A DNA stretch of 64,000 nucleotides from Desulfovibrio sp. JY (lineage in GTDB: Bacteria > Desulfobacterota > Desulfovibrionia > Desulfovibrionales > Desulfovibrionaceae), in NCBI GenBank assembly GCA_021730285.1, contig CP082962.1, positions 1,178,001 through 1,242,000 on the forward strand, written 5' to 3'. Position numbers and translations under genes: made by a program. The notes beneath the pieces are model-generated. The model had not been told where the DNA came from. It searched no databases and saw nothing but the letters and a program-made list of their open reading frames with translations. This document shows, in pieces, positions 1-64,000 of this stretch. Positions within the stretch are counted from its first letter, which is position 1, and the number at the start of each line of letters is the position of its first letter.

Positions 1-115
1 CATGACCAAGGATTTTCTGGACCGCTACGCCGCCCGGGTCGCTGCCATGCCCGGCTGGTGGCACGGTCTGGAGGATCATGTGTTTCCCCTGACGACGCGA
101 CACATCCGGGACTGA
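1..115 (+). CDS. 3' end of an unidentified protein
   Basis: Only the last 37 or so codons are present, read in the frame that starts at base 2 and stops with TGA at 113-115. The visible tail ends in DHVFPLTTRHIRD. It lies 25 bp before a family 2 glycosyltransferase on the same strand, so it was probably part of the same envelope-polysaccharide operon. The fragment is too short to assign a family, and I do not guess a function. Confidence 0.5.
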   Translation, partial: MTKDFLDRYAARVAAMPGWWHGLEDHVFPLTTRHIRD

Positions 116-140
116 GCCTCACCCGCCCCAAGGAATCGCT

Positions 141-983
141 ATGGATGAACAGCTGACCTTGTCCGTGGTCATCCCCGCCCACAACGAAGAGGGCAATATC
201 CGGGACACGGTGGCGGGTTTGCGCCGAGTGCTAACGCGCGAGGCCATCCCCTACGAGCTGGTGCTGGTCAACGACAACAGCACCGACGGCACGGGCGCGG
301 TGCTGGCCGCCCTGGCCGGGGAAGACCCGCATGTGGTCATCGTCCGCCGCGCGCCGCCGCGCGGTTTCGGCCGGGCCGTACGGGCCGGGCTGGAGCAGGC
401 CGGCGGCGACGTCATCGTCATCTGTATGGCCGACCAGTCCGACGACCCCGAGGACGTGGCCCGCTATTACCGCAAGATCGAGGAAGGCTACGACTGCGTG
501 TACGGCTCGCGGTTCATCCGGGGCTCGCACTGCTCGAACTATCCCCGGGTGAAGCTCGTGGCCAACAGGCTCGTCAATCGTATGCTCCAGCTCCTTTTCT
601 GGACGCGCTTCAACGACCTGACCAATTCCTTCAAGGCCTACCGCGCTGCCGTGATCCGCGACATCTGGCCGCTCAAGGCCTGCCACTTCAACATCACCAT
701 CGAGCTTTCGTTAAACGCCCTCATCCGCGACTACACCATCGCCCAGGTTCCCATTTCCTGGCAGGGCCGCACCTGGGGCAACTCCAACCTGCATTTAAGC
801 GAAATGGGCCGGCGGTACTTAAGCACCATGCTGCGGGCCTGGTTCGAAAAAAACCTCATCCTCGACGACCTGCTCGAGGAAAAGGTGGCCTGCCGGACCA
901 GGACCGCCGCCATGCGCGCGTCGCTGGAAGCGCGGGTGGAAAAGCTGGAACGTCGCCTGGCGGAGGTGGAAAAAGACGCATAA
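141..983 (+). CDS. Glycosyltransferase family 2 (polyprenyl-phosphate mannosyltransferase-like)
   Basis: A 280-residue GT-A glycosyltransferase. The N-terminus has the usual beta-strand/nucleotide-binding start (LSVVIPAHNEEGNI), followed by VLVNDNSTDGT and, near residue 95, a CMADQSDDP segment that would hold the acidic metal-binding residues. This pattern matches the dolichol-phosphate mannosyltransferase/DPM1 group, which moves a sugar from a nucleotide donor to a lipid carrier. There is no C-terminal membrane domain, so it is probably a peripheral cytoplasmic enzyme. The last 35 residues are charged and predicted helical (ARVEKLERRLAEVEKDA), possibly a coiled coil. An AAGGAA ribosome site precedes the ATG. 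It sits upstream of hldD and hldE, suggesting work on LPS or a glycan. The exact donor and acceptor are unknown. Confidence 0.85.
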   Translation: MDEQLTLSVVIPAHNEEGNIRDTVAGLRRVLTREAIPYELVLVNDNSTDGTGAVLAALAGEDPHVVIVRRAPPRGFGRAVRAGLEQAGGDVIVICMADQSDDPEDVARYYRKIEEGYDCVYGSRFIRGSHCSNYPRVKLVANRLVNRMLQLLFWTRFNDLTNSFKAYRAAVIRDIWPLKACHFNITIELSLNALIRDYTIAQVPISWQGRTWGNSNLHLSEMGRRYLSTMLRAWFEKNLILDDLLEEKVACRTRTAAMRASLEARVEKLERRLAEVEKDA

Positions 984-1113
984 CCCCGACGCGGCGCGCC
1001 CAAGCGCCCGCCTCCCCCGCCGATCCCCACCCCGCCGCCGGGACCAGGACTTGCCATGGTGCCGCGACGCCCCTACATTTCTTCAAATTTCCTGTCCGAC
1101 ACGGAGGCAGCCC

Positions 1114-2100
1114 ATGATCCTCATTACCGGCGCGGCCGGTTTCATCGGCTCCAACCTGGCCGCCGGCTTAAACGACCGGGGAATCACCGACCTCATCCTG
1201 TGCGACCGCCTGCGCAGCGGCGAGAAATGGAAGAACATCCGGGCCCGGGAGTTTGATGACCTGATCGCGCCCGAGGCCTTGTCGGCCTGGCTTTCGGGCC
1301 GACGGGGACAGCTTCGCGCCGTGTTCCACATGGGGGCCATCTCCGCGACCACCGTCACCGACGGCGACGCCGTGGCCCGGGAGAACCTGCGCTTTTCCAT
1401 AGACCTGCTCGACTGGTGCGCTTCTGCCGGCGTGCCGCTCATTTACGCCTCCTCGGCCGCCACTTACGGCGACGGGGCCCAGGGCTTCGACGACCGCTTC
1501 ACCCCGGAGGCCCTGGCCAAACTGACGCCGCTTAATCTCTACGCCTTCAGCAAGCACGCCTTCGACCGCATCGTCTGCCGCCGCAAGGTCGACGGCGGCC
1601 CTTTGCCGCCCCAGTGCGCGGGACTCAAATTCTTCAACGTCTTCGGCCCCAACGAATTCCACAAGGGCTCCATGCAAAGCGTGCTGACCAAGCTGTGGCC
1701 GGTTATCGCCGGCGGCGGCACGGTCAAGCTCTTCAAGTCCCACCACCCGGACTACCCCGACGGCGGGCAAAAGCGCGATTTCGTGTCCGTGCGCGACGCC
1801 GAACGGGTCATGCTCTGGCTCCTCGACCATCCCGAGGTCAGCGGACTTTTCAACGTGGGCACGGGCACGGCCCGGACATTCAAGGATTTCATCAGCGCCG
1901 GATTCGCCGCCGCCGGGCGCGCGCCGGCCATCGAATACGTGGATATGCCGCCGGAGATCCGCGACAAGTATCAGTATTTCACCGAGGCCCGCCTGGATCG
2001 ACTGCGCGCCGCCGGCTACGCCGACCCCATGACGCCCCTTGAAGAGGCCGTGGCCGACTACGTCAGGGGCTATCTCTCCCGCGAAAACCCCTACCGCTAG
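1114..2100 (+). CDS. hldD: ADP-L-glycero-D-manno-heptose 6-epimerase
   Basis: This 328-residue short-chain dehydrogenase/epimerase inverts C6 of ADP-D-glycero-D-manno-heptose to give the L,D-heptose used in the LPS inner core. The Rossmann motif GAAGFIG starts at residue 6, the catalytic region carries YASSAATYGDG, and YAFSK supplies the active-site Tyr (about residue 143) and Lys. The family hallmark FFNVFGPNEFHKGSMQSV is intact. The frame stays open upstream to 1051, but I choose ATG 1114 because GGAG lies 8 bp before it and the protein then begins directly with MILITGAAGF, as in characterised HldD. It is followed by hldE, the partner enzyme of the same pathway, so the two are probably co-transcribed. 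Confidence 0.94.
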   Translation: MILITGAAGFIGSNLAAGLNDRGITDLILCDRLRSGEKWKNIRAREFDDLIAPEALSAWLSGRRGQLRAVFHMGAISATTVTDGDAVARENLRFSIDLLDWCASAGVPLIYASSAATYGDGAQGFDDRFTPEALAKLTPLNLYAFSKHAFDRIVCRRKVDGGPLPPQCAGLKFFNVFGPNEFHKGSMQSVLTKLWPVIAGGGTVKLFKSHHPDYPDGGQKRDFVSVRDAERVMLWLLDHPEVSGLFNVGTGTARTFKDFISAGFAAAGRAPAIEYVDMPPEIRDKYQYFTEARLDRLRAAGYADPMTPLEEAVADYVRGYLSRENPYR

Positions 2101-2222
2101 TGGCGGGCCTACGGGAAAACAGGTACGGTTCCGCGAATTGAAAAACAAATCCGGCTTGTTGCGCAACGACCGGACCCCCAGGAAATGACCGCCGGCACAC
2201 GAGCCGCAAACCGGAGACCGTA

Positions 2223-3725
2223 ATGCTGGAAAGCCCCGACACGTATGCCCTCGCCGACCGCATCGCCCTGTGCGACAGTCTGGCGGACGCCCGGGTGCTG
2301 GTGGTCGGCGACCTCATGCTGGACCGCTTTGTGCGGGGCACGGTCAGCCGCATTTCGCCCGAAGCCCCCATCCCCATCCTGGCCATTGAGGACGAGGCCG
2401 CCATGCCTGGCGGCGCGGGCAACGTGGTGCGAAACCTGCGCGCCCTGGACGTGCATGTCTCCTGCGCCGGGGTGGTCGGCGACGACGCGGCCGGCCGGGA
2501 GCTGGACGGACTGTTGGCCGACCTGACCGGCGGCCAGGCGCGGCTTGTACCCGAGCCCGGCCGGCGCACCGCGGTCAAGACGCGCTACGTCTCCGGCTCG
2601 CACCATCTGCTGCGCACCGATTTCGAGACCGTGGCCCCGGTCACGGCCGCAAGCGAACAGGCGCTTGCCGACGCGGCCCTGGCCCTTCTCCCCGAAGCGA
2701 CGGCCGTCGTGGTGTCGGATTACGGCAAGGGCGGCGTGACGCCGGGTCTGCTGGCCACGCTCATTGCCGAGGCCGCCCGGCGCGAAATCCCGGTGGTGGT
2801 CGACCCCAAGGGCGTGGATTTCACCCGCTACCGGGGGGCCAGCGTCATCACCCCCAACAAGGCCGAGCTTGCGGCCGCGACCCGCGCCACGCTTGCCAAC
2901 GACGCCCAATACGCCCGCGCCGCCCGTACGCTCATCCTGACCCACGGCTTCGGCGCAATCTGCGTCACCCGCAGCGAGGAGGGCTTAAGCCTCTACCCCG
3001 CCCACGGACCGGCCACCCACATCCGGGCCGCCGGCCGGGAGGTCTACGACGTCTCGGGCGCGGGCGACACCGTGGCCGCCATCCTGGCCGCCGGGATCGC
3101 CGTGGGCGCGCCGCTCGGGCTGGCCGCCGCCCTGGCCAACATCGGCGCCGGCATCGTGGTCGGCAAGGTGGGCACGGCCGTGGCCCATCCCGACGAATTG
3201 CGCCTGGCCGTGCTGCGCCAATCCGGCGAGGACGCGGGCCAAAAGGAACTTTCCCGCGAACGGGCGGCCGAAATGGCCGATCTGTGGCGACGGCTGGGCC
3301 TGACCGTCGGCTTCACCAACGGCTGCTTCGACCTGCTCCATCCCGGCCATGCCGCCATGCTCGACGGCGCGCGCCGGGAATGCGACCGGCTCATCGTGGG
3401 GCTCAATTCCGACGCGTCGGTGCGCCGGCTCAAGGGGCCCACCCGCCCCGTCCAGGACGAGGCGGCCCGGGCGCGCATGCTGGCCTCGCTGGCCTCGGTG
3501 GACGCGGTGGTCATCTTCGACGAGGACACGCCGCTGGAGCTCATCAAGGCCGTGCGGCCGGACATGCTGGCCAAGGGCGGCGATTATACCCTGGAAACCG
3601 TGGTCGGGGCCGATGTCGTCGCGAGCTACGGCGGCCGGGTGGTGCTCGTGCCGCTGACCCCGGATCGCAGCACCACCGGCCTTATCCGCCGCATCTCGGA
3701 CGCCTCCCGGAGCGCCCCCGGCTAG
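2223..3725 (+). CDS. hldE: Bifunctional heptose-7-phosphate kinase / heptose-1-phosphate adenylyltransferase
   Basis: A 500-residue fusion that performs two steps of ADP-heptose synthesis in the cytoplasm. The N-terminal ribokinase-like half (about residues 15-335) shows VLVVGDLMLDRFVRG, PGGAGNVVRNL and the catalytic DVSGAGDTV anion-hole motif. The C-terminal nucleotidyltransferase half begins at FTNGCFDLLHPGHA (about residue 365), whose HPGH is the HxGH nucleotide-binding signature, and ends with the family motif TPDRSTTGLI. Its length is slightly above the usual 475-490. The start ATG has GGAG 6-7 bp upstream. It lies 122 bp after hldD; together they supply ADP-L-heptose for LPS core. Confidence 0.95.
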   Translation: MLESPDTYALADRIALCDSLADARVLVVGDLMLDRFVRGTVSRISPEAPIPILAIEDEAAMPGGAGNVVRNLRALDVHVSCAGVVGDDAAGRELDGLLADLTGGQARLVPEPGRRTAVKTRYVSGSHHLLRTDFETVAPVTAASEQALADAALALLPEATAVVVSDYGKGGVTPGLLATLIAEAARREIPVVVDPKGVDFTRYRGASVITPNKAELAAATRATLANDAQYARAARTLILTHGFGAICVTRSEEGLSLYPAHGPATHIRAAGREVYDVSGAGDTVAAILAAGIAVGAPLGLAAALANIGAGIVVGKVGTAVAHPDELRLAVLRQSGEDAGQKELSRERAAEMADLWRRLGLTVGFTNGCFDLLHPGHAAMLDGARRECDRLIVGLNSDASVRRLKGPTRPVQDEAARARMLASLASVDAVVIFDEDTPLELIKAVRPDMLAKGGDYTLETVVGADVVASYGGRVVLVPLTPDRSTTGLIRRISDASRSAPG

Positions 3726-3788
3726 GCGGGCGCCAAACAATCCCAAGCCCGGAAAACACCCGAAACACGGCTTTGCCCGGATGCCCCC

Positions 3789-5387
3789 ATGCCCACACTG
3801 ACGCTTTTCTCCCCCACCCCGCCGGACCTGTCCGCTTTCGGCGTCAGGAGCCTGCAAGCCAGTCTCAAGGCCGCCGGCCACACCGTGCGCCTCGTCCTTT
3901 TTCCGGGAAGCATCGGCCTGCTCCAGGAGGACGGCTCCTTCGTCTACCGCTACCCGAACCACATCGTGGACGCGGCCCTTGAACTGGCCGCCGGTTCGGA
4001 CCTGGTCGGCGTGTCCTTTTTCACCAACTACTTCGACCGGGCCGCGCAGCTCACCAAAGCCGTCAAGGATCGCCTGGGCCTGCCGGTCATCTGGGGCGGC
4101 ATCCACGCCACCATCCGGCCCGAAGAGGCCCTGGAGCACGCGGATTTCGTCTGTCGGGGCGAAGGCGAGACGGCCCTGGACGAACTGCTGGCCGCCCTGG
4201 CTTCGGGCGAGGCCACGGACGCCATCCCCGGGGTGTGGACCCGGCGGGACGGGCGCATCGTGGACAACGGCCTGCGCCCGCTTATCGCCGACCTCGACGC
4301 GCTGCCTTTTTTCGATTTCACGGGCGTTGACCAGTATGTGCACGCTCCCGAGGCCGACCGCATCATCCCCCTTTCCGCCGACGTCCTGGCCCATGCCCTG
4401 CCCCGGGTGCCCTATCGGGGCGGCCGGCTCCTTCGCGTCTACCGCACCATGACCGACCGGGGCTGCCCGCACGGCTGCGCCTATTGCAACGTGCCTACGG
4501 TCAAGGCGCTTTTCGCCGGCGGCGGCATCCCCTATTTTCGCAACAGAAGCGTGGCCCATGTCATGGCCGAACTGCGTGAGATCACGGCGCGCTATCCCTT
4601 CATCGAGGGCATCCAGCTTTTCGACGACACCTTTTTTTCCCGCAAAATGGATTGGCTGACGGCCTTTGCCGCCTCCTACAAAAAGGACATCGGCCTGCCC
4701 CTTTTCTGCCAGGCCTCGCCCACGACCCTTGCCGCGGACAAGCTCGATCTGCTCATCGACGCCGGGCTGTGCTATGTGGAGATGGGCATCCAGTCGGGCA
4801 GCCCCAAGATCAAAAAACTTTTTCGCCGGTCCGAATCCGAGGACAAGGTCCTGGCCGGGGCGCGGCTGCTCCATGAACGGCGGGGCAAGCTGCTGACGCC
4901 GGACTATCACGTCATCATCGACTCGCCCTGGGAGACCGAGGAGGACCTCCTCGACACCGTGCGGCTCCTGGCCAAACTCCCCAAGCCCTTCGGCCTGGCC
5001 ATCGCCAGCCTGGTCTATTTTCCGGAAACCGAACTGTACCGGCTGGCCAAGGCCGAGGGACGCATCCACAACGAGGAAACGGAAATCTACCGCCGGCCGT
5101 TCTACATCCCGCCCCGGCGCAACTACCCGTCGTTTCTGCTCTATCTGCTCACCTTCCAGCATATCCCGAGCTGGGTGTACGCGGCGCTTCTCTCGCCGCG
5201 CCTGACGGCCTTTTTCTCCAGGCACAACCCGACCCGGCTCTACAAGCTCGCCTATGTGGCCGGCGAAGGCATGCGGCTTGCGGCCAAGGGCGCGGCGGCG
5301 CTTGCCGGCGGCGACATCGCGCGCATCACCGGCTATTTCAAACGGCTCGTCCTGCACGATCCCGTCGTCGCCGGCAGGAAGGGGTAA
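3789..5387 (+). CDS. B12-binding domain radical SAM protein
   Basis: A 532-residue radical SAM enzyme with an N-terminal cobalamin-binding-type domain (about residues 1-150), a radical SAM domain with the cluster motif CPHGCAYC (Cys226, Cys230, Cys233) and an SAM-contact stretch EMGIQSGS near residue 330. The N-terminal domain lacks an obvious DxHxxG motif, as in many members of this large class, so cobalamin may bind base-off without a lower His ligand, or not at all. Such proteins usually methylate or rearrange unreactive carbons of lipids, sugars or natural products. The position after hldDE hints at an envelope lipid or LPS substrate, but this is inference. The ribosome site is weak. A composite hairpin element follows its stop. 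Confidence 0.85.
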   Translation: MPTLTLFSPTPPDLSAFGVRSLQASLKAAGHTVRLVLFPGSIGLLQEDGSFVYRYPNHIVDAALELAAGSDLVGVSFFTNYFDRAAQLTKAVKDRLGLPVIWGGIHATIRPEEALEHADFVCRGEGETALDELLAALASGEATDAIPGVWTRRDGRIVDNGLRPLIADLDALPFFDFTGVDQYVHAPEADRIIPLSADVLAHALPRVPYRGGRLLRVYRTMTDRGCPHGCAYCNVPTVKALFAGGGIPYFRNRSVAHVMAELREITARYPFIEGIQLFDDTFFSRKMDWLTAFAASYKKDIGLPLFCQASPTTLAADKLDLLIDAGLCYVEMGIQSGSPKIKKLFRRSESEDKVLAGARLLHERRGKLLTPDYHVIIDSPWETEEDLLDTVRLLAKLPKPFGLAIASLVYFPETELYRLAKAEGRIHNEETEIYRRPFYIPPRRNYPSFLLYLLTFQHIPSWVYAALLSPRLTAFFSRHNPTRLYKLAYVAGEGMRLAAKGAAALAGGDIARITGYFKRLVLHDPVVAGRKG

Positions 5388-5413
5388 ATGGGGGAAGAGG
5401 TGGAAGAAGAAGT

Positions 5414-5513
5414 GCGAGAGGGGGACCCTTTTTGAAAAAAGTGTCCCCCTCTCGCGCTCTCCCCTCCCCAAAACCTTTAACGGTTACAGGTTGTAACCGG
5501 TAAAAGTCGTTTG
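5414..5513 (+). repeat. Composite intergenic hairpin element, copy A (truncated)
   Basis: A 20-bp-arm hairpin (5414-5455, one internal mismatch) of the GCGAGAGGGGGACCC type is followed by GCTCTCCCCTCCCC and a core containing CGGTTACA/TGTAACCG arms (about 5480-5500). Compared with copies D and E it lacks the second GGGGGAAACCTTT hairpin. It lies 26 bp downstream of the radical SAM stop codon and probably terminates that transcript. The rest of the gap up to 5934 shows nothing I can assign apart from the chemoreceptor ribosome site. Confidence 0.75.
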
Positions 5514-5934
5514 AATGCCTGGGGATTCCTTCCGTAGCCGAGAGCTTGCCGACGGCTTTTTCACACAAGCCAGCCCGACGCTTCCTCCCCCTTCCAACCT
5601 GGCCGCGCGGCGCGGAAATTAAGCTGCAGCGGCATCATTTCGCCATTGAATGCATTTACATGGAACGCACGCGGCGGGCGGGACGTTTCCAGCACGCGAC
5701 GCCGCGATTGCCCCCGTGAAAGCGCCGAGGATGCGGCGGCGCTTCGCCGGCCCCGGGCTTGCCGTAGCGCTTTGCAACATTCCCGAACCGGCAAAGACAC
5801 AGGGCGACGTTCAGGCAAGCCTTGACAGACGCGCGTCACACACTCCAGAGGTCTTGTACCGGAAGATGTCTCTCCGGCTGACGCGCAGGCGGCGGACCAT
5901 GCGCGCATCGACCATCAACCAGGAGGATAGCAGC

Positions 5935-7839
5935 ATGCGGTGGTTTCATGACATGCGAATCGCAACGAAGTTGATCGGTTCCTTCTTCCTGATATCCCTA
6001 ATCGTCGCGGTGGTCGGACTGCTCGGCCTGCACAATATGTGGCGAATCAGCGAAATGGCCGAAGTCATGTATCAACGGGAATTGCTCGGGGTCGCGGCCA
6101 TCAAGCAGGCCAACGTCTACCTGGTGTATGCCGACCGGGCCACGAAAAACCTTATCCTGTCCACATCCGGCGACGAGCGGGCCAAGCTCGTCGAACGCAT
6201 CGAGCATTACAAGAAACAGTTCAAGGAACAGGTCGCCGTGGCCCGTCCGCTGTTTGTCTCCAAGGAAGGACAGGCCATGCTGGCGCGGCTCGATGCGACC
6301 TGGGACGCCCTGGTGCCGGTGTGGGAGCAGATCGTGGACGCCACCAAGAAAGAGGCGCTCGAGGTCGACCGGGCTTCGGTGACCCTTTCCATGGGGGCCG
6401 GCCGGGACAAGGTCCGGGCCATGGACACGCTCATGGGCGAACTTGTCCACAACAAGGAATCCAACGCCAAAAACCATGCCCAGGAAACGGCCGACCTCTA
6501 TGCGGAAAGCCGGCTCACCCTCGGCATTGTCATCGCCGCGGCCGTGCTGCTGGGAATAATCCTCGGCGTCAGCATCTCCCGGGGCATTTCCAGGCCGCTC
6601 AACGCCTGCGTGGACTTCGCCCAGGGGCTTGCCCGGGGTGATCTGGGGAGCACGCTCGATGTCCAACGCGCCGACGAGGTGGGACAGGTCTGCCAGGCCC
6701 TGCGCGACGTGGCCAAGGCCGAAAGCGAGGTGACCGGGGCCGTCTCCCGCATGGCCCAGGGCGACTTGCAGGTGACCGTGGCGCCGCGTTGCGAGGCCGA
6801 TGTGCTTTTGCGCTCGCTTTCCGGGCTCATCACGGCCGAACGCCATGTGGCCGACCTGGCCAGCAAAATGGCCGCCGGCGACCTGGACCTCCAGGTGAAG
6901 ATCCGTTCCGAAAACGACGCGCTCATGCGGTCGCTCGGCAACATGGTGGAGCGGCTGACCGACATCGTGCGCGAGGTCCAAAGCGGCGCCGAGAACATGG
7001 CCTCCGGCGCCGAGCAGCTCAGCGCCTCGTCCGAATCCCTGTCCCAGGGCGCCTCGGAGCAGGCCGCCTCCGTGGAGGAAAGCTCCTCCTCCATGGAACA
7101 GATCAGCGGTTCCATCATGCGCAACGCCGACAACGCCCGCCAGACCGAATCCCTTGCCGACAAGGCCGGACAGGACGCCAGGGAATCCGGGCAGGCCATG
7201 GTCGACACCGTGGCGGCCATGCGCCAGATCGCCACCAAGATCTCCATCATCGAGGAAATCGCCCGCCAGACCGACCTGCTCGCCCTAAACGCCGCCGTGG
7301 AAGCGGCCCGGGCCGGGGATCACGGCCGGGGATTCGCCGTGGTGGCCTCCGAGGTCAGGAAGCTCGCCGAACGCAGCCAGTCCGCCGCGGCCGAGATCAA
7401 CACCCTGTCGGCCTCGAGCCTGGATGTGGCCGAACGGGCCGGCCGGCTCCTGGAAAAGCTCGTGCCGGATATCCTCAAGACCTCCGACCTGGTGCAGGAA
7501 ATCGCCGCCGCCTCCCAGGAGCAAAGCCTCGGCGCGACCCAGGTCAACAAGGCGCTGCAACAACTCGACCAGGTCGTGCAGCAAAACGCCTCCGCCTCCG
7601 AAGAGCTGGCCTCCACCGCCGAGGAGCTTTCCTCGCAAGCCGAACAACTCGTCAGCACGGTGGGCTTTTTCCAGTTGGCGGGGCAGGCCGCGCCCCAAAA
7701 CCGCCTGGCGCGCGGGAAAGACAGGAAACGCCTGCCGGCGGGCAGAGGCGAACCGGCTCCCAAGCCGTCGGTCCGGGGCGCGTCGATCGTCCTCGCCGGC
7801 GAGGCCATGGCCGACGAGGCCCTGTTCGAACATTTCTAA
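5935..7839 (+). CDS. Methyl-accepting chemotaxis protein with 4-helix-bundle sensor
   Basis: A 634-residue chemoreceptor. It has an N-terminal membrane segment (about residues 12-33), a periplasmic four-helix-bundle sensor (about 35-190) and a second membrane helix (about 195-218). A HAMP domain and a HAMP-like linker follow, then a long cytoplasmic coiled coil with the signalling tip [20 protein letters not shown]. The frame is open from 5650, but ATG 5935 is chosen because AGGAGG lies 9-10 bp upstream and the membrane helix then starts at the usual place. The last residues, LFEHF, resemble the aromatic-x-x-aromatic CheR/CheB tethering pentapeptide on some receptors. The ligand is unknown. 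No che genes are adjacent. Confidence 0.93.
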
Positions 7840-7893
7840 CCGCAACGCCTTCGACGTCAGGCGAGGCCCGCCGGCGCGCCGCACAAAAGCGCG

Positions 7894-10800
7894 TCAGCGG
7901 GCCGTGCGCCGGGCGTCGAGGTAGTACATGACCGGCACCACCATGCGGGAAAAGATGGTGGCCGCCACCTCGCCGGCCATAAGCGATATGGCCAGCCCCT
8001 GGAAAATGGGGTCGAACAGGATCACGAAGGCCCCGCCCACCACGCTGATGGCGGTGAGTAACATGGGCCGAAAGCGCACCGCCCCGGCCTCCTCCACCGC
8101 CCGCTCCAGGGTCTCCCCCTGCCCTCGGCGCATCTCTATAAAATCCACAAGGATAATGGAGTTGCGCACAACGATGCCCGCCCCGGCGATAAACCCGATC
8201 ATGGACGTGGCCGTGAAAAAGGCCCCGGCCAGGGCATGGGCCGGGATGATGCCTATTAGCGACAGTGGGATGGGGGCCATGATGGCAATCGGCGTGGTGT
8301 AGGAGCCGAACCAGCCCACGGTCAGGATGTAGATGAGCACCATGACCACGGCAAAGGCGATGCCCATGTCGCGGAAGACCTCGTAGGTGATCTGCCACTC
8401 GCCGTCCCATTTCATGCTGTAGTCGGCGGTCTGGGCCGGCATGGACGTCCAGAGGATGGGAAGCGCCGCCTTGGACACGGTCTGCCAGGCCCCCTTGCCC
8501 GTCTCCCCGAGCTTTTCCAGGGTCGCGTTGACCTTGTTCATGGCGTAGATGGGGCTTTCCTCGCGCCCGGCCACGTCGCCCGTGACGTAGATCACGGGAA
8601 GCAGGTTCTTGTGGTAGATCTGGCTCGGCTCCTCGTGCTCGGCGATGGAGGCGATCTGCCCCAGCGACACCATGCGGTCGCCCTCGCCGCGCACGGCGAT
8701 GGCGCCCATGTCCCGGGCGTCGGCCCGGTCCTTGAGCGGCAGGCGCACCACGATGGGCGCGTCCTCCCGGGCCAGCTCGTCGTGCATGAGCCCGGCCACG
8801 GTGCCGGCGATGGAGGCCGTGACGTCGGAAAGCGCCCGGTCCGGGTCGATGCCGGCGGCCTGGGCCTTGTCGCGCTCCACGCGGATGACGCGCTCGGGCC
8901 GGGGATCGTCCACGTACCAGTCCACGTCCACCACGTCCGGGGTCTTTTTCATGATGTCGCGGACTTGCCTGGCCACGGCCAGCCGGCCCGCGTCTGTCGG
9001 GCCGTAGATCTCGGCCACCAGCGTCTGGATGACGGGCGGTCCGGGCGGCAGCTCCACCACCTTGATTTTGGCCCCGTATTTGGCGGCGATGGGCGAAAGC
9101 GCCCGGCGCACCTCCTTGGCGATGGGATGGCTTTGCACCGAACGCTCGGACTTGGGCAGCAGGTTGACGGCGAGTTCGGCCTCGTTTTGGCCGCTTCGCA
9201 GGTAGTAGTGGCGGATCAGCCCGTTGAAGGTCATGGGCGCGGCCGTGCCGGCAAAGAGCGTGGCCCCGGTGACGTCCGGACGCTTGAGCACCACGGAGGC
9301 CAGCTCCCGGCACACGGCCGTGGTCTCCTCCAGGGTCGTGCCGCGCGGCATGTCCACCACCACGGAAAATTCGCTCTTGTTGTCAAAGGGCAGCATCTTG
9401 ACCAGCACGCGCTTGGCCGGGAACAGCGAGCAGGCCCCGACGAAAAGAAGTCCCACCAGCCCCAGGAAGCCCCAGCGCCAGACCGGACGCTTGAGGAGGC
9501 GGTCCATGAGCCAGAGATAAGCCCGAGTTCCGATATCGTCCGGAATATCGCCATGGACCTTGGCCCCCTCGGGTTCGGGGCGAAGCACCCGCTTGGCCGT
9601 CCAGGGGGTGACGCAAAAGGCCACCACCATGGAGAAAAGCATGGCGACGGACGCGCCCACGGGCATGGGCCGCATGTAGGGACCCATGAGCCCGCCCACG
9701 TAGGCCATGGGCGCGATGGCGGCGATGACCGTGAAGGTGGCGAGGACCAGCGGCGCGCGCACTTCGCTGACCGCCTCGACGATGACGTCGGAAAGCTTCT
9801 TTCCCCGTGAGCCCGGAAGCCCCAGGTGGCGCACGATGTTTTCCACGTCCACGATGGGGTCGTCGACCAGGATGCCGATGCAGAAAATGAGCGCGAAGAG
9901 CGTCACGCGGTTGAGCGTGTAGCCCATGAGCCAGTAAGTGGCGAGCGTAATGGCCAGGGTCACGGGCACGGCCACCATGACCACAAGGCTGGCTCGAAGC
10001 CCCAGGAAAAGCGCCACCACGCCCCCGACCGTGACGGCGGCCAGGATGAGATGCTCCAGCAGCTCGTCCACCTTGGCCTTGGCCGTCTCGCCCGAGTTGC
10101 GGGTGACGGTAAGATTGACATCGGCCGGCAAGACGTAGCCGCGAAGGCCGTTTATGCGCTTAAGCGCCTCGTCGGCGATCCTGGTGGCGTTCTCGCCGGC
10201 CCGCTTGGCCACGGACAGCGTCACGGCCGGATAGGCCGCGCCCGTGGCTTCGCCTTCTTTGACCAGCCCATGCCCCGGCAGGAAAAACACGTAATCGGCC
10301 GGCTCGTCGAAGCCGTCCCGGATCGTGGCCACGTCGGCCAGGTAGACCGGCCGGCCGTTCTTGATCGCCACCACCGCCCGGGACAGTTCCTTTTGGGTGC
10401 GAAAAAAGTTGTCCAGCCGGATGGAGACCGCCCTGCCGGACTGGAAGGCGTCGCCGATGGTCTGCCCCTTGTTTTGCAGGCCGATGGCGTCGATCACGCT
10501 CACCATGTCCAGGCCCTGCCCCCGCAGACGGTCGGGGTCGGGCTCGACCATGACCGTGCGCTTGCGCCCGCCGGTGACGGTGGTCTCGGCCACGCCCGGA
10601 ATGCGGCGCACCTCCTCGTTGACCGCGCCCGCCATGACGCGCAGTTGGCGCGCATCGTAGGGGCCGCCCCACAAGGCGACGGTCAGCACCGGCACGTCGT
10701 CCACGGAATGGGGTTTTAAAATCGGCCGGGAGCAGCCGGGCGGTATCCAGTCGAGATGCTGGTAGAGCTTGGTGTAGGCGGCAACCAGGCTTTTTTCCGT

Positions 10801-11139
10801 ATTTTCGCCGACTTTGAAGCGCACCGTGGTCATGGCCTGGCCGGCGCCGGCCGTGGAATAGACGTATTCCACCCCCGGCACCTCCCACAGGATGCGCTCC
10901 ATGGGCGTGACGACCCGGTTTTCGATCTCCTTGGGCGTGGCCCCGGGCATGGTCACGTGGATGTCGATCATGGGCACGAGGATCTGCGGCTCTTCCTCGC
11001 TGGGCGTGGCCCACACGGCCAGCACGCCGGTCAGCACGGCGGCCAGGATAAAAAGCGGGGCCAGCTTGGAATCGACGAAAACGGCGGTGATGCGGGTGAG
11101 CCAGTCCGAATGGTGCCCGTGGTGTCCCGGCTCGGTCAT
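7894..11139 (-). CDS. RND-family efflux transporter, inner-membrane permease (AcrB/HAE1 type)
   Basis: This 1081-residue protein has the duplicated RND layout: a membrane helix near the N-terminus, a large periplasmic loop, a block of helices, and a repeat of the same plan. The proton-relay acidic pair in helix 4 is visible in IGILVDDPIVDVEN (about residue 425), and the second half has GAGIVVRNSIILVDF. It would pump toxic compounds or lipids from the inner membrane or periplasm through an outer-membrane channel, driven by the proton gradient. The substrate cannot be read from sequence, and the CusA/CzcA metal-pump pattern is not obvious. Its start overlaps the adaptor stop by 4 bp, so the two are translationally coupled. 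No outer-membrane channel gene is nearby. Confidence 0.93.
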   Translation of the reverse strand: MTEPGHHGHHSDWLTRITAVFVDSKLAPLFILAAVLTGVLAVWATPSEEEPQILVPMIDIHVTMPGATPKEIENRVVTPMERILWEVPGVEYVYSTAGAGQAMTTVRFKVGENTEKSLVAAYTKLYQHLDWIPPGCSRPILKPHSVDDVPVLTVALWGGPYDARQLRVMAGAVNEEVRRIPGVAETTVTGGRKRTVMVEPDPDRLRGQGLDMVSVIDAIGLQNKGQTIGDAFQSGRAVSIRLDNFFRTQKELSRAVVAIKNGRPVYLADVATIRDGFDEPADYVFFLPGHGLVKEGEATGAAYPAVTLSVAKRAGENATRIADEALKRINGLRGYVLPADVNLTVTRNSGETAKAKVDELLEHLILAAVTVGGVVALFLGLRASLVVMVAVPVTLAITLATYWLMGYTLNRVTLFALIFCIGILVDDPIVDVENIVRHLGLPGSRGKKLSDVIVEAVSEVRAPLVLATFTVIAAIAPMAYVGGLMGPYMRPMPVGASVAMLFSMVVAFCVTPWTAKRVLRPEPEGAKVHGDIPDDIGTRAYLWLMDRLLKRPVWRWGFLGLVGLLFVGACSLFPAKRVLVKMLPFDNKSEFSVVVDMPRGTTLEETTAVCRELASVVLKRPDVTGATLFAGTAAPMTFNGLIRHYYLRSGQNEAELAVNLLPKSERSVQSHPIAKEVRRALSPIAAKYGAKIKVVELPPGPPVIQTLVAEIYGPTDAGRLAVARQVRDIMKKTPDVVDVDWYVDDPRPERVIRVERDKAQAAGIDPDRALSDVTASIAGTVAGLMHDELAREDAPIVVRLPLKDRADARDMGAIAVRGEGDRMVSLGQIASIAEHEEPSQIYHKNLLPVIYVTGDVAGREESPIYAMNKVNATLEKLGETGKGAWQTVSKAALPILWTSMPAQTADYSMKWDGEWQITYEVFRDMGIAFAVVMVLIYILTVGWFGSYTTPIAIMAPIPLSLIGIIPAHALAGAFFTATSMIGFIAGAGIVVRNSIILVDFIEMRRGQGETLERAVEEAGAVRFRPMLLTAISVVGGAFVILFDPIFQGLAISLMAGEVAATIFSRMVVPVMYYLDARRTAR

Positions 11140-12347
11140 TTCGCCGCTCCGACCAGCCGGTCGCCCTCGCGCAAGGTGGCCCCAGGATCGCAGGCCACGC
11201 GCTCCCCGTCGGAAAGCCCGCTTAGGACGTCGGCGAAATATTCCCCGCCCGAGCCCTCGAAGGCCTGCGAGTCGGTCAGGTAGGTCTTGCCGTCGAACTT
11301 GGCGGCCAGAAAGCTCGCGCCGGTCTTGACCACCCGGAAATGCAGGATGTCATCCTTGCCGACCACGGCCACGGTGGGCAGGTCGCCGCGATGGGCCAGA
11401 CAGGTTTCGGGCACCAGCAATTTTTCGGCGGTGCGGGCGGGCACGAACACCCGGCCGAACATGCCGGCGCGCGGCGGGCCATCGGCCCCGGGCACGGCGT
11501 CGGGCAGGGCGCACTTGAGCTTGAAGGTGCGGCTGGCCGGGTCCACCCGGCCGACGATGGCCGAGACGGTCACGGCAAAGGGGGCATGGGCCAGGGACGG
11601 CACCACGGCCAGAATGGTCTGGCCGTGACGCAGGCCGGAAAGCAGCGACTCGTCCACCTGGGCGGCCAGTTCGAAGCCGCCGCCGGACTGGTCGATCAGG
11701 GCCAGCGGCGAGCCGGCGGTGACAAAGGCCCCCTGGTCCACGTAGCGCTTGGCCAGGATGCCGTCGAAGGGCGCGGTGATGCGGGTGTAGGTCCGAAGCG
11801 CGGCCAGTTCGCCGAGCTTGGCGGTCACGGAGTCGCCCTGGGCCGCCGAGCCCTCGACCTGCCGGGTCAGGACGTCGTATTCGGCCTTGGCTTTGTCGTA
11901 GTCCTCCTGGCTGACGGCGCGCTGGGCGAGCAGCCGGCCCATGCGCTCCATGGTCGTCCTGGCCAGGGCCGCCTTGGCGGACAGGGACTGGCGTTCGCGC
12001 AAGGCCTGCTCCCGCGAGGCGACAAGTCCCTGCTCCTGGCTGGTGAGGTCCTTGTCGTCGATGCGCATGATGACCTGCCCGGCGCGCACCATGTCGCCCT
12101 CGCGGGCAGTCACGGCCTCCACCGCGCCGGAAACCTTGCTGGCCAGGGTGACGCTGTTTTGCGACTCCACCTCGGCCGGAAACGACCGGCACTCCACCAC
12201 GGGACGGCGCACGGCCGCCTGGACAGGGGCCGTAACCTCGCGGGGAGGCACGGTCTTTTGCGGTTTATCGCCGGAACAGGCAACCAGCAGGGCCAAAAAC
12301 GCAAACAGGGGAACAAGGCGTCTTTGCATGGTTTCATGCAATTCCAC
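11136..12347 (-). CDS. RND efflux periplasmic adaptor lipoprotein (membrane fusion protein)
   Basis: A 403-residue membrane fusion protein linking the RND pump to its outer-membrane channel. The lipobox LVAC places a lipidated Cys at about residue 24, so it would be a periplasmic lipoprotein. A lipoyl/biotinyl half-motif (TLASKVSGAVEAVTAREGDMVRAG), an alpha-helical hairpin (about residues 95-175), the second lipoyl half and a beta-barrel with SALIDQ-like elements follow in the usual order. I use the GTG at 12347 because CAGGA and GAGG lie just upstream. An in-frame ATG at 12329 (MQRRLVPLF) would also give an intact signal peptide. It is the first gene of the two-gene efflux operon. Confidence 0.9.
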   Translation of the reverse strand: MELHETMQRRLVPLFAFLALLVACSGDKPQKTVPPREVTAPVQAAVRRPVVECRSFPAEVESQNSVTLASKVSGAVEAVTAREGDMVRAGQVIMRIDDKDLTSQEQGLVASREQALRERQSLSAKAALARTTMERMGRLLAQRAVSQEDYDKAKAEYDVLTRQVEGSAAQGDSVTAKLGELAALRTYTRITAPFDGILAKRYVDQGAFVTAGSPLALIDQSGGGFELAAQVDESLLSGLRHGQTILAVVPSLAHAPFAVTVSAIVGRVDPASRTFKLKCALPDAVPGADGPPRAGMFGRVFVPARTAEKLLVPETCLAHRGDLPTVAVVGKDDILHFRVVKTGASFLAAKFDGKTYLTDSQAFEGSGGEYFADVLSGLSDGERVACDPGATLREGDRLVGAAK

Positions 12348-12444
12348 GCCTCGCGTTTCCTGTCAATGCAGTCCGGTGCAGAGACGCAAGGCCGCGTTGC
12401 AGCGGCGGCGCGGCATTTCACAGAGGCGCGATAGGAAATAAAGA

Positions 12445-13062
12445 TCAGGGGCCGGGAAAGCGCCAGGGAACCACGGGCGCGGCATTGACCGCGTCCACGC
12501 GCCATGCGTCGCCGGCGACATCCAGGATGTTCAGGCGACAGTAGTCCTGGCCCAGGCGGAACAGGTGGGTCAGGTCGAGCCCCAGGGCGTGGCACAGCAC
12601 GGTGCGGTTGACGCCGCCGTGGGCCACGACCAGCACGTTGCCGGGTATGGCGGCCAGCTCGCTTACAGCGGCGACGGCGCGCCCCTGGACGTCGGCGAAG
12701 CTCTCCCCGCCCTCGGGGCAAAAGCCGGTCAGGTCGTTGCCCCGGCGTTCGTAGGCTCCGGGAAAGCGCTCCCTGACCGCCTCCACGGTGAGCCCCTCCC
12801 AGCTGCCGAGGTTGATCTCGCGCAGGCGCGGCTCCGGGCGCACGGCGATGTCCCGGCCATCAAGCACCAAGGCGGCGGTTTCGAGACACCGGGACAGGTC
12901 GGAGCTGACCGCGGCGGCGAATGCCACCCCGGCCAGCGGCTCGCGCCACAGCTTCGCCTGCTCCCGGCCCGCCTCGGTCAGGGGAAAGTCGGTCTGGCCG
13001 ATGAACCGGCGCGGCTTCTGCTGGATGATGGCCCCGTGGCGCATCAGATAGATCGTGCCCAT
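12445..13062 (-). CDS. Histidine phosphatase family protein (phosphoglycerate mutase/CobC-like)
   Basis: A 205-residue phosphatase with the N-terminal RHG signature (YLMRHGAI, catalytic His about residue 9), the Arg/Glu region DLSRCLETA and ...REINLGSWEGL, and the second catalytic His in VVAHGGVNR. FIGQTDFPLT is common in alpha-ribazole phosphatases (CobC) of B12 synthesis, but no cobalamin genes are nearby, so I leave the substrate open. The ribosome site GGAGG lies 5 bp before the ATG. The gene lies between the RND adaptor and cyanase, all on the minus strand, with a terminator after cyanase separating it from that gene. Confidence 0.85.
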   Translation of the reverse strand: MGTIYLMRHGAIIQQKPRRFIGQTDFPLTEAGREQAKLWREPLAGVAFAAAVSSDLSRCLETAALVLDGRDIAVRPEPRLREINLGSWEGLTVEAVRERFPGAYERRGNDLTGFCPEGGESFADVQGRAVAAVSELAAIPGNVLVVAHGGVNRTVLCHALGLDLTHLFRLGQDYCRLNILDVAGDAWRVDAVNAAPVVPWRFPGP

Positions 13063-13143
13063 GTTCCTCCCCGGCGGCTGTCCGTTGCGTGGAGCCTCTT
13101 TTCTAGCCGTGAAGGCGCGGGCGGCGCAACCCGGAATTGCCCA

Positions 13144-13165
13144 TAAAAAAAGGCGGCGAAGCCGC
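13144..13165 (-). terminator. Rho-independent terminator after cyanase
   Basis: On the minus strand GCGGC-TTC-GCCGC forms a tight stem-loop followed by seven consecutive T residues, a classical intrinsic terminator 38 bp beyond the cyanase stop codon. Confidence 0.8.
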
Positions 13166-13203
13166 GCCCCACCGCCCTTTGCGCCGTCATTGCCCGGGGC
13201 AGG

Positions 13204-13653
13204 CTACCATTTGCGGTAAGGCAGAAACTTCCCGTTCATGGTGACCACCACCCGGTCGCCCTTGGGGTCGGCCTTGCGGTCCACGGACAGCTCGAAGTCG
13301 ATGGCGCTCATGATGCCGTCGCCGAACTCCTCGTGGATGAGCTCCTTGAGCGTGGTGCCGTAGACCTGCGTGACCTCGTGGAACCGGTAGATGAGCGGGT
13401 CCACGGGCACGGTCGCGTCCAGGCTGCCTTTCATCGGGCATTCCTGCAGGGCGGCCGCCACATCCGGCCCGAGCCCGAGGACCGTCGCGGCCTTTTGCGC
13501 CTCCTCGGCGTTCAGGCTGTTCTGGCCGAGCAGGGCCGAGGTGGCCCAGACCTTGTCGCCGCCGACGGCCGCGGCGATCTTGGCCCAGGTGAGCCCTTTT
13601 TCCTTTTTCGCCGCCAGGATGGCTTCCGTCGCTTCCTTTCGCGTCATGGACAT
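13204..13653 (-). CDS. cynS: Cyanase (cyanate hydratase)
   Basis: A 149-residue enzyme that converts cyanate and bicarbonate to ammonia and CO2 via carbamate. The N-terminal helix-turn-helix-like domain (about residues 5-75) and the C-terminal catalytic domain are both complete. YRFHEVTQVYGTTLKELIHE carries the Arg and Glu of the active site, GDGIMSAIDFELSV the catalytic Ser, and the C-terminus GKFLPYRKW matches the family end. The open frame extends to 13800, but the ATG at 13653 has AAAGGAGG upstream and gives the standard family length of about 150-156. No cyanate transporter or carbonic anhydrase is adjacent, so it may act alone in cyanate detoxification. Confidence 0.95.
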   Translation of the reverse strand: MSMTRKEATEAILAAKKEKGLTWAKIAAAVGGDKVWATSALLGQNSLNAEEAQKAATVLGLGPDVAAALQECPMKGSLDATVPVDPLIYRFHEVTQVYGTTLKELIHEEFGDGIMSAIDFELSVDRKADPKGDRVVVTMNGKFLPYRKW

Positions 13654-13823
13654 GGCCGCCTCCTTTGCCAAATTTGTCATCAGTTTACGCCTTGGCCGCG
13701 CTTCGGACAAGGCCGCAGCCCGCATCCCGAGGGCCCGCCGGCCATTGACGCCGGGCGCGCCGGCCTTTACTTGTCCCCCCACGGGCGGCCCGGCCGCCAC
13801 GATCCGGGAGGCTTCTTTCCACC

Positions 13824-14888
13824 ATGGCCCGCATTCTCTACGGCGTGCACGGCTCCCAGCACGGCCACGCCATCCGCGCGCTCATCCTGGCCCGCCATCT
13901 GGCGACGCTCGGCCACGAGTTCCTTTTCGTCTCCAGCGAAGAGGGCGCGCAACTGCTGTCGCGGGAATTCCCGGTGGAACGCTTCGAAAACCCCGGCACC
14001 CGCTACAAAAACCAGCGCCTGGACACCCCGGCGACCCTGAAGCTCGCCGGCCGCACCCTTTGGCGGCGCAAGGCGGAGCTCGCCCGCCTGGCCGGCATGA
14101 TCCGGGACTTCCGCCCGGACGCGGCCATCTCCGACTACGAATATTTCGTGCCCATCGCGGCGAAGCGGGCCGGCATCCCCTGCCTGTCCCTGGACCACCA
14201 GCACGTCATCTCCTGCTGCCGCCACGACGTGCCGGCGAAACTTTTGCCCGACTATTGGGGCATCCTGGCCTCCATCCGCTTCCTTTTTTCCGCCGCCAGC
14301 GACTACCTCTCCATCTCCTTTTACCAGCCCCCGACCAAGCCCGGGGCCAGGGCCGTGGTCGCCCCACCCATCCTGCGGCGCTCGGTGGTCGAACGCACGC
14401 CGAGCCATGGTTCGCACATCCTGGTCTACCAGAGCTGCGGCATCCGCGACGCCTTCGCGCCGTATCTGCGCGGCATCGACCGGGAATTTCGCGTCTACGG
14501 CTACCGCATGGACAAGGTGGAAGGAAACCTGACCTTCCGGAACTACTCCGAGGAAGGCTTTCTCGACGATCTGGCCTCGTGCGCCTACGTGGTCTGCGGC
14601 GGCAGCCACAACCTCATGAGCGAGGCGCTCTATTTCGGCAAGCCGGTGCTGTCGTTTCCGGTGCCCGGCGCCTTCGAGCAGCAGTTAAACGCCATCTACC
14701 TGGAACGCCTGGGCTACGGCCGGGCCGCCTCCATGGACCGGCTCACGTCCGATCTGCTGCCGGATTTCGAAAAAGACCTCCCGGGCATGCGCCGGCGCAT
14801 CGCCAACGGGAAATTTTACGGCAACGACGCGGTCTTTGCCCTGGTTGAAGCGTTTTTACGCGAGGGACGCCTGCCGGGACGGTCGTAA
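13824..14888 (+). CDS. MurG/UDP-glycosyltransferase-like protein
   Basis: A 354-residue GT-B fold protein. The N-terminus (ILYGVHGSQHGHAIRALILARHL) has the glycine-rich loop of MurG-type enzymes, and the C-terminal half contains the donor-side motif CGGSHNLMSEALYFGKPVLSFP, equivalent to the GGxxSxxEA region of family 28 transferases. It resembles a poorly characterised group of bacterial glycosyltransferase-28-like proteins, probably acting at the cytoplasmic face of the membrane. No membrane helix is evident. It is divergent from cyanase and ends 86 bp before the ABC importer genes, so it need not be in their operon. Donor and acceptor are unknown. Confidence 0.75.
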   Translation: MARILYGVHGSQHGHAIRALILARHLATLGHEFLFVSSEEGAQLLSREFPVERFENPGTRYKNQRLDTPATLKLAGRTLWRRKAELARLAGMIRDFRPDAAISDYEYFVPIAAKRAGIPCLSLDHQHVISCCRHDVPAKLLPDYWGILASIRFLFSAASDYLSISFYQPPTKPGARAVVAPPILRRSVVERTPSHGSHILVYQSCGIRDAFAPYLRGIDREFRVYGYRMDKVEGNLTFRNYSEEGFLDDLASCAYVVCGGSHNLMSEALYFGKPVLSFPVPGAFEQQLNAIYLERLGYGRAASMDRLTSDLLPDFEKDLPGMRRRIANGKFYGNDAVFALVEAFLREGRLPGRS

Positions 14889-14974
14889 ACCGCCTCTTGC
14901 CCCTGGCGCATCGCCCCCGCTTTTTTTACACTGTCCGAACCCGCATTCCCATCAAGCCTGAAGGAGGCCCCATC

Positions 14975-16156
14975 ATGCGCCGTGTTTCGCTGATCCTTGC
15001 GGCGGCTTTCGCCCTTTTGTGCGCAACCGCCGCCATGACGTTCGCCGCCGGCAAACCGCTGACCTTCGGTCTGCTGCTTGTCGGCCCCTACAACGACAAA
15101 GGCTACAGCCAGGCCCAATACGAGGGCGGCAAGTACGTCGAGGCCCACCTGCCCGGCTCGAAGATGCTCTACCTCGACAAGCTCAATCCCGCCGACCGGC
15201 CCGGGGTCACCATCCCCCAGGTGGTGGACGATCTGGCCGCCAAAGGGGCCACCCTCATCCTCGCCGGCTCCGACGACATGAAGGACGGCATCCGCGAGGC
15301 CGCCAGCCAGCACCCGGAACTGACCTTCGTCCACGTTTCCGGCGACGACGTGCTGACCGGCAAGGCCCCGAAGAACCTGGGCAACCTCTTTTCGAAGATG
15401 GAATACGCCAAGATGATGGCCGGCTTTTCCGCGGCCATGACCACCAAGACCGGCAAGATCGGCTTCCTGGGACCGCTCATTAACGACGAGACCCGCCGCC
15501 TGGCCGACGCCGCCTACCTCGGCGCGCGCCATGCCTGGGTCGACGTGCGCGGCCAAAAGCCCGAGGACCTCACCTTCAAGGTGTCCTGGATCGGCTTCTG
15601 GTTCAACATCCCAGGCGTGACCGCCGACCCCAACCAGCTGGCCGGCTCCTTTTTCGACCAGGGCTTCGACGTCATCATCTCCGGCATCGACACCCCGGAA
15701 GCCCTGACCGTGGCCGCCGCCCGACGCAACGCCGGAGCCGACGTCCACGCCCTGCCCTACGACTACAAGGACGCCTGCCAGGGCGCGCCCGAAGCCTGTC
15801 TGGGCGTTCCCTACTTCAACTGGGGCCCCCCGTTTCTGACCATCGCCAAGGCCGTTGCCGACGGGACCTACAAGCCCGCCTTCACCTGGCTGTCCCCGGA
15901 CTTCGCCGCCTTAAACGACCCGGACAAGAGCCCGGTCGGCTTCATGCCCGGCAAGGGGCTGTCCGCCGAGGCCAAAAAGGCCCTGGACGCCTTTGTCGCG
16001 GACCTCGGCTCGGGCAAGGCGAACCTCTACGCCGGACCGCTGGAATACCAGGACGGCTCGGTGTTCGTGCCGGCCGGCCACACGGCCACGGACAAGGAAC
16101 TGTGGTTCTGTCCCCAGCTTCTGCGCGGCATGGAAGGGGCCAGCGCCTCCAAATAG
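14975..16156 (+). CDS. BMP-family ABC transporter substrate-binding protein
   Basis: A 393-residue periplasmic binding protein of the basic membrane protein/PnrA group, which usually binds purine nucleosides or related compounds. A signal peptide covers about residues 1-24 (MRRVSLILAAAFALLC... with cleavage near FAAG). No lipobox is evident. Recognisable BMP elements are GPYNDKGYSQAQYEGG near the N-terminus and VHVSGDD mid-protein. ATG 14975 is chosen over upstream in-frame codons because AAGGAGG lies 7 bp before it and the signal peptide then begins correctly. It heads a four-gene importer operon with the ATPase and two permeases. Confidence 0.9.
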   Translation: MRRVSLILAAAFALLCATAAMTFAAGKPLTFGLLLVGPYNDKGYSQAQYEGGKYVEAHLPGSKMLYLDKLNPADRPGVTIPQVVDDLAAKGATLILAGSDDMKDGIREAASQHPELTFVHVSGDDVLTGKAPKNLGNLFSKMEYAKMMAGFSAAMTTKTGKIGFLGPLINDETRRLADAAYLGARHAWVDVRGQKPEDLTFKVSWIGFWFNIPGVTADPNQLAGSFFDQGFDVIISGIDTPEALTVAAARRNAGADVHALPYDYKDACQGAPEACLGVPYFNWGPPFLTIAKAVADGTYKPAFTWLSPDFAALNDPDKSPVGFMPGKGLSAEAKKALDAFVADLGSGKANLYAGPLEYQDGSVFVPAGHTATDKELWFCPQLLRGMEGASASK

Positions 16157-16182
16157 GGGGCGGGGTTCCCGGAGCACGCCGC

Positions 16183-17682
16183 ATGGAAATCGTCCTTTCC
16201 GGCATCGTCAAACGGTTCGGGGCGCTCGCCGCCAACGACGGCGTGACGGCAGCGCTCGCCCCGGGCCGTATCCACGGCATCCTCGGCGAAAACGGAGCCG
16301 GCAAGTCGACGCTCATGCGCGTCTTGTGCGGGACCTACGCCCCGGATGCCGGGACCATCCGCATCGACGGCCGGGAATACGCGAAGCTCTCGCCCGAAGC
16401 GGCCTCGCGCCTGGGCATCGGCATGCTGTCCCAGGACCCCCTCGACTTCCCGCCGCTTAAGGTCTGGGAAAACTTCGCCATAAGCGGCGGCGAGGTCCGC
16501 TCCCGGACCGAGGCCAGGCAGCGTCTGCGCGCGGTCTGCGCCCGCATGGGCTTCGACCTCCCGCCCGACGCCGCCGCCGCCGACCTGTCCGTGGCCCAGC
16601 GCCAGCATCTGGAGCTGGCCCGGCTCATGGACCGCGACGTGCGCCTTTTAATCCTCGACGAGCCGACCACGGGCATCTCCCCGGCCCAGAAGGAAGCGCT
16701 TTTCGGCGTGCTGCGGGCCTTCGTGGCCGACGGCGAACGCATCGTGGCCCTGGTCACCCACAAGCTGGCCGAGGCCAAAGAGCTTTGCGACAAGGTCTAC
16801 GTCCTGCGCCAGGGCAAACTGGCCGGCGCCTTCGACGCGCCGCTTGACGGCCCGGCGATCCTTTCGGCCATGTTCGCCGGCCAGGGCGAAGTGCTCTGCG
16901 ATATCCTGGACAGCCCGGTCCCGCCCGCGCCCCGGCCCGTGGCCACGGACGCGACGCCGCCCCTGCTGCGGCTGCGCAAGGCCGTCATCGCCGACGAGAA
17001 GACCGTGCTTGCGCCCTGCACCCTGACCGTTATGCCCGGGGAGATCGTCGGGCTGGCCGGCATCGCCGGCGGCGGCCAGGAGGCCTTTTTGCGCGGGCTG
17101 GCCGGCATCGCCCCGATTGTGGCCGGCGCGCTGGAAATTGACGGCAACGCCCTGGCCGGCAAACCGGCCCGGCGGTTCCTGGCCGCCGGCGTCCACCACC
17201 TGCCCGCCTCGCGCATGGAGGAAGGGCTTTTTCCGGGCCTGTCGCTTCTGGACCACGTGCGGCTGGCCTTTCCCGACAAGCGCCGGCAGGCGGCCACGAT
17301 CTTCGCCGAGCGCTGCGTGGGGCGCTTCCGCCTGACCGACACGCCGAACGCCCCGGCCGCCTCGCTTTCCGGCGGCAACCAGCAGCGCCTGCTGCTCTCG
17401 CTCATTCCGGACGACACCAAACTCCTTTTGGCCGACAACCCCACGCGCGGCCTGGACGCGGCCTCCATCGCCCAGATCTGGGACCATTTCCGGGAGCGCG
17501 CGGCTGCGGGCGCCGCCGTGCTCTTTTTCTCCGAGGACCTCGACGAACTGCTGGCCCATGCCGGCCGGGCCCTCGTCTTTTACAACCGGACCATCGTGGC
17601 CGACCTGCCGGCCGAAGCGTTGCAGGCCGGGCTCGTCGGCGACCTCATGACCGGCCGGGCCTCTGCGGAGGCGGCATCATGA
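16183..17682 (+). CDS. ABC transporter ATP-binding protein, duplicated (nucleoside/simple-sugar type)
   Basis: A 499-residue protein with two ABC domains in tandem, as in the YufO/RbsA group. The first domain has Walker A GENGAGKST (about residue 32) and Walker B LLILDEPTTG. The second has the degenerate Walker A (GIAGGGQEAF) typical of this family, plus LSGGNQQR and LLLADNPTRGLD. It would power import of the BMP-protein ligand. ATG 16183 has GGAG upstream; the frame is open earlier but those codons overlap the binding-protein gene. Its stop overlaps the next start as ATGA, indicating translational coupling. Confidence 0.92.
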   Translation: MEIVLSGIVKRFGALAANDGVTAALAPGRIHGILGENGAGKSTLMRVLCGTYAPDAGTIRIDGREYAKLSPEAASRLGIGMLSQDPLDFPPLKVWENFAISGGEVRSRTEARQRLRAVCARMGFDLPPDAAAADLSVAQRQHLELARLMDRDVRLLILDEPTTGISPAQKEALFGVLRAFVADGERIVALVTHKLAEAKELCDKVYVLRQGKLAGAFDAPLDGPAILSAMFAGQGEVLCDILDSPVPPAPRPVATDATPPLLRLRKAVIADEKTVLAPCTLTVMPGEIVGLAGIAGGGQEAFLRGLAGIAPIVAGALEIDGNALAGKPARRFLAAGVHHLPASRMEEGLFPGLSLLDHVRLAFPDKRRQAATIFAERCVGRFRLTDTPNAPAASLSGGNQQRLLLSLIPDDTKLLLADNPTRGLDAASIAQIWDHFRERAAAGAAVLFFSEDLDELLAHAGRALVFYNRTIVADLPAEALQAGLVGDLMTGRASAEAAS

Positions 17683-18722
17683 TGCGCGCCGCTCCCCGCG
17701 CCCTGGCCCGGGCCGCCTTTGCCGTCGGTCTGGCCCTGGCCGCGACCCTCGCCATCGTGGCTGCCTCGGGCGCGCCGCCACTCGAGACCCTGGCCGTCAT
17801 GGCCCAGGGCGGGTTCGGCTCCGAAGCGGCCTGGCTGCGCACCCTGTCCTCGTTCGCCCCGCTGCTCTTGTGCGGCGCGGCCCTTTGCGTCACCTTCGCC
17901 GCCAATCTCTGGAACATCGGCGTGGAGGGCCAGATCACCATGGGGGCCCTCGGCTGTCTGTGGTTCCTGCGCGCCGTTTCTCCCGCCGGGCCCCTGCCGC
18001 CGGGGCTGGCCGTCACCCTGTCGCTCCTGGCGGCCATGGCCGGCGGCGCGGCCTGGGCGCTTTTATCCGGCGTACTGCGCACCCACGGCCGGGTGCACGA
18101 GATCTTTTCCGGCCTGGGGCTCAATTTCGTGGCCATGGGCGTGTCGCTGTGGCTGATCCTCGGGCCCTGGAAGCGGCCGGGCATGGCGTCCTTAAGCGGC
18201 ACGGCCCCCCTCGACCCCGCCCTGTGGCTGCCGGCCCTCGGCGGCCGGCCCATGAGCCTTGTCGGCCCCATTCTCGCCGTTTTGGCCTTTGCCGGCGTGG
18301 TCTGGCTCCTCACGCGCACCTTTTTCGGCCTGACCCTGTCCGCCGTGCGCCAGAACTCCCTGGCCGCCGAACGACTCGGCCTTGCGCCCAAGATCCGGAT
18401 ACTCACGGCCATGGGCATCGGCGGCGCCTTGGCCGGCCTGGCCGGCGGAGTGCTCATCGCCGGGCTCTACCACCGGCTTATCCCTTCCGTTTCCGGCAAC
18501 TACGGCTACACGGCCATCCTGGCCGTTCTTTTGGCCTCTGGCAGCCTGCCGGCCGTGCCCCTGGCCTGCCTTTTTTTCGCCGCCCTGGCCGTGGGCTCCA
18601 TCCAGCTGCCCCTGACCCTGTCCCTGGACTCCTCGTTGGCCGGCGTCATCCAGGGCGTGCTGGTGCTGACCCTTTTCGCAGCCAGGGGGCTCTGGCCGGC
18701 CGCATCGCGGAGGAAGCCGTGA
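17679..18722 (+). CDS. ABC transporter permease (BMP/nucleoside type, YufP-like)
   Basis: A 347-residue polytopic membrane protein of the BPD_transp_2 family, with about eight to ten hydrophobic segments and the family stretch NLWNIGVEGQITMGALGC near residue 77. It pairs with the following permease to form the membrane channel. It begins in a 4-bp ATGA overlap with the ATPase gene and ends in a GTGA overlap with the next permease. Confidence 0.9.
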   Translation: MMRAAPRALARAAFAVGLALAATLAIVAASGAPPLETLAVMAQGGFGSEAAWLRTLSSFAPLLLCGAALCVTFAANLWNIGVEGQITMGALGCLWFLRAVSPAGPLPPGLAVTLSLLAAMAGGAAWALLSGVLRTHGRVHEIFSGLGLNFVAMGVSLWLILGPWKRPGMASLSGTAPLDPALWLPALGGRPMSLVGPILAVLAFAGVVWLLTRTFFGLTLSAVRQNSLAAERLGLAPKIRILTAMGIGGALAGLAGGVLIAGLYHRLIPSVSGNYGYTAILAVLLASGSLPAVPLACLFFAALAVGSIQLPLTLSLDSSLAGVIQGVLVLTLFAARGLWPAASRRKP

Positions 18723-19702
18723 GTTTCGGCTATATGGAGGCGCTTTTCGCCTCGGTGCTTTTCGCCGCCGCGCCGCTGATCGTGGCTTCGCTCGGCGAGA
18801 CCGTGGCCGAGCGCGCCGGAGTCATCAACCTGTCGCTCGACGGCACGCTCCTTTTTTCCGCCATGGCCGCCTTCACCGTGGCCCGGGTGACCGGCAACCC
18901 CTGGTTGGGGCTTTTGGCCGGGGCCGGAGCCGGGGCGGCGGTGGCCGCGGTGCTGGTTCTCTTCGGCCAGGCGCTTCGGGTTTCGGAGCTGGCCGTCGGG
19001 TTCGTGCTGACGCTTTTTTGCCGCGAACTGGCCTACTTCCTCGGCCATGCCCAGGCACGCCGGCCGGGGCCGGATCTTGGCGTCCTCCACATCCCGGGGC
19101 TGGCCGACCTGCCGTTTCTCGGCAAGGGCGTGTTCCACCAGAGCCCGGTGGTGCTTTTAAGCCTGCTGGCCGTGGCCGGGGTCTGGTTTTTCCTCATGCG
19201 CACCAAGACGGGACTGCTTGTGCGGGCGGTCGGCGAATCGCCCGAGGCGGTCAAGGCGCGGGGATTTTCCGTGGCCAGGGTGCGGTTTTGGTGCTGTCTG
19301 GCCGGCGGGGCCATGGCCGGATGCGCCGGCGGCTTTTATTCCCTGGCCGTCAAGCCCGGCTGGGGTCATCCGCAGGGCTGCGAGGGCGCGGGCTGGATCG
19401 CGCTGGCCATCGTCATCTTCGGCGGCTGGAAACCGGCCCGGGTGGCGCTTGGGGCGCTCTTTTTCGCCGCCATCCAGGTGGCCGGCATCGCGCTGCAGGA
19501 CGCGCTGCCCGGGCTTTCGGGCACGCTTTTCCAGATCGCGCCCTTCCCGGTCATGATCATCACCCTGCTGGTGGTCAACCTGCGCCGCTCGGCCGCGTTT
19601 CGCGAAGCCGCCCGCCGCGTGCCCATCCTCGGCCGGCTCATGCCGCGCAGCGCCGGCGGTGCGCCCGGGGCCATCGTCGGGGCGTTGGACAGGGGATTTT
19701 AG
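18719..19702 (+). CDS. ABC transporter permease (BMP/nucleoside type, YufQ-like)
   Basis: The second permease of the importer, 327 residues if it starts at GTG 18719, which overlaps the previous stop as GTGA. The N-terminus (LIVASLGETVAERAGVINLSLDGTLLF) carries the NLSLEG-type family motif. The open frame extends much further upstream, but that region is out of frame with, and inside, the first permease. A composite hairpin element follows the stop and probably ends the operon. Confidence 0.9.
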   Translation: MSFGYMEALFASVLFAAAPLIVASLGETVAERAGVINLSLDGTLLFSAMAAFTVARVTGNPWLGLLAGAGAGAAVAAVLVLFGQALRVSELAVGFVLTLFCRELAYFLGHAQARRPGPDLGVLHIPGLADLPFLGKGVFHQSPVVLLSLLAVAGVWFFLMRTKTGLLVRAVGESPEAVKARGFSVARVRFWCCLAGGAMAGCAGGFYSLAVKPGWGHPQGCEGAGWIALAIVIFGGWKPARVALGALFFAAIQVAGIALQDALPGLSGTLFQIAPFPVMIITLLVVNLRRSAAFREAARRVPILGRLMPRSAGGAPGAIVGALDRGF

Positions 19703-19711
19703 GAGGGGAAA

Positions 19712-19878
19712 CCGGGGGGAAACCTTTCTTGCAGAAAGGTTCTCCCCCCGGACCCCCTTTCCAAAGACTCTTAACGATGACGGTTGGTTATTCGCAATAC
19801 AATCCGTAACCGTTAAAAAGTTTAGGAAGGGGAGAGCGCGAGAGGGGAGAACCCTTTTTAAAGGGTTTCCCCTCTCGC
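19712..19878 (-). repeat. Composite intergenic hairpin element, copy B (inverted, full)
   Basis: This copy is in the opposite orientation to the other four. The CCGGGGGG-AAACCTTT hairpin (19712-19751) comes first, then the core with TTAACG and CGTTAA half-sites (about 19770-19816), then the GCGAGAGGGG hairpin (19838-19878). It fills most of the gap between the ABC permease and the radical SAM gene. Outside it, 19879-20001 shows no feature beyond the upstream region of the next gene. Confidence 0.78.
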
Positions 19879-20001
19879 ACATCTCAAAGCTATCCAACCC
19901 TTTTGCCATGCGACGTTGGTTGCCACCACGCCCCATTTGCGATAACGCAACCCGAGTTTGCGGCGCAAGCCGCCAAATCTTTGCCAACGGACCGGAGCGC
20001 C

Positions 20002-21837
20002 ATGAGAAAACGACCGCTTACCCCGGGATCATATTATCGCCTGCCCTGGAACCTTGCCGACAACGCCATCACCTGGCTCGAGCCGACCACCAAGTGCAAT
20101 CTGTACTGCGAGGGTTGTTACCGCGAAAACGACCCCGACGGGCACAGACCCCTGGCCGACGTCATCCGGGAGTTGGAGGAAGTCAAGAAGCTGCGGCACA
20201 CCGACGGCATCTCCATCGCCGGCGGCGAACCCCTCATCTATCCCGACATCGTTCCGCTGGTCCGTTACGTTGCCTCCAAGGGCTGGAAGCCCATCATCAA
20301 TTCCAACGGCCAGGCGCTCACCCCGGAACTCGTGCGCGAACTGGCCGCGGCCGGCCTCATCGGCTTCACCATGCATGTGGACTCGCACCAGCGCCGTCCC
20401 GGCTGGAAAGGGGCCAGCGAAAAGGATCTGTGCGAGCTGCGCCTCAAACTCGCCAACATGATCCACGAGCACGGGGAAGGCAAGATCGCCTGCTCGTTTA
20501 ACGCCACCATCTACCGCGACACGCTCTCCGAAATCCCCATGCTCACGCGGTTCGCCCACGAGCATATCGACATCATCCAGACGATGGTGTTCATCCTGTT
20601 CCGCTCGGCGCGAAAGAAAAACAATTTCGACGTGTTCGCCAACGGACGTCCCGTGGACGTCGGCAACCTCGTCTACCAGCTCGACAACCAGGAAGAACAC
20701 CAGGACCTCTCCTCCCAGGAGATCGCCGACGCCATCCGCCTAGCCTACCCCGACCACGAGCCCTGCGCTTACCTGAACGGTACCGAGAATCCGCTGTCCA
20801 TGAAGTGGTTGCTCACGCTTCGCGTCGGCGACAAGAACGAGATCCTGGGCTACCTCGATGCCAAGTTCGCCGAATGGACCCAGATTTTCCACCACCTTTT
20901 CTTCGGCACCTACCTGGCCTATTCGCGGCCGTGCTGGATGCGCTGGGTGCAAAAGCTGGCCCTGCTCACGCCGTTCAACAAGAGCCTGCGCAAGATTTTC
21001 TGCAAGCTGCTCACCCGGCCCAGGATGTGGAGCAAGCCGCTCAATATCCAGTCGATCATGGTCATCCAGCCCTGCGACCTGCTCGACGACGGCCGCCAGG
21101 ACATGTGCGACGGCTGCCCGGACTCGATCTTCCACGACGGCAAGATGGTCTGGAGCTGCCGGGTGGACGAGCTGGAAAAATTCGGCGCCTTCATCCAGTG
21201 CGCCCCGCGCGGCGGTTGCTGCGGCGGCGGCAAGCCGGCCCCCCAGCCCGAGTCGACGCCGGAACCCGAGCCGGCCCCTGAACAGGTCAAGGAGCCGGAA
21301 CCAGCGCCCGAGCCCGTGAAAGAGCCCGAGCCCAAACCGGAACCGACCCCGGAGCCCACCCCGGAAGCCAAGCCCGAACCGGCACCGGAACCCGTCAAGG
21401 CACCCGAACCGGCTCCCGCGCCGGCCAAGGAACCCGAGCCGACGCCCGTGCCCGCGCCGCGCCAGGAAACCGTCCCGGCCGCCAGAACCATGAGCGAGCC
21501 GGCCATCAAGGTCGAAATTCCGCCGGCCGTGGTCACGCCCGCGCCAGTGCCGGCCAAGGCCCCGGAAGCCAAACCAGTCCCCGAACCGGTCAAGGAAGCC
21601 GAACCCAAGGCTGCGGCCACACCGGCGAAAGAGCCCGAACCTGCCAAGGCGCCCGAGCCCACGCCGGCCAAGGCCGCCGAACCGGCTCCGAAACCGGCCG
21701 CCAAAGCCGCGCCGGCCGCACCCGCCAAGGGAGCCAAGCCGGCCAAGGGCAAAGCCGCCGACAAAGCAACCAAGGCCGCCGACAAGACCGCCAAAAAGGC
21801 CGGCAAGGCCACCAAGAAAAAATCCAAGGCTCGTTAG
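20002..21837 (+). CDS. Radical SAM protein with long Pro/Glu- and Lys/Ala-rich C-terminal tail
   Basis: A 611-residue protein in two parts. Residues 1 to about 405 form a radical SAM enzyme with the cluster motif CNLYCEGC (Cys32, Cys36, Cys39), GGEPLIYPD (SAM-binding GGE) and a Cys-rich end ([17 protein letters not shown], then CCGGGK) that could hold an auxiliary iron-sulfur cluster. Residues about 408-611 are low complexity: PEPxPEP repeats give way to AAKPAxKA and finish with a strongly basic histone-H1-like end ([14 protein letters not shown]). ATG 20002 follows GGAGC; the frame is open from 19903 but without a better start. The next gene is a polysaccharide flippase, so a role in surface glycan or lipid modification is possible. 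I do not recognise the substrate. Confidence 0.82.
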
Positions 21838-21852
21838 CCATCTTCCCGCCTT

Positions 21853-21880
21853 CCCTCCCGGCCCCCGGCGGCCGGGAGGG
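21853..21880 (+). promoter_or_regulatory. Hairpin overlapping the flippase ribosome site
   Basis: CCCTCCCGGCC (21853-21863) pairs perfectly with GGCCGGGAGGG (21870-21880). The 3' arm contains the GGGAGGGGG that is the only ribosome-site candidate for the flippase ATG at 21892. It could act as a terminator for the radical SAM gene, although there is no T tract, or limit flippase translation. Confidence 0.45.
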
Positions 21881-21891
21881 GGAACCCCCCA

Positions 21892-23355
21892 ATGCCCCAA
21901 GACTCGCCCCCATCGCCCCCAAAGGTCACCCGTCCGTCCTACGGTATTTTCAACAAATTCGCGCATCTCGCCGGAGCGCAGTGGATTCACGACGCGCTGC
22001 ACACCTTTTTCCTGATCTACCTGGCCCGGCTCTCCACCAGCGATTACGGCGAATTCATGGTGGCCTTCGGCCTGGCCTCCATCATCCTGTTTCTCGGCGA
22101 ATTCGGCCTCAACCAGCCCCTGGTGGCGTCCCTCAGCAAGAAATACAGCCACAAGGGCGACATCCTGGCCCAGTACACGCTGCTCAAAAGCCTGCTGCTC
22201 GTCGCGGGCTGGCTCGGGGTGGTGGGATTCGTCTTCTGGCAGGGCTACACGCCGGGACTGAAAAACCTGGTCATGGTCATTTCGGCCGGTGTGGGGCTCG
22301 AGGCCGTGGCCAGCTCCTTTTTCGTGGCCATCCGCGTGGAAGGCCGGCAGGACCTGGAAGGCCGCATCAAGGTCATTTCCGGGGTCATCGGCTACGGCTA
22401 CGCCATAGGGCTTCTGACCCTCGGCGCGGCACCCCACTGGATCGCGCTCTTCAAGGTCATCGAGAACGTGTCCAACCTGTCCGGCGGCGTCTGGATGGCC
22501 CTCAAAAAGACCGATTTCGCCGGACTCACCCTCAAGCGCAAATCCCTGGCCCGCACCTGGGCCACGGCCAAGCACGGCAGCGTGTTCGTGCTCATGGCCC
22601 TGGCCGCCATCCTCTACAACAAGGCCAATCTCTATTTCCTGCAAAGCAACGGCGGTCCGACCAAGGTGGCCCAGTACAGCGTCACCTGGGAGCTGGTGGA
22701 CGGCGTCTCGATTCTGGTCTCCAATCTCCTTTTGCGCAGCATCCTTTACCCGCTGTTCGTGCGCCTGTGGAAAAATGATCGGAGCGAGTTCAAGCGGCTG
22801 GCCAATAATTCCGTGCGCTGGCTCATCGGCATCTCGATACCCGTGATGTTCGTGCTCTTCATCGAATCCGACCGCCTCATCGGACTGGTCTACGGCGGGG
22901 CCTACCACGACGCCATGTGGATGCAGAAATGGCTGGCCGGCACCATCATCTGCGGCTTCGTGCACAACCTCTCGGCCTACCTGATGATGAGCCAGGGCAA
23001 GCAGCGCCTGCTCCTTTTCATCTATATCGGCGGCCTGGCCGTGAACCTCACCCTGTGCGCCACCCTCATCCCGGCCGATCCGCTCCTCGGCACCTGTCTG
23101 GCCATGCTTCTCACCAAGGCGGTGGTGGCCGTGACCACCACGAGCTATTGCCAGGCGACCATGCGCATCATCGACGTCAAATCCATGTGGCGCATCGCCG
23201 CGGCCTGCGCCGCGGGCGCGGGGCTCTATTTCGCCGCCATGCCCCTCGGCATACGGGAAATCTCCGAAGGCCTGGCCCTAGTGCCCTTCATCTTCCTCGT
23301 CATGCAGTGGAAAAAGGAGCTGGCCGCCCAAAAGGCCCAGGCCGGACTGGCGTAG
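21892..23355 (+). CDS. Polysaccharide biosynthesis flippase (Wzx/MATE-like)
   Basis: A 487-residue integral membrane protein with about 12-14 hydrophobic segments. It belongs to the oligosaccharide flippase/polysaccharide biosynthesis superfamily that moves lipid-linked glycans across the inner membrane. Visible family features are the N-terminal amphipathic LARLSTSDYGEFMVAFGLAS segment and repeated pairs of helices separated by short loops (LMMSQGKQRLLLFIYIGG). The first 20 residues are Pro/Ser rich. It lies 54 bp after the radical SAM gene, with its ribosome site inside a hairpin, so the two may be co-transcribed. No polymerase or ligase gene is adjacent. Confidence 0.8.
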   Translation: MPQDSPPSPPKVTRPSYGIFNKFAHLAGAQWIHDALHTFFLIYLARLSTSDYGEFMVAFGLASIILFLGEFGLNQPLVASLSKKYSHKGDILAQYTLLKSLLLVAGWLGVVGFVFWQGYTPGLKNLVMVISAGVGLEAVASSFFVAIRVEGRQDLEGRIKVISGVIGYGYAIGLLTLGAAPHWIALFKVIENVSNLSGGVWMALKKTDFAGLTLKRKSLARTWATAKHGSVFVLMALAAILYNKANLYFLQSNGGPTKVAQYSVTWELVDGVSILVSNLLLRSILYPLFVRLWKNDRSEFKRLANNSVRWLIGISIPVMFVLFIESDRLIGLVYGGAYHDAMWMQKWLAGTIICGFVHNLSAYLMMSQGKQRLLLFIYIGGLAVNLTLCATLIPADPLLGTCLAMLLTKAVVAVTTTSYCQATMRIIDVKSMWRIAAACAAGAGLYFAAMPLGIREISEGLALVPFIFLVMQWKKELAAQKAQAGLA

Positions 23356-23394
23356 GGGAAGAGGAAAAGAGGGGAAGAGATGAGATGAGATGAT

Positions 23395-23529
23395 GCGAGA
23401 GGGGGACCTTTTTTGAAAAAAAGGTCCCCCTCTCGCGCTCTTCCCTCCAAAAAACTTTCAATGGTTACGGCTGAGTCCGCGATAGCACGCTGCAACCGGG
23501 AAAAGTCGTTGGGAAGGGACCGGGGAAAC
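23395..23529 (+). repeat. Composite intergenic hairpin element, copy C (partial)
   Basis: The GCGAGAGGGGGACC hairpin (23395-23436) is followed by a diverged core (AACTTTCAATGG...CGGGAAAAGTCGTT) and a short GGGAAGGGACCGGGGAAAC remnant of the second hairpin, whose 3' arm is missing. It lies 40 bp after the flippase stop. The remaining gap to 23735 holds no gene that I can support. Confidence 0.7.
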
Positions 23530-23735
23530 AAGGCCTGGACGACACCTTCCGAAAAATCGTCAAATTTCCATCATACGGTGAAAGTAGTTTTCTGATTCCG
23601 TGGAAATGGCGTAGAAGGTGAAATCCCCTTTGCCGCATTTCGCCACGCGTTGCGGCAGATTCCCAGGGACGTGGGCTGGTCTCGATCTTGCTTGAAGCCA
23701 CCCCAAAAACCACCGCACCACGGAGGGAGCCGCTT

Positions 23736-24101
23736 ATGCGCATCCGTCTGACCCCGCTTCTGACGAGCCTGTTTCTGGCCACGGCCCTGTGCGCCGTCCC
23801 GGCCCTGGCCAAAAAGGGACAGGGACAGCAAGGACAAGCCCCATCCTACGGGCCGCCGTCGTATTCCGGCCACAAGGGCGACCAGACGCCGCCCTACGGC
23901 CCTCCCTCATACGCCGGGCAGAAGGGCAACCAGGCCTCGCCCAAGGGAAAATCCTCTTATGTCGGTCCCGGGAAAAACTACGACTCGAACGGGGATATGC
24001 CGCCCGGCCAGCAAAAGAAGCAGTCCAAGCACAAGAAGAAAAAGCACCGCAACAGCCCGCCGGATCAGGCTCCGGCCTGGGGCTACCGCAATCAGGAATA
24101 A
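23736..24101 (+). CDS. Small secreted protein with YGPPSY repeats
   Basis: A 121-residue protein of unknown function. A clear signal peptide (MRIRLTPLLTSLFLATALC, cleavage after ALA near residue 26) is followed by near-repeats around YGPPSYxGxKG (residues about 37-65), then a Lys/His-rich basic stretch (QSKHKKKKHRNS) and AWGYRNQE at the end. It is probably periplasmic or surface-exposed and intrinsically disordered. ATG 23736 is preceded by GGAGGG. A strong terminator follows 19 bp after the stop, so it is likely a one-gene unit. Confidence 0.7.
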   Translation: MRIRLTPLLTSLFLATALCAVPALAKKGQGQQGQAPSYGPPSYSGHKGDQTPPYGPPSYAGQKGNQASPKGKSSYVGPGKNYDSNGDMPPGQQKKQSKHKKKKHRNSPPDQAPAWGYRNQE

Positions 24102-24120
24102 CCGGCCGCCCGACGTAAGA

Positions 24121-24153
24121 AAAAGGCCGCCCGCGACCATGCGGACGGCCTTT
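24121..24153 (+). terminator. Rho-independent terminator
   Basis: AAAGGCCGCCCGC pairs with GCGGACGGCCTTT (one G:T-type mismatch) around a short loop. It can work on both strands because of the flanking A and T tracts, and it lies just after the small secreted protein gene. Confidence 0.8.
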
Positions 24154-24244
24154 GCCGAAAAGGCGTATTCCCACGCGGCATCGCCCTCCCCTTGACTTTC
24201 CGCCGGCAACCTCTCATTCTCCGCCCACCGGAAATTGAGTTCCG

Positions 24245-24262
24245 GCGTAAGCGTTTACGTCA
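24245..24262. promoter_or_regulatory. Possible operator: imperfect palindrome upstream of MFS gene
   Basis: GGCGTAAGC (24245-24253) and GTTTACGTC (24254-24262) form an imperfect inverted repeat (7 of 9 positions) about 110 bp before the MFS start. It could bind a regulator, but no regulator gene is adjacent. Confidence 0.25.
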
Positions 24263-24372
24263 ACCAACGCGACCTGTCCCCGTCCGCAAACATTGCGGAC
24301 TGGCGGAGAGGGCGTGTTGGGTTGCGTCTTCTCCGTGTTTCGTTCCCATGCCCGCTGGAGAAGGCGTACCTG

Positions 24373-25566
24373 ATGCAATCCCTCGCCAAACGCTGTTCTT
24401 CCCCACCGCAATCCGAATGCGGCGGTCTCCCCGTCATTCTTTTATGCCTGGCGGTTTTTTCCTGCTACCTCACCGTGGGCATGCCCCTGCCCGTGATCCC
24501 GTTGTTCGTGAGCCAGGTCTTGGGCTATCCCGACTGGATCGTGGGCCTGGCCGTGGGCATCCAGTTTTTCGCCACGGTCTCGACCCGCAAATTCGCCGGG
24601 GGCATCGCCGACAACCAGGGCGGCGACGTGGCCTTGCGTCGTGGGCTGGTCGCCTGCTCCCTGGCCGGATTCACCTATCTCGCCGCCGCCTGGCTGCCGA
24701 CCGGACCGGCGGGCAAACTGGCCGTGCTCATGCTCGGCCGACTCTTGCTCGGCGTAGGGGAATCCCTGCTCCTCACCGGCGGGCTGGCCTGGGCCATAGG
24801 CCTTGCCGGTCCCGCCCGATCGGGCCGGGTCATGTCCTGGGTCGGCATGGCCATGTACGGCGCGTTGGCCGCCGGCGCGCCGGCCGGGCTGGCCCTGGAC
24901 GCCGCCCATGGGTTCCTGGCCGTGGCCGTGGTCGTGACCATATTGCCGCTTCTCGCCTTCGCGGCCCTGATTGGCGTGCCCAAAAGCCCGCCCAACAAGA
25001 CGGGCGCCTCCGTGTCCTTCCGCCGGGTTGTGGGCATCATCTGGCGTCCCGGCCTGGCCCTTGGCCTCCAAGGCGTGGGCTTCGCCGGCATCGGGGCCTT
25101 CGTGTCGCTGTATTTCGTCGCCGAAGGCTGGTCCGGAACGGGCCTGACCCTTTCGGCGTTCGGAGTGGCATTCATCTGCGCCCGGATCCTTTGCGGGGAA
25201 CTGCCCGACAAATTCGGCGGCGCACGTGTGGCCCTGGCCTTCTTCGTCATCGAAATCGCCGGCCAGGCCGTGCTCGCCACCGCTTCGCATATGGGACTGG
25301 CCATGACCGGCGCGGCCCTGACGGGATTCGGCTGTTCGATGATCTTCCCGGCGCTGGGCGTGGAAACGGTCAAACGCACGCCGTCCGAAAGCCGGGGCAC
25401 GGCCCTGGGCGCGTTCGCCGCCTTCCAGGACATCGCCTACGCCCTGACCGGCCCCGTCACCGGAACCGTGGCCGGACTCTACGGCTACCGCTCGGTGTTT
25501 CTCATCGGCACGGCGGCCGCGCTCTGCGGCCTGGCCATAACCGTGCCGTTGCTCCGGCAGAAGTAA
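24373..25566 (+). CDS. MFS transporter (drug/sugar efflux type)
   Basis: A 397-residue major facilitator with about 12 membrane helices. The helix 2-3 loop region reads GIADNQGGDVALRRGL and helix 4 LGRLLLGVGESLLLTGGLAW, similar to the YfcJ/YhhS-like exporters. The frame is open from 24235, but the ATG at 24373 has GGAGAAGG 8 bp upstream and gives a normal MFS N-terminus ahead of the first helix (PVILLCLAVFSCYLTVGM). The substrate is unknown. It is convergent with the GT21-like gene, and element D fills the 175-bp gap between them. Confidence 0.85.
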   Translation: MQSLAKRCSSPPQSECGGLPVILLCLAVFSCYLTVGMPLPVIPLFVSQVLGYPDWIVGLAVGIQFFATVSTRKFAGGIADNQGGDVALRRGLVACSLAGFTYLAAAWLPTGPAGKLAVLMLGRLLLGVGESLLLTGGLAWAIGLAGPARSGRVMSWVGMAMYGALAAGAPAGLALDAAHGFLAVAVVVTILPLLAFAALIGVPKSPPNKTGASVSFRRVVGIIWRPGLALGLQGVGFAGIGAFVSLYFVAEGWSGTGLTLSAFGVAFICARILCGELPDKFGGARVALAFFVIEIAGQAVLATASHMGLAMTGAALTGFGCSMIFPALGVETVKRTPSESRGTALGAFAAFQDIAYALTGPVTGTVAGLYGYRSVFLIGTAAALCGLAITVPLLRQK

Positions 25567-25580
25567 GGGAAGGAAAAGAT

Positions 25581-25722
25581 GCGAGAGGGGGACCCTTTTT
25601 GAAAAAAGGGTCCCCCTCTCGCGCTCTCCCTCCCCAAAAACTTTTAACGATAACAACGTATCCCGTTAAAAGTCTTTTGAAGGGGGTTCGGGGGAAACTT
25701 TTCGTAAGACAAAGTTTCCCCC
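25581..25722 (+). repeat. Composite intergenic hairpin element, copy D (full, best preserved)
   Basis: A perfect 20-bp-arm hairpin (25581-25622, GCGAGAGGGGGACCC...) comes first. The core carries a perfect 10-bp inverted repeat, ACTTTTAACG (25640-25649) and CGTTAAAAGT (25664-25673). The second hairpin is GGGGGAAACTTT (25690-25701) with AAAGTTTCCCCC (25711-25722). The element fills the gap between two convergent genes and would terminate transcription from both sides. Confidence 0.82.
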
Positions 25723-25741
25723 GTCTCTTCCAGCTCTTCTC

Positions 25742-26899
25742 CTACCCTCGGCGGATTTCCTTGACCACGCCGCCCCAGCCCACCTTGTAGCTGATGCCCC
25801 GCCAGGACATGGAGCCCGTGACGAAGGTGCGGCCGAAGCACCAGGCCAGCATCAGAAATGTGGCCACGTAGCCCCGCAGCCAAGGGAGGATGCCGATCGG
25901 GCGCGGACAGAGGCTGCGGTAGGCCAGCCCCAGCCCGAGAAAATCGGCGGTGTAGACCAGCGCACCCCAGCCAACCAGTGGGCTGGTCCAGCCGAAGCAC
26001 CAGCCGATGAGAAGGAGCGCCGCGAACACAGGCGGCGCGGACAGCACGAAGACCGCCAGGATCGACACCAGCCAGCCCGGCGGGATGCAGAACTTGAGGT
26101 AAAGGAGTTGGCGCGTGAGCCAGTCGTCCCAATGCGAAAGCGGCACCCCGGCCATGGGCGTCTCCAGGCAGGCGGCGGCCACGGGCCAGGCGGCCACGCC
26201 GAAGCGGTGCAGATGCGGCCCCATGGAGAAATCGTCCACGATGTTTTTGCCCCACAGCTCGCGCAGCCCGAAGCGGTCGAAGGCTTGGCGCGAGATGGCC
26301 ATGGCTCCGCCCCAGGGCTGGGTGATGGCCCGGATGGGCTGGAGCAGGTGCAGGGCCATGCAGGTGGTGGCCATGCCGATGGTGGCGGTTTTGCCGTCTC
26401 CGGGCACGATCTTGTGGAAGCCGCTGGTCATGGGCGCGTCGCCCCGAATGATCGGCGCGGCCAGATTGGTGAAAAAGTGGCGATCGGCCACGTGGCTCGA
26501 ATCGCAGAAGACGAAAAGCTCGGCGGTTGCCGCCGCCCGGATGCCGGCCAGGATGTTGTGGTTTTTCTGGCCGCAACGGGTGGCCGGGCCGGCCACGACC
26601 ATAAGGACGCGGGGATCGGCCCCGGCCACACCGGCCACCAGGGACGCGGCTGGATCATCGGCCGTGGCCGTGACGAAGATGGCCGTGAAATCGGGATAAT
26701 CCTGGTCCAGCAGCGAGGCGACGGCCTCGCGCATGCCCGGATGGTCGCCGGTGACCGGCACGATGACCGCCAGCCGGGGACAGGTCTCGGGCATGGGTTC
26801 GGGGCCGTCGCCGCCGCGCACATGGCGGCGGCCAAGCAGGTAGAGGGCCGTCAGCACGACAAGCTGCACGGCCATGACCGTAAACGCAAACGCCGTCAC
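25742..26899 (-). CDS. GT21-like glycosyltransferase (ceramide glucosyltransferase/HpnI type)
   Basis: A 385-residue membrane glycosyltransferase with an N-terminal helix (about residues 3-22), a GT-A catalytic domain and three or four C-terminal membrane helices. Family features are RLAVIVPVTGDHPGM, CDSSHVADRHFF (metal-binding acidic region), VDDFSMGPHLH and the DWLTRQLLYLKF segment corresponding to the Q/RxxRW-type motif. The same architecture occurs in hopanoid HpnI, but I see no squalene/hopene genes here, so a lipid acceptor other than hopanoid is possible. It is last in a minus-strand run with a secreted protein, a GT4 enzyme and a radical SAM enzyme. Confidence 0.8.
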   Translation of the reverse strand: MTAFAFTVMAVQLVVLTALYLLGRRHVRGGDGPEPMPETCPRLAVIVPVTGDHPGMREAVASLLDQDYPDFTAIFVTATADDPAASLVAGVAGADPRVLMVVAGPATRCGQKNHNILAGIRAAATAELFVFCDSSHVADRHFFTNLAAPIIRGDAPMTSGFHKIVPGDGKTATIGMATTCMALHLLQPIRAITQPWGGAMAISRQAFDRFGLRELWGKNIVDDFSMGPHLHRFGVAAWPVAAACLETPMAGVPLSHWDDWLTRQLLYLKFCIPPGWLVSILAVFVLSAPPVFAALLLIGWCFGWTSPLVGWGALVYTADFLGLGLAYRSLCPRPIGILPWLRGYVATFLMLAWCFGRTFVTGSMSWRGISYKVGWGGVVKEIRRG

Positions 26900-26921
26900 G
26901 AAGCCTCCTGGAAAATACGCG

Positions 26922-27350
26922 TCATCCCGGCCGGTGCGACGCCTTGGTCGCGGGCCCGGAAGCGGAAGAGCCGGCGGCGGCCGGAGATTTGCCGCCGGGT
27001 TTGAGCGGCACCCGGGTAGCTTCGAGCTTCAGCTTGCTGCCGCCCTTGGTGGTCAGCACGCCGCAAATGGCGTTGCCCTTGGCGTCGCCCTCGAACACGT
27101 GCCCGCTGCCGTGGACCATGTACATATGGCCGTTGAAAATCGCGCCCACCACATGGTAGACGTTGGTTTCGCCGGTCATGGCGTGGACCACCACCTCGGC
27201 CTTGACGTGGTGCCCGTCCTGCTCCACGCGGGCCTGCAAATCCGAGCCGTAGAGGCTGCCGCGCCACAGGCCGTTCACGTTCACTTCCCGGGCCATGGCC
27301 GTGCCGCACAGGGCGGCGAGGACCAGCAACGACAGCAGAAAAGTCTTCAT
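26922..27350 (-). CDS. Secreted protein of unknown function
   Basis: A 142-residue protein with a signal peptide (MKTFLLSLLVLAALCGTAMA, cleavage near residue 20). The mature part is a small beta-rich domain starting VNVNGLWRGSLYGSDLQARVEQDG, a pattern seen in periplasmic lipocalin-like or OB-like modules. The C-terminus is Ser/Ala/Gly/Lys rich and probably disordered. It lies 22 bp upstream of the GT21-like gene and 64 bp downstream of the GT4 gene on the same strand, so it is likely part of their operon. I do not recognise the family. Confidence 0.7.
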   Translation of the reverse strand: MKTFLLSLLVLAALCGTAMAREVNVNGLWRGSLYGSDLQARVEQDGHHVKAEVVVHAMTGETNVYHVVGAIFNGHMYMVHGSGHVFEGDAKGNAICGVLTTKGGSKLKLEATRVPLKPGGKSPAAAGSSASGPATKASHRPG

Positions 27351-27414
27351 AGGGGATGCCTCCGGCGGCCGGCATGAGCCCCGGCCCCATCGGGGGAAGT
27401 CCAGGGGGACGCGC

Positions 27415-28509
27415 CTACCCGGCCGCTTGCGCCAACACCTGCGTTAACACGGCTTCGTGGCGGCGGACCATCGTTTCCATGGAGAATTGTTCCAGCACCC
27501 GCGCCCTGGCGTTTTCCCCATACTGGCGGCGCAGGTCCTCGTCGGCGAGCAGCCGGGCCATGTTCGCGCCGAGTGCCTCGGGATTGCGCGGCGGACAGAG
27601 CAGCCCGGTGCGTTCGGGCTCGACCGCGTCCGGGATGCCGCCGACCGCCGTGGCCGCGACCGGTATGCCCATGCTCATGGCCTCCAGGATCACGTTTGGC
27701 AAGCCCTCGCGCACCGAGGAAAGCACGACCACCGAAGCCTGCTGGAAAAACGGCCTGGGATCGGGCGCGGCGGGATAGGTGCGGATGGCCCCGCGCACCG
27801 GGCTGCGGGCGGCAAGCGTGCGCACCCGGGTGCGCAGCGGCCCGTCGCCGACCAGCCACAACTCGGCCCTCGGCCGCTCGGCCACCGTGCGTTCGAAGGC
27901 CGCAAGCAGCGTTTCGTGGTCCTTGTCCTCGCAGTAGCGCGCCGGACACAGCACCACCTCGCGCACCGGGCGCAACTCCTCGGGCGGCGGGACGAAATAC
28001 GCCGTGTCCACCCCGTTGGGGATGCAGGTGACCTTGCTCTCGGGCCGGCCCAGGCGCACGAGCGCGTCCTTAAGCGGCGCGGCGTTGACGATGTGGTGGG
28101 CGACGCAATTTTTCAGCCAGAGTTCGTGCTGGCGCTTGATGGCCCCGCCGCCCCGGCAGGTGCCGACCACGGCGGGAAGCCGTTGCAGGCGGCCGAACAC
28201 CCGGCCCCAGATGTTGGGCACGGCGGTCAACGGCACCAGCACGTCGGGACGGTCGGTCTTGAGCTTTTTCCACAGCGCGCGAAGCGAGGCGGCCGTCACC
28301 TTGGGCGAGGCGGAAAGCCAGGTGAGCGGAATGCCGGCCCGGGCGGCCTGGGGCGCGAAGTCCCGGCCGTCGGCCAGCATCCAGAACTCCGGGGCGAAAC
28401 GGTCGCGATCGAGGCGTGAGGCCAGCTCCAGAGCCTGCCGCTGGGTGCCGCCGAAAAAGAGGTCCTGCAGCAGGAAGACAACGCGGGCCGGATGCAACGG
28501 CTCGGCCAT
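27415..28509 (-). CDS. Glycosyltransferase family 4/1 protein
   Basis: A 364-residue GT-B enzyme. The acceptor half begins RVVFLLQDLFFGGTQRQALELASRL. The donor half has VVLCPARYCEDKDHETLLAAF, LWLVGDGPLR, and the retaining-transferase Ex7E region VREGLPNVILEAMSMGIPV. I choose the ATG at 28509, whose A overlaps the TGA stop of the radical SAM gene, because the N-terminal sheet then begins in the normal place; the frame runs open far upstream inside that gene. The TGATG overlap implies coupled translation. It probably adds a hexose to an envelope glycan or lipid. Confidence 0.87.
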   Translation of the reverse strand: MAEPLHPARVVFLLQDLFFGGTQRQALELASRLDRDRFAPEFWMLADGRDFAPQAARAGIPLTWLSASPKVTAASLRALWKKLKTDRPDVLVPLTAVPNIWGRVFGRLQRLPAVVGTCRGGGAIKRQHELWLKNCVAHHIVNAAPLKDALVRLGRPESKVTCIPNGVDTAYFVPPPEELRPVREVVLCPARYCEDKDHETLLAAFERTVAERPRAELWLVGDGPLRTRVRTLAARSPVRGAIRTYPAAPDPRPFFQQASVVVLSSVREGLPNVILEAMSMGIPVAATAVGGIPDAVEPERTGLLCPPRNPEALGANMARLLADEDLRRQYGENARARVLEQFSMETMVRRHEAVLTQVLAQAAG

Positions 28510-29723
28510 CAATACCCCATCAGCCCGCAACAGCGCGTGCACGACGGCATGAGGCCCTCGGTGTGCAGGCTGGCCCGAAAGCGGCGGTAGGCCTCGCTGT
28601 TCCACAACTCGGTGATGGTATGCTCGCGCACGTTGCCGACGATATAGTCGTGGTAGTCGCGGCAGGGGGACATGTCGCCGTTGGAATCGAGCTCCACCGC
28701 CTGGTAGATGGAGATGCACTGGTTGTACCCGAAGGTGGACTCGTGGTTGCTGTAATATTCCTTGAGGTTGGCCAGGCCCGTGATGTTGGGGATGATGTTG
28801 ACGGCGGGCTTGCCGAGTCCCTTGGAGCGGCGTTTGACCTCGGCGAGCTGCTTGTCGAGGGTCTCGTGGTCCTTGATGGTCCAATCGCCGACCCAGCCCC
28901 AATGCAACTTGGGCGTGAACCCGAAACGGCGGGCGAAATCCTCGTCGTGGGCCTTGGCGCTCTTCTCGTCGATCCACCAGGACAGGTAGTAGACGAAGAT
29001 ATCGACCCGGTCCTTGTAGGCCTCGTAGATGTCGACCAGATGGTTCACGTTGGCGCTCGAGATGGTGCACAGCGCGGCCACCAGGGGCAGCTTGGTCTTG
29101 TGGGCCTTCTTGGCCTCCTTGACGGCGGCCAGGGCTTCCTGAATGACCTTGTAATTGTCGCCGCCCGAAGCCGAGGGGCGCGCGGCGTTGTGGGTCTCGG
29201 CGTCGTGGCCGTCGATGGAGACCTGGAGCAGGAAAAGCGGGGCCGCGGCCAGCCGGTCGGCGGCGGGCACCAGCTTGGTGGCGTTGGTGACGATGGAGGT
29301 GGGCATCTTGAGTTCCGTGGCCCGTTCGACGATCTCCAGCCATCCCTTATACATGGTCGGCTCGCCGCCCCAGAGGTAGACCGAAGGATGGTGGCCGTTT
29401 CTGGCCAGGTCCTCCAGCAACGCCAGATAGCGCTCGGGCGTGACTTCCTGCTTTTTGAGGTCCTTGAGATTCTGGCCGTGCAGGAAACCGTGGTCGCCCC
29501 ACTGGCCGCAGGTATGGCAGCGCAGGTTGCACATGTCGGTGATGCGGATGGAAAGCTGCCGGATGCTGCGGGCATGGCCGGTTTCGGCGTGGGGATTGAG
29601 CGCCGAAAAGAAAATTTTCTCTTTTTCCACGGCCGCCAGACGACCGGCCATCCAGGGATAGCGGCCGACCTTGATGGCCTGTTTGATGATGGTGTCAAGC
29701 GCGACGCTGCTGCGTTTGCTCAT
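28509..29723 (-). CDS. Radical SAM/SPASM protein
   Basis: A 404-residue radical SAM enzyme with the cluster motif CNLRCHTC (Cys65, Cys69, Cys72), the SAM-binding YLWGGEPTMYKG, and a C-terminal SPASM-like Cys set (CISIYQAVELDSNGDMSPCRDY ... SCTRCCGLMGY) for auxiliary clusters. The ATG follows a GGAGG-like site. It leads an operon with two glycosyltransferases and a small secreted protein, which suggests that the enzyme alters a sugar or lipid in the same pathway rather than a peptide; no precursor peptide gene is visible. Element E lies upstream of it. Confidence 0.85.
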   Translation of the reverse strand: MSKRSSVALDTIIKQAIKVGRYPWMAGRLAAVEKEKIFFSALNPHAETGHARSIRQLSIRITDMCNLRCHTCGQWGDHGFLHGQNLKDLKKQEVTPERYLALLEDLARNGHHPSVYLWGGEPTMYKGWLEIVERATELKMPTSIVTNATKLVPAADRLAAAPLFLLQVSIDGHDAETHNAARPSASGGDNYKVIQEALAAVKEAKKAHKTKLPLVAALCTISSANVNHLVDIYEAYKDRVDIFVYYLSWWIDEKSAKAHDEDFARRFGFTPKLHWGWVGDWTIKDHETLDKQLAEVKRRSKGLGKPAVNIIPNITGLANLKEYYSNHESTFGYNQCISIYQAVELDSNGDMSPCRDYHDYIVGNVREHTITELWNSEAYRRFRASLHTEGLMPSCTRCCGLMGY

Positions 29724-29809
29724 GAAGCCTCCAATGCCTTGACGGCGAATGTCCGCTTACGCTGAAAAGGCGTCCGGTTCAACCCTCGGGGGAGGAAGGC
29801 GAAGGCGAT

Positions 29810-29959
29810 GCGAGAGGGGGACCCTTTTGGGGAAAAAGGGTCCCCCTCTCGCGCTCTCCCCTCCCCAAAACTTTTAACGGTGACAAGCCGTTATCGGTAA
29901 GAGTCTTTGGAAAGGGGGTCCGGGGGGAGAACCTTTCTGCAAGAAAGGTTTCCCCCCGG
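29810..29959 (+). repeat. Composite intergenic hairpin element, copy E (full)
   Basis: The GCGAGAGGGGGACCCTTTT hairpin (29810-29852) is followed by a core with TAACGG/CCGTTA arms (about 29875-29893) and the CCGGGGGGAGAACCTTTCT hairpin (29920-29959). The distal hairpin lies 12 bp beyond the stop codon of the secreted-protein gene at 29972-31195 and would terminate it. Confidence 0.8.
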
Positions 29960-29971
29960 CTTCTCTCCTGC

Positions 29972-31195
29972 CTAACGCAAACCCGCGCGCAGCTGGTCGA
30001 CGCTCCAGCCGGCGGCCTTGAGGTTCTGCGCGGCCAAGGGGCTGACCTCGCCGGTGACGATGATTTTCCGGCTTTTCACCTTGAGGGCGGCGGCCGTATT
30101 CCCGAACTCCCGGGATATGCCGGCAACGCTGGGAGTCCAGGCCAGATAGTCCAGGGGATAGGCCACCAGCAGGCCGCCGTTCTTGGTGACGGCGGCGAGA
30201 AACTTGCCGGCCCGGACGAAATGGTCGAGCTTGTCGGCCGTGGCGTTGATGTTGGCGTAAAGCTCGGCCATGCGGGTGCGGAACCAGGCCAGATCGTCGT
30301 TGTCGGTCAGGATGCACTGGTTGATAAAGAGGTTGCGGTCGCCGACGCCGGTCATCTTGTCCAGGGCCAGCACCAGCCGCGTCTGCTCGATGGGCGTGAA
30401 ATGGGGATTTTCCACGAACAGGTTGGCCGTGTCGGAAGTCGCGCCCATGGCCTTGAGCCGTTCCCGGTTGGCGGTAAAGAGGTCCTGGGGCGGGATGCTC
30501 ACGTCCACCGCGCTTTGGGGCGCACCGGTATTGCCCAGCATGGTCAGGGCCGCGCCGCCGGGGATGGCGGCCGAACCCGTAAACGACCCGAAAAACTGAG
30601 CCCCGGCCAGACGCTTGAGGCTTTCGTGCAAAATGGGATTGCGGGAATAGGGATCGACGCCGTACGTCTTGGCGCAGTCGCGCATGGCTTTGTTGTAGCC
30701 GAGCAGCTCGCCCACGGTGCCCTTGTCGTCGGTGGGCCGCTTCTCCTTGCTGGAAGCCTCCGCCCGTGTGAAGTTTTTGCCCACGCCGGAAAGCGTTTCG
30801 CCGGGTTTGGTGATCAGGTTGAAGACGCCCTTGACCGCGTTGACGCCGGACATGCCGAGGGACTTGCCGATCTCCGCGCCTTTGTTGACGTCGTCCATGG
30901 CCGCCGCGGCCTGCAATTCGTGCAACCGGGTATAGAGCAACGACGTGGATTCCACCCGCAGGTCGCCCTTTTTCGTATGCACGGTATAGACATTCATGTA
31001 GCCGTCGTTTTTCACCTTGTCGTCAATGGTGTAATTGGGGCCGGAAAGAATCTTCGACGGCAACAGTTTCTTGGCGGAAAGCGTCGGGGGCGTTTCCGTC
31101 CGCGCATCGGCGGAGGTTCGGGCGGCGAAAACGAGCCCTGCCGTCAGGCAGAACACCGCCGCCGCCGCAACATACAGGACGCGACGACAGGTCAT
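29972..31195 (-). CDS. Exported protein of unknown function
   Basis: A 407-residue protein with an N-terminal signal sequence or anchor (about residues 4-26, VLYVAAAAVFCLTAGLVFA). The next part has TIDDKVKNDGYMNVYTVHTKKGDLRVEST, then a Gly/Ala-rich helical region (GMSGVNAVKGVFNLITKPGETLSGVGK) that could associate with membrane. The rest is mixed alpha/beta. The C-terminal 50 residues (SRKIIVTGEVSPLAAQNLKAAGWSV) look like a small separate module. I do not recognise the family. AAGGAGAG precedes the ATG. It is divergent from panC and ends at element E. Confidence 0.7.
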   Translation of the reverse strand: MTCRRVLYVAAAAVFCLTAGLVFAARTSADARTETPPTLSAKKLLPSKILSGPNYTIDDKVKNDGYMNVYTVHTKKGDLRVESTSLLYTRLHELQAAAAMDDVNKGAEIGKSLGMSGVNAVKGVFNLITKPGETLSGVGKNFTRAEASSKEKRPTDDKGTVGELLGYNKAMRDCAKTYGVDPYSRNPILHESLKRLAGAQFFGSFTGSAAIPGGAALTMLGNTGAPQSAVDVSIPPQDLFTANRERLKAMGATSDTANLFVENPHFTPIEQTRLVLALDKMTGVGDRNLFINQCILTDNDDLAWFRTRMAELYANINATADKLDHFVRAGKFLAAVTKNGGLLVAYPLDYLAWTPSVAGISREFGNTAAALKVKSRKIIVTGEVSPLAAQNLKAAGWSVDQLRAGLR

Positions 31196-31333
31196 GGTTC
31201 TCTCCTTGGGATGAAATGGGGCGCGTGCCCCTCACTACGGTCCCCTACCCCCAAGAGGGGCGAATGTCATGGCCGGCTTTACATGCCCCCGACCTTGGAT
31301 TAGAGCCCGCACAACCGTATAGGGAGGTGCGTC

Positions 31334-32200
31334 TTGGATATCGTCTCCGATCCGGAAATCTTGCGCGCGCGCTGCCGGGACTGGCTGCGCCGGGACGTGG
31401 CCACGGGGCTCGTGCCCACCATGGGCTATCTGCACGCCGGCCATGAAAGCCTCATCCGGCTGGCCAGGGAAAAAGCCGACAAGGTCGTGGTCAGCGTCTT
31501 CGTCAATCCGACCCAGTTCGGCCCTGGCGAGGACCTGGACGCCTACCCCCGGGACCTGGAGCACGATGCGGCCGTGGCCGAGGCGGCCGGCGCGGATGTG
31601 CTCTTTACGCCCAGGCCCGAGGCCATGTACGCCTCCGAGGCGGCCACCTGGGTGGAAGTGCCGGAACTGGCCCGCCATCTGTGCGGGGCCTCGCGGCCGA
31701 TCCACTTCCGTGGCGTGTGCACCGTCGTATCCAAGCTGTTCCTGCTCGCCTTCCCGACCTTCGCCTTCTTCGGCCAAAAGGACTGGCAGCAGCTGGCCAT
31801 CATCCGGCGCATGACGGCGGACCTGGGCTTTCCGGTCACCATCGTCGGCGCGCCCATCGTGCGCGAAGCCGACGGTCTGGCGCGCTCCTCGCGCAACGTC
31901 TACCTGACCCCGGCCGAACGCGCCGAGGCCCCATACATCCATAAAGGCCTCGCCCTGGCCGCGGACCTGGCCGCCGCCGGCGAACGTGACACGGCGGCCA
32001 TCACCGGCAAGGTGCGGGAATATTGGGCTTCCCATATGCCTTCGGGAACGGCGGAGTACCTGGAGTGCGTGCACCCCGACCGGGTGTCGCCGCTTGCCCG
32101 CCTGGACGGTCCCGGACTGCTCGCCACGGCGGTGCGCTTTTCCCGGGCCCGGCTGATCGACAACCGGCTGCTCGATGCCGCCGTTGCCCCGCAGTCCTGA
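31334..32200 (+). CDS. panC: Pantothenate synthetase (pantoate--beta-alanine ligase)
   Basis: A 288-residue ligase joining pantoate and beta-alanine with ATP, the last step of pantothenate (CoA precursor) synthesis. The family signatures are complete: PTMGYLHAGH (HIGH-like motif, about residue 28), SVFVNPTQFGPGEDLDAYPR, FGQKDWQQL and GADGLARSSRNVYL-type VREADGLARSSRN. Translation starts at a rare TTG (31334). The site GGGAGGTG lies 5-6 bp before it, and no ATG in frame would keep the conserved N-terminus. No panB or panD is nearby. Confidence 0.95.
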   Translation: MDIVSDPEILRARCRDWLRRDVATGLVPTMGYLHAGHESLIRLAREKADKVVVSVFVNPTQFGPGEDLDAYPRDLEHDAAVAEAAGADVLFTPRPEAMYASEAATWVEVPELARHLCGASRPIHFRGVCTVVSKLFLLAFPTFAFFGQKDWQQLAIIRRMTADLGFPVTIVGAPIVREADGLARSSRNVYLTPAERAEAPYIHKGLALAADLAAAGERDTAAITGKVREYWASHMPSGTAEYLECVHPDRVSPLARLDGPGLLATAVRFSRARLIDNRLLDAAVAPQS

Positions 32201-32320
32201 ATATCCTGGCATTGCGCATGGTTCGTTCCTCGTGCCGTGTGGGTCCGCCCCGCCAATGCCGCGCCAGCGCCACGGCAATGTCGCGACAATGCCGCTTGCG
32301 CTTTTTTTTCAGCCAAGCTA

Positions 32321-32326
32321 TATAGT
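32321..32326 (+). promoter_or_regulatory. Candidate -10 box of the metK promoter in an AT-rich spike
   Basis: The 32302-32350 segment is strikingly AT-rich for this genome and contains TATAGT (5 of 6 matches to TATAAT). A clear -35 box is lacking: TTGCGC at 32296-32301 is 17 bp before the overlapping TATATA but matches only half the consensus. I see no SAM-riboswitch secondary structure in the 207-bp leader. Confidence 0.35.
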
Positions 32327-32407
32327 TATATTTCGATTACACTTTATGCATTTTGACATTACGCCCGCCAGCCAGAACGCGCGGCAGGCACAGGGAGGAC
32401 ACCGCAT

Positions 32408-33577
32408 ATGATCAACGCCAAGGGCCGGTATCTTTTCAGTTCCGAATCCGTGACCGAAGGGCACCCGGACAAAGTCGCGGACCAGATTTCCGACGGCATC
32501 CTGGATGCCATCCTGGCCCAGGACCCGAATGCGCACGTGGCCTGCGAAACGCTGGTCACCACCGGCCTGGCTTTCATTGCCGGAGAAATCACCACCAAAG
32601 CCTATGCCGACTTTCCCGCCATCGTGCGCGAGACGGTCAAGGAAATCGGCTACAACAGCTCGACCATGGGCTTTGACTGGGAAACCTGCGCCGTGGTCTC
32701 CTCCGTGGACAAGCAGTCGGCGGACATCGCCCAGGGCGTGTCCCGGGAAAAGCCCGAGGAGCAAGGCGCCGGCGACCAGGGCATGATGTTCGGATTCGCC
32801 TGCACCGAGACCGAAACCCTCATGCCCGCCCCCATCTACTGGGCCCACAAGCTTTCGCGCCGCCTCACCTACGTGCGCAAGAACAAGATCCTCGACTTCC
32901 TGCGTCCCGACGGCAAGACCCAGGTGGCCGTGGAGTACATCGACGGCAAGCCCGCGCGCATCGACAACGTGGTTGTGGCCTGCCAGCACGACGAGAACAT
33001 CTCGTACCAGGATCTGGCCGACGCCGTGCGCCAGGAAGTCATCTTCCACACCCTGCCCGAGCAGATGGTGGACAAAAACACCAAGATCTACATCAACACC
33101 ACCGGCCGGTTCGTCATCGGCGGCCCCATGGGCGACTGCGGCCTGACCGGGCGCAAGATCATCCAGGACACCTACGGCGGCATGGGCAACCACGGCGGCG
33201 GCGCCTTCTCGGGCAAGGACCCGTCCAAGGTGGACCGCTCCGGGGCCTACATGGCCCGGTACGTGGCCAAGAACGTGGTGGCCAGCGGCGCGGCCGAACG
33301 TTGCGAAGTCCAGATCGCCTACTGCATCGGCGTGGCCGAGCCGCTGTCGGTGCTCGTGACCTCGCTTGGCACCAGCGAGATTCCCGACGAGGAGCTCACC
33401 CGGGCCGTGCGCGAGGTCTTTGACCTGCGCCCCTACTTCATCTCCAAGCGCCTGGACCTCAAGCGGCCCATCTACAAGCCGACTTCCTGCTACGGCCATT
33501 TCGGCCGGGAGCGGCCCGAGTTCACCTGGGAACGCACCGACGCCGCGGCCGACATCAAGACGGCCCTGAAGCTGTAA
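32408..33577 (+). CDS. metK: S-adenosylmethionine synthetase
   Basis: A 389-residue methionine adenosyltransferase making SAM from methionine and ATP. It has the conserved N-terminal [18 protein letters not shown], the signature [12 protein letters not shown] and the P-loop-like [16 protein letters not shown] near residue 255. The site AGGGAGG lies 8-9 bp before the ATG. SAM supply is relevant because at least three radical SAM enzymes are encoded within 30 kb, though no operon link exists. A 12-bp-arm hairpin (33588-33615) lies between metK and the next gene. Confidence 0.97.
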
Positions 33578-33587
33578 CAGCCATTCG

Positions 33588-33615
33588 TCGGGGCGGCGCC
33601 GCCGCGCCGCCCCGA
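33588..33615 (+). terminator. GC-rich hairpin after metK
   Basis: TCGGGGCGGCGC and GCGCCGCCCCGA form a perfect 12-bp stem with a CGCC loop, 10 bp after the metK stop. There is no T tract, so termination is likely partial; it also lies directly before the start of the DUF721 gene. Confidence 0.5.
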
Positions 33616-33625
33616 TCCGCACACC

Positions 33626-34129
33626 ATGCTGCACCGCCTGTCCGAAGCCATCGACCGGTTCGTGGCCGACAAGGAAGCGGCGCATCGACGCGCGTTCGTG
33701 GAAACGTGCCGCCGCTGGGAGCTGATCGTCGGCCCGGAAACGGCGGAGCTGGTGCGCCCGCTGGGCCATCGCCGGCGGGAACTGCTTCTTGGCGCGACCG
33801 ATCCGGTGGCCATGCAGGAGATGGTGTTCGCGGCCCCGGAAATTTTATCCCTGGTCAATGCCGCCTTGGGGCAGGAAGCCTTTGACAAAGTGCGGTTCGA
33901 CCTGCTAGGTAGCCAAATTTCCTTGGATGCGTTACGGGGAGTCCCCCCGCGTTTTTCCACGCCCCTGCCTACACGGCCGGAAGGCCTGGGCAGACTTTTG
34001 GGGACTTTTGATCCGGAAAGCCCCGTTGGGCGATGTTATGCCAAGTATGTTGCGTATTTCGAGGCCGGGCCGAAGCCGTCCGGCAAGACCCGTCATGGTG
34101 GCCGTACCAAGGCTGGCGGGACGGCATAA
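33626..34129 (+). CDS. DUF721/DciA-like protein
   Basis: A 167-residue protein with a DUF721-type domain in residues about 25-95: WELIVGPETAELVRPLGHRRRELLLGATDPVAMQEM, then NAALGQEAFDKVRFDLL. Some members (DciA) load the replicative helicase, but the family also includes many uncharacterised proteins, so I do not assign that role. The C-terminal third is Pro/Gly/Lys rich and probably disordered. Codon use turns slightly less GC-rich near the 3' end. It is followed 33 bp later by the small Rho_N-like gene. Confidence 0.75.
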   Translation: MLHRLSEAIDRFVADKEAAHRRAFVETCRRWELIVGPETAELVRPLGHRRRELLLGATDPVAMQEMVFAAPEILSLVNAALGQEAFDKVRFDLLGSQISLDALRGVPPRFSTPLPTRPEGLGRLLGTFDPESPVGRCYAKYVAYFEAGPKPSGKTRHGGRTKAGGTA

Positions 34130-34162
34130 GACGGCGCGATACACTTTTTGTGGAGGCGAATG

Positions 34163-34510
34163 ATGAGCGAAGGATTGCAGCTTGATCTGAAGAAGCCGCT
34201 GGACAAGATGACCGCCAAGGAACTGCGCGAGCTGGTCGTGAAGCAGGTTCCGCAGATTACGGGCGCTTCCGGCCTTGGCAAGGAAGAGCTCCTGGTCCAG
34301 ATCAAGGAAGTGCTGGGTATTGGCGGCGAGGAAGGGGAAAAGGTTTCTCCGTACAAGACGAAGATTTTGTCCATGAAGGCCAAAATGCGGGAGCTGCGGA
34401 GCAAGCGGGCCGAGGTTTCCGGCGATGGTTCGCGTCGCCAGAAGGAAATTCTGCGTCGTCAGGTCAACAAGCTGAAAAAGCGGACCCGTCGACTGGCCAA
34501 GGCTTCCTAA
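34163..34510 (+). CDS. Small Rho_N/SAP-like basic protein
   Basis: A 115-residue protein. Residues about 12-50 (LDKMTAKELRELVVKQVPQITGASGLGKEELLVQI) match the helix-extended-helix pattern of Rho N-terminal/SAP-like nucleic-acid binding domains. The C-terminal half is strongly basic and helical (SRRQKEILRRQVNKLKKRTRRLAKAS), which also suggests nucleic-acid binding. Two adjacent ATGs (34160 and 34163) follow TGGAGG; I use the second because the spacing is better. It lies just upstream of two tRNA genes. The function is unknown. Confidence 0.75.
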   Translation: MSEGLQLDLKKPLDKMTAKELRELVVKQVPQITGASGLGKEELLVQIKEVLGIGGEEGEKVSPYKTKILSMKAKMRELRSKRAEVSGDGSRRQKEILRRQVNKLKKRTRRLAKAS

Positions 34511-34531
34511 TCGGCGCACCCCAAAAAATGC

Positions 34532-34560
34532 TTGACGGGCGCACTGCGTTGCAGTAGATA
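34532..34560 (+). promoter_or_regulatory. Sigma-70-type promoter of the tRNA pair
   Basis: TTGACG (34532-34537), a 17-bp spacer and TAGATA (34555-34560) form a near-consensus promoter. Transcription would begin about 34567, 13 bp before tRNA-Gln. Confidence 0.7.
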
Positions 34561-34579
34561 GGTTCGCTCTTGAGCTTGC

Positions 34580-34653
34580 TGGGGGATCGTCTAGCGGCAG
34601 GACTATGGACTCTGACTCCATCAACCTAGGTTCGAATCCTAGTCCCCCAGCCA
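34580..34653 (+). tRNA. tRNA-Gln (anticodon CTG)
   Basis: A 74-nt gene with acceptor arms TGGGGGA and TCCCCCA, discriminator G and encoded CCA at 34651-34653. The anticodon stem ATGGA/TCCAT closes the loop CTCTGAC, giving anticodon CTG. The T arm CTAGG-TTCGAAT-CCTAG is perfect. Confidence 0.96.
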
Positions 34654-34666
34654 AAACCATATTTGT

Positions 34667-34744
34667 GTCCCCATCGTCTAGCCTGGTCCAGGACATCGGC
34701 CTTTCACGCCGGTAACAGGGGTTCAAATCCCCTTGGGGACGCCA
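34667..34744 (+). tRNA. tRNA-Glu (anticodon TTC)
   Basis: A 78-nt gene with acceptor arms GTCCCCA and TGGGGAC, discriminator G and encoded CCA. The anticodon stem TCGGC/GCCGG closes CTTTCAC, giving anticodon TTC. The T arm is AGGGG-TTCAAAT-CCCCT. It is probably co-transcribed with tRNA-Gln 13 bp upstream. The small transferred island lies directly downstream, consistent with this gene being an integration neighbourhood. Confidence 0.96.
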
Positions 34745-34753
34745 AGAAATTCA

Positions 34754-34784
34754 GCGGGTTACCTGTCCAGGGCAACCCGCTTTT
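34754..34784 (+). terminator. Terminator of the tRNA operon
   Basis: GCGGGTT (34754-34760) pairs with AACCCGC (34774-34780), with an inner CCTG/CAGG pairing, followed by TTTT. It lies 9 bp after the CCA of tRNA-Glu and directly before the first copy of the island repeat. Confidence 0.8.
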
Positions 34785-34789
34785 CTTTG

Positions 34790-34808
34790 GTCCACACGAA
34801 GTCCACAT
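34790..34808 (+). repeat. Island boundary direct repeat, copy 1
   Basis: GTCCACACGAAGTCCACAT, which itself contains two GTCCACA units separated by CGAA, like tandem arm-type integrase sites. An identical copy lies at 37444-37462. Both copies follow a hairpin plus a CCGCTTTT-type T-rich stretch, so the similarity extends 10-15 bp further upstream with small gaps. Confidence 0.7.
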
Positions 34809-34899
34809 CCTGACGTCCCCTGCGATTGACCTCGTCCCGGGCTGACGCCTATTGTAAAGACCCCTGGGAGCGGAAAGACTCGCGAATATACATCCAGCC

Positions 34900-35859
34900 A
34901 TGCGTAGACTCGACCGCTTGCTCAGCCTGATCCTCTTCTTGCAATCCCGCCGCTTCGCTACTGCCGCGTCCATGGCTGAGCACTTCGGACTGAGCCAGCG
35001 TACCATCTACAGGGACATGAAAGCCCTGGCCGAGGCCGGCGTGCCGGTACTGGCCGAGGCCGGGGTCGGCTTCTCCCTCATGCGGGGCTATCTGCTGCCA
35101 CCCGTCAATTTTTCCGAAGAGGAAGCTTTCGCCCTGGCGACTGGCGGCATGCTCCTCGAACGCACAGCGGCATCGTCCCTTTCAACCCATGTGTCCTCAG
35201 CCCTGCAGAAAATACGGGCCGTGCTTCCACCGGTACGCCGCGAGGAGCTGGCAAACCTTATGCGCGGCATGGGCAGTACGGCCGCTACCCCGCCCCCGGC
35301 CTGGCAACCGGACCTCGCCCTGATCCAGAAAGCTCTCGTCCGCTGCCGACCCCTTCGCTTGCGCTATCAGGGCCACGGCAAAACGGACGCCGAGGAACGC
35401 GTGGTCGAGCCTATGGGGCTGCTCTACTACCTCGGCCGCTGGCACCTCATCGCCTGGTGCCGCGTACGCCAGGGACTGCGCGATTTTCGTATCGATCGCA
35501 TGCACGAGGCGGAAATGCTCGGCGAGCGCTTCGTTCCGCGCAGCAACTTCGATCCGGCTGCATATGTGCGCGAGAACATGCCCCGCCCTCTCCTCCGCGC
35601 CCGCGTGCGCTTCCATCCCGAGGCCGTGGACCGCGCCAGGCGGGAGTGGTGGCTCGGCGTGGACGAGGACCGGCTCCAGGCGCAAGACGGCGACACCGTC
35701 CTCAACCTGTCCACCGTGGGCTGGGATCACCTCGCTTCCTGGCTGCTCACCTTCGGCCCCATGGCCACGGTGGTCGAGCCGGCCGCACTGCGGGAACGCG
35801 TCGCTGCCCTGGCCGAGGCTGCGGCCAGGCACCACCGGAACGAGCCGCCTGCGACCTAG
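34900..35859 (+). CDS. YafY-type HTH/WYL-domain transcriptional regulator
   Basis: A 319-residue regulator. Residues 1-60 form an HTH_11/DeoR-like DNA-binding domain (ASMAEHFGLSQRTIYRDMKALAEAGVPV). The middle and C-terminal parts carry a WYL domain, in which the signature reads GRWHLIAWC, a WHL variant, followed by FRIDRMHEAEML. WYL domains sense nucleic-acid or other ligands. No strong ribosome site is seen before ATG 34900. Its stop overlaps the stop of the convergent dehydrogenase by 4 bp (CTAG). Together with the dehydrogenase and the SnoaL-like gene it forms a cargo set between two direct repeats, and it probably controls that set. Confidence 0.87.
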   Translation: MRRLDRLLSLILFLQSRRFATAASMAEHFGLSQRTIYRDMKALAEAGVPVLAEAGVGFSLMRGYLLPPVNFSEEEAFALATGGMLLERTAASSLSTHVSSALQKIRAVLPPVRREELANLMRGMGSTAATPPPAWQPDLALIQKALVRCRPLRLRYQGHGKTDAEERVVEPMGLLYYLGRWHLIAWCRVRQGLRDFRIDRMHEAEMLGERFVPRSNFDPAAYVRENMPRPLLRARVRFHPEAVDRARREWWLGVDEDRLQAQDGDTVLNLSTVGWDHLASWLLTFGPMATVVEPAALRERVAALAEAAARHHRNEPPAT

Positions 35860-36827
35860 CGCGTCAAGATGATCTTGCCGCCAAGCCGCCCTGCGCACAT
35901 GGCCGCAAAGCCTTCCCTCGCCCGCTCCATGGGCAACACCTGCGCGATCTGCGGCGTGATGCCGTGGCGGACGACAAAGTTCATGAGGTCGAGCATTTCC
36001 GCCCGGGTGCCCATGATGGAGCCCTTGATGGTAAGTTGATTGACGATGACCGGCAGCAGGTCCAACTGCACCATGCGCCCCGTGGTTATGCCCATGGTCA
36101 CGACGGTGCCGCCGCGCCGTACCGAGGCCAAGGAGTGCTCCCAGGTGGCGGTGCCCACGCTGTCGAAGACTGCCTCGACCCGATGCGGCAGGCCCTCACC
36201 TGGGACAAGGACCTGGTACGCGCCAAGACGGCGGGCTAATTCCCGTCCCTCCTCGGAGCGGCTGGTGGCCCATACCTCCATCCCGGCAGCGCATCCCATC
36301 TGGATGAGCGCCGTGGACACGCCGCCTGTGGTTCCCTGCACCAGCATGGTCTGCCCGGGACGCAGTCCGGATTTGACGCAGAGCATGCGGTAGGCCGTCA
36401 GCCAGGCGGTGCCCAGCACCGAAGCGGCAAGCGGGGAGAGCCCCTTGGGCAGGGCCAGGGCATTGCGGCGCGGCACAACCACATAATCGGCAAAGGTGCC
36501 CTGGACCTTTTCGCTCAGCACATGCCAGCCCGGGTCCAACGTCTCGTCATCTGTCCGGTCGGCGTCGGTGATGAGCGGATAGAGAACGACCTCCGTCCCG
36601 TCGTCCAGGCGGCCAACGGCGTCGTTGCCAAGGATCATGGGGAAGGGGATGGGTGTGGCCTGACCGGTGATGCCGCGCAGGGTAAACAGGTCGTGGCGAT
36701 TGAGGCTTGCATGCGTGACGCGCACCCGCACCCAACCCTCGGTGACCTCCGGTTCCGGGCGCTCCCCCACCTTGAGAGCCTGAAGCGGCTCGGCATCGTT
36801 TGGTTTCTCGCAATACACAGCAAACAT
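35856..36827 (-). CDS. MDR-family zinc-type alcohol dehydrogenase/quinone oxidoreductase
   Basis: A 323-residue medium-chain dehydrogenase. The GroES-like domain includes HASLNRHDLFTLRG and the proton-relay region ILGNDAVGRLDDG. The Rossmann domain has the nucleotide motif VQGTTGGVST (about residue 163) and AAGMEVWATSRS. The usual GHE zinc-binding motif is replaced by GND and the structural-zinc cysteines are absent, so it is probably zinc-independent like quinone oxidoreductases. NADPH is the likely cofactor. It is divergent from the SnoaL-like gene across a 181-bp region with operator-like repeats. Confidence 0.85.
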   Translation of the reverse strand: MFAVYCEKPNDAEPLQALKVGERPEPEVTEGWVRVRVTHASLNRHDLFTLRGITGQATPIPFPMILGNDAVGRLDDGTEVVLYPLITDADRTDDETLDPGWHVLSEKVQGTFADYVVVPRRNALALPKGLSPLAASVLGTAWLTAYRMLCVKSGLRPGQTMLVQGTTGGVSTALIQMGCAAGMEVWATSRSEEGRELARRLGAYQVLVPGEGLPHRVEAVFDSVGTATWEHSLASVRRGGTVVTMGITTGRMVQLDLLPVIVNQLTIKGSIMGTRAEMLDLMNFVVRHGITPQIAQVLPMERAREGFAAMCAGRLGGKIILTR

Positions 36828-36923
36828 AGCGATCTCCCTGCTTTGATGGTTGCCAGACGCCAGCCAGCTTGGTCCCCGCCCCTGACAATCCTATGGCCAC
36901 AGGGTGGTGCTCCCGGGCCTGCT

Positions 36924-36980
36924 GACAATGGGGTGTCAGGGGACCGTCGCAGGATGCCATCAGGACATCAATGGGGTGTC
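36924..36980. promoter_or_regulatory. Candidate operator for the WYL regulator
   Basis: CAATGGGGTGTC occurs twice (36926-36937 and 36969-36980), 43 bp apart. The first copy lies in the inverted repeat CTGACA-ATGGGG-TGTCAG (36923-36940). The second is in GACA-N9-TGTC (36965-36980). They sit in the only divergent promoter region of the island, so binding by the adjacent YafY-type regulator is a reasonable inference. Confidence 0.4.
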
Positions 36981-37008
36981 TGCTAACATACCATGAAAGG
37001 GAAAAGTT

Positions 37009-37341
37009 ATGTCCATCGAACTGCCCACTGCCATCGCCGGTTACTTCACGGCGGCCAACGCCCACGACGCCACGGCCATGCTGCGCTTTTTCACCCAGGA
37101 AGCGGCTGTCATCGATGAAAAAGAGGAACGGCGTGGCCATGCGGCCATTGGCGCCTGGGAAAAGGAAACCTACGAACAGTACCAACCGCATGCGGAGCCC
37201 GTCTCCGTCCAACGGCTGGGAGAAGAAGTCGTGGTCATGGCTGCTGTTTCCGGCAACTTCGCCGGCAGCCCCGTGACCTTGCGTTTCGCATTCCGGCTCA
37301 CCGGGGGGATGATCGGTCGACTGGAGATCACCGTACCGTAG
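37009..37341 (+). CDS. SnoaL/NTF2-like protein
   Basis: A 110-residue protein of the cone-shaped NTF2 fold. It starts with the helix LPTAIAGYFTAANAHDATAMLRFFTQEAAVIDEKEERRGHAAIGAW, typical of SnoaL-like polyketide-cyclase/isomerase relatives, and ends in beta strands (VTLRFAFRLTGGMIGRLEITVP). These proteins often bind small hydrophobic ligands. AAAGGGAAAAG precedes the ATG. It is divergent from the MDR dehydrogenase; the pair may handle one reactive or aromatic compound. This is inference. Confidence 0.75.
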   Translation: MSIELPTAIAGYFTAANAHDATAMLRFFTQEAAVIDEKEERRGHAAIGAWEKETYEQYQPHAEPVSVQRLGEEVVVMAAVSGNFAGSPVTLRFAFRLTGGMIGRLEITVP

Positions 37342-37399
37342 GCAGGACAGGCCAACGCTATGGCGCGCTCCGCTCGCTTCTCCTTGGCAACCCCAGCTG

Positions 37400-37438
37400 A
37401 AAAAAGCGGCCTACGTCGACCACGTAAGCCGCTTTTTT
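37400..37438. terminator. Bidirectional terminator at the right end of the island cargo
   Basis: AGCGGCCTACGT and ACGTAAGCCGCT (one wobble) form a 12-bp stem with a CGACC loop, flanked by A and T runs on the two sides. It can stop transcription from the SnoaL-like gene and, on the other strand, from the integrase remnant. Confidence 0.8.
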
Positions 37439-37443
37439 CGTTT

Positions 37444-37462
37444 GTCCACACGAAGTCCACAT
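37444..37462 (+). repeat. Island boundary direct repeat, copy 2
   Basis: An exact second copy of GTCCACACGAAGTCCACAT, 2.65 kb from copy 1 and 25 bp from the integrase stop codon. It is again preceded by a terminator hairpin and a T-rich run. Confidence 0.7.
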
Positions 37463-37486
37463 TTCCGACCTTGGGAGTCCAAAACT

Positions 37487-37969
37487 TTACCCCTGCTCCT
37501 GCGCGACCTTCTGGATGCTGACGACCTTCCCTGGTCCGCGCTTGCCCATGACCGCTTCCATGGCTTCCTGGGTCTGCTTGAGGCCGAGGCTCTGGAGGTA
37601 ACGGGGCGTGGTCTGCGGCGACTTGTGGCGCAAGACGGACTGGATGACGGCCACCGGCTGCCCTTCACGGTACAGGATGCTGGCCGTGAGATGCCGAATG
37701 GCGTGGAAGCCAAACTCCCTGACGCCGGCCTTCTTGCACAGCCGCTCCATCAGGTGCTGCCGGTTGGTGAACGGCTGCCCCAGGTATTCCTTGCAGAAGG
37801 CATGCGCCTCCACAGTTACGAATACGGACTCGGAGGCAATGGGGCGATGCTCCCACCACGCCATGAGGACCTTCTTGAGCCGTTGCACCATGGGGACCGG
37901 GTCAGGTTCCAGGTCACCTTCCGCGCGTTTTCTCGTCCAAAGGGGAGATGCGGGCGTCGCCGAAAAGGA
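37487..37969 (-). pseudogene. Tyrosine-recombinase (phage integrase) remnant, 5'-truncated
   Basis: Only the C-terminal catalytic part survives. The visible stretch from SPLWTRKR (about 37934) through DPVPMVQRLKK to the end carries the second half of the active site: FHAIRHLTAS (His-x-x-Arg), LRHKSPQTTPRYLQSLG (His and the nucleophilic Tyr). The first catalytic Arg box and the N-terminal DNA-binding domains are missing. Homology-like sequence starts straight after the TAG of nfnB, in the same frame, so the junction probably arose by deletion. An internal ATG at 37891 could start a 134-residue fragment, but it would be inactive. It marks a former integrative element next to tRNA-Glu. Confidence 0.8.
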
Positions 37970-39415
37970 CTAGCCCCGGGCAGGTTCCTGCCTGAACTTA
38001 TTGGCGATCGAGGCAGCCGCGCGGCGACCGGCCCCCATGGCCGAAATGACCGTGGCCGCCCCCGTGACGATGTCGCCGCCGGCGAAGACGTTGGGGATGC
38101 TCGTTTCACCTGTCTCCTCATTGACGACAATGTAGCCGCGGTCGTTGGTGGCAAGGCCAGGCGTCGTGCGGGGCAAAAGAGGGTTCGCCCGAGTGCCGAC
38201 GGCCACAATAGCCATGTCCACCGGGAGTTCGCAGTACTGCCCCTCGCAGGCCAGGGGGCGGCAGCGGCCGGAATCATCGGGTTCGCCCAGGCGCATCTTC
38301 TGCAGCACCACCGAGACCAAGCGTCCCGATGGATCGCCATTGAACGACAACGGCGCGTGCAGACACATAAGCTCGATGCCCTCCTCCTTGGCGTGGTGCA
38401 GCTCTTCCAACCTGGCCGGCATCTCATTCTCGGTGCGGCGATAGACGATGGAGACCCGTTCGGCGCCCATGCGCGCCGCCGTGCGGGCGGAATCCAGGGC
38501 CACGTTGCCCGCCCCGAAAACCACCACGCGCCTGCCTGGATAGACCGGGGTGTCCCACTCCGGGAAGGCGTAAGCCCGGCCCAGATTGACCCGGGTCAGG
38601 TACTCGTTGGCGGAAAAAACGCCGATGTGGTTCTCGCCGGGTATGCCGAGAAAGACCGGCAAGCCCGCGCCCACGCCGATGAACACGGCCTTGTAGCCCG
38701 AATCCAGCAGATCCTGGACGTCGATGGTGCGTCCGCCGACCCAGTTGGTGTAAAACCGCACGCCCATGGCGGTCATGGCTTCGATTTCACGGCGCACCAC
38801 GGCCTTGGGCAGGCGGAATTCCGGAATGCCGTAGACCAGCACCCCGCCGGGTTCATGCAGGGCCTCGTAGACGTCCACGCCGATGCCCTGGGCAGCCAGG
38901 GAGCCGGCCACGGTCAGCCCGGCCGGGCCGGCGCCGATGCAAGCCACGCGTAGGCCGTCGAGCCCAGGCGGACATGCCGGCGCGCCGGTCAGGGTCTCGC
39001 AGGCGTCCGAGGCCATGAACGTATCGGCCACATAGCGCTCCAGCCGGCCGATTGCCACGGGCTCGCCTTTCTTGCCCAGGATGCAGGCGGCCTCGCATTG
39101 GCTCTCCTGGGGACAGACCCGGCCACAGACCGCCGGAAGTGAATTGGTTTTCCGGATGACGCCGTACGCGGCAGTGATGTCACCCGCGGCCAGGGCGGCG
39201 ATGAAGCCGGGGATGTCGATGCCCACCGGACAGCCCGAAACGCAGGCCGGCTTTTTGCATCGCAGGCACCGCGACGCCTCGGCCAGGGCCATCTCCCGGC
39301 TGTAGCCCAGCGCCACCTCGTCGAAATTCCCCACGCGCACACGCGGCAGTTGCTCGGGCATGGGCGTGCGCGGCATCCTTTTGCCATTACCGTCACTGGG
39401 AGCAGCGGCACACAT
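37970..39415 (-). CDS. nfnB: NADPH-dependent flavin oxidoreductase subunit NfnB / GltD-like
   Basis: A 481-residue FAD/NADPH and iron-sulfur protein of the glutamate-synthase small-subunit family. The N-terminus has PRTPMPEQ and clustered cysteines (CLRCKKPACVSGCPV; CGRVCPQESQCEAAC) for two [4Fe-4S] clusters. FAD and NAD(P) sites appear as CIGAGPAGLTVAG and VVFGAGNVALDSA. The C-terminus has VFAGGDIVTGAATVISAMGAG. Paired with nfnA it forms the bifurcating NADH-dependent ferredoxin:NADP oxidoreductase. The start overlaps nfnA by 23 bp. An in-frame ATG at residue 14 would lack part of the conserved N-terminus. The 3' end abuts the integrase remnant. Confidence 0.9.
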   Translation of the reverse strand: MCAAAPSDGNGKRMPRTPMPEQLPRVRVGNFDEVALGYSREMALAEASRCLRCKKPACVSGCPVGIDIPGFIAALAAGDITAAYGVIRKTNSLPAVCGRVCPQESQCEAACILGKKGEPVAIGRLERYVADTFMASDACETLTGAPACPPGLDGLRVACIGAGPAGLTVAGSLAAQGIGVDVYEALHEPGGVLVYGIPEFRLPKAVVRREIEAMTAMGVRFYTNWVGGRTIDVQDLLDSGYKAVFIGVGAGLPVFLGIPGENHIGVFSANEYLTRVNLGRAYAFPEWDTPVYPGRRVVVFGAGNVALDSARTAARMGAERVSIVYRRTENEMPARLEELHHAKEEGIELMCLHAPLSFNGDPSGRLVSVVLQKMRLGEPDDSGRCRPLACEGQYCELPVDMAIVAVGTRANPLLPRTTPGLATNDRGYIVVNEETGETSIPNVFAGGDIVTGAATVISAMGAGRRAAASIANKFRQEPARG

Positions 39416-40247
39416 GGTGTTTTTTAAACTCCTCGTAAGATCTTTTTTCCATGGTCGTAAACGCGTTCAGGCGCTGGGCGAGTTCCTTGAAGTCCACGCG
39501 CGCGCCGTCAAACTCCGGGCCATCGACGCAGGCGAAGCGGACTTCCCCGTCGACCCGGACGCGACAGGCGCCGCACATGCCGATACCGTCGAGCATGATG
39601 GAGTTGAGACTGACAAGGCAAGGGATGCTGAAACGGGCGGCCACTGCGGACACCGCCGCCATCATGGGCACCGGGCCAACGGCCAGCACCTCGGCCACCG
39701 GGGAATCGTCGCCAAGACGCTCCTCCAGAAGCTCCGTCACCAGCCCCTGGCGGCCGTAGGACCCATCATTGGTGGAGATGAGCACTGCAGCGCACACGCG
39801 CCGCAGTTCCTCCTCGAAGAGCAACAGATCCTTGGTGCGCGCGCCGATGATGCCGATCACGCGGTTGCCGGCCTGATGGTGGCCCTTGGCGATGTGGTGC
39901 ATGGCGGCGATGCCCGTGCCGCCGCCCACGCAGACAATGGCTCCTTCGCGGTGGTGGATGTCGGTTGGCTTGCCGAGCGGACCGCACAGGTCGAGGAGGA
40001 CGTCGCCGGCCTCCAGGGTGTCGAGGTGCGCGGTGGTTTTGCCAAGGACGAGGTAGACCAGGGTGATGGTGCCAGCCGTGGCATCGGCGTCGGCAATGGT
40101 GAGCGGGATGCGCTCCCCTTTTTCGCAGACCCGCAGGATGACGAAATTGCCGGGCCTGGCCTTGTCCGCAATGTGCGGAGCCTTGATGACCAGCTCGCTG
40201 GTCTGGCCGGGGATAAGCCGGCGCTTGCGGATGATGGTGTTTGTCAT
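39393..40247 (-). CDS. nfnA: NfnA: FAD/NAD-binding ferredoxin-NADP reductase-type subunit
   Basis: A 284-residue ferredoxin-NADP-reductase-type protein with FAD-binding RIPLTIAD, NAD-binding VGGGTGIAAMHHIA and, near the C-terminus, cysteines in GIGMCGACRV and FACVDGPEF for a [2Fe-2S] cluster. With nfnB it would couple reduced ferredoxin, NADH and NADP, moving electrons between them. The ATG at 40247 follows AAGGA; the frame is open upstream but overlaps the DRTGG gene. The link to an NADPH-producing icd and a ferredoxin-reducing kor operon 13-20 kb away is metabolic inference. Confidence 0.9.
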   Translation of the reverse strand: MTNTIIRKRRLIPGQTSELVIKAPHIADKARPGNFVILRVCEKGERIPLTIADADATAGTITLVYLVLGKTTAHLDTLEAGDVLLDLCGPLGKPTDIHHREGAIVCVGGGTGIAAMHHIAKGHHQAGNRVIGIIGARTKDLLLFEEELRRVCAAVLISTNDGSYGRQGLVTELLEERLGDDSPVAEVLAVGPVPMMAAVSAVAARFSIPCLVSLNSIMLDGIGMCGACRVRVDGEVRFACVDGPEFDGARVDFKELAQRLNAFTTMEKRSYEEFKKHHVCRCSQ

Positions 40248-40300
40248 GCCGGGTTCCTTGCAGGACGAGGGTTCGGAATGAGCGCGGCCTCGCGGCCGCG

Positions 40301-41365
40301 CTAGAACCCCAGGTTGCGCTTGAGGGCGGCCATGTTGATTGCCTGGAGCACGAGCTTGGAGCCGTGTTCGATGCGGGAGTTGTCGCGCAGTTTTTCGCGC
40401 GTCAGAATCAATTCCATTTTCTTGGCCACGGTGAAGGTATCGTCGCGCACCACGATGACCGGCACGCCCTTGTCCTCGGCCTTGGCCAGGATGATGTCGT
40501 TGGGGTAGAGGTTGCCGGCCAGGATCAGCGCCGCGCAGCCGCCTTCCAGGGCCACGAGTTGCAGGTCGGCCCGGTCGCCGCCGCACAGGATGGCCACGTC
40601 CTTATGGCGTTTGAAGAAGGTGACGAAGTTCTCCACCTGCATGGTGCCGATCAGGAAGTTGACCACCAGATTGTCGGTGCGCCCGCCCGTGGTGATCATG
40701 CGGCCGCCCAGGCCATGGGCCAGGTCGCCCGCGCGCACGGCGAACATGATGGGGTCGTGAGGCACGATGCCGAGCACGTCCACGCCGCGCCGCTTGAGGA
40801 AGGGCACGATCAGCGTCTCGGCTTCCTCGCGGAAGTGGTCGGGCACGTCGTTTAGGATGACGCCGACCAGGTCGTCGCCCAGGGCTTCCTTGGCCGCGGC
40901 CAGGTAGTCGTAGTTGTACTCCTGGATATAGCGGTCGACGAGCAGGACCTTGGCGCCGATGGCGCTGGCCACGGATACGCCGTCCACGCCGCAGTACTTG
41001 CCGGAGTACAGGAAGCTGCCCGAACCGCCGACCAGCATGAGGTCCTTGCCGGCGGAGAGCTTCTTATAGCTGTCGACGATGCCCGGCATCAGGTTGGCGC
41101 AATCCTCCAGGAAGGCGCGCATATGGAAATCCCGGGTGATGACCACGGGACTGACCAGCGAAGGGGACTCCGACAGGCCCAGGGCCTGCTGCATGAAATG
41201 GGCGTCCTCGTCGCCGATCTGGTTGTTGATCTTGTGGGGCACGGCGCCGACAGGCTTCATGTAGCCGATGGTCTTGCCTTCGCGCTGAAACTGCTGCCCC
41301 AGGGCCAGCGTGACGAGGTTCTTGCCCGAATATCCCTGCGTGGACCCGATATAGAGACCGATCAT
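40301..41365 (-). CDS. P-loop/DRTGG-domain protein (phosphotransacetylase N-terminal-like)
   Basis: A 354-residue protein with an N-terminal BioD-like P-loop domain and a C-terminal DRTGG domain, as in the regulatory N-terminal half of long phosphotransacetylases. The first residues read IGLYIGSTQGYSGKNLVTLALG (P-loop variant STQGYSGKN), and the DRTGG-like domain has GGRMITTGGRTDNLVV and VAILCGGDRADLQ. It lacks the catalytic phosphotransacetylase domain. The ribosome site AGGAGG lies 8 bp before the ATG, and the 13-nt leader GGAGGAACAATCC is identical to that before the SucCD gene at 52635. It sits between ADP-forming acyl-CoA synthetase and nfnA in one operon; a sensing or regulatory role for acyl-phosphate metabolism is likely but unproven. 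Confidence 0.82.
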   Translation of the reverse strand: MIGLYIGSTQGYSGKNLVTLALGQQFQREGKTIGYMKPVGAVPHKINNQIGDEDAHFMQQALGLSESPSLVSPVVITRDFHMRAFLEDCANLMPGIVDSYKKLSAGKDLMLVGGSGSFLYSGKYCGVDGVSVASAIGAKVLLVDRYIQEYNYDYLAAAKEALGDDLVGVILNDVPDHFREEAETLIVPFLKRRGVDVLGIVPHDPIMFAVRAGDLAHGLGGRMITTGGRTDNLVVNFLIGTMQVENFVTFFKRHKDVAILCGGDRADLQLVALEGGCAALILAGNLYPNDIILAKAEDKGVPVIVVRDDTFTVAKKMELILTREKLRDNSRIEHGSKLVLQAINMAALKRNLGF

Positions 41366-41389
41366 AGGATTGTTCCTCCTGGATTCTGC

Positions 41390-43501
41390 TTACTTTGCGC
41401 TCAGGGTGATCCGCACGTCGGCGACCACGGCCTTTTCCGCGTTGACCAGCACCGGGTTGAACTCGGCTTCCTGGATCTCCGGGAAATCCAGAGCCAGTTC
41501 CGACATGGTGAGCAGGATGTCCTCGATGGCCTGGAAGTTGACCGGCGGCTCGCCGCGCACGCCCTTAAGGAGCATGTACGACTTGATCTCGCGGATGATC
41601 CCCTTGGCGTCGTCGCGCCCGAGCGGAGCCAGGCGGAAGGCGATGTCCTTTAAGATTTCCACGTAGATGCCGCCGAGGCCGAACATCAGAAGCGGACCGA
41701 ACTGGTCGTCGCGCTTGAACCCGATGATGATCTCCTTGCAGCCCTTGGGGGCCATTTCCTGGACCAGACAGCCGGCGATATACGCTTCGGGGCGCATACG
41801 CTGGGCTCGAGCCGTGATGTCGAAGAAGGCGTTTTTCACGGCCTCGGCGTCGGTGAGGTTCACCTTGACGCCGCCCACGTCCGACTTGTGCGAGATCTGC
41901 GGCGAGGCGATCTTTAAAACCACCGGGTAGCCGATCTTTTCCGCGCCGGCCACGGCCTCGTCCGACGAGCGGGCCAACACCGTGTTGGGGGTGGGCAGGT
42001 TGTAGGCGCGAAGCACTTCCTGGGCCTGGAACTCGACCACTTCGGTCGCGCCCTTGGACCGGGCCTCGTTGATGACGAGGCGCGCCTTCTGGCGGTTGCG
42101 CCGGATCTCCGGGAACTCCTGGGCCGGGGTCTGCCGCCAGAGGTAGTACTTGTACATGGTCTCGATGCTGGCGATCAGCGGCTCGGGGTAGACCGAGCAG
42201 GGGATGCTGGCGTCGTTTAGCATGCGCACGCCGGGTTTGGTGCGCATGCCGCCCATGTAGTTGACGAAGATGGGCTTCTTCGTGGTTTTGGCCACGTCGA
42301 TGATGGCCTGGGCCGTCTCGACGATCTGGGCCGAGGCGGTCGGGGTCAAAAGGATCAGGATCGAGTGCACCTGCGGGTCCTCGACCACCACTTCGAGGGC
42401 CTTGCGGTAGCGCTCGGCCGGGGCGTCGCCCACGAGGTCGACCGGGTTGTAGAGCGCCGCGTAGGGCGGCAGGAACTCCTTGAACCGCTCGATGGTGTTC
42501 GCCGACAGGCGCGCCATGTTGAGGAGCTGCGACTTTTCGATGGCGTCGGCGGCCAGAATGCCGGGACCGCCGGCGTTGGTGACCACGCACACCCCGGGGC
42601 CTTCGGGCAGGGGTTGGGTGGAGAAGGCCATGGCCAGATCGAAAAGCGTGCCCATGTCGCCCGCGCGGATGACGCCGGTCTTGCGGAAGGCGGCGGTGTA
42701 GGCCGCGTCCGAACCGGCGATGGCGCCGGTGTGGGAGGAGGCCGCCTTGGCGCCGGCGGTGGTGGTGCCGGACTTGATCATGATGACGGGCTTTTCCCGG
42801 CAGACCTTGGCCGCCTGCTCGATGAAGTCCGCGCCGTTGGAGACGTTTTCGATATAGCCCAGGATGACCTTGGTGTTCGGGTCGGTGCGCAGGTATTCCA
42901 GCATGTTGGCTTCGTTGACCACGGCCATGTTGCCCATGGACACGAACTTGGAAAACCCGACTTCCTCGCCGAGGGCCCAGTCGAGGATGGCGGTGCACAG
43001 CGCGCCGGACTGGGAGAAGAAGGCGATGGAGCCTTTCTTCGGATAGCCGGCGGCAAAGGAGGCGTTGTTGTCGTCATGGGTGCTTAAAAGGCCCAGGCAG
43101 TTGGGGCCGACCATGGCGATGTCGTTTTTCGTGCAGATTTCGATGAGCTGCTGTTCGAGGGCCGCGCCTTCGCGGCCGACTTCCTTGAATCCCGCCGTGA
43201 TGATGATGACGGAACGGACTTTACGGGCAGCCAGGGCCTCCATGGAAGGCACGACCGCCTTCACAGGGACGACGATGACGGCCAGGTCGAGGCCCTCGGG
43301 AAGGTCCTCGATGCTTTTGGTGACGGGAAGGCCCAGGATTGTATCGGATTTGGGATTGACGGGAATCAATGTTCCCTTGAATTCCGCATCCAGCATATTA
43401 TGCACCACCGTATGGCCGACTTTTCCCGGCTTATCGGACGCGCCGATGACGGCTACGGTTTTGGGCGCAAAAAGCGCGTGGATATTCTCTTTAAAACTCA
43501 T
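41390..43501 (-). CDS. ADP-forming acyl-CoA synthetase, fused alpha-beta (ACD family)
   Basis: A 703-residue enzyme that interconverts acyl-CoA + ADP + Pi and acid + CoA + ATP. Domain order is CoA-binding/ligase (alpha) first: VAVIGASDKPGKVGHTVVHNM near residue 17 and the catalytic-His region SSHTGAIAGSDAAY (about residue 255). An ATP-grasp (beta) part follows: EVLRAYNLPTPNTVLARSSDEAV, GYPVVLKIASPQISHKSDVGGV and the end LLDFPEIQEAEFNPVLV-like. It is probably used for acetate or another short acid. Operon mates are the DRTGG protein and nfnAB. A TGTTTCA half-site lies 21 bp before the ATG. Its domain order is opposite to the SucCD fusion at 50530. Confidence 0.88.
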   Translation of the reverse strand: MSFKENIHALFAPKTVAVIGASDKPGKVGHTVVHNMLDAEFKGTLIPVNPKSDTILGLPVTKSIEDLPEGLDLAVIVVPVKAVVPSMEALAARKVRSVIIITAGFKEVGREGAALEQQLIEICTKNDIAMVGPNCLGLLSTHDDNNASFAAGYPKKGSIAFFSQSGALCTAILDWALGEEVGFSKFVSMGNMAVVNEANMLEYLRTDPNTKVILGYIENVSNGADFIEQAAKVCREKPVIMIKSGTTTAGAKAASSHTGAIAGSDAAYTAAFRKTGVIRAGDMGTLFDLAMAFSTQPLPEGPGVCVVTNAGGPGILAADAIEKSQLLNMARLSANTIERFKEFLPPYAALYNPVDLVGDAPAERYRKALEVVVEDPQVHSILILLTPTASAQIVETAQAIIDVAKTTKKPIFVNYMGGMRTKPGVRMLNDASIPCSVYPEPLIASIETMYKYYLWRQTPAQEFPEIRRNRQKARLVINEARSKGATEVVEFQAQEVLRAYNLPTPNTVLARSSDEAVAGAEKIGYPVVLKIASPQISHKSDVGGVKVNLTDAEAVKNAFFDITARAQRMRPEAYIAGCLVQEMAPKGCKEIIIGFKRDDQFGPLLMFGLGGIYVEILKDIAFRLAPLGRDDAKGIIREIKSYMLLKGVRGEPPVNFQAIEDILLTMSELALDFPEIQEAEFNPVLVNAEKAVVADVRITLSAK

Positions 43502-43739
43502 TCGGCTACCTCGCTCGCCTCTGTTTCAATGCTACCGGGAAAGGCCGCCCGGCTTGGGCTTGTGCCCGGGATATCCCGCATGGCGCGGGCCATGTTGCCG
43601 CTTGTCCGCGGGTGTTCGCCACGGGGGCCCGCCTCGGGCGGCCCCCCGAGAAAGGCTCGCGCGGCCATGACGCGCCGGCTTTGGCCTGGAGACCCGCCCG
43701 TTGCGCCTCCGCCACCCCATGCCGTCGACTCGCTTCGGG

Positions 43740-45863
43740 TCACATCGCCAACGCCGGCGATTTCACCGATGAAGCCTTCAGGTCGTCGCTGTCCCTCTTG
43801 CCGATCCCGGGCTCCGGTGCCTGGGCAATCCCGTCGCGCAGGGTGTCGATCAATTCAAACAGGGTCGCGGTCTGCCCAGCCACTTCGGCCACGGCAAGGG
43901 AGGCCTCGGCCATGACCTGGCTGGTTTCCAAGGCGATGGCGTTGGTTTCGGTGATGGAACGGCTCATCTCCTCGGTGGCCGAGGACTGTTCCTCGGTGGC
44001 AGTGGCAATGGCCCGCACTTGGTCCGAGGCGATTCCTACCAGGGAAACGATCTCCTCAAGAGCCTCACCCGATTCATGGGCCTTGTCCGTGGCGACGGCG
44101 ATGGCGGCGACCGAGCCTTCCACATTGCCGATAGTGTGTCGGGCTCCTTGCTGCATGTCGGCGATGGCTTCCCCGACCTCCCCGGTGGCGTTCATGGTTT
44201 TTTCGGCGAGTTTCCTGACCTCATCGGCCACCACGGCGAAGCCGCGTCCGGCTTCGCCGGCCCGTGCGGCCTCGATGGCGGCATTGAGGGCCAGCAGGTT
44301 CGTCTGGTCGGCGATATCGTTGATGACGTCGATCACGGCGCCGATGTCCTGGGCCTGCTTGCCGAGATGCCCCATGTCCTCCTTGAGCGTGAGCGCCTGC
44401 TTACGCACGGCGTTGATCCGGGCGATGGCCTCGGAGACGATGTCCGCGCCGCGTTCGGCCTTTTTCCTGGTTTCATCAGCGGTGTTGGCCGCGCTGGAGG
44501 CGTTACGGGCCACCTCCATGACCGTGGCGTTGATTTCCTCCATGGCCGTGGCCGACTCAATCAGGCGCTCGGACTGGGCGTGCGCCTCTTCGCCGCAATG
44601 TCGCACCTTGGAGGAAAGCTTGTCCGAGGCGCTCGCGAGCACGCTCACCACGCCCTCGATGCGCACGGCGGCAGCGGACATGCCTTCGGCCTTGGAACTT
44701 TTCGCCAGCACCAAGGCCTCTTCGGCCTTCCGGGTGGCCTCCATGGCCCGGGCGGCTTCGGTTTGTGCGAGGGATTCCTTGCTCGCCACCGCATCCAGGG
44801 CTTCCCGCTGCGCCATGACCATTCTGACAAGGGAGTCCCCAAGCTCCCGCAATTCATGGCACACGGCCCGCGAGGAAAAAGTATGGGCCAGCTCGCCCTT
44901 GGAAACTCGGTGGGCGTAGTCCATGCACGCGGTAAGCGGCACATTGACCACGCGTTCGGTGAGCCCCCACAGAATGCCAAGCAGCAGGATCAGGACGATG
45001 CCGGCCATGACGGCCTCGTGTTTGACCACATCCCTCACCCGGGCGTTCAGGTCTTTCATGGGGGCCAGGACCACGAAGGTCCAACCCGTGAAGCCGTCCT
45101 TGCGCACCGATGCCAACTGGCCGTCCGGGGACGTGAGCATGGCGTGGTCCGTGACGCCCAGGGCCCGGTTGACCAGCGTGTCGGCAGCGGCGTCCTTTTT
45201 GAGCAACTGCCCGAGATCGGGATGCGACACGGCGGTGCCGTCTGGTTCGAAAATCAGGACATGGCCGGTTGACCCGATGCGGATGGTGGAAACGTGTTTG
45301 GTCAGATCCTTGAGAACCACCGTGGCGGTCATGACGCCCACGAGCTTTCCGCCCACCGTCACCGCCTGACACAACGTGACCACGGGCTGGTTGGATATCC
45401 TGCTCAAGATGGCCTTGGACTTGGCGTTGTCGCGCCCGTTGCCGACCACCGCCTGAAAATAGCCGCGGCCGGAAATGTCCGAACCGGCAAGCGGCCCGGG
45501 CAACGTGGACGCCACCTGTTTGCCGTCGGTGGCGTACAGGTTGCAGTAGGCCACGCCCAGGTTGGGCATGGCGGCCAGGATATTGCCCATGAACCTCCGG
45601 AAGTCCTCATGCCCACCGTCCGTCGCCGCCTGGATCTCGGGCAGTGCCGACCAGGCCTTGAGCGCCTGGACGGCCAGGGTCAGGGATTCGGACACATTGC
45701 TCACAATGGCCTGGGAGATGACCGGCAACTCGTCCCGGAGAATGTCCGTGGAGGCCTTGCGCGCGCCATCGGCTCCGATCATGGCCAGTCCGCCGAGGCC
45801 GACGGCCACGACGAGGAGCAAGGGCGTAAGGAACACCGTTTTAAACGAAAATTGCCGCCTCAT
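43740..45863 (-). CDS. Methyl-accepting chemotaxis protein with periplasmic Cache sensor
   Basis: A 707-residue chemoreceptor. Membrane helices lie near residues 7-30 and 285-305 and flank a double Cache sensor (about 35-280) with [25 protein letters not shown] and [20 protein letters not shown] region and the signalling hairpin with the tip [21 protein letters not shown] follow. ATG 45863 has AAAGGA 7 bp upstream; an in-frame ATG at 45899 has no such site. Cache domains bind small organic acids, and this gene lies beside the tricarboxylate catabolic genes, so a carboxylate ligand is possible. That is a guess. There is no CheR-tether motif at the end. Confidence 0.92.
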
Positions 45864-45908
45864 GATTATTTCCTTTTGCGGACTGCACGGTCGCTTCATG
45901 CAAGCCAG

Positions 45909-46196
45909 TCAGCGATGCGCGTCGCCACGGTCAAAAGCCTCTTTCACAGCCCCGCACTCCGGCAACGCCACCAACGGCGAGCAGTCGCCAAAGTTCTCTC
46001 GTTCAGGTCCACTTCTGCGTGAGAGAACGGCCATGGCGATGGCCAGGCCCGTCTGTCGAAGGCTCGCGTCAAATATCGCGGCAGACTCCATACGCGCCAA
46101 GGAAACGCATTCGACATCGGGCAAGGAAACGACCTCCGCCGCGACAAGCGGTTTGCTCCACAGCGTCGCGGCATTGGCGAGGCGATGCTGCGCCAT
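45909..46196 (-). other. Unassigned open stretch, possibly decayed Crp/Fnr-type sensor sequence
   Basis: The 407-bp gap between the chemoreceptor and the transporter contains one 95-codon minus-strand frame. Its middle (SKPLVAAEVVSLPDVECVSLARMESAAIFDAS) recalls the end of a Crp/Fnr cyclic-nucleotide-binding domain, but the helix-turn-helix is absent and no ribosome site is present. I regard it as possibly decayed coding sequence rather than a gene. Apart from the hairpin at 46226-46256 I see nothing else in the gap. Confidence 0.2.
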
Positions 46197-46225
46197 GCGT
46201 TACGACGATTGGCTCTCCGTTGACG

Positions 46226-46256
46226 GAGGAGGTGCGATTTCGGACCGCACCTCCTC
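46226..46256 (-). terminator. Hairpin downstream of the tricarboxylate transporter
   Basis: GAGGAGGTGCG (46226-46236) and CGCACCTCCTC (46246-46256) form a perfect 11-bp stem 15 bp after the transporter stop codon. There is no T tract. Confidence 0.5.
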
Positions 46257-46270
46257 TGGAGCAATCCTGA

Positions 46271-47571
46271 TTAAAATGGAATGACTCCCATGAACGCGGC
46301 GGCAAAGGTCATGACAATGGAGGCCATCCACAAGAAGGGAATGGAATACTTTTGATGTTCGCCAAACTCGATGCCGGCAAGGCCGACCAGCAAGAAGGGG
46401 GCTGGCGTCAGGGGACTGACGGGAAATCCCGTCGTGCAGGCCCCGAGCAGTGCCGCCTGCGCGATCTGTACGGCATTTCCCCCCGCGTTCTTATACACTT
46501 CGGCTATCACAGGCATCACGCCGAAGTAGAAGGAGTCCGGGTCGAAGAACAACGTCAAAGGCATGCCGATGATTCCGAGGGCAAAGGGGATGTGCTGCGT
46601 CATCTCGTGTGGGACGAAGGAGATGATGGCCTTGGCCATGGCGGCGGTCATGCCGGTGCCTTTCATGATGCCGACGAAGGCGCCGGCCGCCATGAGGATG
46701 CTGGCCATCATCATGGCCGGCTTGGCATGCGCGTCCACGCGCGCCCGCTGCAGTTTCGCGTGCGGGTAATTGATCACCAGGGCCAACACGGTGCCGATCA
46801 TGAAGGAGACCGCGGCGGAGAGGATGTTGGTAATCATGACGAAGATGACGCCCACAGTAATGAAGACGTTGACCCAGAAGAGATGGGGGCGGCGCAGCTC
46901 GATTTGCTTTTCGGAGAGTTCGGCCTTGCAGGCGCCTGCGGAAAAATCGCAGCCCTCGCGACGAAGCCGCTTTTCCTCGCGCTTGCCCAGCATGTAGGCG
47001 AAGAAGAACGCCAGCGCCAAGCCGCAGATCTGCACCGGAATCAGGGGGTTGAAAATCTCGATGGCCGAGATGTTCAATACCGCCGAAGACCGGATCATTG
47101 GCCCGACCCAGGGCAGGAAGTTCACGCCCGCCCCCAGGGCGGCCATGCAGGCCAATATGCGCTTGTCCATGCCCAAGAGATCATAGAGGGGCAGCAAGGC
47201 CGGGACGACGAGCATGAAGGTCACCGCCCCGGAGCCGTCCAGATGGATGAGCAGCGTCAGGAACAGTGTCCCCATGGTAATGCGCGTCGGGCTGGTGCCC
47301 ACTACCTTGAGCACGCCGTTGATGATCGGGTCCAGCATGCCCGCGTCAGACATGACGCCGAAGAACAGGATTGCGAACACGAACATTCCGGCGGCTGGAA
47401 CGATGGAACGCAAGCCTTCGATGATAAACTTGCTTGTTGTGTCAGGTCGGCTCCGCTAACAACAGCGCCAATGAAAGGAATTACGATCAAGGCAATCAGC
47501 GGAGAAAGCCTTTTTGTCATGATAGAGACAAGGAGAACAACAATAACAAGGAGTCCCAATAATGCAAGCAT
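46271..47571 (-). pseudogene. CitMHS-family tricarboxylate transporter, frameshifted
   Basis: This gene resembles the CitMHS citrate/tricarboxylate-proton symporters, with about 12 membrane helices. The N-terminal part (from ATG 47571, AAGGAGGAG upstream; MLALLGLLVIVVLLVS, FIGAVVSGADLTQQ) is in one frame. The remaining ~380 codons (LFFGVMSDAGMLDPIINGVLK, LIHLDGSGAVTFMLVVPALLPLYDLLG, FDPDSFYFGVMPVI) are in another. The break is near 47430. One missing base would restore a 433-residue protein of normal family length, with the join reading QQAxKFIIEGLRSIVP. There is no obvious slippery site. It is third in the tcuA-tcuB order, so it is the expected substrate importer. It is either a real recent mutation or a sequencing error. 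Confidence 0.8.
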
Positions 47572-47727
47572 GGCTCCTCCTTCTCTTGGACATTGTGCGA
47601 AAATGCCTTTCAGCAGACAGTATCGCTCAACACCGCAACCATATATCGTTTTTTATGCCAATCATGTAAATACATTTTTTGCCATTTCATACGGTTCTGT
47701 GCTCGTACTCCTGAATTTTCAGAACCT

Positions 47728-48843
47728 CTATGGCTTTTTACGTACGGGATTTGCCTGAATTTGTTCTCCTGCATGACGAACAAGTGCCGCATATCGATAG
47801 ACACCATGAACAAACTTGCTGTATGGCATTGTTATAAATAACGCCATAACCAGTCCAAGATGGATGCACAATAAAATACCCATTATACTCGTTGATCGAA
47901 AAACCAGGAGCAGCAGGCCTGAAATAGTGACAGAGCACAGCAGCATGATGAATGAAATATCCATTGGAAAGGCTTCCGCATAGGCGGGCTCCTTGTCCAT
48001 GAGCTTTTTCAAGCGGTACAGCCCGATGGTGCCGATAGCCAGGGAGACGCCACCAAGCGTCCCCAAAAGCACGGGCAGACTGAAGAAGGCATAGGGCGCG
48101 GCAATGCCGAGGGCATGGTCGTACGTCAGGGCGACGACGGTGGAGGCGAAGCACAACAGGAATCCATAGAAGGTGAAGTGATGCATGGAGCGGCGCTGCA
48201 TGCTGAACTTGTCGTCCGGGTAGTTGCAGCCGTCGCCGCCGCCTTCCAGATACCGCAACCGCAAGACGTCCCAGACGGCCCGCAGGTTGTAGGCGGGGCT
48301 GCGGAACATCTCCGCTTTGCCCTCCGTCGCCCGCCAAAGGTTTTTCATCCCCTTCCAGAGGCTCACACAAGCGAAGATGCCGACTGCGGAGAACAGCACA
48401 AGCAGCACGGGATAGGGGATGATGGCGTAGAAGCTTCCCGGTCCGGCCTGGGAGGCGAAAAAGGCGCTCGACCCGTGTCTGGCCAGGGACGTCAGCGTGA
48501 GGAGCAGCACGCAAAGGATCGTGATCGCGGCCACGACCTTCCCGTTTTTGTTGAACACCCCCTTGAAGGAGGCCGGCCAGGCGAACTCCTGGTACGTGTG
48601 CAAGCGCAGTTGGGCCAGGGTTCGCGGCACGTTCAGGTTGAACTCATGAGGAGGCGCGTACTGGCAGGCGTAGTAGCAGCCACGGCAGTTGTGGCACAAG
48701 TTGGCCATGTATTTCAAATCCGATTCCGTGAATATACGACGCAACTCCATGGCCGGGAAAACAGCGCAAAACCCTTCGCAATACCGGCAGGCATTGCAGA
48801 TGGTCATGATCCTGTTGGCTTCTTCTAGGATTTTTGAAGACAT
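47728..48843 (-). CDS. tcuB: Tricarballylate utilization iron-sulfur/heme membrane protein
   Basis: A 371-residue electron-transfer partner of TcuA. The cytoplasmic N-terminus holds two ferredoxin-type cluster motifs, Cys16-19-22-26 (CNACRYCEGFC) and Cys50-53-56-60 (CHNCRGCYYAC). About six membrane helices follow, with His residues (SMHHFTFYGFLL, IHLGLVMALF) that could bind heme. In characterised systems TcuB reoxidises the FADH2 of TcuA and passes electrons to the membrane quinone pool. It overlaps the tcuA end by 19 bp. The 3' quarter of the gene and the following gap are markedly more AT-rich than the neighbouring genes. Confidence 0.9.
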   Translation of the reverse strand: MSSKILEEANRIMTICNACRYCEGFCAVFPAMELRRIFTESDLKYMANLCHNCRGCYYACQYAPPHEFNLNVPRTLAQLRLHTYQEFAWPASFKGVFNKNGKVVAAITILCVLLLTLTSLARHGSSAFFASQAGPGSFYAIIPYPVLLVLFSAVGIFACVSLWKGMKNLWRATEGKAEMFRSPAYNLRAVWDVLRLRYLEGGGDGCNYPDDKFSMQRRSMHHFTFYGFLLCFASTVVALTYDHALGIAAPYAFFSLPVLLGTLGGVSLAIGTIGLYRLKKLMDKEPAYAEAFPMDISFIMLLCSVTISGLLLLVFRSTSIMGILLCIHLGLVMALFITMPYSKFVHGVYRYAALVRHAGEQIQANPVRKKP

Positions 48844-50246
48844 TTCGCAGACTCCTTTCCGGCGATACGGCCAAAAACCGTTCCGATTGTCATTCCAAAC
48901 CCGGCCATGTATCCCTGACCGAGAATATTGCCAGACACAAGCTCGCCCGCGGCGAAGATGTTCTTGGATGGCTTCCCATCCTGCATGAGCATCCTGGCCT
49001 GCTCGTCGATTTTGAGGCTGAGGTAGGTGAAGGTGATGCCGGGGCGCAGGGGGTAGCCATAGAAAGGCGCCGTATCGATGGGGCGGGCCCAGTTGGACTT
49101 GATGGGCTCCAAGCCGGTGGTGGCGAGGCCGTCCAGGGCGTTGGAATCGAAAGCCCCGGGCGTGGTGGCTGCATTGTACTCCTGGATGGTGCTTTCCAGG
49201 CTGTCCGGGTCGAGGCCGAGTTTATGGGCCAATTCCTTGATGGAACCGGCCTCGATGGGGGGAAAGACCGAGGGCATGAACAGGTCGATCGACTTGGCGT
49301 CAATGATCGAGTAGGCGGTTTGCCCCTGCTGCTGGGCCACGAGCCTGCCCCAGATGGCGTAACGCTTGGGCCAGAACTCCTCGCCTTCGTTGTAAAAGCG
49401 CTTCGCTTCCTTGTTGACGCAGATGCCGAAGGGCACGCAATCGAGGCGCGTGACGATGCCGCCGTCGTATTTGGGCGCCCGGGCGTCGATGGCCACGCAA
49501 TGGCATTGGCTGGGATCGCCGACGGTGTCAGCCCCTTTCTCGCGCAGCACCCTGAGCACGACGCCCTTGTCGTAGGGGGAGCCGCGAACGATGAAATTGT
49601 CCGCCGCCTCGCCCCAGGAGCGTTTGAGCCACTCCAGGTCCGCCTGGAATCCGCCCGAGGCCGCGATCATGCAGCGGGCGCGCAACTGGAGAACCGTGCC
49701 CTTGTGGTTGACCGTGGCCGAGCGAAACAGGCCGTCGGACATGTCCAGATCCGTGACCTCGGCATCATAGAGGATTTTGACGCCCAGGCGTTCGCAGGTG
49801 GCGTAATAGGCGTTGACCAGCGCCTTGCCGCCGCCGCGGAAAAAGGCGTTGGTCCGGGACAGGTGCAGCGTCCCGCGCATGGACGGCTGGAACCGCACGC
49901 CATGCGCCATCATCCAGTCTCCCACCTCGGCGGATTCGCGTATGGTGAAGCGGGCCAGATCCTCGTTGGTATTCCCCTTGGTGACGAGCAGCAGATCCTT
50001 GAAGAACTCATCCTCGAGGTAGGGGCCGGTGAGAAAGCCGTTGGCGCTGCGGTGCATGTAGCGGAGGTTGCGGGTATGCCGGCTGTTGCCGCCCCTGAAC
50101 TCCCATGGGGAGGCTTCCAGGAGCACGACGCGCGCCCCGGCCTCGCTCGCGGTCATGGCCGCGCAGAGCGCGGCGTTTCCGCCGCCGATGACCAGCACGT
50201 CAAACGTCTCGCTGGGATCAATCCTTGGTTCTTGCGTAGGTTTCAT
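48825..50246 (-). CDS. tcuA: FAD-dependent tricarballylate dehydrogenase
   Basis: A 473-residue flavoprotein of the succinate dehydrogenase/fumarate reductase family, expected to oxidise tricarballylate to cis-aconitate. The FAD site is DVLVIGGGNAALCAAMTASEAG (about residue 16), with family features WEFRGGNSRHTRNLRYMH, SGGFQADLEW and the end YGYPLRPGITFTYLSLKIDEQARML ... GYMAGFGMTIGTVFGR. I start at ATG 50246, which follows AGGAT and gives a normal N-terminus; the frame is open to 50441 but that stretch is not conserved-looking. tcuB overlaps its end. A GTTTCA-N13-TGAAAC inverted repeat lies 200 bp upstream. Confidence 0.88.
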   Translation of the reverse strand: MKPTQEPRIDPSETFDVLVIGGGNAALCAAMTASEAGARVVLLEASPWEFRGGNSRHTRNLRYMHRSANGFLTGPYLEDEFFKDLLLVTKGNTNEDLARFTIRESAEVGDWMMAHGVRFQPSMRGTLHLSRTNAFFRGGGKALVNAYYATCERLGVKILYDAEVTDLDMSDGLFRSATVNHKGTVLQLRARCMIAASGGFQADLEWLKRSWGEAADNFIVRGSPYDKGVVLRVLREKGADTVGDPSQCHCVAIDARAPKYDGGIVTRLDCVPFGICVNKEAKRFYNEGEEFWPKRYAIWGRLVAQQQGQTAYSIIDAKSIDLFMPSVFPPIEAGSIKELAHKLGLDPDSLESTIQEYNAATTPGAFDSNALDGLATTGLEPIKSNWARPIDTAPFYGYPLRPGITFTYLSLKIDEQARMLMQDGKPSKNIFAAGELVSGNILGQGYMAGFGMTIGTVFGRIAGKESAKCLQKS

Positions 50247-50369
50247 GGCAGATCCTAAGTTGCCGTGCCCGAAAGGCGATTCCAGGCACCACGTTCGTTC
50301 CGTTTCCACATTGCAAGGCGGCATGCCGACACGGGCGTGGAAGGGCCATGCCCGAAGCCCGGCTTTGGC

Positions 50370-50410
50370 GGGCTGCGTCCGCAACCGCGCTGCGCTTGCG
50401 GACGCAGCCC
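50370..50410 (-). terminator. Strong hairpin between sucCD and tcuA
   Basis: GGGCTGCGTCCGCAA and TTGCGGACGCAGCCC form a perfect 15-bp stem with an 11-base loop, 120 bp after the SucCD stop codon. The T tract is poor. It probably separates icd-sucCD transcription from tcuAB. Confidence 0.6.
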
Positions 50411-50445
50411 TTCCGGAGCGGATCCGATTGGCCTGATCCACTTTC

Positions 50446-50470
50446 GTTTCACGCTATGCGGGCCTGAAAC
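50446..50470. promoter_or_regulatory. Operator-like inverted repeat upstream of tcuA
   Basis: GTTTCA (50446-50451) and TGAAAC (50465-50470) are separated by 13 bp. The same half-sites occur next to the regulator gene and upstream of the hydratase gene, so this may be a binding site of the PrpR-like activator for tcuAB. Confidence 0.45.
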
Positions 50471-50529
50471 ATTCCCCCTGCGGTGCGCTCGGGGACGTCG
50501 CCTGTCAGCCGGTAGCCCAGGCGCGGGCC

Positions 50530-52635
50530 CTAGGCTCCCGCCGCCGCCCGGGGTTTGACCAAAAGCCTCGCCATGGCTTCCGGCAGCTCGTCCAGGCTCG
50601 AACAAACCTCGATGCCGGCCTGCCGCAGCGCCGAAAGTTTGCGCGCCACGCCGCCGCCTTCCTCAAGGATGGCGCCCGCATGGCCCATGCGACGCCCTGC
50701 GGGCGCGGTGAGTCCGGCCACGAAACTGACGATGGGCTTGGGATAGGATGCGGCGGCGACATAGGCGGCCACATCCTCCTCGGCCCGGCCTCCAATCTCG
50801 CCAAGCAGCAGGACGGCCTCCACCCGCGGATCGTCGCGCACAAGATCGAGCAGTTCGGCAAAACCGAGTCCGATAAATGGATCCCCGCCGACGCCAAGCG
50901 CCAGGGCCTGCCCCATGCCGGCGGCGCTCAGCCGGGCCGAGGCCTCATACGTCAGGGTACCGCTTCGAGAGAACACCGCCACCGGACCGGGCCGGAAAGG
51001 ATCGGTCGGCATGATTCCGGCCTTGAAACGGTCCGGAACAATGATGCCCGGGGTGTTGGGGCCGAGCAGGCAGGTGCCGTTTTCCCGCAAGGCGGGCAGG
51101 ACCCGCAGCATGTTGAGTTGCGGCGTGCCTTCGGTGATGCACACGACCCAGGGGACCTTGGCGTCGGCCGCTTCCAGGATGGCGTCGGCCACGAAGGGGC
51201 CGGGCACGAAAATGATGCTCAGGTCGATGCGGTGCTGCCGGACCGCCTCGTGCACGGTGTCGTATATGGGCGTATCCCCGCTGCGGGTCCCGCCTTTGAA
51301 GGGGGTGACGCCGGCCACGATGTTCGTGCCGTACGCCCGCATCAGTCCGGCATGGAACGTGCCCATTTTGCCGGTCAGCCCCTGGACGAGAACCTGGGTC
51401 CCGGGGCCCAGATCCAGGGGGGAGGGGACGTCGTCGCGGCGGCGCGTTCCCCGCGGCACGGGCGGCAGCGACACGGCTACGCTGACGCTGTCGTTTAAGA
51501 CTCTCGGCGTGCTTCGCGGCCCAAGCTTGCCCAAAAGCTCCATGGCCCCGGCCATGTCGTCGGCCAGGAACAACCGTTCCAGTCCGCTGGCCTGAAGCAG
51601 TTCCTTGCCCTTCTCCGCGCTGTTTCCGGACAAGCGGGCCACGACCGGTTTGGCCGGTTCCTTGCCGTCCAATACCGCCAAAAGCGCTTCGGCGACCGCG
51701 GCGCAGGATAGTATCCCCCCGTACAGGTTGATGAACACCGCGTTGACCCGATCGTCGCCGAGCAGCAACTCCAAGGCGTCGCGCATGCGTTTCGCATCGG
51801 CCGTGCCGCCCAGGTCAAGGAAGTTGGCCGGAGCGATGCCCGCGAAATTGAGGGCGTCCATGGTCGCCATGGCCAGGCCGGCCCCGTTGACCACGCAACC
51901 GACCCAGCCATCGAGGCGCACATAACTGAACCCGGCCTTGCGAGCCGCCAGTTCTCGTCGCCCGTAATGCCCGGGATTCGCCAAGGCTTCCAACTCGGGC
52001 CGGATTTCGGCCACGCTGTCGTCGATCTCGACCTTGCCGTCCAGGGCCAACAGCCAGCCGCCGGCGACCTCGGCCAGGGGATTGATCTCGGCCAGGAGCA
52101 AGCCGTTATCCTTCACGGCCCTATAAAGGCCGAGCACCACAGTCCTAAAATCGTCCATCTGTTCCCGGCGCAGGCCTAGCCGGAAAAAGGCGCTGCGCAC
52201 CTGGGCTTCGGTGGGGCCTTCGGGCAGGCGCACCTTCTGGATCAGGGGCTGCGAACCCTCGCCGGATTCCACGTTCATGCCGCCGGTGGCCTTGACCGTG
52301 AGCAGCAGGCTTTCCCGGTCCCGGGAAACGGCCAGGCTCACATAGAACTCGCGCGTGATGCACGCGGCGGGCTCCAGCAGCAGCATCGGCGGCCGGCTTC
52401 CCCCAATGGGCAGGTCGAACAGTTTTTTCATGACCCCCGGCAGGGCCACCGGCCCGTCCACCCGGACCACGCCGCCCGCCTTGCCCCGTCCTCCGGCCAG
52501 CACCTGGGACTTGACCATCCACGGGGCGGCGAACTCCGGATGCGGCTTTTCCCCCGGGCGCACAACGATCCCCGGGGGCACGGGAATTCCGGCCGCGGCG
52601 AACAGTTTTTTGCTCTGGTACTCATCAAGCAACAT
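50530..52635 (-). CDS. sucCD: Succinyl-CoA synthetase, beta and alpha subunits fused in one chain
   Basis: A 701-residue protein in SucC-then-SucD order. Residues 1-365 are the ATP-grasp beta part: LDEYQSKKLFAAAGIPVPPG, VKSQVLAGGRGKAGGV, EINPLAE and LDLGGTADAKR. After a Pro/Arg linker (about 370-393), residues 394-701 are the CoA-binding alpha part: VLVQGLTGKMGTFHAGLMRAYG, GVTPFKGGTRSGD, and the phosphorylated-His site RRMGHAGAILEEGGG. It would convert succinyl-CoA to succinate and make ATP, ending the route from 2-oxoglutarate. GGAGGAACAATCC precedes the ATG. It lies 152 bp after icd and probably shares its operon. Confidence 0.87.
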   Translation of the reverse strand: MLLDEYQSKKLFAAAGIPVPPGIVVRPGEKPHPEFAAPWMVKSQVLAGGRGKAGGVVRVDGPVALPGVMKKLFDLPIGGSRPPMLLLEPAACITREFYVSLAVSRDRESLLLTVKATGGMNVESGEGSQPLIQKVRLPEGPTEAQVRSAFFRLGLRREQMDDFRTVVLGLYRAVKDNGLLLAEINPLAEVAGGWLLALDGKVEIDDSVAEIRPELEALANPGHYGRRELAARKAGFSYVRLDGWVGCVVNGAGLAMATMDALNFAGIAPANFLDLGGTADAKRMRDALELLLGDDRVNAVFINLYGGILSCAAVAEALLAVLDGKEPAKPVVARLSGNSAEKGKELLQASGLERLFLADDMAGAMELLGKLGPRSTPRVLNDSVSVAVSLPPVPRGTRRRDDVPSPLDLGPGTQVLVQGLTGKMGTFHAGLMRAYGTNIVAGVTPFKGGTRSGDTPIYDTVHEAVRQHRIDLSIIFVPGPFVADAILEAADAKVPWVVCITEGTPQLNMLRVLPALRENGTCLLGPNTPGIIVPDRFKAGIMPTDPFRPGPVAVFSRSGTLTYEASARLSAAGMGQALALGVGGDPFIGLGFAELLDLVRDDPRVEAVLLLGEIGGRAEEDVAAYVAAASYPKPIVSFVAGLTAPAGRRMGHAGAILEEGGGVARKLSALRQAGIEVCSSLDELPEAMARLLVKPRAAAGA

Positions 52636-52787
52636 TGGATTGTTCCTCCGATTCCATGCAGCGGATCGGTAGCGGGGGCGGTCCCGGCATCGACGCCTTC
52701 ACCGAAGCGGCGGCCTCTCCGACCCCAGGTTTTTCTCGGCGAAATCACCTCGCCGTGGCCTGCGAGGCGACGGCGGATATCCCGGGC

Positions 52788-53999
52788 CTAGAGGCGCTCG
52801 ATAATGGCTTGGCCGAACTCGGAGCATTTGACCTGCCGCGAGCCTTCGAGCTGCCTGGCCAGGTCGTAGGTCACGATCTTGTCCCGTACGGCCTGCTCCA
52901 GGCCGTGGCGAATCGTCCCGGCCACCTCGTTCCAGCCCAGATGTTCAAACATCAGGGCTCCGGAGAGGATGAGCGAACCAGGATTGATCATGTCCTTGCC
53001 GGCATACTTCGGAGCGGTGCCGTGCGTGGCTTCGAACACGGCGGCCTGGTCGCCGACGTTGGCGCCGGGGGCCATGCCCAGACCGCCGACCTGGGCGGCC
53101 AGGGCGTCGGAGAGGTAGTCGCCGTTGAGGTTGGGCATGGCGAGGATGTCGTATTCTTCGGGGCGCAGCAGGGCTTGCTGAAACATGGAGTCCGCAATGC
53201 GGTCATTGATGACCACCGTGCCCGGGGCCGCGTCGCCTTTCAGATCCTTCTCGGCCACGACCCGGTCCGGGAACTCCTCCCTGGCCAGTTCGTAGCCCCA
53301 CTCCCGGAACGCGCCCTCGGTGTGCTTCATGATATTGCCTTTGTGCACCAGGGTGACGCTTTTGCCGGCGTGGTCCAGCGCCCACTGGATCGCCCGGCGG
53401 ATGAGCCGCTTGGAGCCGTTCGGGGTCATGGGCTTGATCCCGATTCCGGCCTCGGGGGAGATCTCGGCCTGCAGCTGGGTACGGAGGAATTCGATGAGCC
53501 GTTTGGCTTCCGGAGTGCCCGAGGCCCATTCGAGGCCGGCGTAGACGTCCTCGGTATTTTCGCGAAAAATGACCATGTTCACCCGCTCCGGATGCTTCAT
53601 GGGCGATGGAACGCCCGGAATGAAACGCACCGGGCGAATGCAGGCGTAGAGGTCCAGGATATGGCGCAAGGCGACGTTGAGACTTCTGATGCCGCCGCCG
53701 ACCGGGGTGGCCAGGGGCCCTTTTATCGCAACGCGGCACTGCCGGAGCCGGTCAATGGTTTCCCGGGGCAGCCACTCGCCCGTGCGCGCATGCGCCTTCT
53801 CGCCGGCCAGGACTTCAACCCACTCCACGCTGCGTTTGTCGCCGTAGGCCTTGGACACGGCGGCATCGAAAACAGCCGAGGCGGCGCGCCAAATATCGGC
53901 ACCCACGCCGTCCCCCTCGATGAACGGGATGACGGGATGATTGGGAACGATCAGTCTGCCGGCTGAGTCAATGGCAATACATTCGGGATTTCTTTGCAC
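52788..53999 (-). CDS. icd: NADP-dependent isocitrate dehydrogenase
   Basis: A 403-residue dehydrogenase producing 2-oxoglutarate, CO2 and NADPH. The substrate-binding [21 protein letters not shown] holds the Ser phosphorylated by IDH kinase in enterobacteria, and [39 protein letters not shown] and [12 protein letters not shown] follow. The Lys-Tyr after THGTAP is the NADP-specificity pair. I choose GTG 53999 (product [11 protein letters not shown]...) because GGAGG lies 6-7 bp before it; the frame is open to a TTG at 54026 with no such site. A sigma-54-like promoter lies about 50 bp upstream, divergent from the PrpR-like regulator. Confidence 0.95.
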
Positions 54000-54046
54000 T
54001 GCGAGCCTCCATGTCTGGGTGGTCAAACATTTTGGGAAGCCCTAAG

Positions 54047-54062
54047 AACAAATACCGTGCCA
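54047..54062 (-). promoter_or_regulatory. Sigma-54 (-24/-12) promoter of icd-sucCD
   Basis: The minus strand reads TGGCACGGTATTTGTT (54062 down to 54047). The -24 element TGGCAC is perfect and preceded by T. The -12 element is TTGTT instead of TTGCW, so it is near-consensus with exact spacing. Transcription would start about 54036, about 37 bp before the GTG codon. Confidence 0.6.
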
Positions 54063-54195
54063 AGCGCCTCCGAAAGCGCTGCGAAAGGCCTTTCTCCGCC
54101 CCAAGCGCGGTTGAAGGAGCCATGGTATGCATGTGGTGCGAACTATGCAGCGCGGCCTACGACTGGAGTTGTTGCGCCTGTTCGAAAAAGCGGAG

Positions 54196-54259
54196 TGTTT
54201 CAGGTGTTTCAATTGAGCGAAAAGCGTTGCAGGGTTGAAACTTCTATGCAACAGTTGCA
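54196..54259. promoter_or_regulatory. Clustered operator-like sites in the icd/regulator intergenic region
   Basis: Two direct TGTTTCA copies (54196-54202, 54205-54211) are followed by GTTGCA (54226-54231), TGAAAC (54236-54241), TGCAAC (54247-54252) and GTTGCA (54254-54259). The last two form the palindrome TGCAAC-A-GTTGCA, 2 bp before the regulator ATG. The 27-bp block 54226-54252 has the same spacing and 18 identical positions to 61427-61453 upstream of the hydratase gene. They lie 134-200 bp upstream of the icd sigma-54 promoter, a normal distance for activator sites. Confidence 0.5.
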
Positions 54260-54261
54260 AT

Positions 54262-56202
54262 ATGCGTGATGTTTCCCTCGGCTTTATCGCCACCTCCCAG
54301 GAGATATTGGACCAGGCCCGGGAACTCGCCCGCCGCATGGGACAGAAGCTCGTGCTCGTCCTCTCGGGGCTGGAAGAAGCCCTCGCCCCGGGCCACCGGA
54401 TGCTGGACGAGGAAGGCGTGGAGGTGATCATTTCCCGCCGAGGGACTGCGCACATGCTCCGGGCGCACCTTTCCATCCCGGTCGTCAGCCTGCCCGACTC
54501 CTCGATGAACATGCTCAAAACCATTCGGGACGCCTCCAAGCTCAGCACACGCTTGTTGTGCACCTTTTTCCACAAGAGCCAGCCTGACCTGTCCCTGTTC
54601 GAGGAAATCCTCGGCGTGGAAATCCTTCCGGTGACCTACCACGACACCCAGAGTCTGGAGCAGGCGCTCATCGAGGCAAAAACCAAAGGATACAAGGTTG
54701 TTGTCGGAGGAGGAGTCACCAAACGACTGGCCAAGCGCCATGGCCTGCACAGCGTGCTGCTGCAGATGCCCGACGAAACCATTGTGGCGGCCATCGAAGA
54801 CGCCAGAAACATCGCCTTGTCCAGACGGGAAGAGGTGGAGCTCAACGAGCGCTATCGCACCATCCTGGACGCCGTGTCGGATGGCATCCTGGCCGTTGAC
54901 AAGACGGGCCTCGTCACCACCATCAACCGCGCCGCCCGGCAGGTGCTCAAGATACACGCATCGGAAGCAGGCGATTGCGATATCGCCAAACACCACGCTT
55001 CGAGCGCCGTCATGGAGGTCGTCCGGACCGGTCGACCGGTTGTCAACAAGCTCGAATCCATTGGAAAATCACAATATATCGTCAACAGCGTGCCGGTGCT
55101 CGCCGGCGAGGAGATCGTGGGCGGCGTCTCCACATTTCACGAAGCCTCAAACCTCATGAAGGCGGAAAACGCGGTCCGCCGTGCCCTGACCAGGGGGCTG
55201 CGGGCCAAGTATCGCCTGGAGGACTACTGCCATCGCAGCAAGGCGGTCGCGGACATCATCCACAAGGTGCGCATCTACGCGGCCTGCGACTCCTCGGTGC
55301 TCATCACCGGGGAAACCGGCACCGGCAAGGAAATCATCGCCCACGGCATCCATTTGGCGTCCAAGCGCAAGAAAGGGCCGTTCGTTTCCATCAACTGCTC
55401 CGCCCTGCCGGACCAACTGCTCGAAAGCGAACTGTTCGGCTACGAGGAAGGGTCGTTCACCGGCAGCCGGCGCGGGGGGAAGGTCGGGCTTTTCGAGCTG
55501 GCGCACGGGGGGACCATTTTTCTGGACGAAATCGGCTCGACGCCCATGAATGTCCAAACGCACCTGCTGCGGGTCCTGCAGGAGAAGGAAGTGATGCGTC
55601 TTGGGGGAGATACGGTCATTCCGGTCAACACCCGCGTCGTGGCGGCCACGAACCGGTCCCTCAGCGAAGAAGTCCGCGAAGGCCGGCTGCGCGAGGACTT
55701 GTATTTCCGTCTCAACGTCCTGCCGGTCACCCTGCCGCCGCTGCGGGACCGCCCCGAGGACGTGCCGCCACTGTTCAAGCGGTTGGTTTCGCGGGTCGAA
55801 GCCCGTTACGGCCATGAGCACCTGGAGGTTCCCAAGGCGTTCGTGAACAGGCTGTGCGGCCTGCCCTGGCCGGGAAACGTCCGCCAGTTGGAACACTTTA
55901 TCGAGCGGCTGGTGGTCCTTTGCGTCGACGGTTTCAACGCCGGCGTTTTCGACGAGCTCTACGAGGAACTCGTCGCCTATCCCCCGCCGGCCATGGGAAC
56001 GCCCTCCCGGCGGGAACCTTCCCACGGAGCGCCCCCTGCCCCGGAGGCGGATGTGTTGACCCGTGAGCAGGTGGAACGAACCCTGGCCGCCATGGGCAAT
56101 TCAAAAAGCCGGGCCGCCCAGAACCTCGGCGTCAGCCGCACCACACTATGGCGCCGGATGCGGCAATGGGGGCTGTTGCACAACAGATCGAATGGCATCT
56201 AA
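54262..56202 (+). CDS. PrpR-like sigma-54-dependent transcriptional activator
   Basis: A 646-residue bacterial enhancer-binding protein. The N-terminal PrpR-type domain (about residues 1-170; SLGFIATSQEILDQARELAR) is followed by a PAS-like domain (about 185-290). The AAA+ domain has Walker A GETGTGKE (about 350), Walker B GGTIFLDEIGS and a sigma-54 contact loop GSFTGS instead of GAFTGA. A Fis-type HTH closes the protein (SRAAQNLGVSRTTLWRRMRQWGL). PrpR-type domains sense metabolites such as 2-methylcitrate; a tricarboxylate ligand would fit here. The start is uncertain: ATG 54262 has no good ribosome site and directly follows a palindrome, and an in-frame TTG lies at 54235. Confidence 0.88.
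   Translation: MRDVSLGFIATSQEILDQARELARRMGQKLVLVLSGLEEALAPGHRMLDEEGVEVIISRRGTAHMLRAHLSIPVVSLPDSSMNMLKTIRDASKLSTRLLCTFFHKSQPDLSLFEEILGVEILPVTYHDTQSLEQALIEAKTKGYKVVVGGGVTKRLAKRHGLHSVLLQMPDETIVAAIEDARNIALSRREEVELNERYRTILDAVSDGILAVDKTGLVTTINRAARQVLKIHASEAGDCDIAKHHASSAVMEVVRTGRPVVNKLESIGKSQYIVNSVPVLAGEEIVGGVSTFHEASNLMKAENAVRRALTRGLRAKYRLEDYCHRSKAVADIIHKVRIYAACDSSVLITGETGTGKEIIAHGIHLASKRKKGPFVSINCSALPDQLLESELFGYEEGSFTGSRRGGKVGLFELAHGGTIFLDEIGSTPMNVQTHLLRVLQEKEVMRLGGDTVIPVNTRVVAATNRSLSEEVREGRLREDLYFRLNVLPVTLPPLRDRPEDVPPLFKRLVSRVEARYGHEHLEVPKAFVNRLCGLPWPGNVRQLEHFIERLVVLCVDGFNAGVFDELYEELVAYPPPAMGTPSRREPSHGAPPAPEADVLTREQVERTLAAMGNSKSRAAQNLGVSRTTLWRRMRQWGLLHNRSNGI
56173..56186. promoter_or_regulatory. 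Inverted repeat just upstream of the prpF promoter
   Basis: CTGTTG and CAACAG flank a central CA, only 7 bp before the -24 element. It lies within the last codons of the regulator gene, so it may be coincidental. Confidence 0.25.
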
Positions 56203-56208
56203 GTTGCA
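56193..56208 (+). promoter_or_regulatory. Sigma-54 (-24/-12) promoter of the prpF-kor operon
   Basis: TGGCATCTAAGTTGCA matches TGGCAY-N5-TTGCW at all fixed positions. It overlaps the stop codon of the sigma-54 activator gene. Transcription would start near 56220, 23 bp before the prpF ATG. Confidence 0.75.
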
Positions 56209-56242
56209 ATAGGCCGCCAAACTCTTCGGGAGCGAGGCGGAC

Positions 56243-57388
56243 ATGCAACGACGAATCCCAGCTGTCGTCATGCGCGGCGGCACCAGCAAGGGCGTTTTCT
56301 TCCATGAAACCCATCTGCCCCGGGACCAGGGCCTTCGGGACCGGCTGATCAATCGCATATTCGGAAGCCCCGACCCCAACCAGATCGACGGTCTCGGCGG
56401 AGCGGCTTCCGTCACCTCCAAAACGGCCATCATCGCTCCCGCCTCGGACCCGCGCTACGACGTGGCCTACACCTTTGGCCAAGTCTCCATCGACCGCCCC
56501 CTCGTCGACTACAAAGCCAACTGCGGCAATATCTCCGCCGCCGTCGGTCCGTTCGCCGTGGACGAGGGCCTCGTGCCCGCCATCGAGCCGGTGACCAAGG
56601 TGCGCATCCACCAAAAGAACACGGACAAGCTCATCATCGCCGAGGTTCCGGTCAAAAACGGCCGATTCGCCTGCGAAGGATCCTACGCCATCTCCGGCGT
56701 CCCCGGGACCGGGTCCAGGATCGTCCTGCATTTCCATGACCCGGGCGGCGCAGTCACCGGCCGCCTGCTGCCCACCGGCAACCCTCGCGACGTCCTTGCA
56801 GTGCCGGGACTGGGCGAGATCGAAATCAGCGTGGTGGACGCGGCCAACCCCGTCGTCTTCGTCCGAGCGGAGAGGCTCGGCCTGAACCCGGGGGACGCCC
56901 GGTCGCTGCGAGAGCCTTCCGTCCGGGCCATGCTTGAAGCTGTCCGGGCCCGGGCGGCGGTGCTGCTTGGCCTCGCGGCATCACCCGAGGAGGCCTCCCA
57001 ACGCGTCCAGACCGTGCCCAAGATCGCCGTCGTCGCGCCCCCCGTGGACTCTCTGACATTGTCGGGAAACGCCCTGCCCCGGGACCGGATCGACCTCACG
57101 GCCCGGATCATGACCATGGGCGCCCTGCACAATGCCTACGCCGTAAGCGGTGCCATCTGCACGGCCGGAGCGGCCCGCATCGAAGGGACGGTGGTGCACG
57201 AATCGGTTGCGGCTGAAACGATAGGGCCGTTGCGCATCGGCCATCCGAGCGGAGTGTTCGAGGTCGAGGCAACAGTTGTGAAGAAAGACGGCCAGGACCA
57301 TTACGTCAAGGCCACGGTGGGGCGCACCGCCCGGCGGCTCATGCACGGGTACGCCGAAGTGCCGGGATCCCTATGGCCGAACGGATGA
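56243..57388 (+). CDS. prpF: PrpF-family aconitate/methylaconitate isomerase
   Basis: A 381-residue PrpF protein with the diaminopimelate-epimerase-like double fold. Signatures are IPAVVMRGGTSKGVFF at the N-terminus, GLGGAASVTSKTAI, the YKANCGNISAAVGPFA region with the catalytic Cys (about residue 95) and TMGALHNAYAVSGAICTA. Family members isomerise 2-methylaconitate and can convert trans-aconitate to cis-aconitate. Next to tcuAB and a hydratase, the trans-aconitate role is more plausible than the methylcitrate cycle, because no prpB, prpC or prpD is present. It is the first gene after the sigma-54 promoter. Its stop lies 18 bp before the kor ferredoxin start. Confidence 0.88.
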   Translation: MQRRIPAVVMRGGTSKGVFFHETHLPRDQGLRDRLINRIFGSPDPNQIDGLGGAASVTSKTAIIAPASDPRYDVAYTFGQVSIDRPLVDYKANCGNISAAVGPFAVDEGLVPAIEPVTKVRIHQKNTDKLIIAEVPVKNGRFACEGSYAISGVPGTGSRIVLHFHDPGGAVTGRLLPTGNPRDVLAVPGLGEIEISVVDAANPVVFVRAERLGLNPGDARSLREPSVRAMLEAVRARAAVLLGLAASPEEASQRVQTVPKIAVVAPPVDSLTLSGNALPRDRIDLTARIMTMGALHNAYAVSGAICTAGAARIEGTVVHESVAAETIGPLRIGHPSGVFEVEATVVKKDGQDHYVKATVGRTARRLMHGYAEVPGSLWPNG

Positions 57389-57405
57389 AACAAGAGGGGA
57401 AACGT

Positions 57406-57642
57406 ATGGCTGAACACGAGTCCAAAAAACTGCTTATCGACCGAATGCGCTGCAAGGGCTGTGGGATCTGCGTCCAACTCTGCCCGAAAAAAGTCCTGGT
57501 GCTTGATGCCGAGGACAAGGCGACGCTGATGGATTTCGAGCACTGCATCGCCTGCGGCATGTGCGAATTATACTGCCCTGATCTTGCCATTGAACTCGTG
57601 GCGCAGAGGCAGGACGACCAGGCAGAAGAGGCCGTAGAGTAA
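57406..57642 (+). CDS. korD: 2-oxoacid:ferredoxin oxidoreductase, ferredoxin (delta) subunit
   Basis: A 78-residue protein with two [4Fe-4S] motifs, CKGCGICVQLCP and CIACGMCELYCP. It matches the delta subunit of 2-oxoglutarate (or branched 2-oxoacid) ferredoxin oxidoreductases and would carry electrons from the TPP subunit. I choose ATG 57406, preceded by GAGGGG; ATGs at 57373 and 57385 are in frame but overlap prpF and lack sites. The last 12 residues are acidic. It lies 50 bp before korA. Confidence 0.88.
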   Translation: MAEHESKKLLIDRMRCKGCGICVQLCPKKVLVLDAEDKATLMDFEHCIACGMCELYCPDLAIELVAQRQDDQAEEAVE

Positions 57643-57691
57643 ACGCATTGCCCTTATCCGACCGATTACGCCCAGAGTACTGGAGAATGAT

Positions 57692-58840
57692 ATGAGCTCG
57701 AACGTCAGATTCGTCCAAGGCAACGAGGCCTGCGTGGAAGGCGCCTTGTACGCCGGATTGGACTTCTTTGCCGGCTACCCTATCACCCCGTCCACGGAAA
57801 TAGCCGAACTGCTTGCGGGAAAACTCCCCAAGCGTGGCGGGAAATTCATCCAGATGGAGGATGAGATCGCCTCGCTATGCGCCATCATCGCCGCTTCCCA
57901 GGCCGGGAAAAAAGGCATGACCGCGACCTCCGGGCCGGGCTTTTCCCTCATGCAGGAGGCCCTGGGCTACGCCGTGATGGCCGAGATACCCTGCGTGATC
58001 ACCAGCGTGATGCGCGGCGGCCCCTCGACCGGGGTGCCCACCCACGTCAGCCAGAGCGACGTAAACCAGGCCCGTTGGGGGACCCACGGCGATCACTCGA
58101 TCATTTGCCTGACCGCCTCCAACCACCAGGACGTGTTCGCCATGACCGTGGAGGCGTTTAACATGTCCGAGACCTACCGCACGCCGGTCATTTTGCTGTT
58201 CGACGAAATCGTGGGGCACATGCGGGAGAAGCTCCGCCTGCCCGAGCCCGGGGAAGTCCCCCTGGTCGAACGCCTGCGCACCTCGGTCAAGGAAGGCGTC
58301 AACTACCATCCCTACCTGCCCCGGGAGGACGGCCGCCTGCCCATGTCCGACTTCGGCGGCGTCCATCGCTACAACGTCACCGGCCTTTTCCACGACATGT
58401 GGGGATTTCCCACCGACAACCCCAAGATCGTTCGCGAACTCACCCGGCACCTGACGGACAAGATCGAGACCAACGCCGAAGCCATCTGCCGCTACAAGTC
58501 GTTTTTCCTGGAGGACGCCAAACACGTCTTCATCTCCTACGGCTCCGCGGCCCGCACGGTGCGCCAGGTGGTGGAGGAACGCCGCCTGATGGGCGAGAAG
58601 TACGGCATGCTGGAACTCCAGACCCTGTGGCCCTTTCCGTATGCCGCCGTCAGGGAGGCCTGCGCCCAGGCGGACTCCATCGTGGTGGTGGAGATGAACC
58701 TGGGCCAGGTCGTGGACCAGGTCAAGCTGGCCGTGGACAACAAGGACCGGGTCTTCCTCATCAACCGCTTCGACAGCGTGTTCATCAAGCCCGAGAACAT
58801 CATAGACCTTATGCGCCTCATTCAGGGCAAAGGGGTTTGA
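57692..58840 (+). CDS. korA: 2-oxoacid:ferredoxin oxidoreductase, alpha subunit
   Basis: A 382-residue pyrimidine-binding and transketolase-C-type subunit, without the fused gamma domain. The N-terminus reads VRFVQGNEACVEGALYAGLDFFAGYPITPSTEIAELLA, with GYPITPS contacting thiamine diphosphate. TSGPGFSLMQEALGYAVMAEIPCVI is also conserved. The kor subunit order D-A-B-C, and the closeness to icd and sucCD, argue for 2-oxoglutarate as substrate (product succinyl-CoA), but VOR-type activity cannot be excluded from sequence. TGGAG precedes the ATG. Its stop is 1 bp from the korB start codon. Confidence 0.9.
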   Translation: MSSNVRFVQGNEACVEGALYAGLDFFAGYPITPSTEIAELLAGKLPKRGGKFIQMEDEIASLCAIIAASQAGKKGMTATSGPGFSLMQEALGYAVMAEIPCVITSVMRGGPSTGVPTHVSQSDVNQARWGTHGDHSIICLTASNHQDVFAMTVEAFNMSETYRTPVILLFDEIVGHMREKLRLPEPGEVPLVERLRTSVKEGVNYHPYLPREDGRLPMSDFGGVHRYNVTGLFHDMWGFPTDNPKIVRELTRHLTDKIETNAEAICRYKSFFLEDAKHVFISYGSAARTVRQVVEERRLMGEKYGMLELQTLWPFPYAAVREACAQADSIVVVEMNLGQVVDQVKLAVDNKDRVFLINRFDSVFIKPENIIDLMRLIQGKGV

Positions 58841-58841
58841 A

Positions 58842-59645
58842 ATGGCCATCAAGGATTATATCCGCGAGCGGTTTCTTCCGCATATCTGGTGTCCCGGCTG
58901 CGGCCACGGCATCGTGCTCAACGGCCTGTTGCACGCCGTGGACAGCCTGGGCATGAAAAAAAACGACATGGTCATGGTTTCCGGCATTGGCTGTTCCTCG
59001 CGCATCTCCGGCTACGTGGATTTCCACACCTTGCACACGCTGCATGGCCGGGCCCTGGCCTTCGCCACCGGCATCAAGCTGTGCCGGCCGGAACTCAACG
59101 TCATCGTGCCCATGGGGGACGGCGACGCCCTGGCCATCGGCGGCAACCACTTCATCCACGCCGCCCGGCGCAACATCAACATCACGGCCCTGGTCATGAA
59201 CAACCGCATCTACGGCATGACCGGAGGCCAGTATTCCCCGCTCACCGGGCCGGGACGGCTGGCCACCACCGCCCCGCTGGGCACCGTCGACCAGATGTTC
59301 GACGTGCCCGCCCTGGCCGCCGCCGCCGGCGCCACCTTCGTGGCCCGCACGACCACCTTCCACGTCAAGGAGCTGGCGAAAATCATCGCCAAGGCCATCA
59401 CCCACAAGGGCTTCTCCGTCGTCGAGATACTAAGCCAGTGCCCCACGTATTACGGCCGCAAGAACAAGGAAGGCGACGCGGTGGCCATGATGCTGCGGTA
59501 CAAGGAGGCCACCACGCCCGTCGGCTCGAAAGCCAAGCAGGAAAACCCGCAGCTTCTCGAGCGCGGCGTGTTCGTGGACAGGCAGGCGCCCGAGTACTGC
59601 GAGGAGTACGACAAGACCATCCAGCGGGCCCAGGCCAGGGCGTAA
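58842..59645 (+). CDS. korB: 2-oxoacid:ferredoxin oxidoreductase, beta (TPP-binding) subunit
   Basis: A 267-residue thiamine-diphosphate subunit with WCPGCGHGIVLNGLLHAV (cluster-ligand and N-terminal motif), GIGCSSRISGY, and the TPP motif GDGDALAIGGNHFIHAARRNIN. The short length and the third motif match the KorB/VorB group. The metal ligands in VMNNRIYGMTGGQYSP are intact. Translation is probably coupled to korA. Confidence 0.93.
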   Translation: MAIKDYIRERFLPHIWCPGCGHGIVLNGLLHAVDSLGMKKNDMVMVSGIGCSSRISGYVDFHTLHTLHGRALAFATGIKLCRPELNVIVPMGDGDALAIGGNHFIHAARRNINITALVMNNRIYGMTGGQYSPLTGPGRLATTAPLGTVDQMFDVPALAAAAGATFVARTTTFHVKELAKIIAKAITHKGFSVVEILSQCPTYYGRKNKEGDAVAMMLRYKEATTPVGSKAKQENPQLLERGVFVDRQAPEYCEEYDKTIQRAQARA

Positions 59646-59680
59646 CCATCCGGCAACCCGGTTGCCAGCAAGGATATCCC

Positions 59681-60226
59681 ATGGAAACAAAACGATTGGT
59701 CTTTTCCGGTTCCGGCGGCCAGGGAGTCATCACGGCCGCCATCATTCTGGCCGAAGCGGCCGCCCTGTTCGAGGGGCTCGAGGCGGTGCAGTCCCAAAGC
59801 TACGGCCCCGAAGCCCGGGGCGGCGCGACCAGGACGGACGTGATCATTGCCAACCGTCCCGTGTTCTACCCCAAAGTCAGTACACCGGGCATCCTGGTGT
59901 GCCTGACGCAGGAGGCATACAACAAATACGGCTGCACCCTGCGCCCCGGGGGAATGCTGCTCACCGACAGCCGTTACGTCACCGTCCGGGTCAGCGAGGA
60001 CGCCCGGCACGCGTCGTTGCCCATGTACAAGACCGTTGTGGAGAAACTGGCCCAACCCGTGGTGTTCAACATCTGCATGCTTGGAACGCTTCTGGGGCTG
60101 ACGCACCTCGTCAAGCCCGAAGCGATCATGAAATCCCTGGAAACCAGACTGCCGCAGCGCCTGCTGGACGTGAACCGGCAGGCCCTGGAGATCGGCCTGG
60201 AGCTCGGTGAAAGCGTGACCCTCTGA
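59681..60226 (+). CDS. korC: 2-oxoacid:ferredoxin oxidoreductase, gamma subunit
   Basis: A 181-residue gamma subunit beginning KRLVFSGSGGQGVITAAIILAEAA, with the family segment QSQSYGPEARGGATRTDVII. The full set KorABCD would reduce ferredoxin while making succinyl-CoA from 2-oxoglutarate. ATG 59681 follows AAGGA. An intrinsic terminator lies directly after the stop, ending the operon that starts at the prpF sigma-54 promoter. Confidence 0.93.
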   Translation: METKRLVFSGSGGQGVITAAIILAEAAALFEGLEAVQSQSYGPEARGGATRTDVIIANRPVFYPKVSTPGILVCLTQEAYNKYGCTLRPGGMLLTDSRYVTVRVSEDARHASLPMYKTVVEKLAQPVVFNICMLGTLLGLTHLVKPEAIMKSLETRLPQRLLDVNRQALEIGLELGESVTL

Positions 60227-60232
60227 GCGCGC

Positions 60233-60266
60233 CGGCCCGGCGGCGACGCGTCGCCGGGCCGTTTTT
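60233..60266 (+). terminator. Rho-independent terminator after korC
   Basis: CGGCCCGGCG and CGCCGGGCCG form a 10-bp stem (with 9-base loop) followed by TTTTT, 7 bp after the korC stop codon. Confidence 0.88.
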
Positions 60267-60333
60267 CCTGGCATCGCCGGGCTGTTCCGCCAACGCCGAT
60301 CGCATGAGGCAACCCGCAACCAAGGAGCTTCCC

Positions 60334-61341
60334 ATGAACGCGAAAAGCGTCTGCGAAAGCGGCATGATCATGCCCGTGCGCATGATGCCCCAGGACGCCA
60401 ACCCGGCCGGATTCGTCCATGCCGGGGTGGTGCTGCGCAATATCGACCTGATCGGCGCCATCGTGGCCATGCGGCATGCCAGAAGCTCGGTCGTGACGGT
60501 GTCCATCGACAGGATGGACTTCCTGGCCACGGGCAGGGTCGGCGAGGTCATGTATTTCAAGGGCTATATCAATTATGTGGGCAACACTTCCATGGAAGTG
60601 GGGGTGCGCGTGGAAGCCGAAGATCTGCGTACCGGCCAACCCCGGCACGCGGCCTCGGCCTACCTGACCCTCGTGGCCGTGAACGCCGATCGCAAGCCGA
60701 CTCCCGTGCCGCCCCTGCGCCTTGAAACCCCGGACGAGTATCGTCGCAACGACGAGGCCCGCCAGCGTCGCGAAATGCGCAAAGCCGAGCGGCGGTCGGA
60801 GCATGAAGGCCAACACCTGTCCCGCGAGGACGAATTGGCCCAGTCGGGGCGGGAAGCGTGCGAAGAGGGCCAAAAAGACGTGATCATGCCCGTGCGCATG
60901 ATGCCGCAAGACGCCAACCCGGCCGGAAATGTCCATGGCGGCGTGATCCTGCGGCACATCGACATGGCGGGAGCCATCGCGGCCATGCGCCATTGCCGGA
61001 ACACGGTCGTGACGTCCTCCATCGAGCGCATGGAATTTCTGGGCACCGGCAGAGTGGGCGAGGTGATGTCCTTCAAGGCCAGCGTCAACATGGCCGTCGA
61101 ATCCAGCATGGAAGTCGGCGTCCGGGTGGAGTCCGAAAACCTCTTTACCGGCGAGATACGCCATACCGCATCCGCCTACCTCACTTTCCACGCCTTGGAT
61201 GACGACCGCCAGTCATTGTCGGCGCCCCCCCTGTTCCCCCAAACGCCGTTGGAGCATCGCCGGCACGCCGAGGCTCGACAGCGTCGGGAACTCCGGCACC
61301 TCGAACGCCAGCGCGAGCGGGCCGCCCAGGTCCGATCCTGA
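60334..61341 (+). CDS. Acyl-CoA thioesterase with two hotdog domains in one chain
   Basis: A 335-residue protein made of two closely similar hotdog domains. Each starts IMPVRMMPQDANPAG (first about residues 11-25, second about 185-199), followed by VHAG or VHGG and by MEVGVRVE. They are joined by a highly charged Arg/Glu linker (about 130-180), and the C-terminus is another charged helix. In double-hotdog acyl-CoA thioesterases the two halves pair into one active unit. The substrate is not known; hydrolysis of a CoA ester from this pathway, or CoA recycling, would fit. AAGGAG precedes ATG 60334. It lies between the kor terminator and the hydratase. Confidence 0.82.
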   Translation: MNAKSVCESGMIMPVRMMPQDANPAGFVHAGVVLRNIDLIGAIVAMRHARSSVVTVSIDRMDFLATGRVGEVMYFKGYINYVGNTSMEVGVRVEAEDLRTGQPRHAASAYLTLVAVNADRKPTPVPPLRLETPDEYRRNDEARQRREMRKAERRSEHEGQHLSREDELAQSGREACEEGQKDVIMPVRMMPQDANPAGNVHGGVILRHIDMAGAIAAMRHCRNTVVTSSIERMEFLGTGRVGEVMSFKASVNMAVESSMEVGVRVESENLFTGEIRHTASAYLTFHALDDDRQSLSAPPLFPQTPLEHRRHAEARQRRELRHLERQRERAAQVRS

Positions 61342-61409
61342 AGAAAACGTGCAGGCAACCGGGCTGCCCGCCCGGGTTGTCGCAGCCCCTGTCGCGACGG
61401 CCGTCCCGC

Positions 61410-61453
61410 GTTTCATGTTTCAGGATGTTGCGTTGATGAAACGACGCTGCAAC
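61410..61453. promoter_or_regulatory. Operator-like sites upstream of the hydratase gene
   Basis: GTTTCA (61410-61415) and TGTTTCA (61416-61422) are followed by GTTGC (61427-61431), TGAAAC (61437-61442) and TGCAAC (61448-61453). This is the same set of half-sites, with the same 27-bp spacing from GTTGC to TGCAAC, as in the regulator/icd region. I see no good sigma-54 promoter after it. Confidence 0.45.
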
Positions 61454-61524
61454 ACACCGCGCGAAACGCCCGCCGCGTCGGGCGGCAAATCGAATTGGGC
61501 GAAATATCCGAAAAGGAGGAACGC

Positions 61525-63792
61525 ATGATCACCGTCGAGACGGCATCGTACCTTGTCGATGGCAAGCTCATTTCCGAAGCCGAGGGCAAGGCCCTGGGCC
61601 TGCCCGCTCCCGAGGAAGCCAAGGCCGGGACCATGGCCCGCCGCATCCTCTTGGCCCACAACCATCGCGACGACACGCAGCGGCTCGCGCTCGTCTTCGA
61701 CGCCCTCGCCTCCCACGACATCACCTACGTCGGCATCATCCAGACGGCCCGGGCCAGCGGGCTTGAGGAATTCCCGGTGCCCTACGCGATGACCAACTGC
61801 CACAACACCCTGTGCGCCGTGGGCGGCACCATAAACGAGGACGACCACGCCTTCGGCCTCTCCGCCGCCAAGAAATACGGCGGCATCTTCATTCCGGGGC
61901 ATCTGGCCGTCATCCACCAGTACGTGCGGGAAATGCTCGCCGGCTGCGGCTCCATGATCCTCGGTTCGGACAGCCATACCCGCTACGGCGCCTTGGGCTG
62001 CATGGGCATAGGCGAAGGCGGTGGGGAGCTGGCCAAGCAGCTTCTTTGCCGCACCTACGAGTTGCGGATGCCCGAAGTGGTGGCCGTGCGCCTGGAAGGC
62101 AAACCCCGCCCGGGCGTGGGGCCGCATGACGTGGCCCTGGCCCTGATCCGGGAGGTCTTCAAGGATGGCTTGGTCAAAAACAAGGTCCTCGAATTCGTCG
62201 GTCCGGGGGTGGAAAGCCTGAGTGTGGAGTACCGCATCGGCATCGACGTGATGACCACGGAAACGACCTGCCTGTCCTCGATCTGGCAGACGGACGACAA
62301 GGTGCGGGAGTTTCTGGCCATTCATGGCCGCGAGGCGGACTACAAGCCCCTGGCGCCTGCCGGGACGCCGTATTACGACATGGCGATACGGATCGACCTT
62401 TCCCGCATCGAACCCATGATCGCCTTGCCGTTCCATCCGAGCAACGCCCATACCATCGCCAGCTTCCATGAAAACGCGCAGGACCTGCTTGCCGAGGTGG
62501 AAAAGACGGCGGCCAAGATTCTGGGCAAGGGGAAGTCTCCGGTTCGCCTGCGCGACAAGCTCCGCAACGGCCGTCTGTGGGTGGACCAGGCCGTGGTCGC
62601 GGGGTGCGCGGGCGGCATGTTCGAAAACCTGGCCCGGATGGCGACGATCCTCAAGGGCCAGGCCACCGGCCAGGACGATTTCTGGCTTTCCCTGTACCCG
62701 GCCAGCCAGCCCCAGCATCTGGAACTGATCCGAAACGGCATGGCCGCCACGCTCATGGAGGCCGGGGCGATCATCCGGTCGGCCTTTTGCGGCCCATGTT
62801 TCGGCGTGGGGGATGTCCCGGCCCACACCTGCCTCTCCATCCGCCACACCACCCGCAATTTCGCCAACCGCGAAGGCTCGAGGCCGGCCGACGGACAGAT
62901 CGCCTACGTGGCCCTCATGGATGCCCGTTCCATCGCCGCCACGGCCCGCAACAAGGGCAGATTGACCGCGGCCACCGAACTCGACGACGTGCCCGAGGAA
63001 TCCCCGGTCGCCTACGCCTTTGACCAGGGCATCTACAAGCAGCGCGTCTACAACGGCTTTGGCAGGCCCGAACCGGAAACCCGCCTGTTTTACGGCCCCA
63101 ACATCACGGACTGGCCGACCATGCCGCCCCTGCCCGAAAACCTGCTGCTGACCGTCTGCGCCGCCCTGCGCGACCCGGTCACCACCACCGACGAACTGAT
63201 TCCCTCGGGCGAAACCTCGTCCTTGCGCTCCAACCCCTTGCGTCTGTCGGAATTCACGCTGAGTCGCCGGGATCCGGAATACGTGCCGCGGGCCAAGGCC
63301 GTGCGCGAGCTTGAGGAGAAGCGCTGCCAGGCCCTGGCGGCGGCCAGGCCCGACCCGGAGGTGGAGCGGGTGCTGGCCAAGGCCGGCCCCGGCGGCCGCA
63401 TGGACACGACAGGCCTTGGCAGCCTGCTTTTCGCCGTCAAACCGGGGGACGGCTCCGCCCGGGAGCAGGCGGCGTCCTCCCAAAAGGTGTTGGGGGGCTG
63501 GGCCAATATCGCCGGCGGCTATGCGACAAAACGCTACCGCAGCAACATGGTGAACTGGGGCCTGCTTCCATTCGTCGTGGACGATGCCGCGTCCCTGGAC
63601 ATCGAAAATGGCGACCTGGTGCATATTCCGGGGATCAGGCAGGCCCTCGTTTCAGGGCAGGACAGCATCGCCTGCCGGCTCATCCGCGATGACGTCTCGA
63701 GGCCGTTGACCCTGCGTTTGCCCGACATGACCGGCGAAGAGCGCCTCACGATTCTTTCCGGCTGCCTGATCAATTCCTATGCCCAGCCTTAA
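61525..63792 (+). CDS. Aconitase-family hydratase (YbhJ-like)
   Basis: A 755-residue protein of the aconitase superfamily. MTNCHNTLCAVGG, GSDSHTRYGALGCMGIGEGGGELA and TTETTCLSSIWQTDD (first cluster Cys) lie in the N-terminal half. SAFCGPCFGVGDVPAHTC carries the paired cluster Cys (about residue 420-435) and NFANREGSRPADGQIAYVALMDARSIAATA follows. The C-terminal swivelling domain has RSNMVNWGLLPFVV. The length and domain order match the E. coli YbhJ group rather than AcnA, AcnB or IPM isomerase. Here it is the only candidate for cis-aconitate to isocitrate. AAAAGGAGG precedes ATG 61525. The frame from 61495 is open but not used. Confidence 0.88.
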   Translation: MITVETASYLVDGKLISEAEGKALGLPAPEEAKAGTMARRILLAHNHRDDTQRLALVFDALASHDITYVGIIQTARASGLEEFPVPYAMTNCHNTLCAVGGTINEDDHAFGLSAAKKYGGIFIPGHLAVIHQYVREMLAGCGSMILGSDSHTRYGALGCMGIGEGGGELAKQLLCRTYELRMPEVVAVRLEGKPRPGVGPHDVALALIREVFKDGLVKNKVLEFVGPGVESLSVEYRIGIDVMTTETTCLSSIWQTDDKVREFLAIHGREADYKPLAPAGTPYYDMAIRIDLSRIEPMIALPFHPSNAHTIASFHENAQDLLAEVEKTAAKILGKGKSPVRLRDKLRNGRLWVDQAVVAGCAGGMFENLARMATILKGQATGQDDFWLSLYPASQPQHLELIRNGMAATLMEAGAIIRSAFCGPCFGVGDVPAHTCLSIRHTTRNFANREGSRPADGQIAYVALMDARSIAATARNKGRLTAATELDDVPEESPVAYAFDQGIYKQRVYNGFGRPEPETRLFYGPNITDWPTMPPLPENLLLTVCAALRDPVTTTDELIPSGETSSLRSNPLRLSEFTLSRRDPEYVPRAKAVRELEEKRCQALAAARPDPEVERVLAKAGPGGRMDTTGLGSLLFAVKPGDGSAREQAASSQKVLGGWANIAGGYATKRYRSNMVNWGLLPFVVDDAASLDIENGDLVHIPGIRQALVSGQDSIACRLIRDDVSRPLTLRLPDMTGEERLTILSGCLINSYAQP

Positions 63793-63907
63793 AGGCGGCG
63801 AAGAGCCTCCGACCGGGCGGGAGCAACCTTGTTCAACGCGCCTGACGCGCCTTGCTCCCGTCGCGGCTTCCACGAATGTTCGGACGATCGACGGCCTCAC
63901 GGAATCG

Positions 63908-63941
63908 CCCCGCAGCGCCGCCCCCGGGCGGCCCTGCGGGG
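63908..63941. terminator. Hairpin after the hydratase gene
   Basis: CCCCGCAG (63908-63915) and CTGCGGGG (63934-63941) form an 8-bp stem that can extend inward. There is no T tract. Nothing else in the final 208 bp can be supported as a gene. Confidence 0.4.
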
Positions 63942-64000
63942 GGAGACGAGCCCCCCTCCCCGGGCCTTGGCTGCGCATGCGGTTTCGTGTCGGGCTACCG

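Follow-up and report, generated by a model that had tools for sequence, protein, structure and literature searches.

The window, a 64,000-nucleotide stretch of the Desulfovibrio sp. JY genome, carries within 17.5 kb (46271..63792) a cluster of tcuAB, a fused sucCD, NADP-icd, the gene of a PrpR-like sigma-54 activator, prpF, korDABC and an aconitase-family gene (Table 1). The families given in the initial annotation (TcuA, TcuB, PrpF, NADP isocitrate dehydrogenase, KorA and the aconitase family) were all confirmed by family models; the sigma-54 activator and the double-hotdog thioesterase were not mentioned there. These 17.5 kb contain the sole tcuA match and the sole prpF match of the 4.69-Mb genome, near one of two icd copies, one of two fused sucCD copies and the aconitase-family gene, so the clustering is not random. 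Base composition in the window gives no clear signal of foreign origin, except for a dip to 0.51 GC at 47-48 kb.

Table 1. Genes and sites of the island, with scores against family models (bits, or score versus cut-off).
Feature	Position	Strand	Evidence
CitMHS-family tricarboxylate importer gene, frameshifted within about 47410-47450	46271..47571	-	TIGR00784 331 bits, cut-off 259.7
tcuB, FeS/membrane partner of tricarballylate dehydrogenase	47728..48843	-	TIGR02484 422 bits, cut-off 246.6
tcuA, FAD-dependent tricarballylate dehydrogenase	48825..50246	-	NF006130 678 bits, cut-off 369
sucCD, fused succinate-CoA ligase (beta-alpha)	50530..52635	-	alpha NF004230 349 vs 336
icd, prokaryotic NADP isocitrate dehydrogenase, second genome copy	52788..54026	-	TIGR00183 612 vs 567
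sigma-54-like promoter (-24/-12), 21 bases upstream of icd	54047..54062	-	TGGCACGGTATTTGTT, 1 mismatch
PrpR_N-domain sigma-54 activator, probable tricarboxylate sensor	54235..56202	+	PF06506 122 bits, PF00158
sigma-54-like promoter, 35 bases upstream of prpF, overlapping activator gene end	56193..56208	+	TGGCATCTAAGTTGCA, 1 mismatch
prpF-family isomerase, probable aconitate cis-trans isomerase	56243..57388	+	PF04303 420 bits vs 27
korD, ferredoxin-like subunit	57406..57642	+	two CxxCxxC-type motifs
korA	57692..58840	+	NF006412 508 vs 411
korB	58842..59645	+	NF007207 284, below cut-off 364
korC	59681..60226	+	NF006323 170, below cut-off 235
double-hotdog acyl-CoA thioesterase	60304..61341	+	PF03061 100.8 bits, two stretches
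YbhJ-type aconitase-family hydratase	61495..63792	+	NF008503/PRK11413 'hydratase' 1151 vs 641
citC, last 6 bases in window	63995..64000	-	citrate lyase operon citD-E-F-XG-C continues outside

TcuA exceeds a further cut-off (TIGR02485, 582 versus 373), and tcuB adjoins tcuA, which supplies the partner found in tricarballylate utilization; TcuB stays below the narrower NF011607 model (449 versus 524). No TcuC-type transporter occurs among the island genes, the neighbouring transporter gene being the frameshifted one of the CitMHS family. Searches for tcuA gave matches in 3 of 59 relatives and 6 of 395 members of the phylum (both counts including this genome), and in 7 of 257 members of the class of G175; the sets overlap and G175 had already been counted, leaving 13 loci besides the island. 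TcuA is 59-70% identical to the proteins at 11 of these and 55-56% identical at G602 and G627. One of the 13 matches, in G583, has an in-frame TGA.

The neighbourhood of these loci recurs in part. The initial annotation had proposed to look for co-occurrence of tcuAB with prpF, icd, kor and sucCD. This was found for tcuB, which adjoins tcuA in 12 of 13 loci, for an isocitrate/isopropylmalate-type dehydrogenase (6/13) and for prpF-like genes (4/13), but scarcely for kor (2/13) and not for sucCD (0/13). An aconitase is linked at 6/13 (rough binomial tail 5e-7 or less): YbhJ at L022, AcnB at L038 and L048, AcnA at L041, a PRK07229 type at L040 and a mitochondrial type at L045. The dehydrogenases are eukaryotic-type NADP-Icd at L039 and L041 (by model) and at L038 and L048 (by similarity to these), and members of the Iso_dh family at L040 and L049. 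Four loci have both enzymes linked and eight have either or both. Among the five with neither, L046, L047 and L050 are contigs of less than 8 kb and the L023 contig ends at tcuAB; L042 is untruncated. PrpR-like genes occur at 4/13 and TctA/TctC-like transporter genes at 6/13. With five aconitase classes and other dehydrogenase subfamilies at distant tcuA loci, the module seems, from these gene neighbourhoods, to have been assembled repeatedly from non-orthologous parts. The order at L022, ybhJ-tcuA-tcuB-citDEF-transporter-oadAB-like genes, links YbhJ to citrate. Seven prpF loci from genome contigs add to this picture: three have aconitase-family genes (L014, L017 and L019), two have citrate-fermentation genes (L015 and L020) and two have neither (L016 and L018).

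PrpF keeps the Lys and Cys that match, in an alignment to 2pvz, the catalytic K73 and active-site C107 of S. oneidensis PrpF (as given in a passage of PMC5690661). It falls below both PrpF-family equivalog cut-offs (TIGR02334, 316 versus 440.6; NF033377, 318 versus 440), and its best solved-structure match is 3-methylitaconate isomerase 3g7k. That it acts as an aconitate isomerase, a possibility raised in the initial annotation, is supported by family biochemistry in passages on TarA/TbrA (PMC11495376) and PrpF (PMC5690661). The sigma-54 activator is below the TIGR02329 cut-off (394 versus 499). Together, the PrpR_N regulator, the PrpF domain and the match to 3g7k could suggest a 2-methylcitrate or methylitaconate pathway, in keeping with the names PrpR and PrpF. 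This is highly improbable given the two missed PrpF cut-offs and the neighbours, TcuAB and an NADP-Icd that exceeds its model threshold. Models for PrpB, PrpC and PrpD are absent among the listed matches of the island proteins scanned, which agrees with the annotated lack of prpBCD, and we rejected the 2-methylcitrate cycle for this reason.

Sigma-54-like sites in the window do not exceed chance in number (2 versus 2.3 expected), so only their position, upstream of icd and prpF, is telling. The flanking stretch with the cit operon (L021) has two such sites versus 0.47 expected; one is exact and, if the citD start coincides with that of its family model, ~390 bases upstream of the gene, and the second is tied to no cit gene.

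TcuAB might work in either direction, oxidizing tricarballylate or reducing aconitate. Among solved structures, TcuA matches flavocytochrome c fumarate reductases best, and PrpF-like isomerases are linked to tcuAB in the island as well as at the four other loci, which fits aconitate as substrate. Oxidation of tricarballylate with menaquinone should be uphill, which would favour the reverse reaction. TcuAB could then be a menaquinol-dependent aconitate reductase, with trans-/cis-aconitate dismutated in the manner of fumarate/malate dismutation, part being reduced to tricarballylate and part oxidized via YbhJ, Icd, Kor and SucCD. Tricarballylate is indeed named as a ruminal fermentation end product in a passage of PMC5830445. 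We regard this scheme as unlikely, because the Salmonella enzyme is reported to turn tricarballylate into cis-aconitate (title of Lewis 2006, as cited in PMC10468695) and both TcuA and TcuB reach tricarballylate-utilization equivalog cut-offs.

Downstream of cis-aconitate, the island icd is 60% identical to the other icd of the genome, and the fused sucCD is 54% identical to the second fused copy. The succinyl-CoA synthetase of the initial annotation holds for the alpha half; the fused protein just passes TIGR01019 (353.4 versus 353.2), but the beta half is below the NF001913 cut-off (310 versus 370). KorD, A, B and C are encoded in that order in one operon (57406-60226). KorA shares 71-73% identity with its counterparts at the tcuA loci L038 and L041; KorD has no NCBIfam match at 1e-15 and shares a 57% identical stretch with L038. 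All subunits of the annotated KorABCD are present, KorA above its model cut-off and KorB and KorC below theirs, and cut-offs of the 2-oxoglutarate-specific equivalogs were not reached (NF007206, 364 versus 579; NF007207, 284 versus 364). Since KorB, KorC, the SucC half, PrpF and PrpR all lie below equivalog cut-offs, their substrates rest on context.

Elsewhere the genome has a canonical-type aconitase (1.99 Mb), a fused sucCD (3.13 Mb), an icd (3.19 Mb) and two citrate synthases (4.50 and 3.94 Mb); the annotated absence of citrate synthase is thus true of the island but not of the genome. Judged by these genes, the island is a second, dedicated enzyme set. This supports the earlier proposal of a dedicated peripheral pathway, as does the linkage of tcuAB to an aconitase or isocitrate-type dehydrogenase at 8/13 other loci. 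The icd, aconitase and sucCD genes might instead be ordinary biosynthetic TCA genes for glutamate supply that neighbour tcuAB by chance, and a related genus (g36) does show a biosynthetic setting, with ybhJ and icd next to a Re-citrate-synthase-like gene. The second copies led us to reject this as the main reading, and the non-orthologous aconitase and dehydrogenase genes at distant tcuA loci also speak against it; it is very unlikely. The island genes were not seen scattered and unlinked in close relatives: a search of 13 congeners (two of them <90% complete) gave no tcuA, prpF or NF008503-level ybhJ in any.

The aconitase-family hydratase belongs to the family to which it was first assigned (PF00330, 288 bits versus a cut-off of 28.7), and NF008503 narrows its type to YbhJ, an orphan family. 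It lies below the cut-offs of aconitate hydratase models (NF005558, 329 versus 612; TIGR01342, 297 versus 719). Three [4Fe-4S] cysteines are kept in 10/10 aligned YbhJ-type proteins and in E. coli YbhJ. In what we take to be pig aconitase numbering, the island protein also keeps H101, H147, D165-S166-H167, E262, R447, R452, R580, S642 and R644, and all 10 aligned proteins have D100 changed to Cys and S643 to Ala. Support at the branch of the island protein in the YbhJ tree is weak (0.42-0.71). In 11/11 genomes of g36, every long aconitase-family protein is of the YbhJ type, and the other PF00330 proteins are short (open frames of 421-467 aa) and taken as LeuC-like; ybhJ lies <=3 kb from the Re-citrate-synthase-like gene in 10/11 of these genomes and from icd in 9/11. 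From the kept cysteines, the sole long family member in g36 and these neighbours, we read YbhJ as a probable true aconitase. No paper on YbhJ activity was among the matches listed in the open-licence literature.

Tricarballylate inhibits ordinary aconitase. Trans-aconitate is an inhibitor too, according to a passage of PMC11495376. The island may be an aconitate-dismutating module in which TcuAB respires aconitate to tricarballylate and the YbhJ-Icd-KOR-SucCD arm oxidizes the remainder, with YbhJ, marked by its Asp-to-Cys and Ser-to-Ala active-site changes, as a second aconitase class that tolerates both compounds; this is a tentative and unlikely proposal. If true, an inhibitor-tolerant YbhJ would explain its presence beside a canonical-type aconitase and the role of E. 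coli ybhHIJ.

The importer gene is of the CitMHS type, as annotated, but not intact. Its open part (46271-47413) covers profile positions 55-429 of 431; the first ~54 positions are absent from it and the N-terminus lies in another frame, with a start at 47571. The reported lack of citrate lyase was an artefact of the window edge: citC is followed outside the window by citXG, citF, citE and citD on the minus strand, to about window-equivalent 69540 (L021 995-6542). CitD is above its model cut-off, citC, citE and citXG are below theirs, and citF is split by a frameshift. As a frameshift control, minus-strand ORFs of the nearest congener (G011; ORFs of >=200 aa matching a 20-kb core region of the genome) aligned to the genome in one frame in 10/10 cases. 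A single minus-strand 492-aa ORF of congener G004 aligned to the core region in two frames; its tail is taken as read-on, as the initial portion alone makes up a full 354-aa gene in the others, and breaks in three plus-strand frames overlapping those core genes are taken as spurious. A 3.2-kb duplicate in the window and its copy are separated by 23 substitutions and zero indels. For the two frameshifts this leans tentatively towards real damage over assembly error.

With importer and citF frameshifted in this assembly, the citrate arm looks damaged. This weakens the view of the region as mainly a locus for citrate fermentation and oxidation (CitMHS, citrate lyase, aconitase, Icd and Kor), with tcuAB and prpF as lesser additions. 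The adjoining citrate lyase operon, the importer's citrate:proton symporter subfamily (TIGR00784) and three loci that join prpF or tcuAB to citrate-fermentation genes (L015, L020 and L022) favour such a locus. Yet citrate lyase is linked in only 1/13 other tcuA loci, versus 8/13 for aconitase or dehydrogenase, and we consider it quite unlikely.

We consider it probable that the island serves tricarboxylate catabolism and has an exit to succinate of its own. The genes, their order, the further copies elsewhere in the genome, the frameshifts and the recurrence with non-orthologous parts are read directly from the DNA; we infer substrates, direction, regulation and ATP yield. TcuA would oxidize tricarballylate to cis-aconitate, with TcuB passing electrons to the membrane, and the PrpF-family protein would convert trans-aconitate to cis-aconitate. 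The YbhJ-type protein would serve as dedicated aconitase, forming isocitrate or, in the other direction, citrate. Isocitrate would then pass through NADP-Icd, KorABCD and SucCD to succinate, yielding NADPH, reduced ferredoxin and possibly ATP, and the adjoining citrate lyase operon, before its citF was damaged, would have offered citrate a second exit to acetate and oxaloacetate. A tricarboxylate is the probable signal for the PrpR-like sigma-54 activator, which in turn probably switches on the icd and prpF-kor operons. The two frameshifts leave uptake without explanation in this scheme. Also counting against it are the Cys and Ala replacements in the YbhJ-type proteins, the rarity of kor and absence of sucCD at the other tcuA loci, and the lack of tcuA, prpF and NF008503-level ybhJ in the 13 congeners.

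No paper on a tcuAB-aconitase-icd-kor cluster was among the matches listed in the open-licence literature; known systems resemble parts of the island. Salmonella tcuABC shares TcuA and TcuB homologues and cis-aconitate as entry point to central metabolism. Unlike it, the island has no TcuC seen, with the frameshifted CitMHS-type importer and the PrpR-like activator instead, and it has its own aconitase, Icd, KOR and SucCD attached and a PrpF isomerase added. Bacillus velezensis tarRAB, for trans-aconitate assimilation (passage in PMC11495376), shares a PrpF-superfamily isomerase that would supply central metabolism with cis-aconitate, but its TarB-type MFS importer and LysR regulator were not seen among the island genes, whereas the island has TcuAB and dedicated downstream enzymes. 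The adjoining citDEF-XG-C resembles the operons for anaerobic fermentation of citrate (citCDEFXG with oadAB), as does L022, where tcuAB and ybhJ occur together with citDEF and oadAB-like genes; the island differs in its frameshifted citF and its oxidative exit via Icd-KOR-SucCD.

In E. coli ybhD-ybhH-ybhI-ybhJ, PrpF-family YbhH (37% identical) lies next to YbhJ (57% identical), which shares the active-site changes of the island protein. That cluster also has a putative tricarboxylate transporter (passage in PMC9068703) and, unlike the island, a LysR regulator; tcuAB, icd, kor and sucCD are all missing from the 16 kb covered. The same passage suggests a link of ybhH/ybhI to L-malate use, with no aconitate link, which counts against an aconitate-type reading of E. 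coli ybhHIJ.

The island apparently serves the use of uncommon organic acids, and distant relatives appear to have built similar sets from different enzyme versions. Five aconitase classes and other isocitrate dehydrogenase types in repeated assembly are good comparative evidence for function. Scattered orphan or misnamed genes (the YbhJ 'hydratase', PrpF and PrpR outside propionate metabolism, and the tcuAB of the phylum) would thereby be brought into one testable pathway. If this is right, the YbhJ family gains a function, which would bear on E. coli ybhHIJ.

The enzymes named in the initial annotation are all there, at close to the coordinates first assigned. The genome is a single contig of 4.69 Mb, with the window at 1178001–1242000. 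The minus strand of the island carries citMHS, tcuB, tcuA, a fused sucCD and icd; divergent from these, the plus strand carries genes for a PrpR_N/sigma-54 activator, prpF, korDABC, a double-hotdog thioesterase and an aconitase-family protein. The original observation was largely right, and its reading of the island as a tricarballylate/aconitate-to-succinate pathway is partly supported: this is a second, dedicated gene set, but its importer is damaged and the claim that citrate lyase is lacking was wrong. The CitMHS-family gene is there but frameshifted, its open reading frame beginning at profile position 55 and the N-terminal part lying in another frame from 47571. The absence of citrate lyase was an artefact of the window edge, as citC, fused citXG, citF, citE and citD lie on the minus strand of the adjoining 16 kb (locus L021; window coordinate = L021 + 63000). 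citF is in two pieces in different frames (TIGR01584 profile 18–316 and 318–490). The island thioesterase is a fused tandem hotdog protein whose gene lies among those of the proposed succinyl-CoA pathway.

Positions of features in the window, elsewhere in the genome and at loci of other genomes
Feature	Sequence	Position	Detail
tRNA-Gln and tRNA-Glu genes	window	34580–34744	about 11.5 kb left of island
GltA-like NADPH oxidoreductase and sulfide/dihydroorotate dehydrogenase-like FAD/NAD-binding subunit genes	window	37973–40250	near island
DRTGG-domain and acetate-CoA-ligase-like genes	window	40299–43520	3.2-kb segment
Second copy of the 3.2-kb segment	own genome	3.61 Mb	99.3% identical; 703-aa protein 100% identical
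Chemoreceptor gene, dCache sensor domain	window	43740–45899	near importer
Fused tandem hotdog thioesterase gene	window	60304–61341	between korC and aconitase-family gene
citC, end	window	63995	
Canonical-type aconitase gene	own genome	1.99 Mb	outside island
Other fused sucCD	own genome	3.13 Mb	54% identical to island copy
Other icd	own genome	3.19 Mb	60% identical to island icd
LarA-like racemase and PrpD/MmgE-like genes	L017	7309–10004	beside prpF
LarA-like racemase and PrpD/MmgE-like genes	L041	13267–15851	beside prpF
Tail of second ybhJ-like gene	L019 (Megamonas)	3–290	
Full ybhJ-like gene	L019 (Megamonas)	11171–13414	
PrpB-like lyase gene	L028 (g36)	7529–8395	TIGR02317 290, cut-off 354; beside ybhJ, PrpR-like activator, tripartite transporter and prpF

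The island is a second set because the genome also holds a canonical-type aconitase, another icd, another fused sucCD and two citrate synthases. Nor is it housekeeping of the lineage, since tcuA, prpF and NF008503-level ybhJ are absent from all 13 congeners searched (two of them <90% complete). To its left, the window copy of the 3.2-kb segment looks like a recent duplicate, because the genes flanking the distant copy match those flanking the copy in each of three congeners.

The central activator of the island has a PrpR_N sensor domain. With one mismatch or none allowed, the window has just two sigma-54 sites. One precedes icd by 21 bases and the other precedes prpF by 35; their number is at chance level and their positions are telling. 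An exact site lies ∼390 bases upstream of citD, and the icd, prpF and citD sites together suggest one predicted tricarboxylate regulon. The nearby dCache chemoreceptor is possibly a tricarboxylate sensor.

The oxidoreductase gene pair near the island, which we take to be of the NfnAB kind, could keep the NADPH made by Icd in balance with the ferredoxin reduced by KOR. For an anaerobe that uses menaquinone, oxidation of tricarballylate to cis-aconitate should be uphill and the reverse favourable, so TcuAB may be an aconitate reductase within aconitate dismutation; the Salmonella TcuA, however, runs from tricarballylate to cis-aconitate, according to the title of Lewis and Escalante-Semerena 2006 in the reference list of PMC10468695.

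The island PrpF-family protein retains both the Lys and the Cys of Shewanella oneidensis PrpF whose importance was shown by mutation (PMC5690661). TarA and TbrA are PrpF-superfamily aconitate isomerases (PMC11495376). Because the island protein scores under both the PrpF and the 4-oxalomesaconate tautomerase equivalog cut-offs, its substrate rests on context. Seven prpF-family loci from named genomes (L014–L020) were compared: L014 has aconitase, Iso_dh and PrpR-like genes, L017 Iso_dh and ybhJ, L019 ybhJ, L015 citrate lyase genes and L020 citrate-fermentation-like genes, with neither aconitase-family nor citrate-fermentation genes at L016 and L018. On the contig of L018, from a MAG labelled Bifidobacterium breve, perhaps wrongly, ABC-transporter genes lie close to the prpF-family gene and to one for a TcuA-like flavoprotein (33%). 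The LarA-like and PrpD/MmgE-like pair beside prpF in two genomes of different groups may let a further tricarboxylate enter.

The proposed aconitase-family hydratase is present (NF008503 1151, cut-off 641) but falls under the aconitate-hydratase cut-offs. It is 57% identical to Escherichia coli YbhJ, of the same family (NF008503/PRK11413). Across ten aligned YbhJ-type proteins (its own, those of L017, L019, L022 and L034, and 5 of 11 from the related genus g36), the three Fe-S cysteines are invariant, as are the equivalents of H101, H147, D165-S166-H167, E262, R447, R452, R580, S642 and R644, in what we take to be pig aconitase numbering. D100 is replaced by Cys and S643 by Ala in all ten, and likewise in E. 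coli YbhJ. The type occurs in 13 of 395 phylum genomes (this one, 11 of g36 and one other). The remaining PF00330 proteins of those 11 are all short, with open frames of 421–467 aa, and from their length are taken to be LeuC-like. Their ybhJ lies ≤3 kb from icd in 9/11 and, in 10/11, from a gene we presume to be Re-citrate-synthase-like, which matches the LEU1/NifV models under cut-off. Elsewhere ybhJ is grouped with tcuAB and citDEF (L022), adjoins prpF or is one gene off (L017 and L019), or follows ybhH and ybhI consecutively (E. coli). The simplest reading is that YbhJ is predicted to interconvert cis-aconitate with citrate and isocitrate. tcuA was not found in the g36 genome of L028.

Of 59 relatives, 3 carry tcuA, as do 6 of the 395 phylum genomes, with this genome included each time; in another class the figure is 7 of 257, one of them already counted. 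The match in G583 has an in-frame TGA. All 13 other tcuA loci were surveyed to the contig end or 20 kb. tcuB adjoins tcuA in 12, the exception being cut off where its contig stops. Six loci have a linked aconitase: YbhJ at L022, AcnB at L038 and L048, AcnA at L041, PRK07229 at L040 and a mitochondrial type at L045. Assuming 2–4 aconitase genes per 3-Mb genome, a rough binomial tail for finding one within 20 kb at six of the 13 loci is ≤5e-7. An isocitrate/isopropylmalate-type dehydrogenase is also linked in six, as eukaryotic-type NADP-Icd (assigned by model at L039 and L041, by similarity at L038 and L048) or Iso_dh family (L040, under equivalog cut-offs; L049, by similarity), and the two enzymes occur together at L038, L040, L041 and L048. 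prpF-like genes and PrpR-like regulators are each found in 4/13 and TctA/TctC-like transporter genes in 6/13, but kor genes only at L038 (korDABC) and, at a contig end, L041 (korDA). Citrate lyase with oxaloacetate-decarboxylase-like genes is confined to L022 (OadA 289, cut-off 756; OadB 546, cut-off 191). Neither aconitase nor dehydrogenase was found at five loci: L046, L047 and L050 on contigs <8 kb, L023 with tcuAB at a contig end, and L042, which is uncut.

Two new facts stand out as the strongest: the module recurs with enzymes that are not orthologous, and there is a case for regarding YbhJ as an aconitase. That different enzyme families fill the same steps argues that selection has acted on the pathway, as opposed to a single cluster having been inherited.
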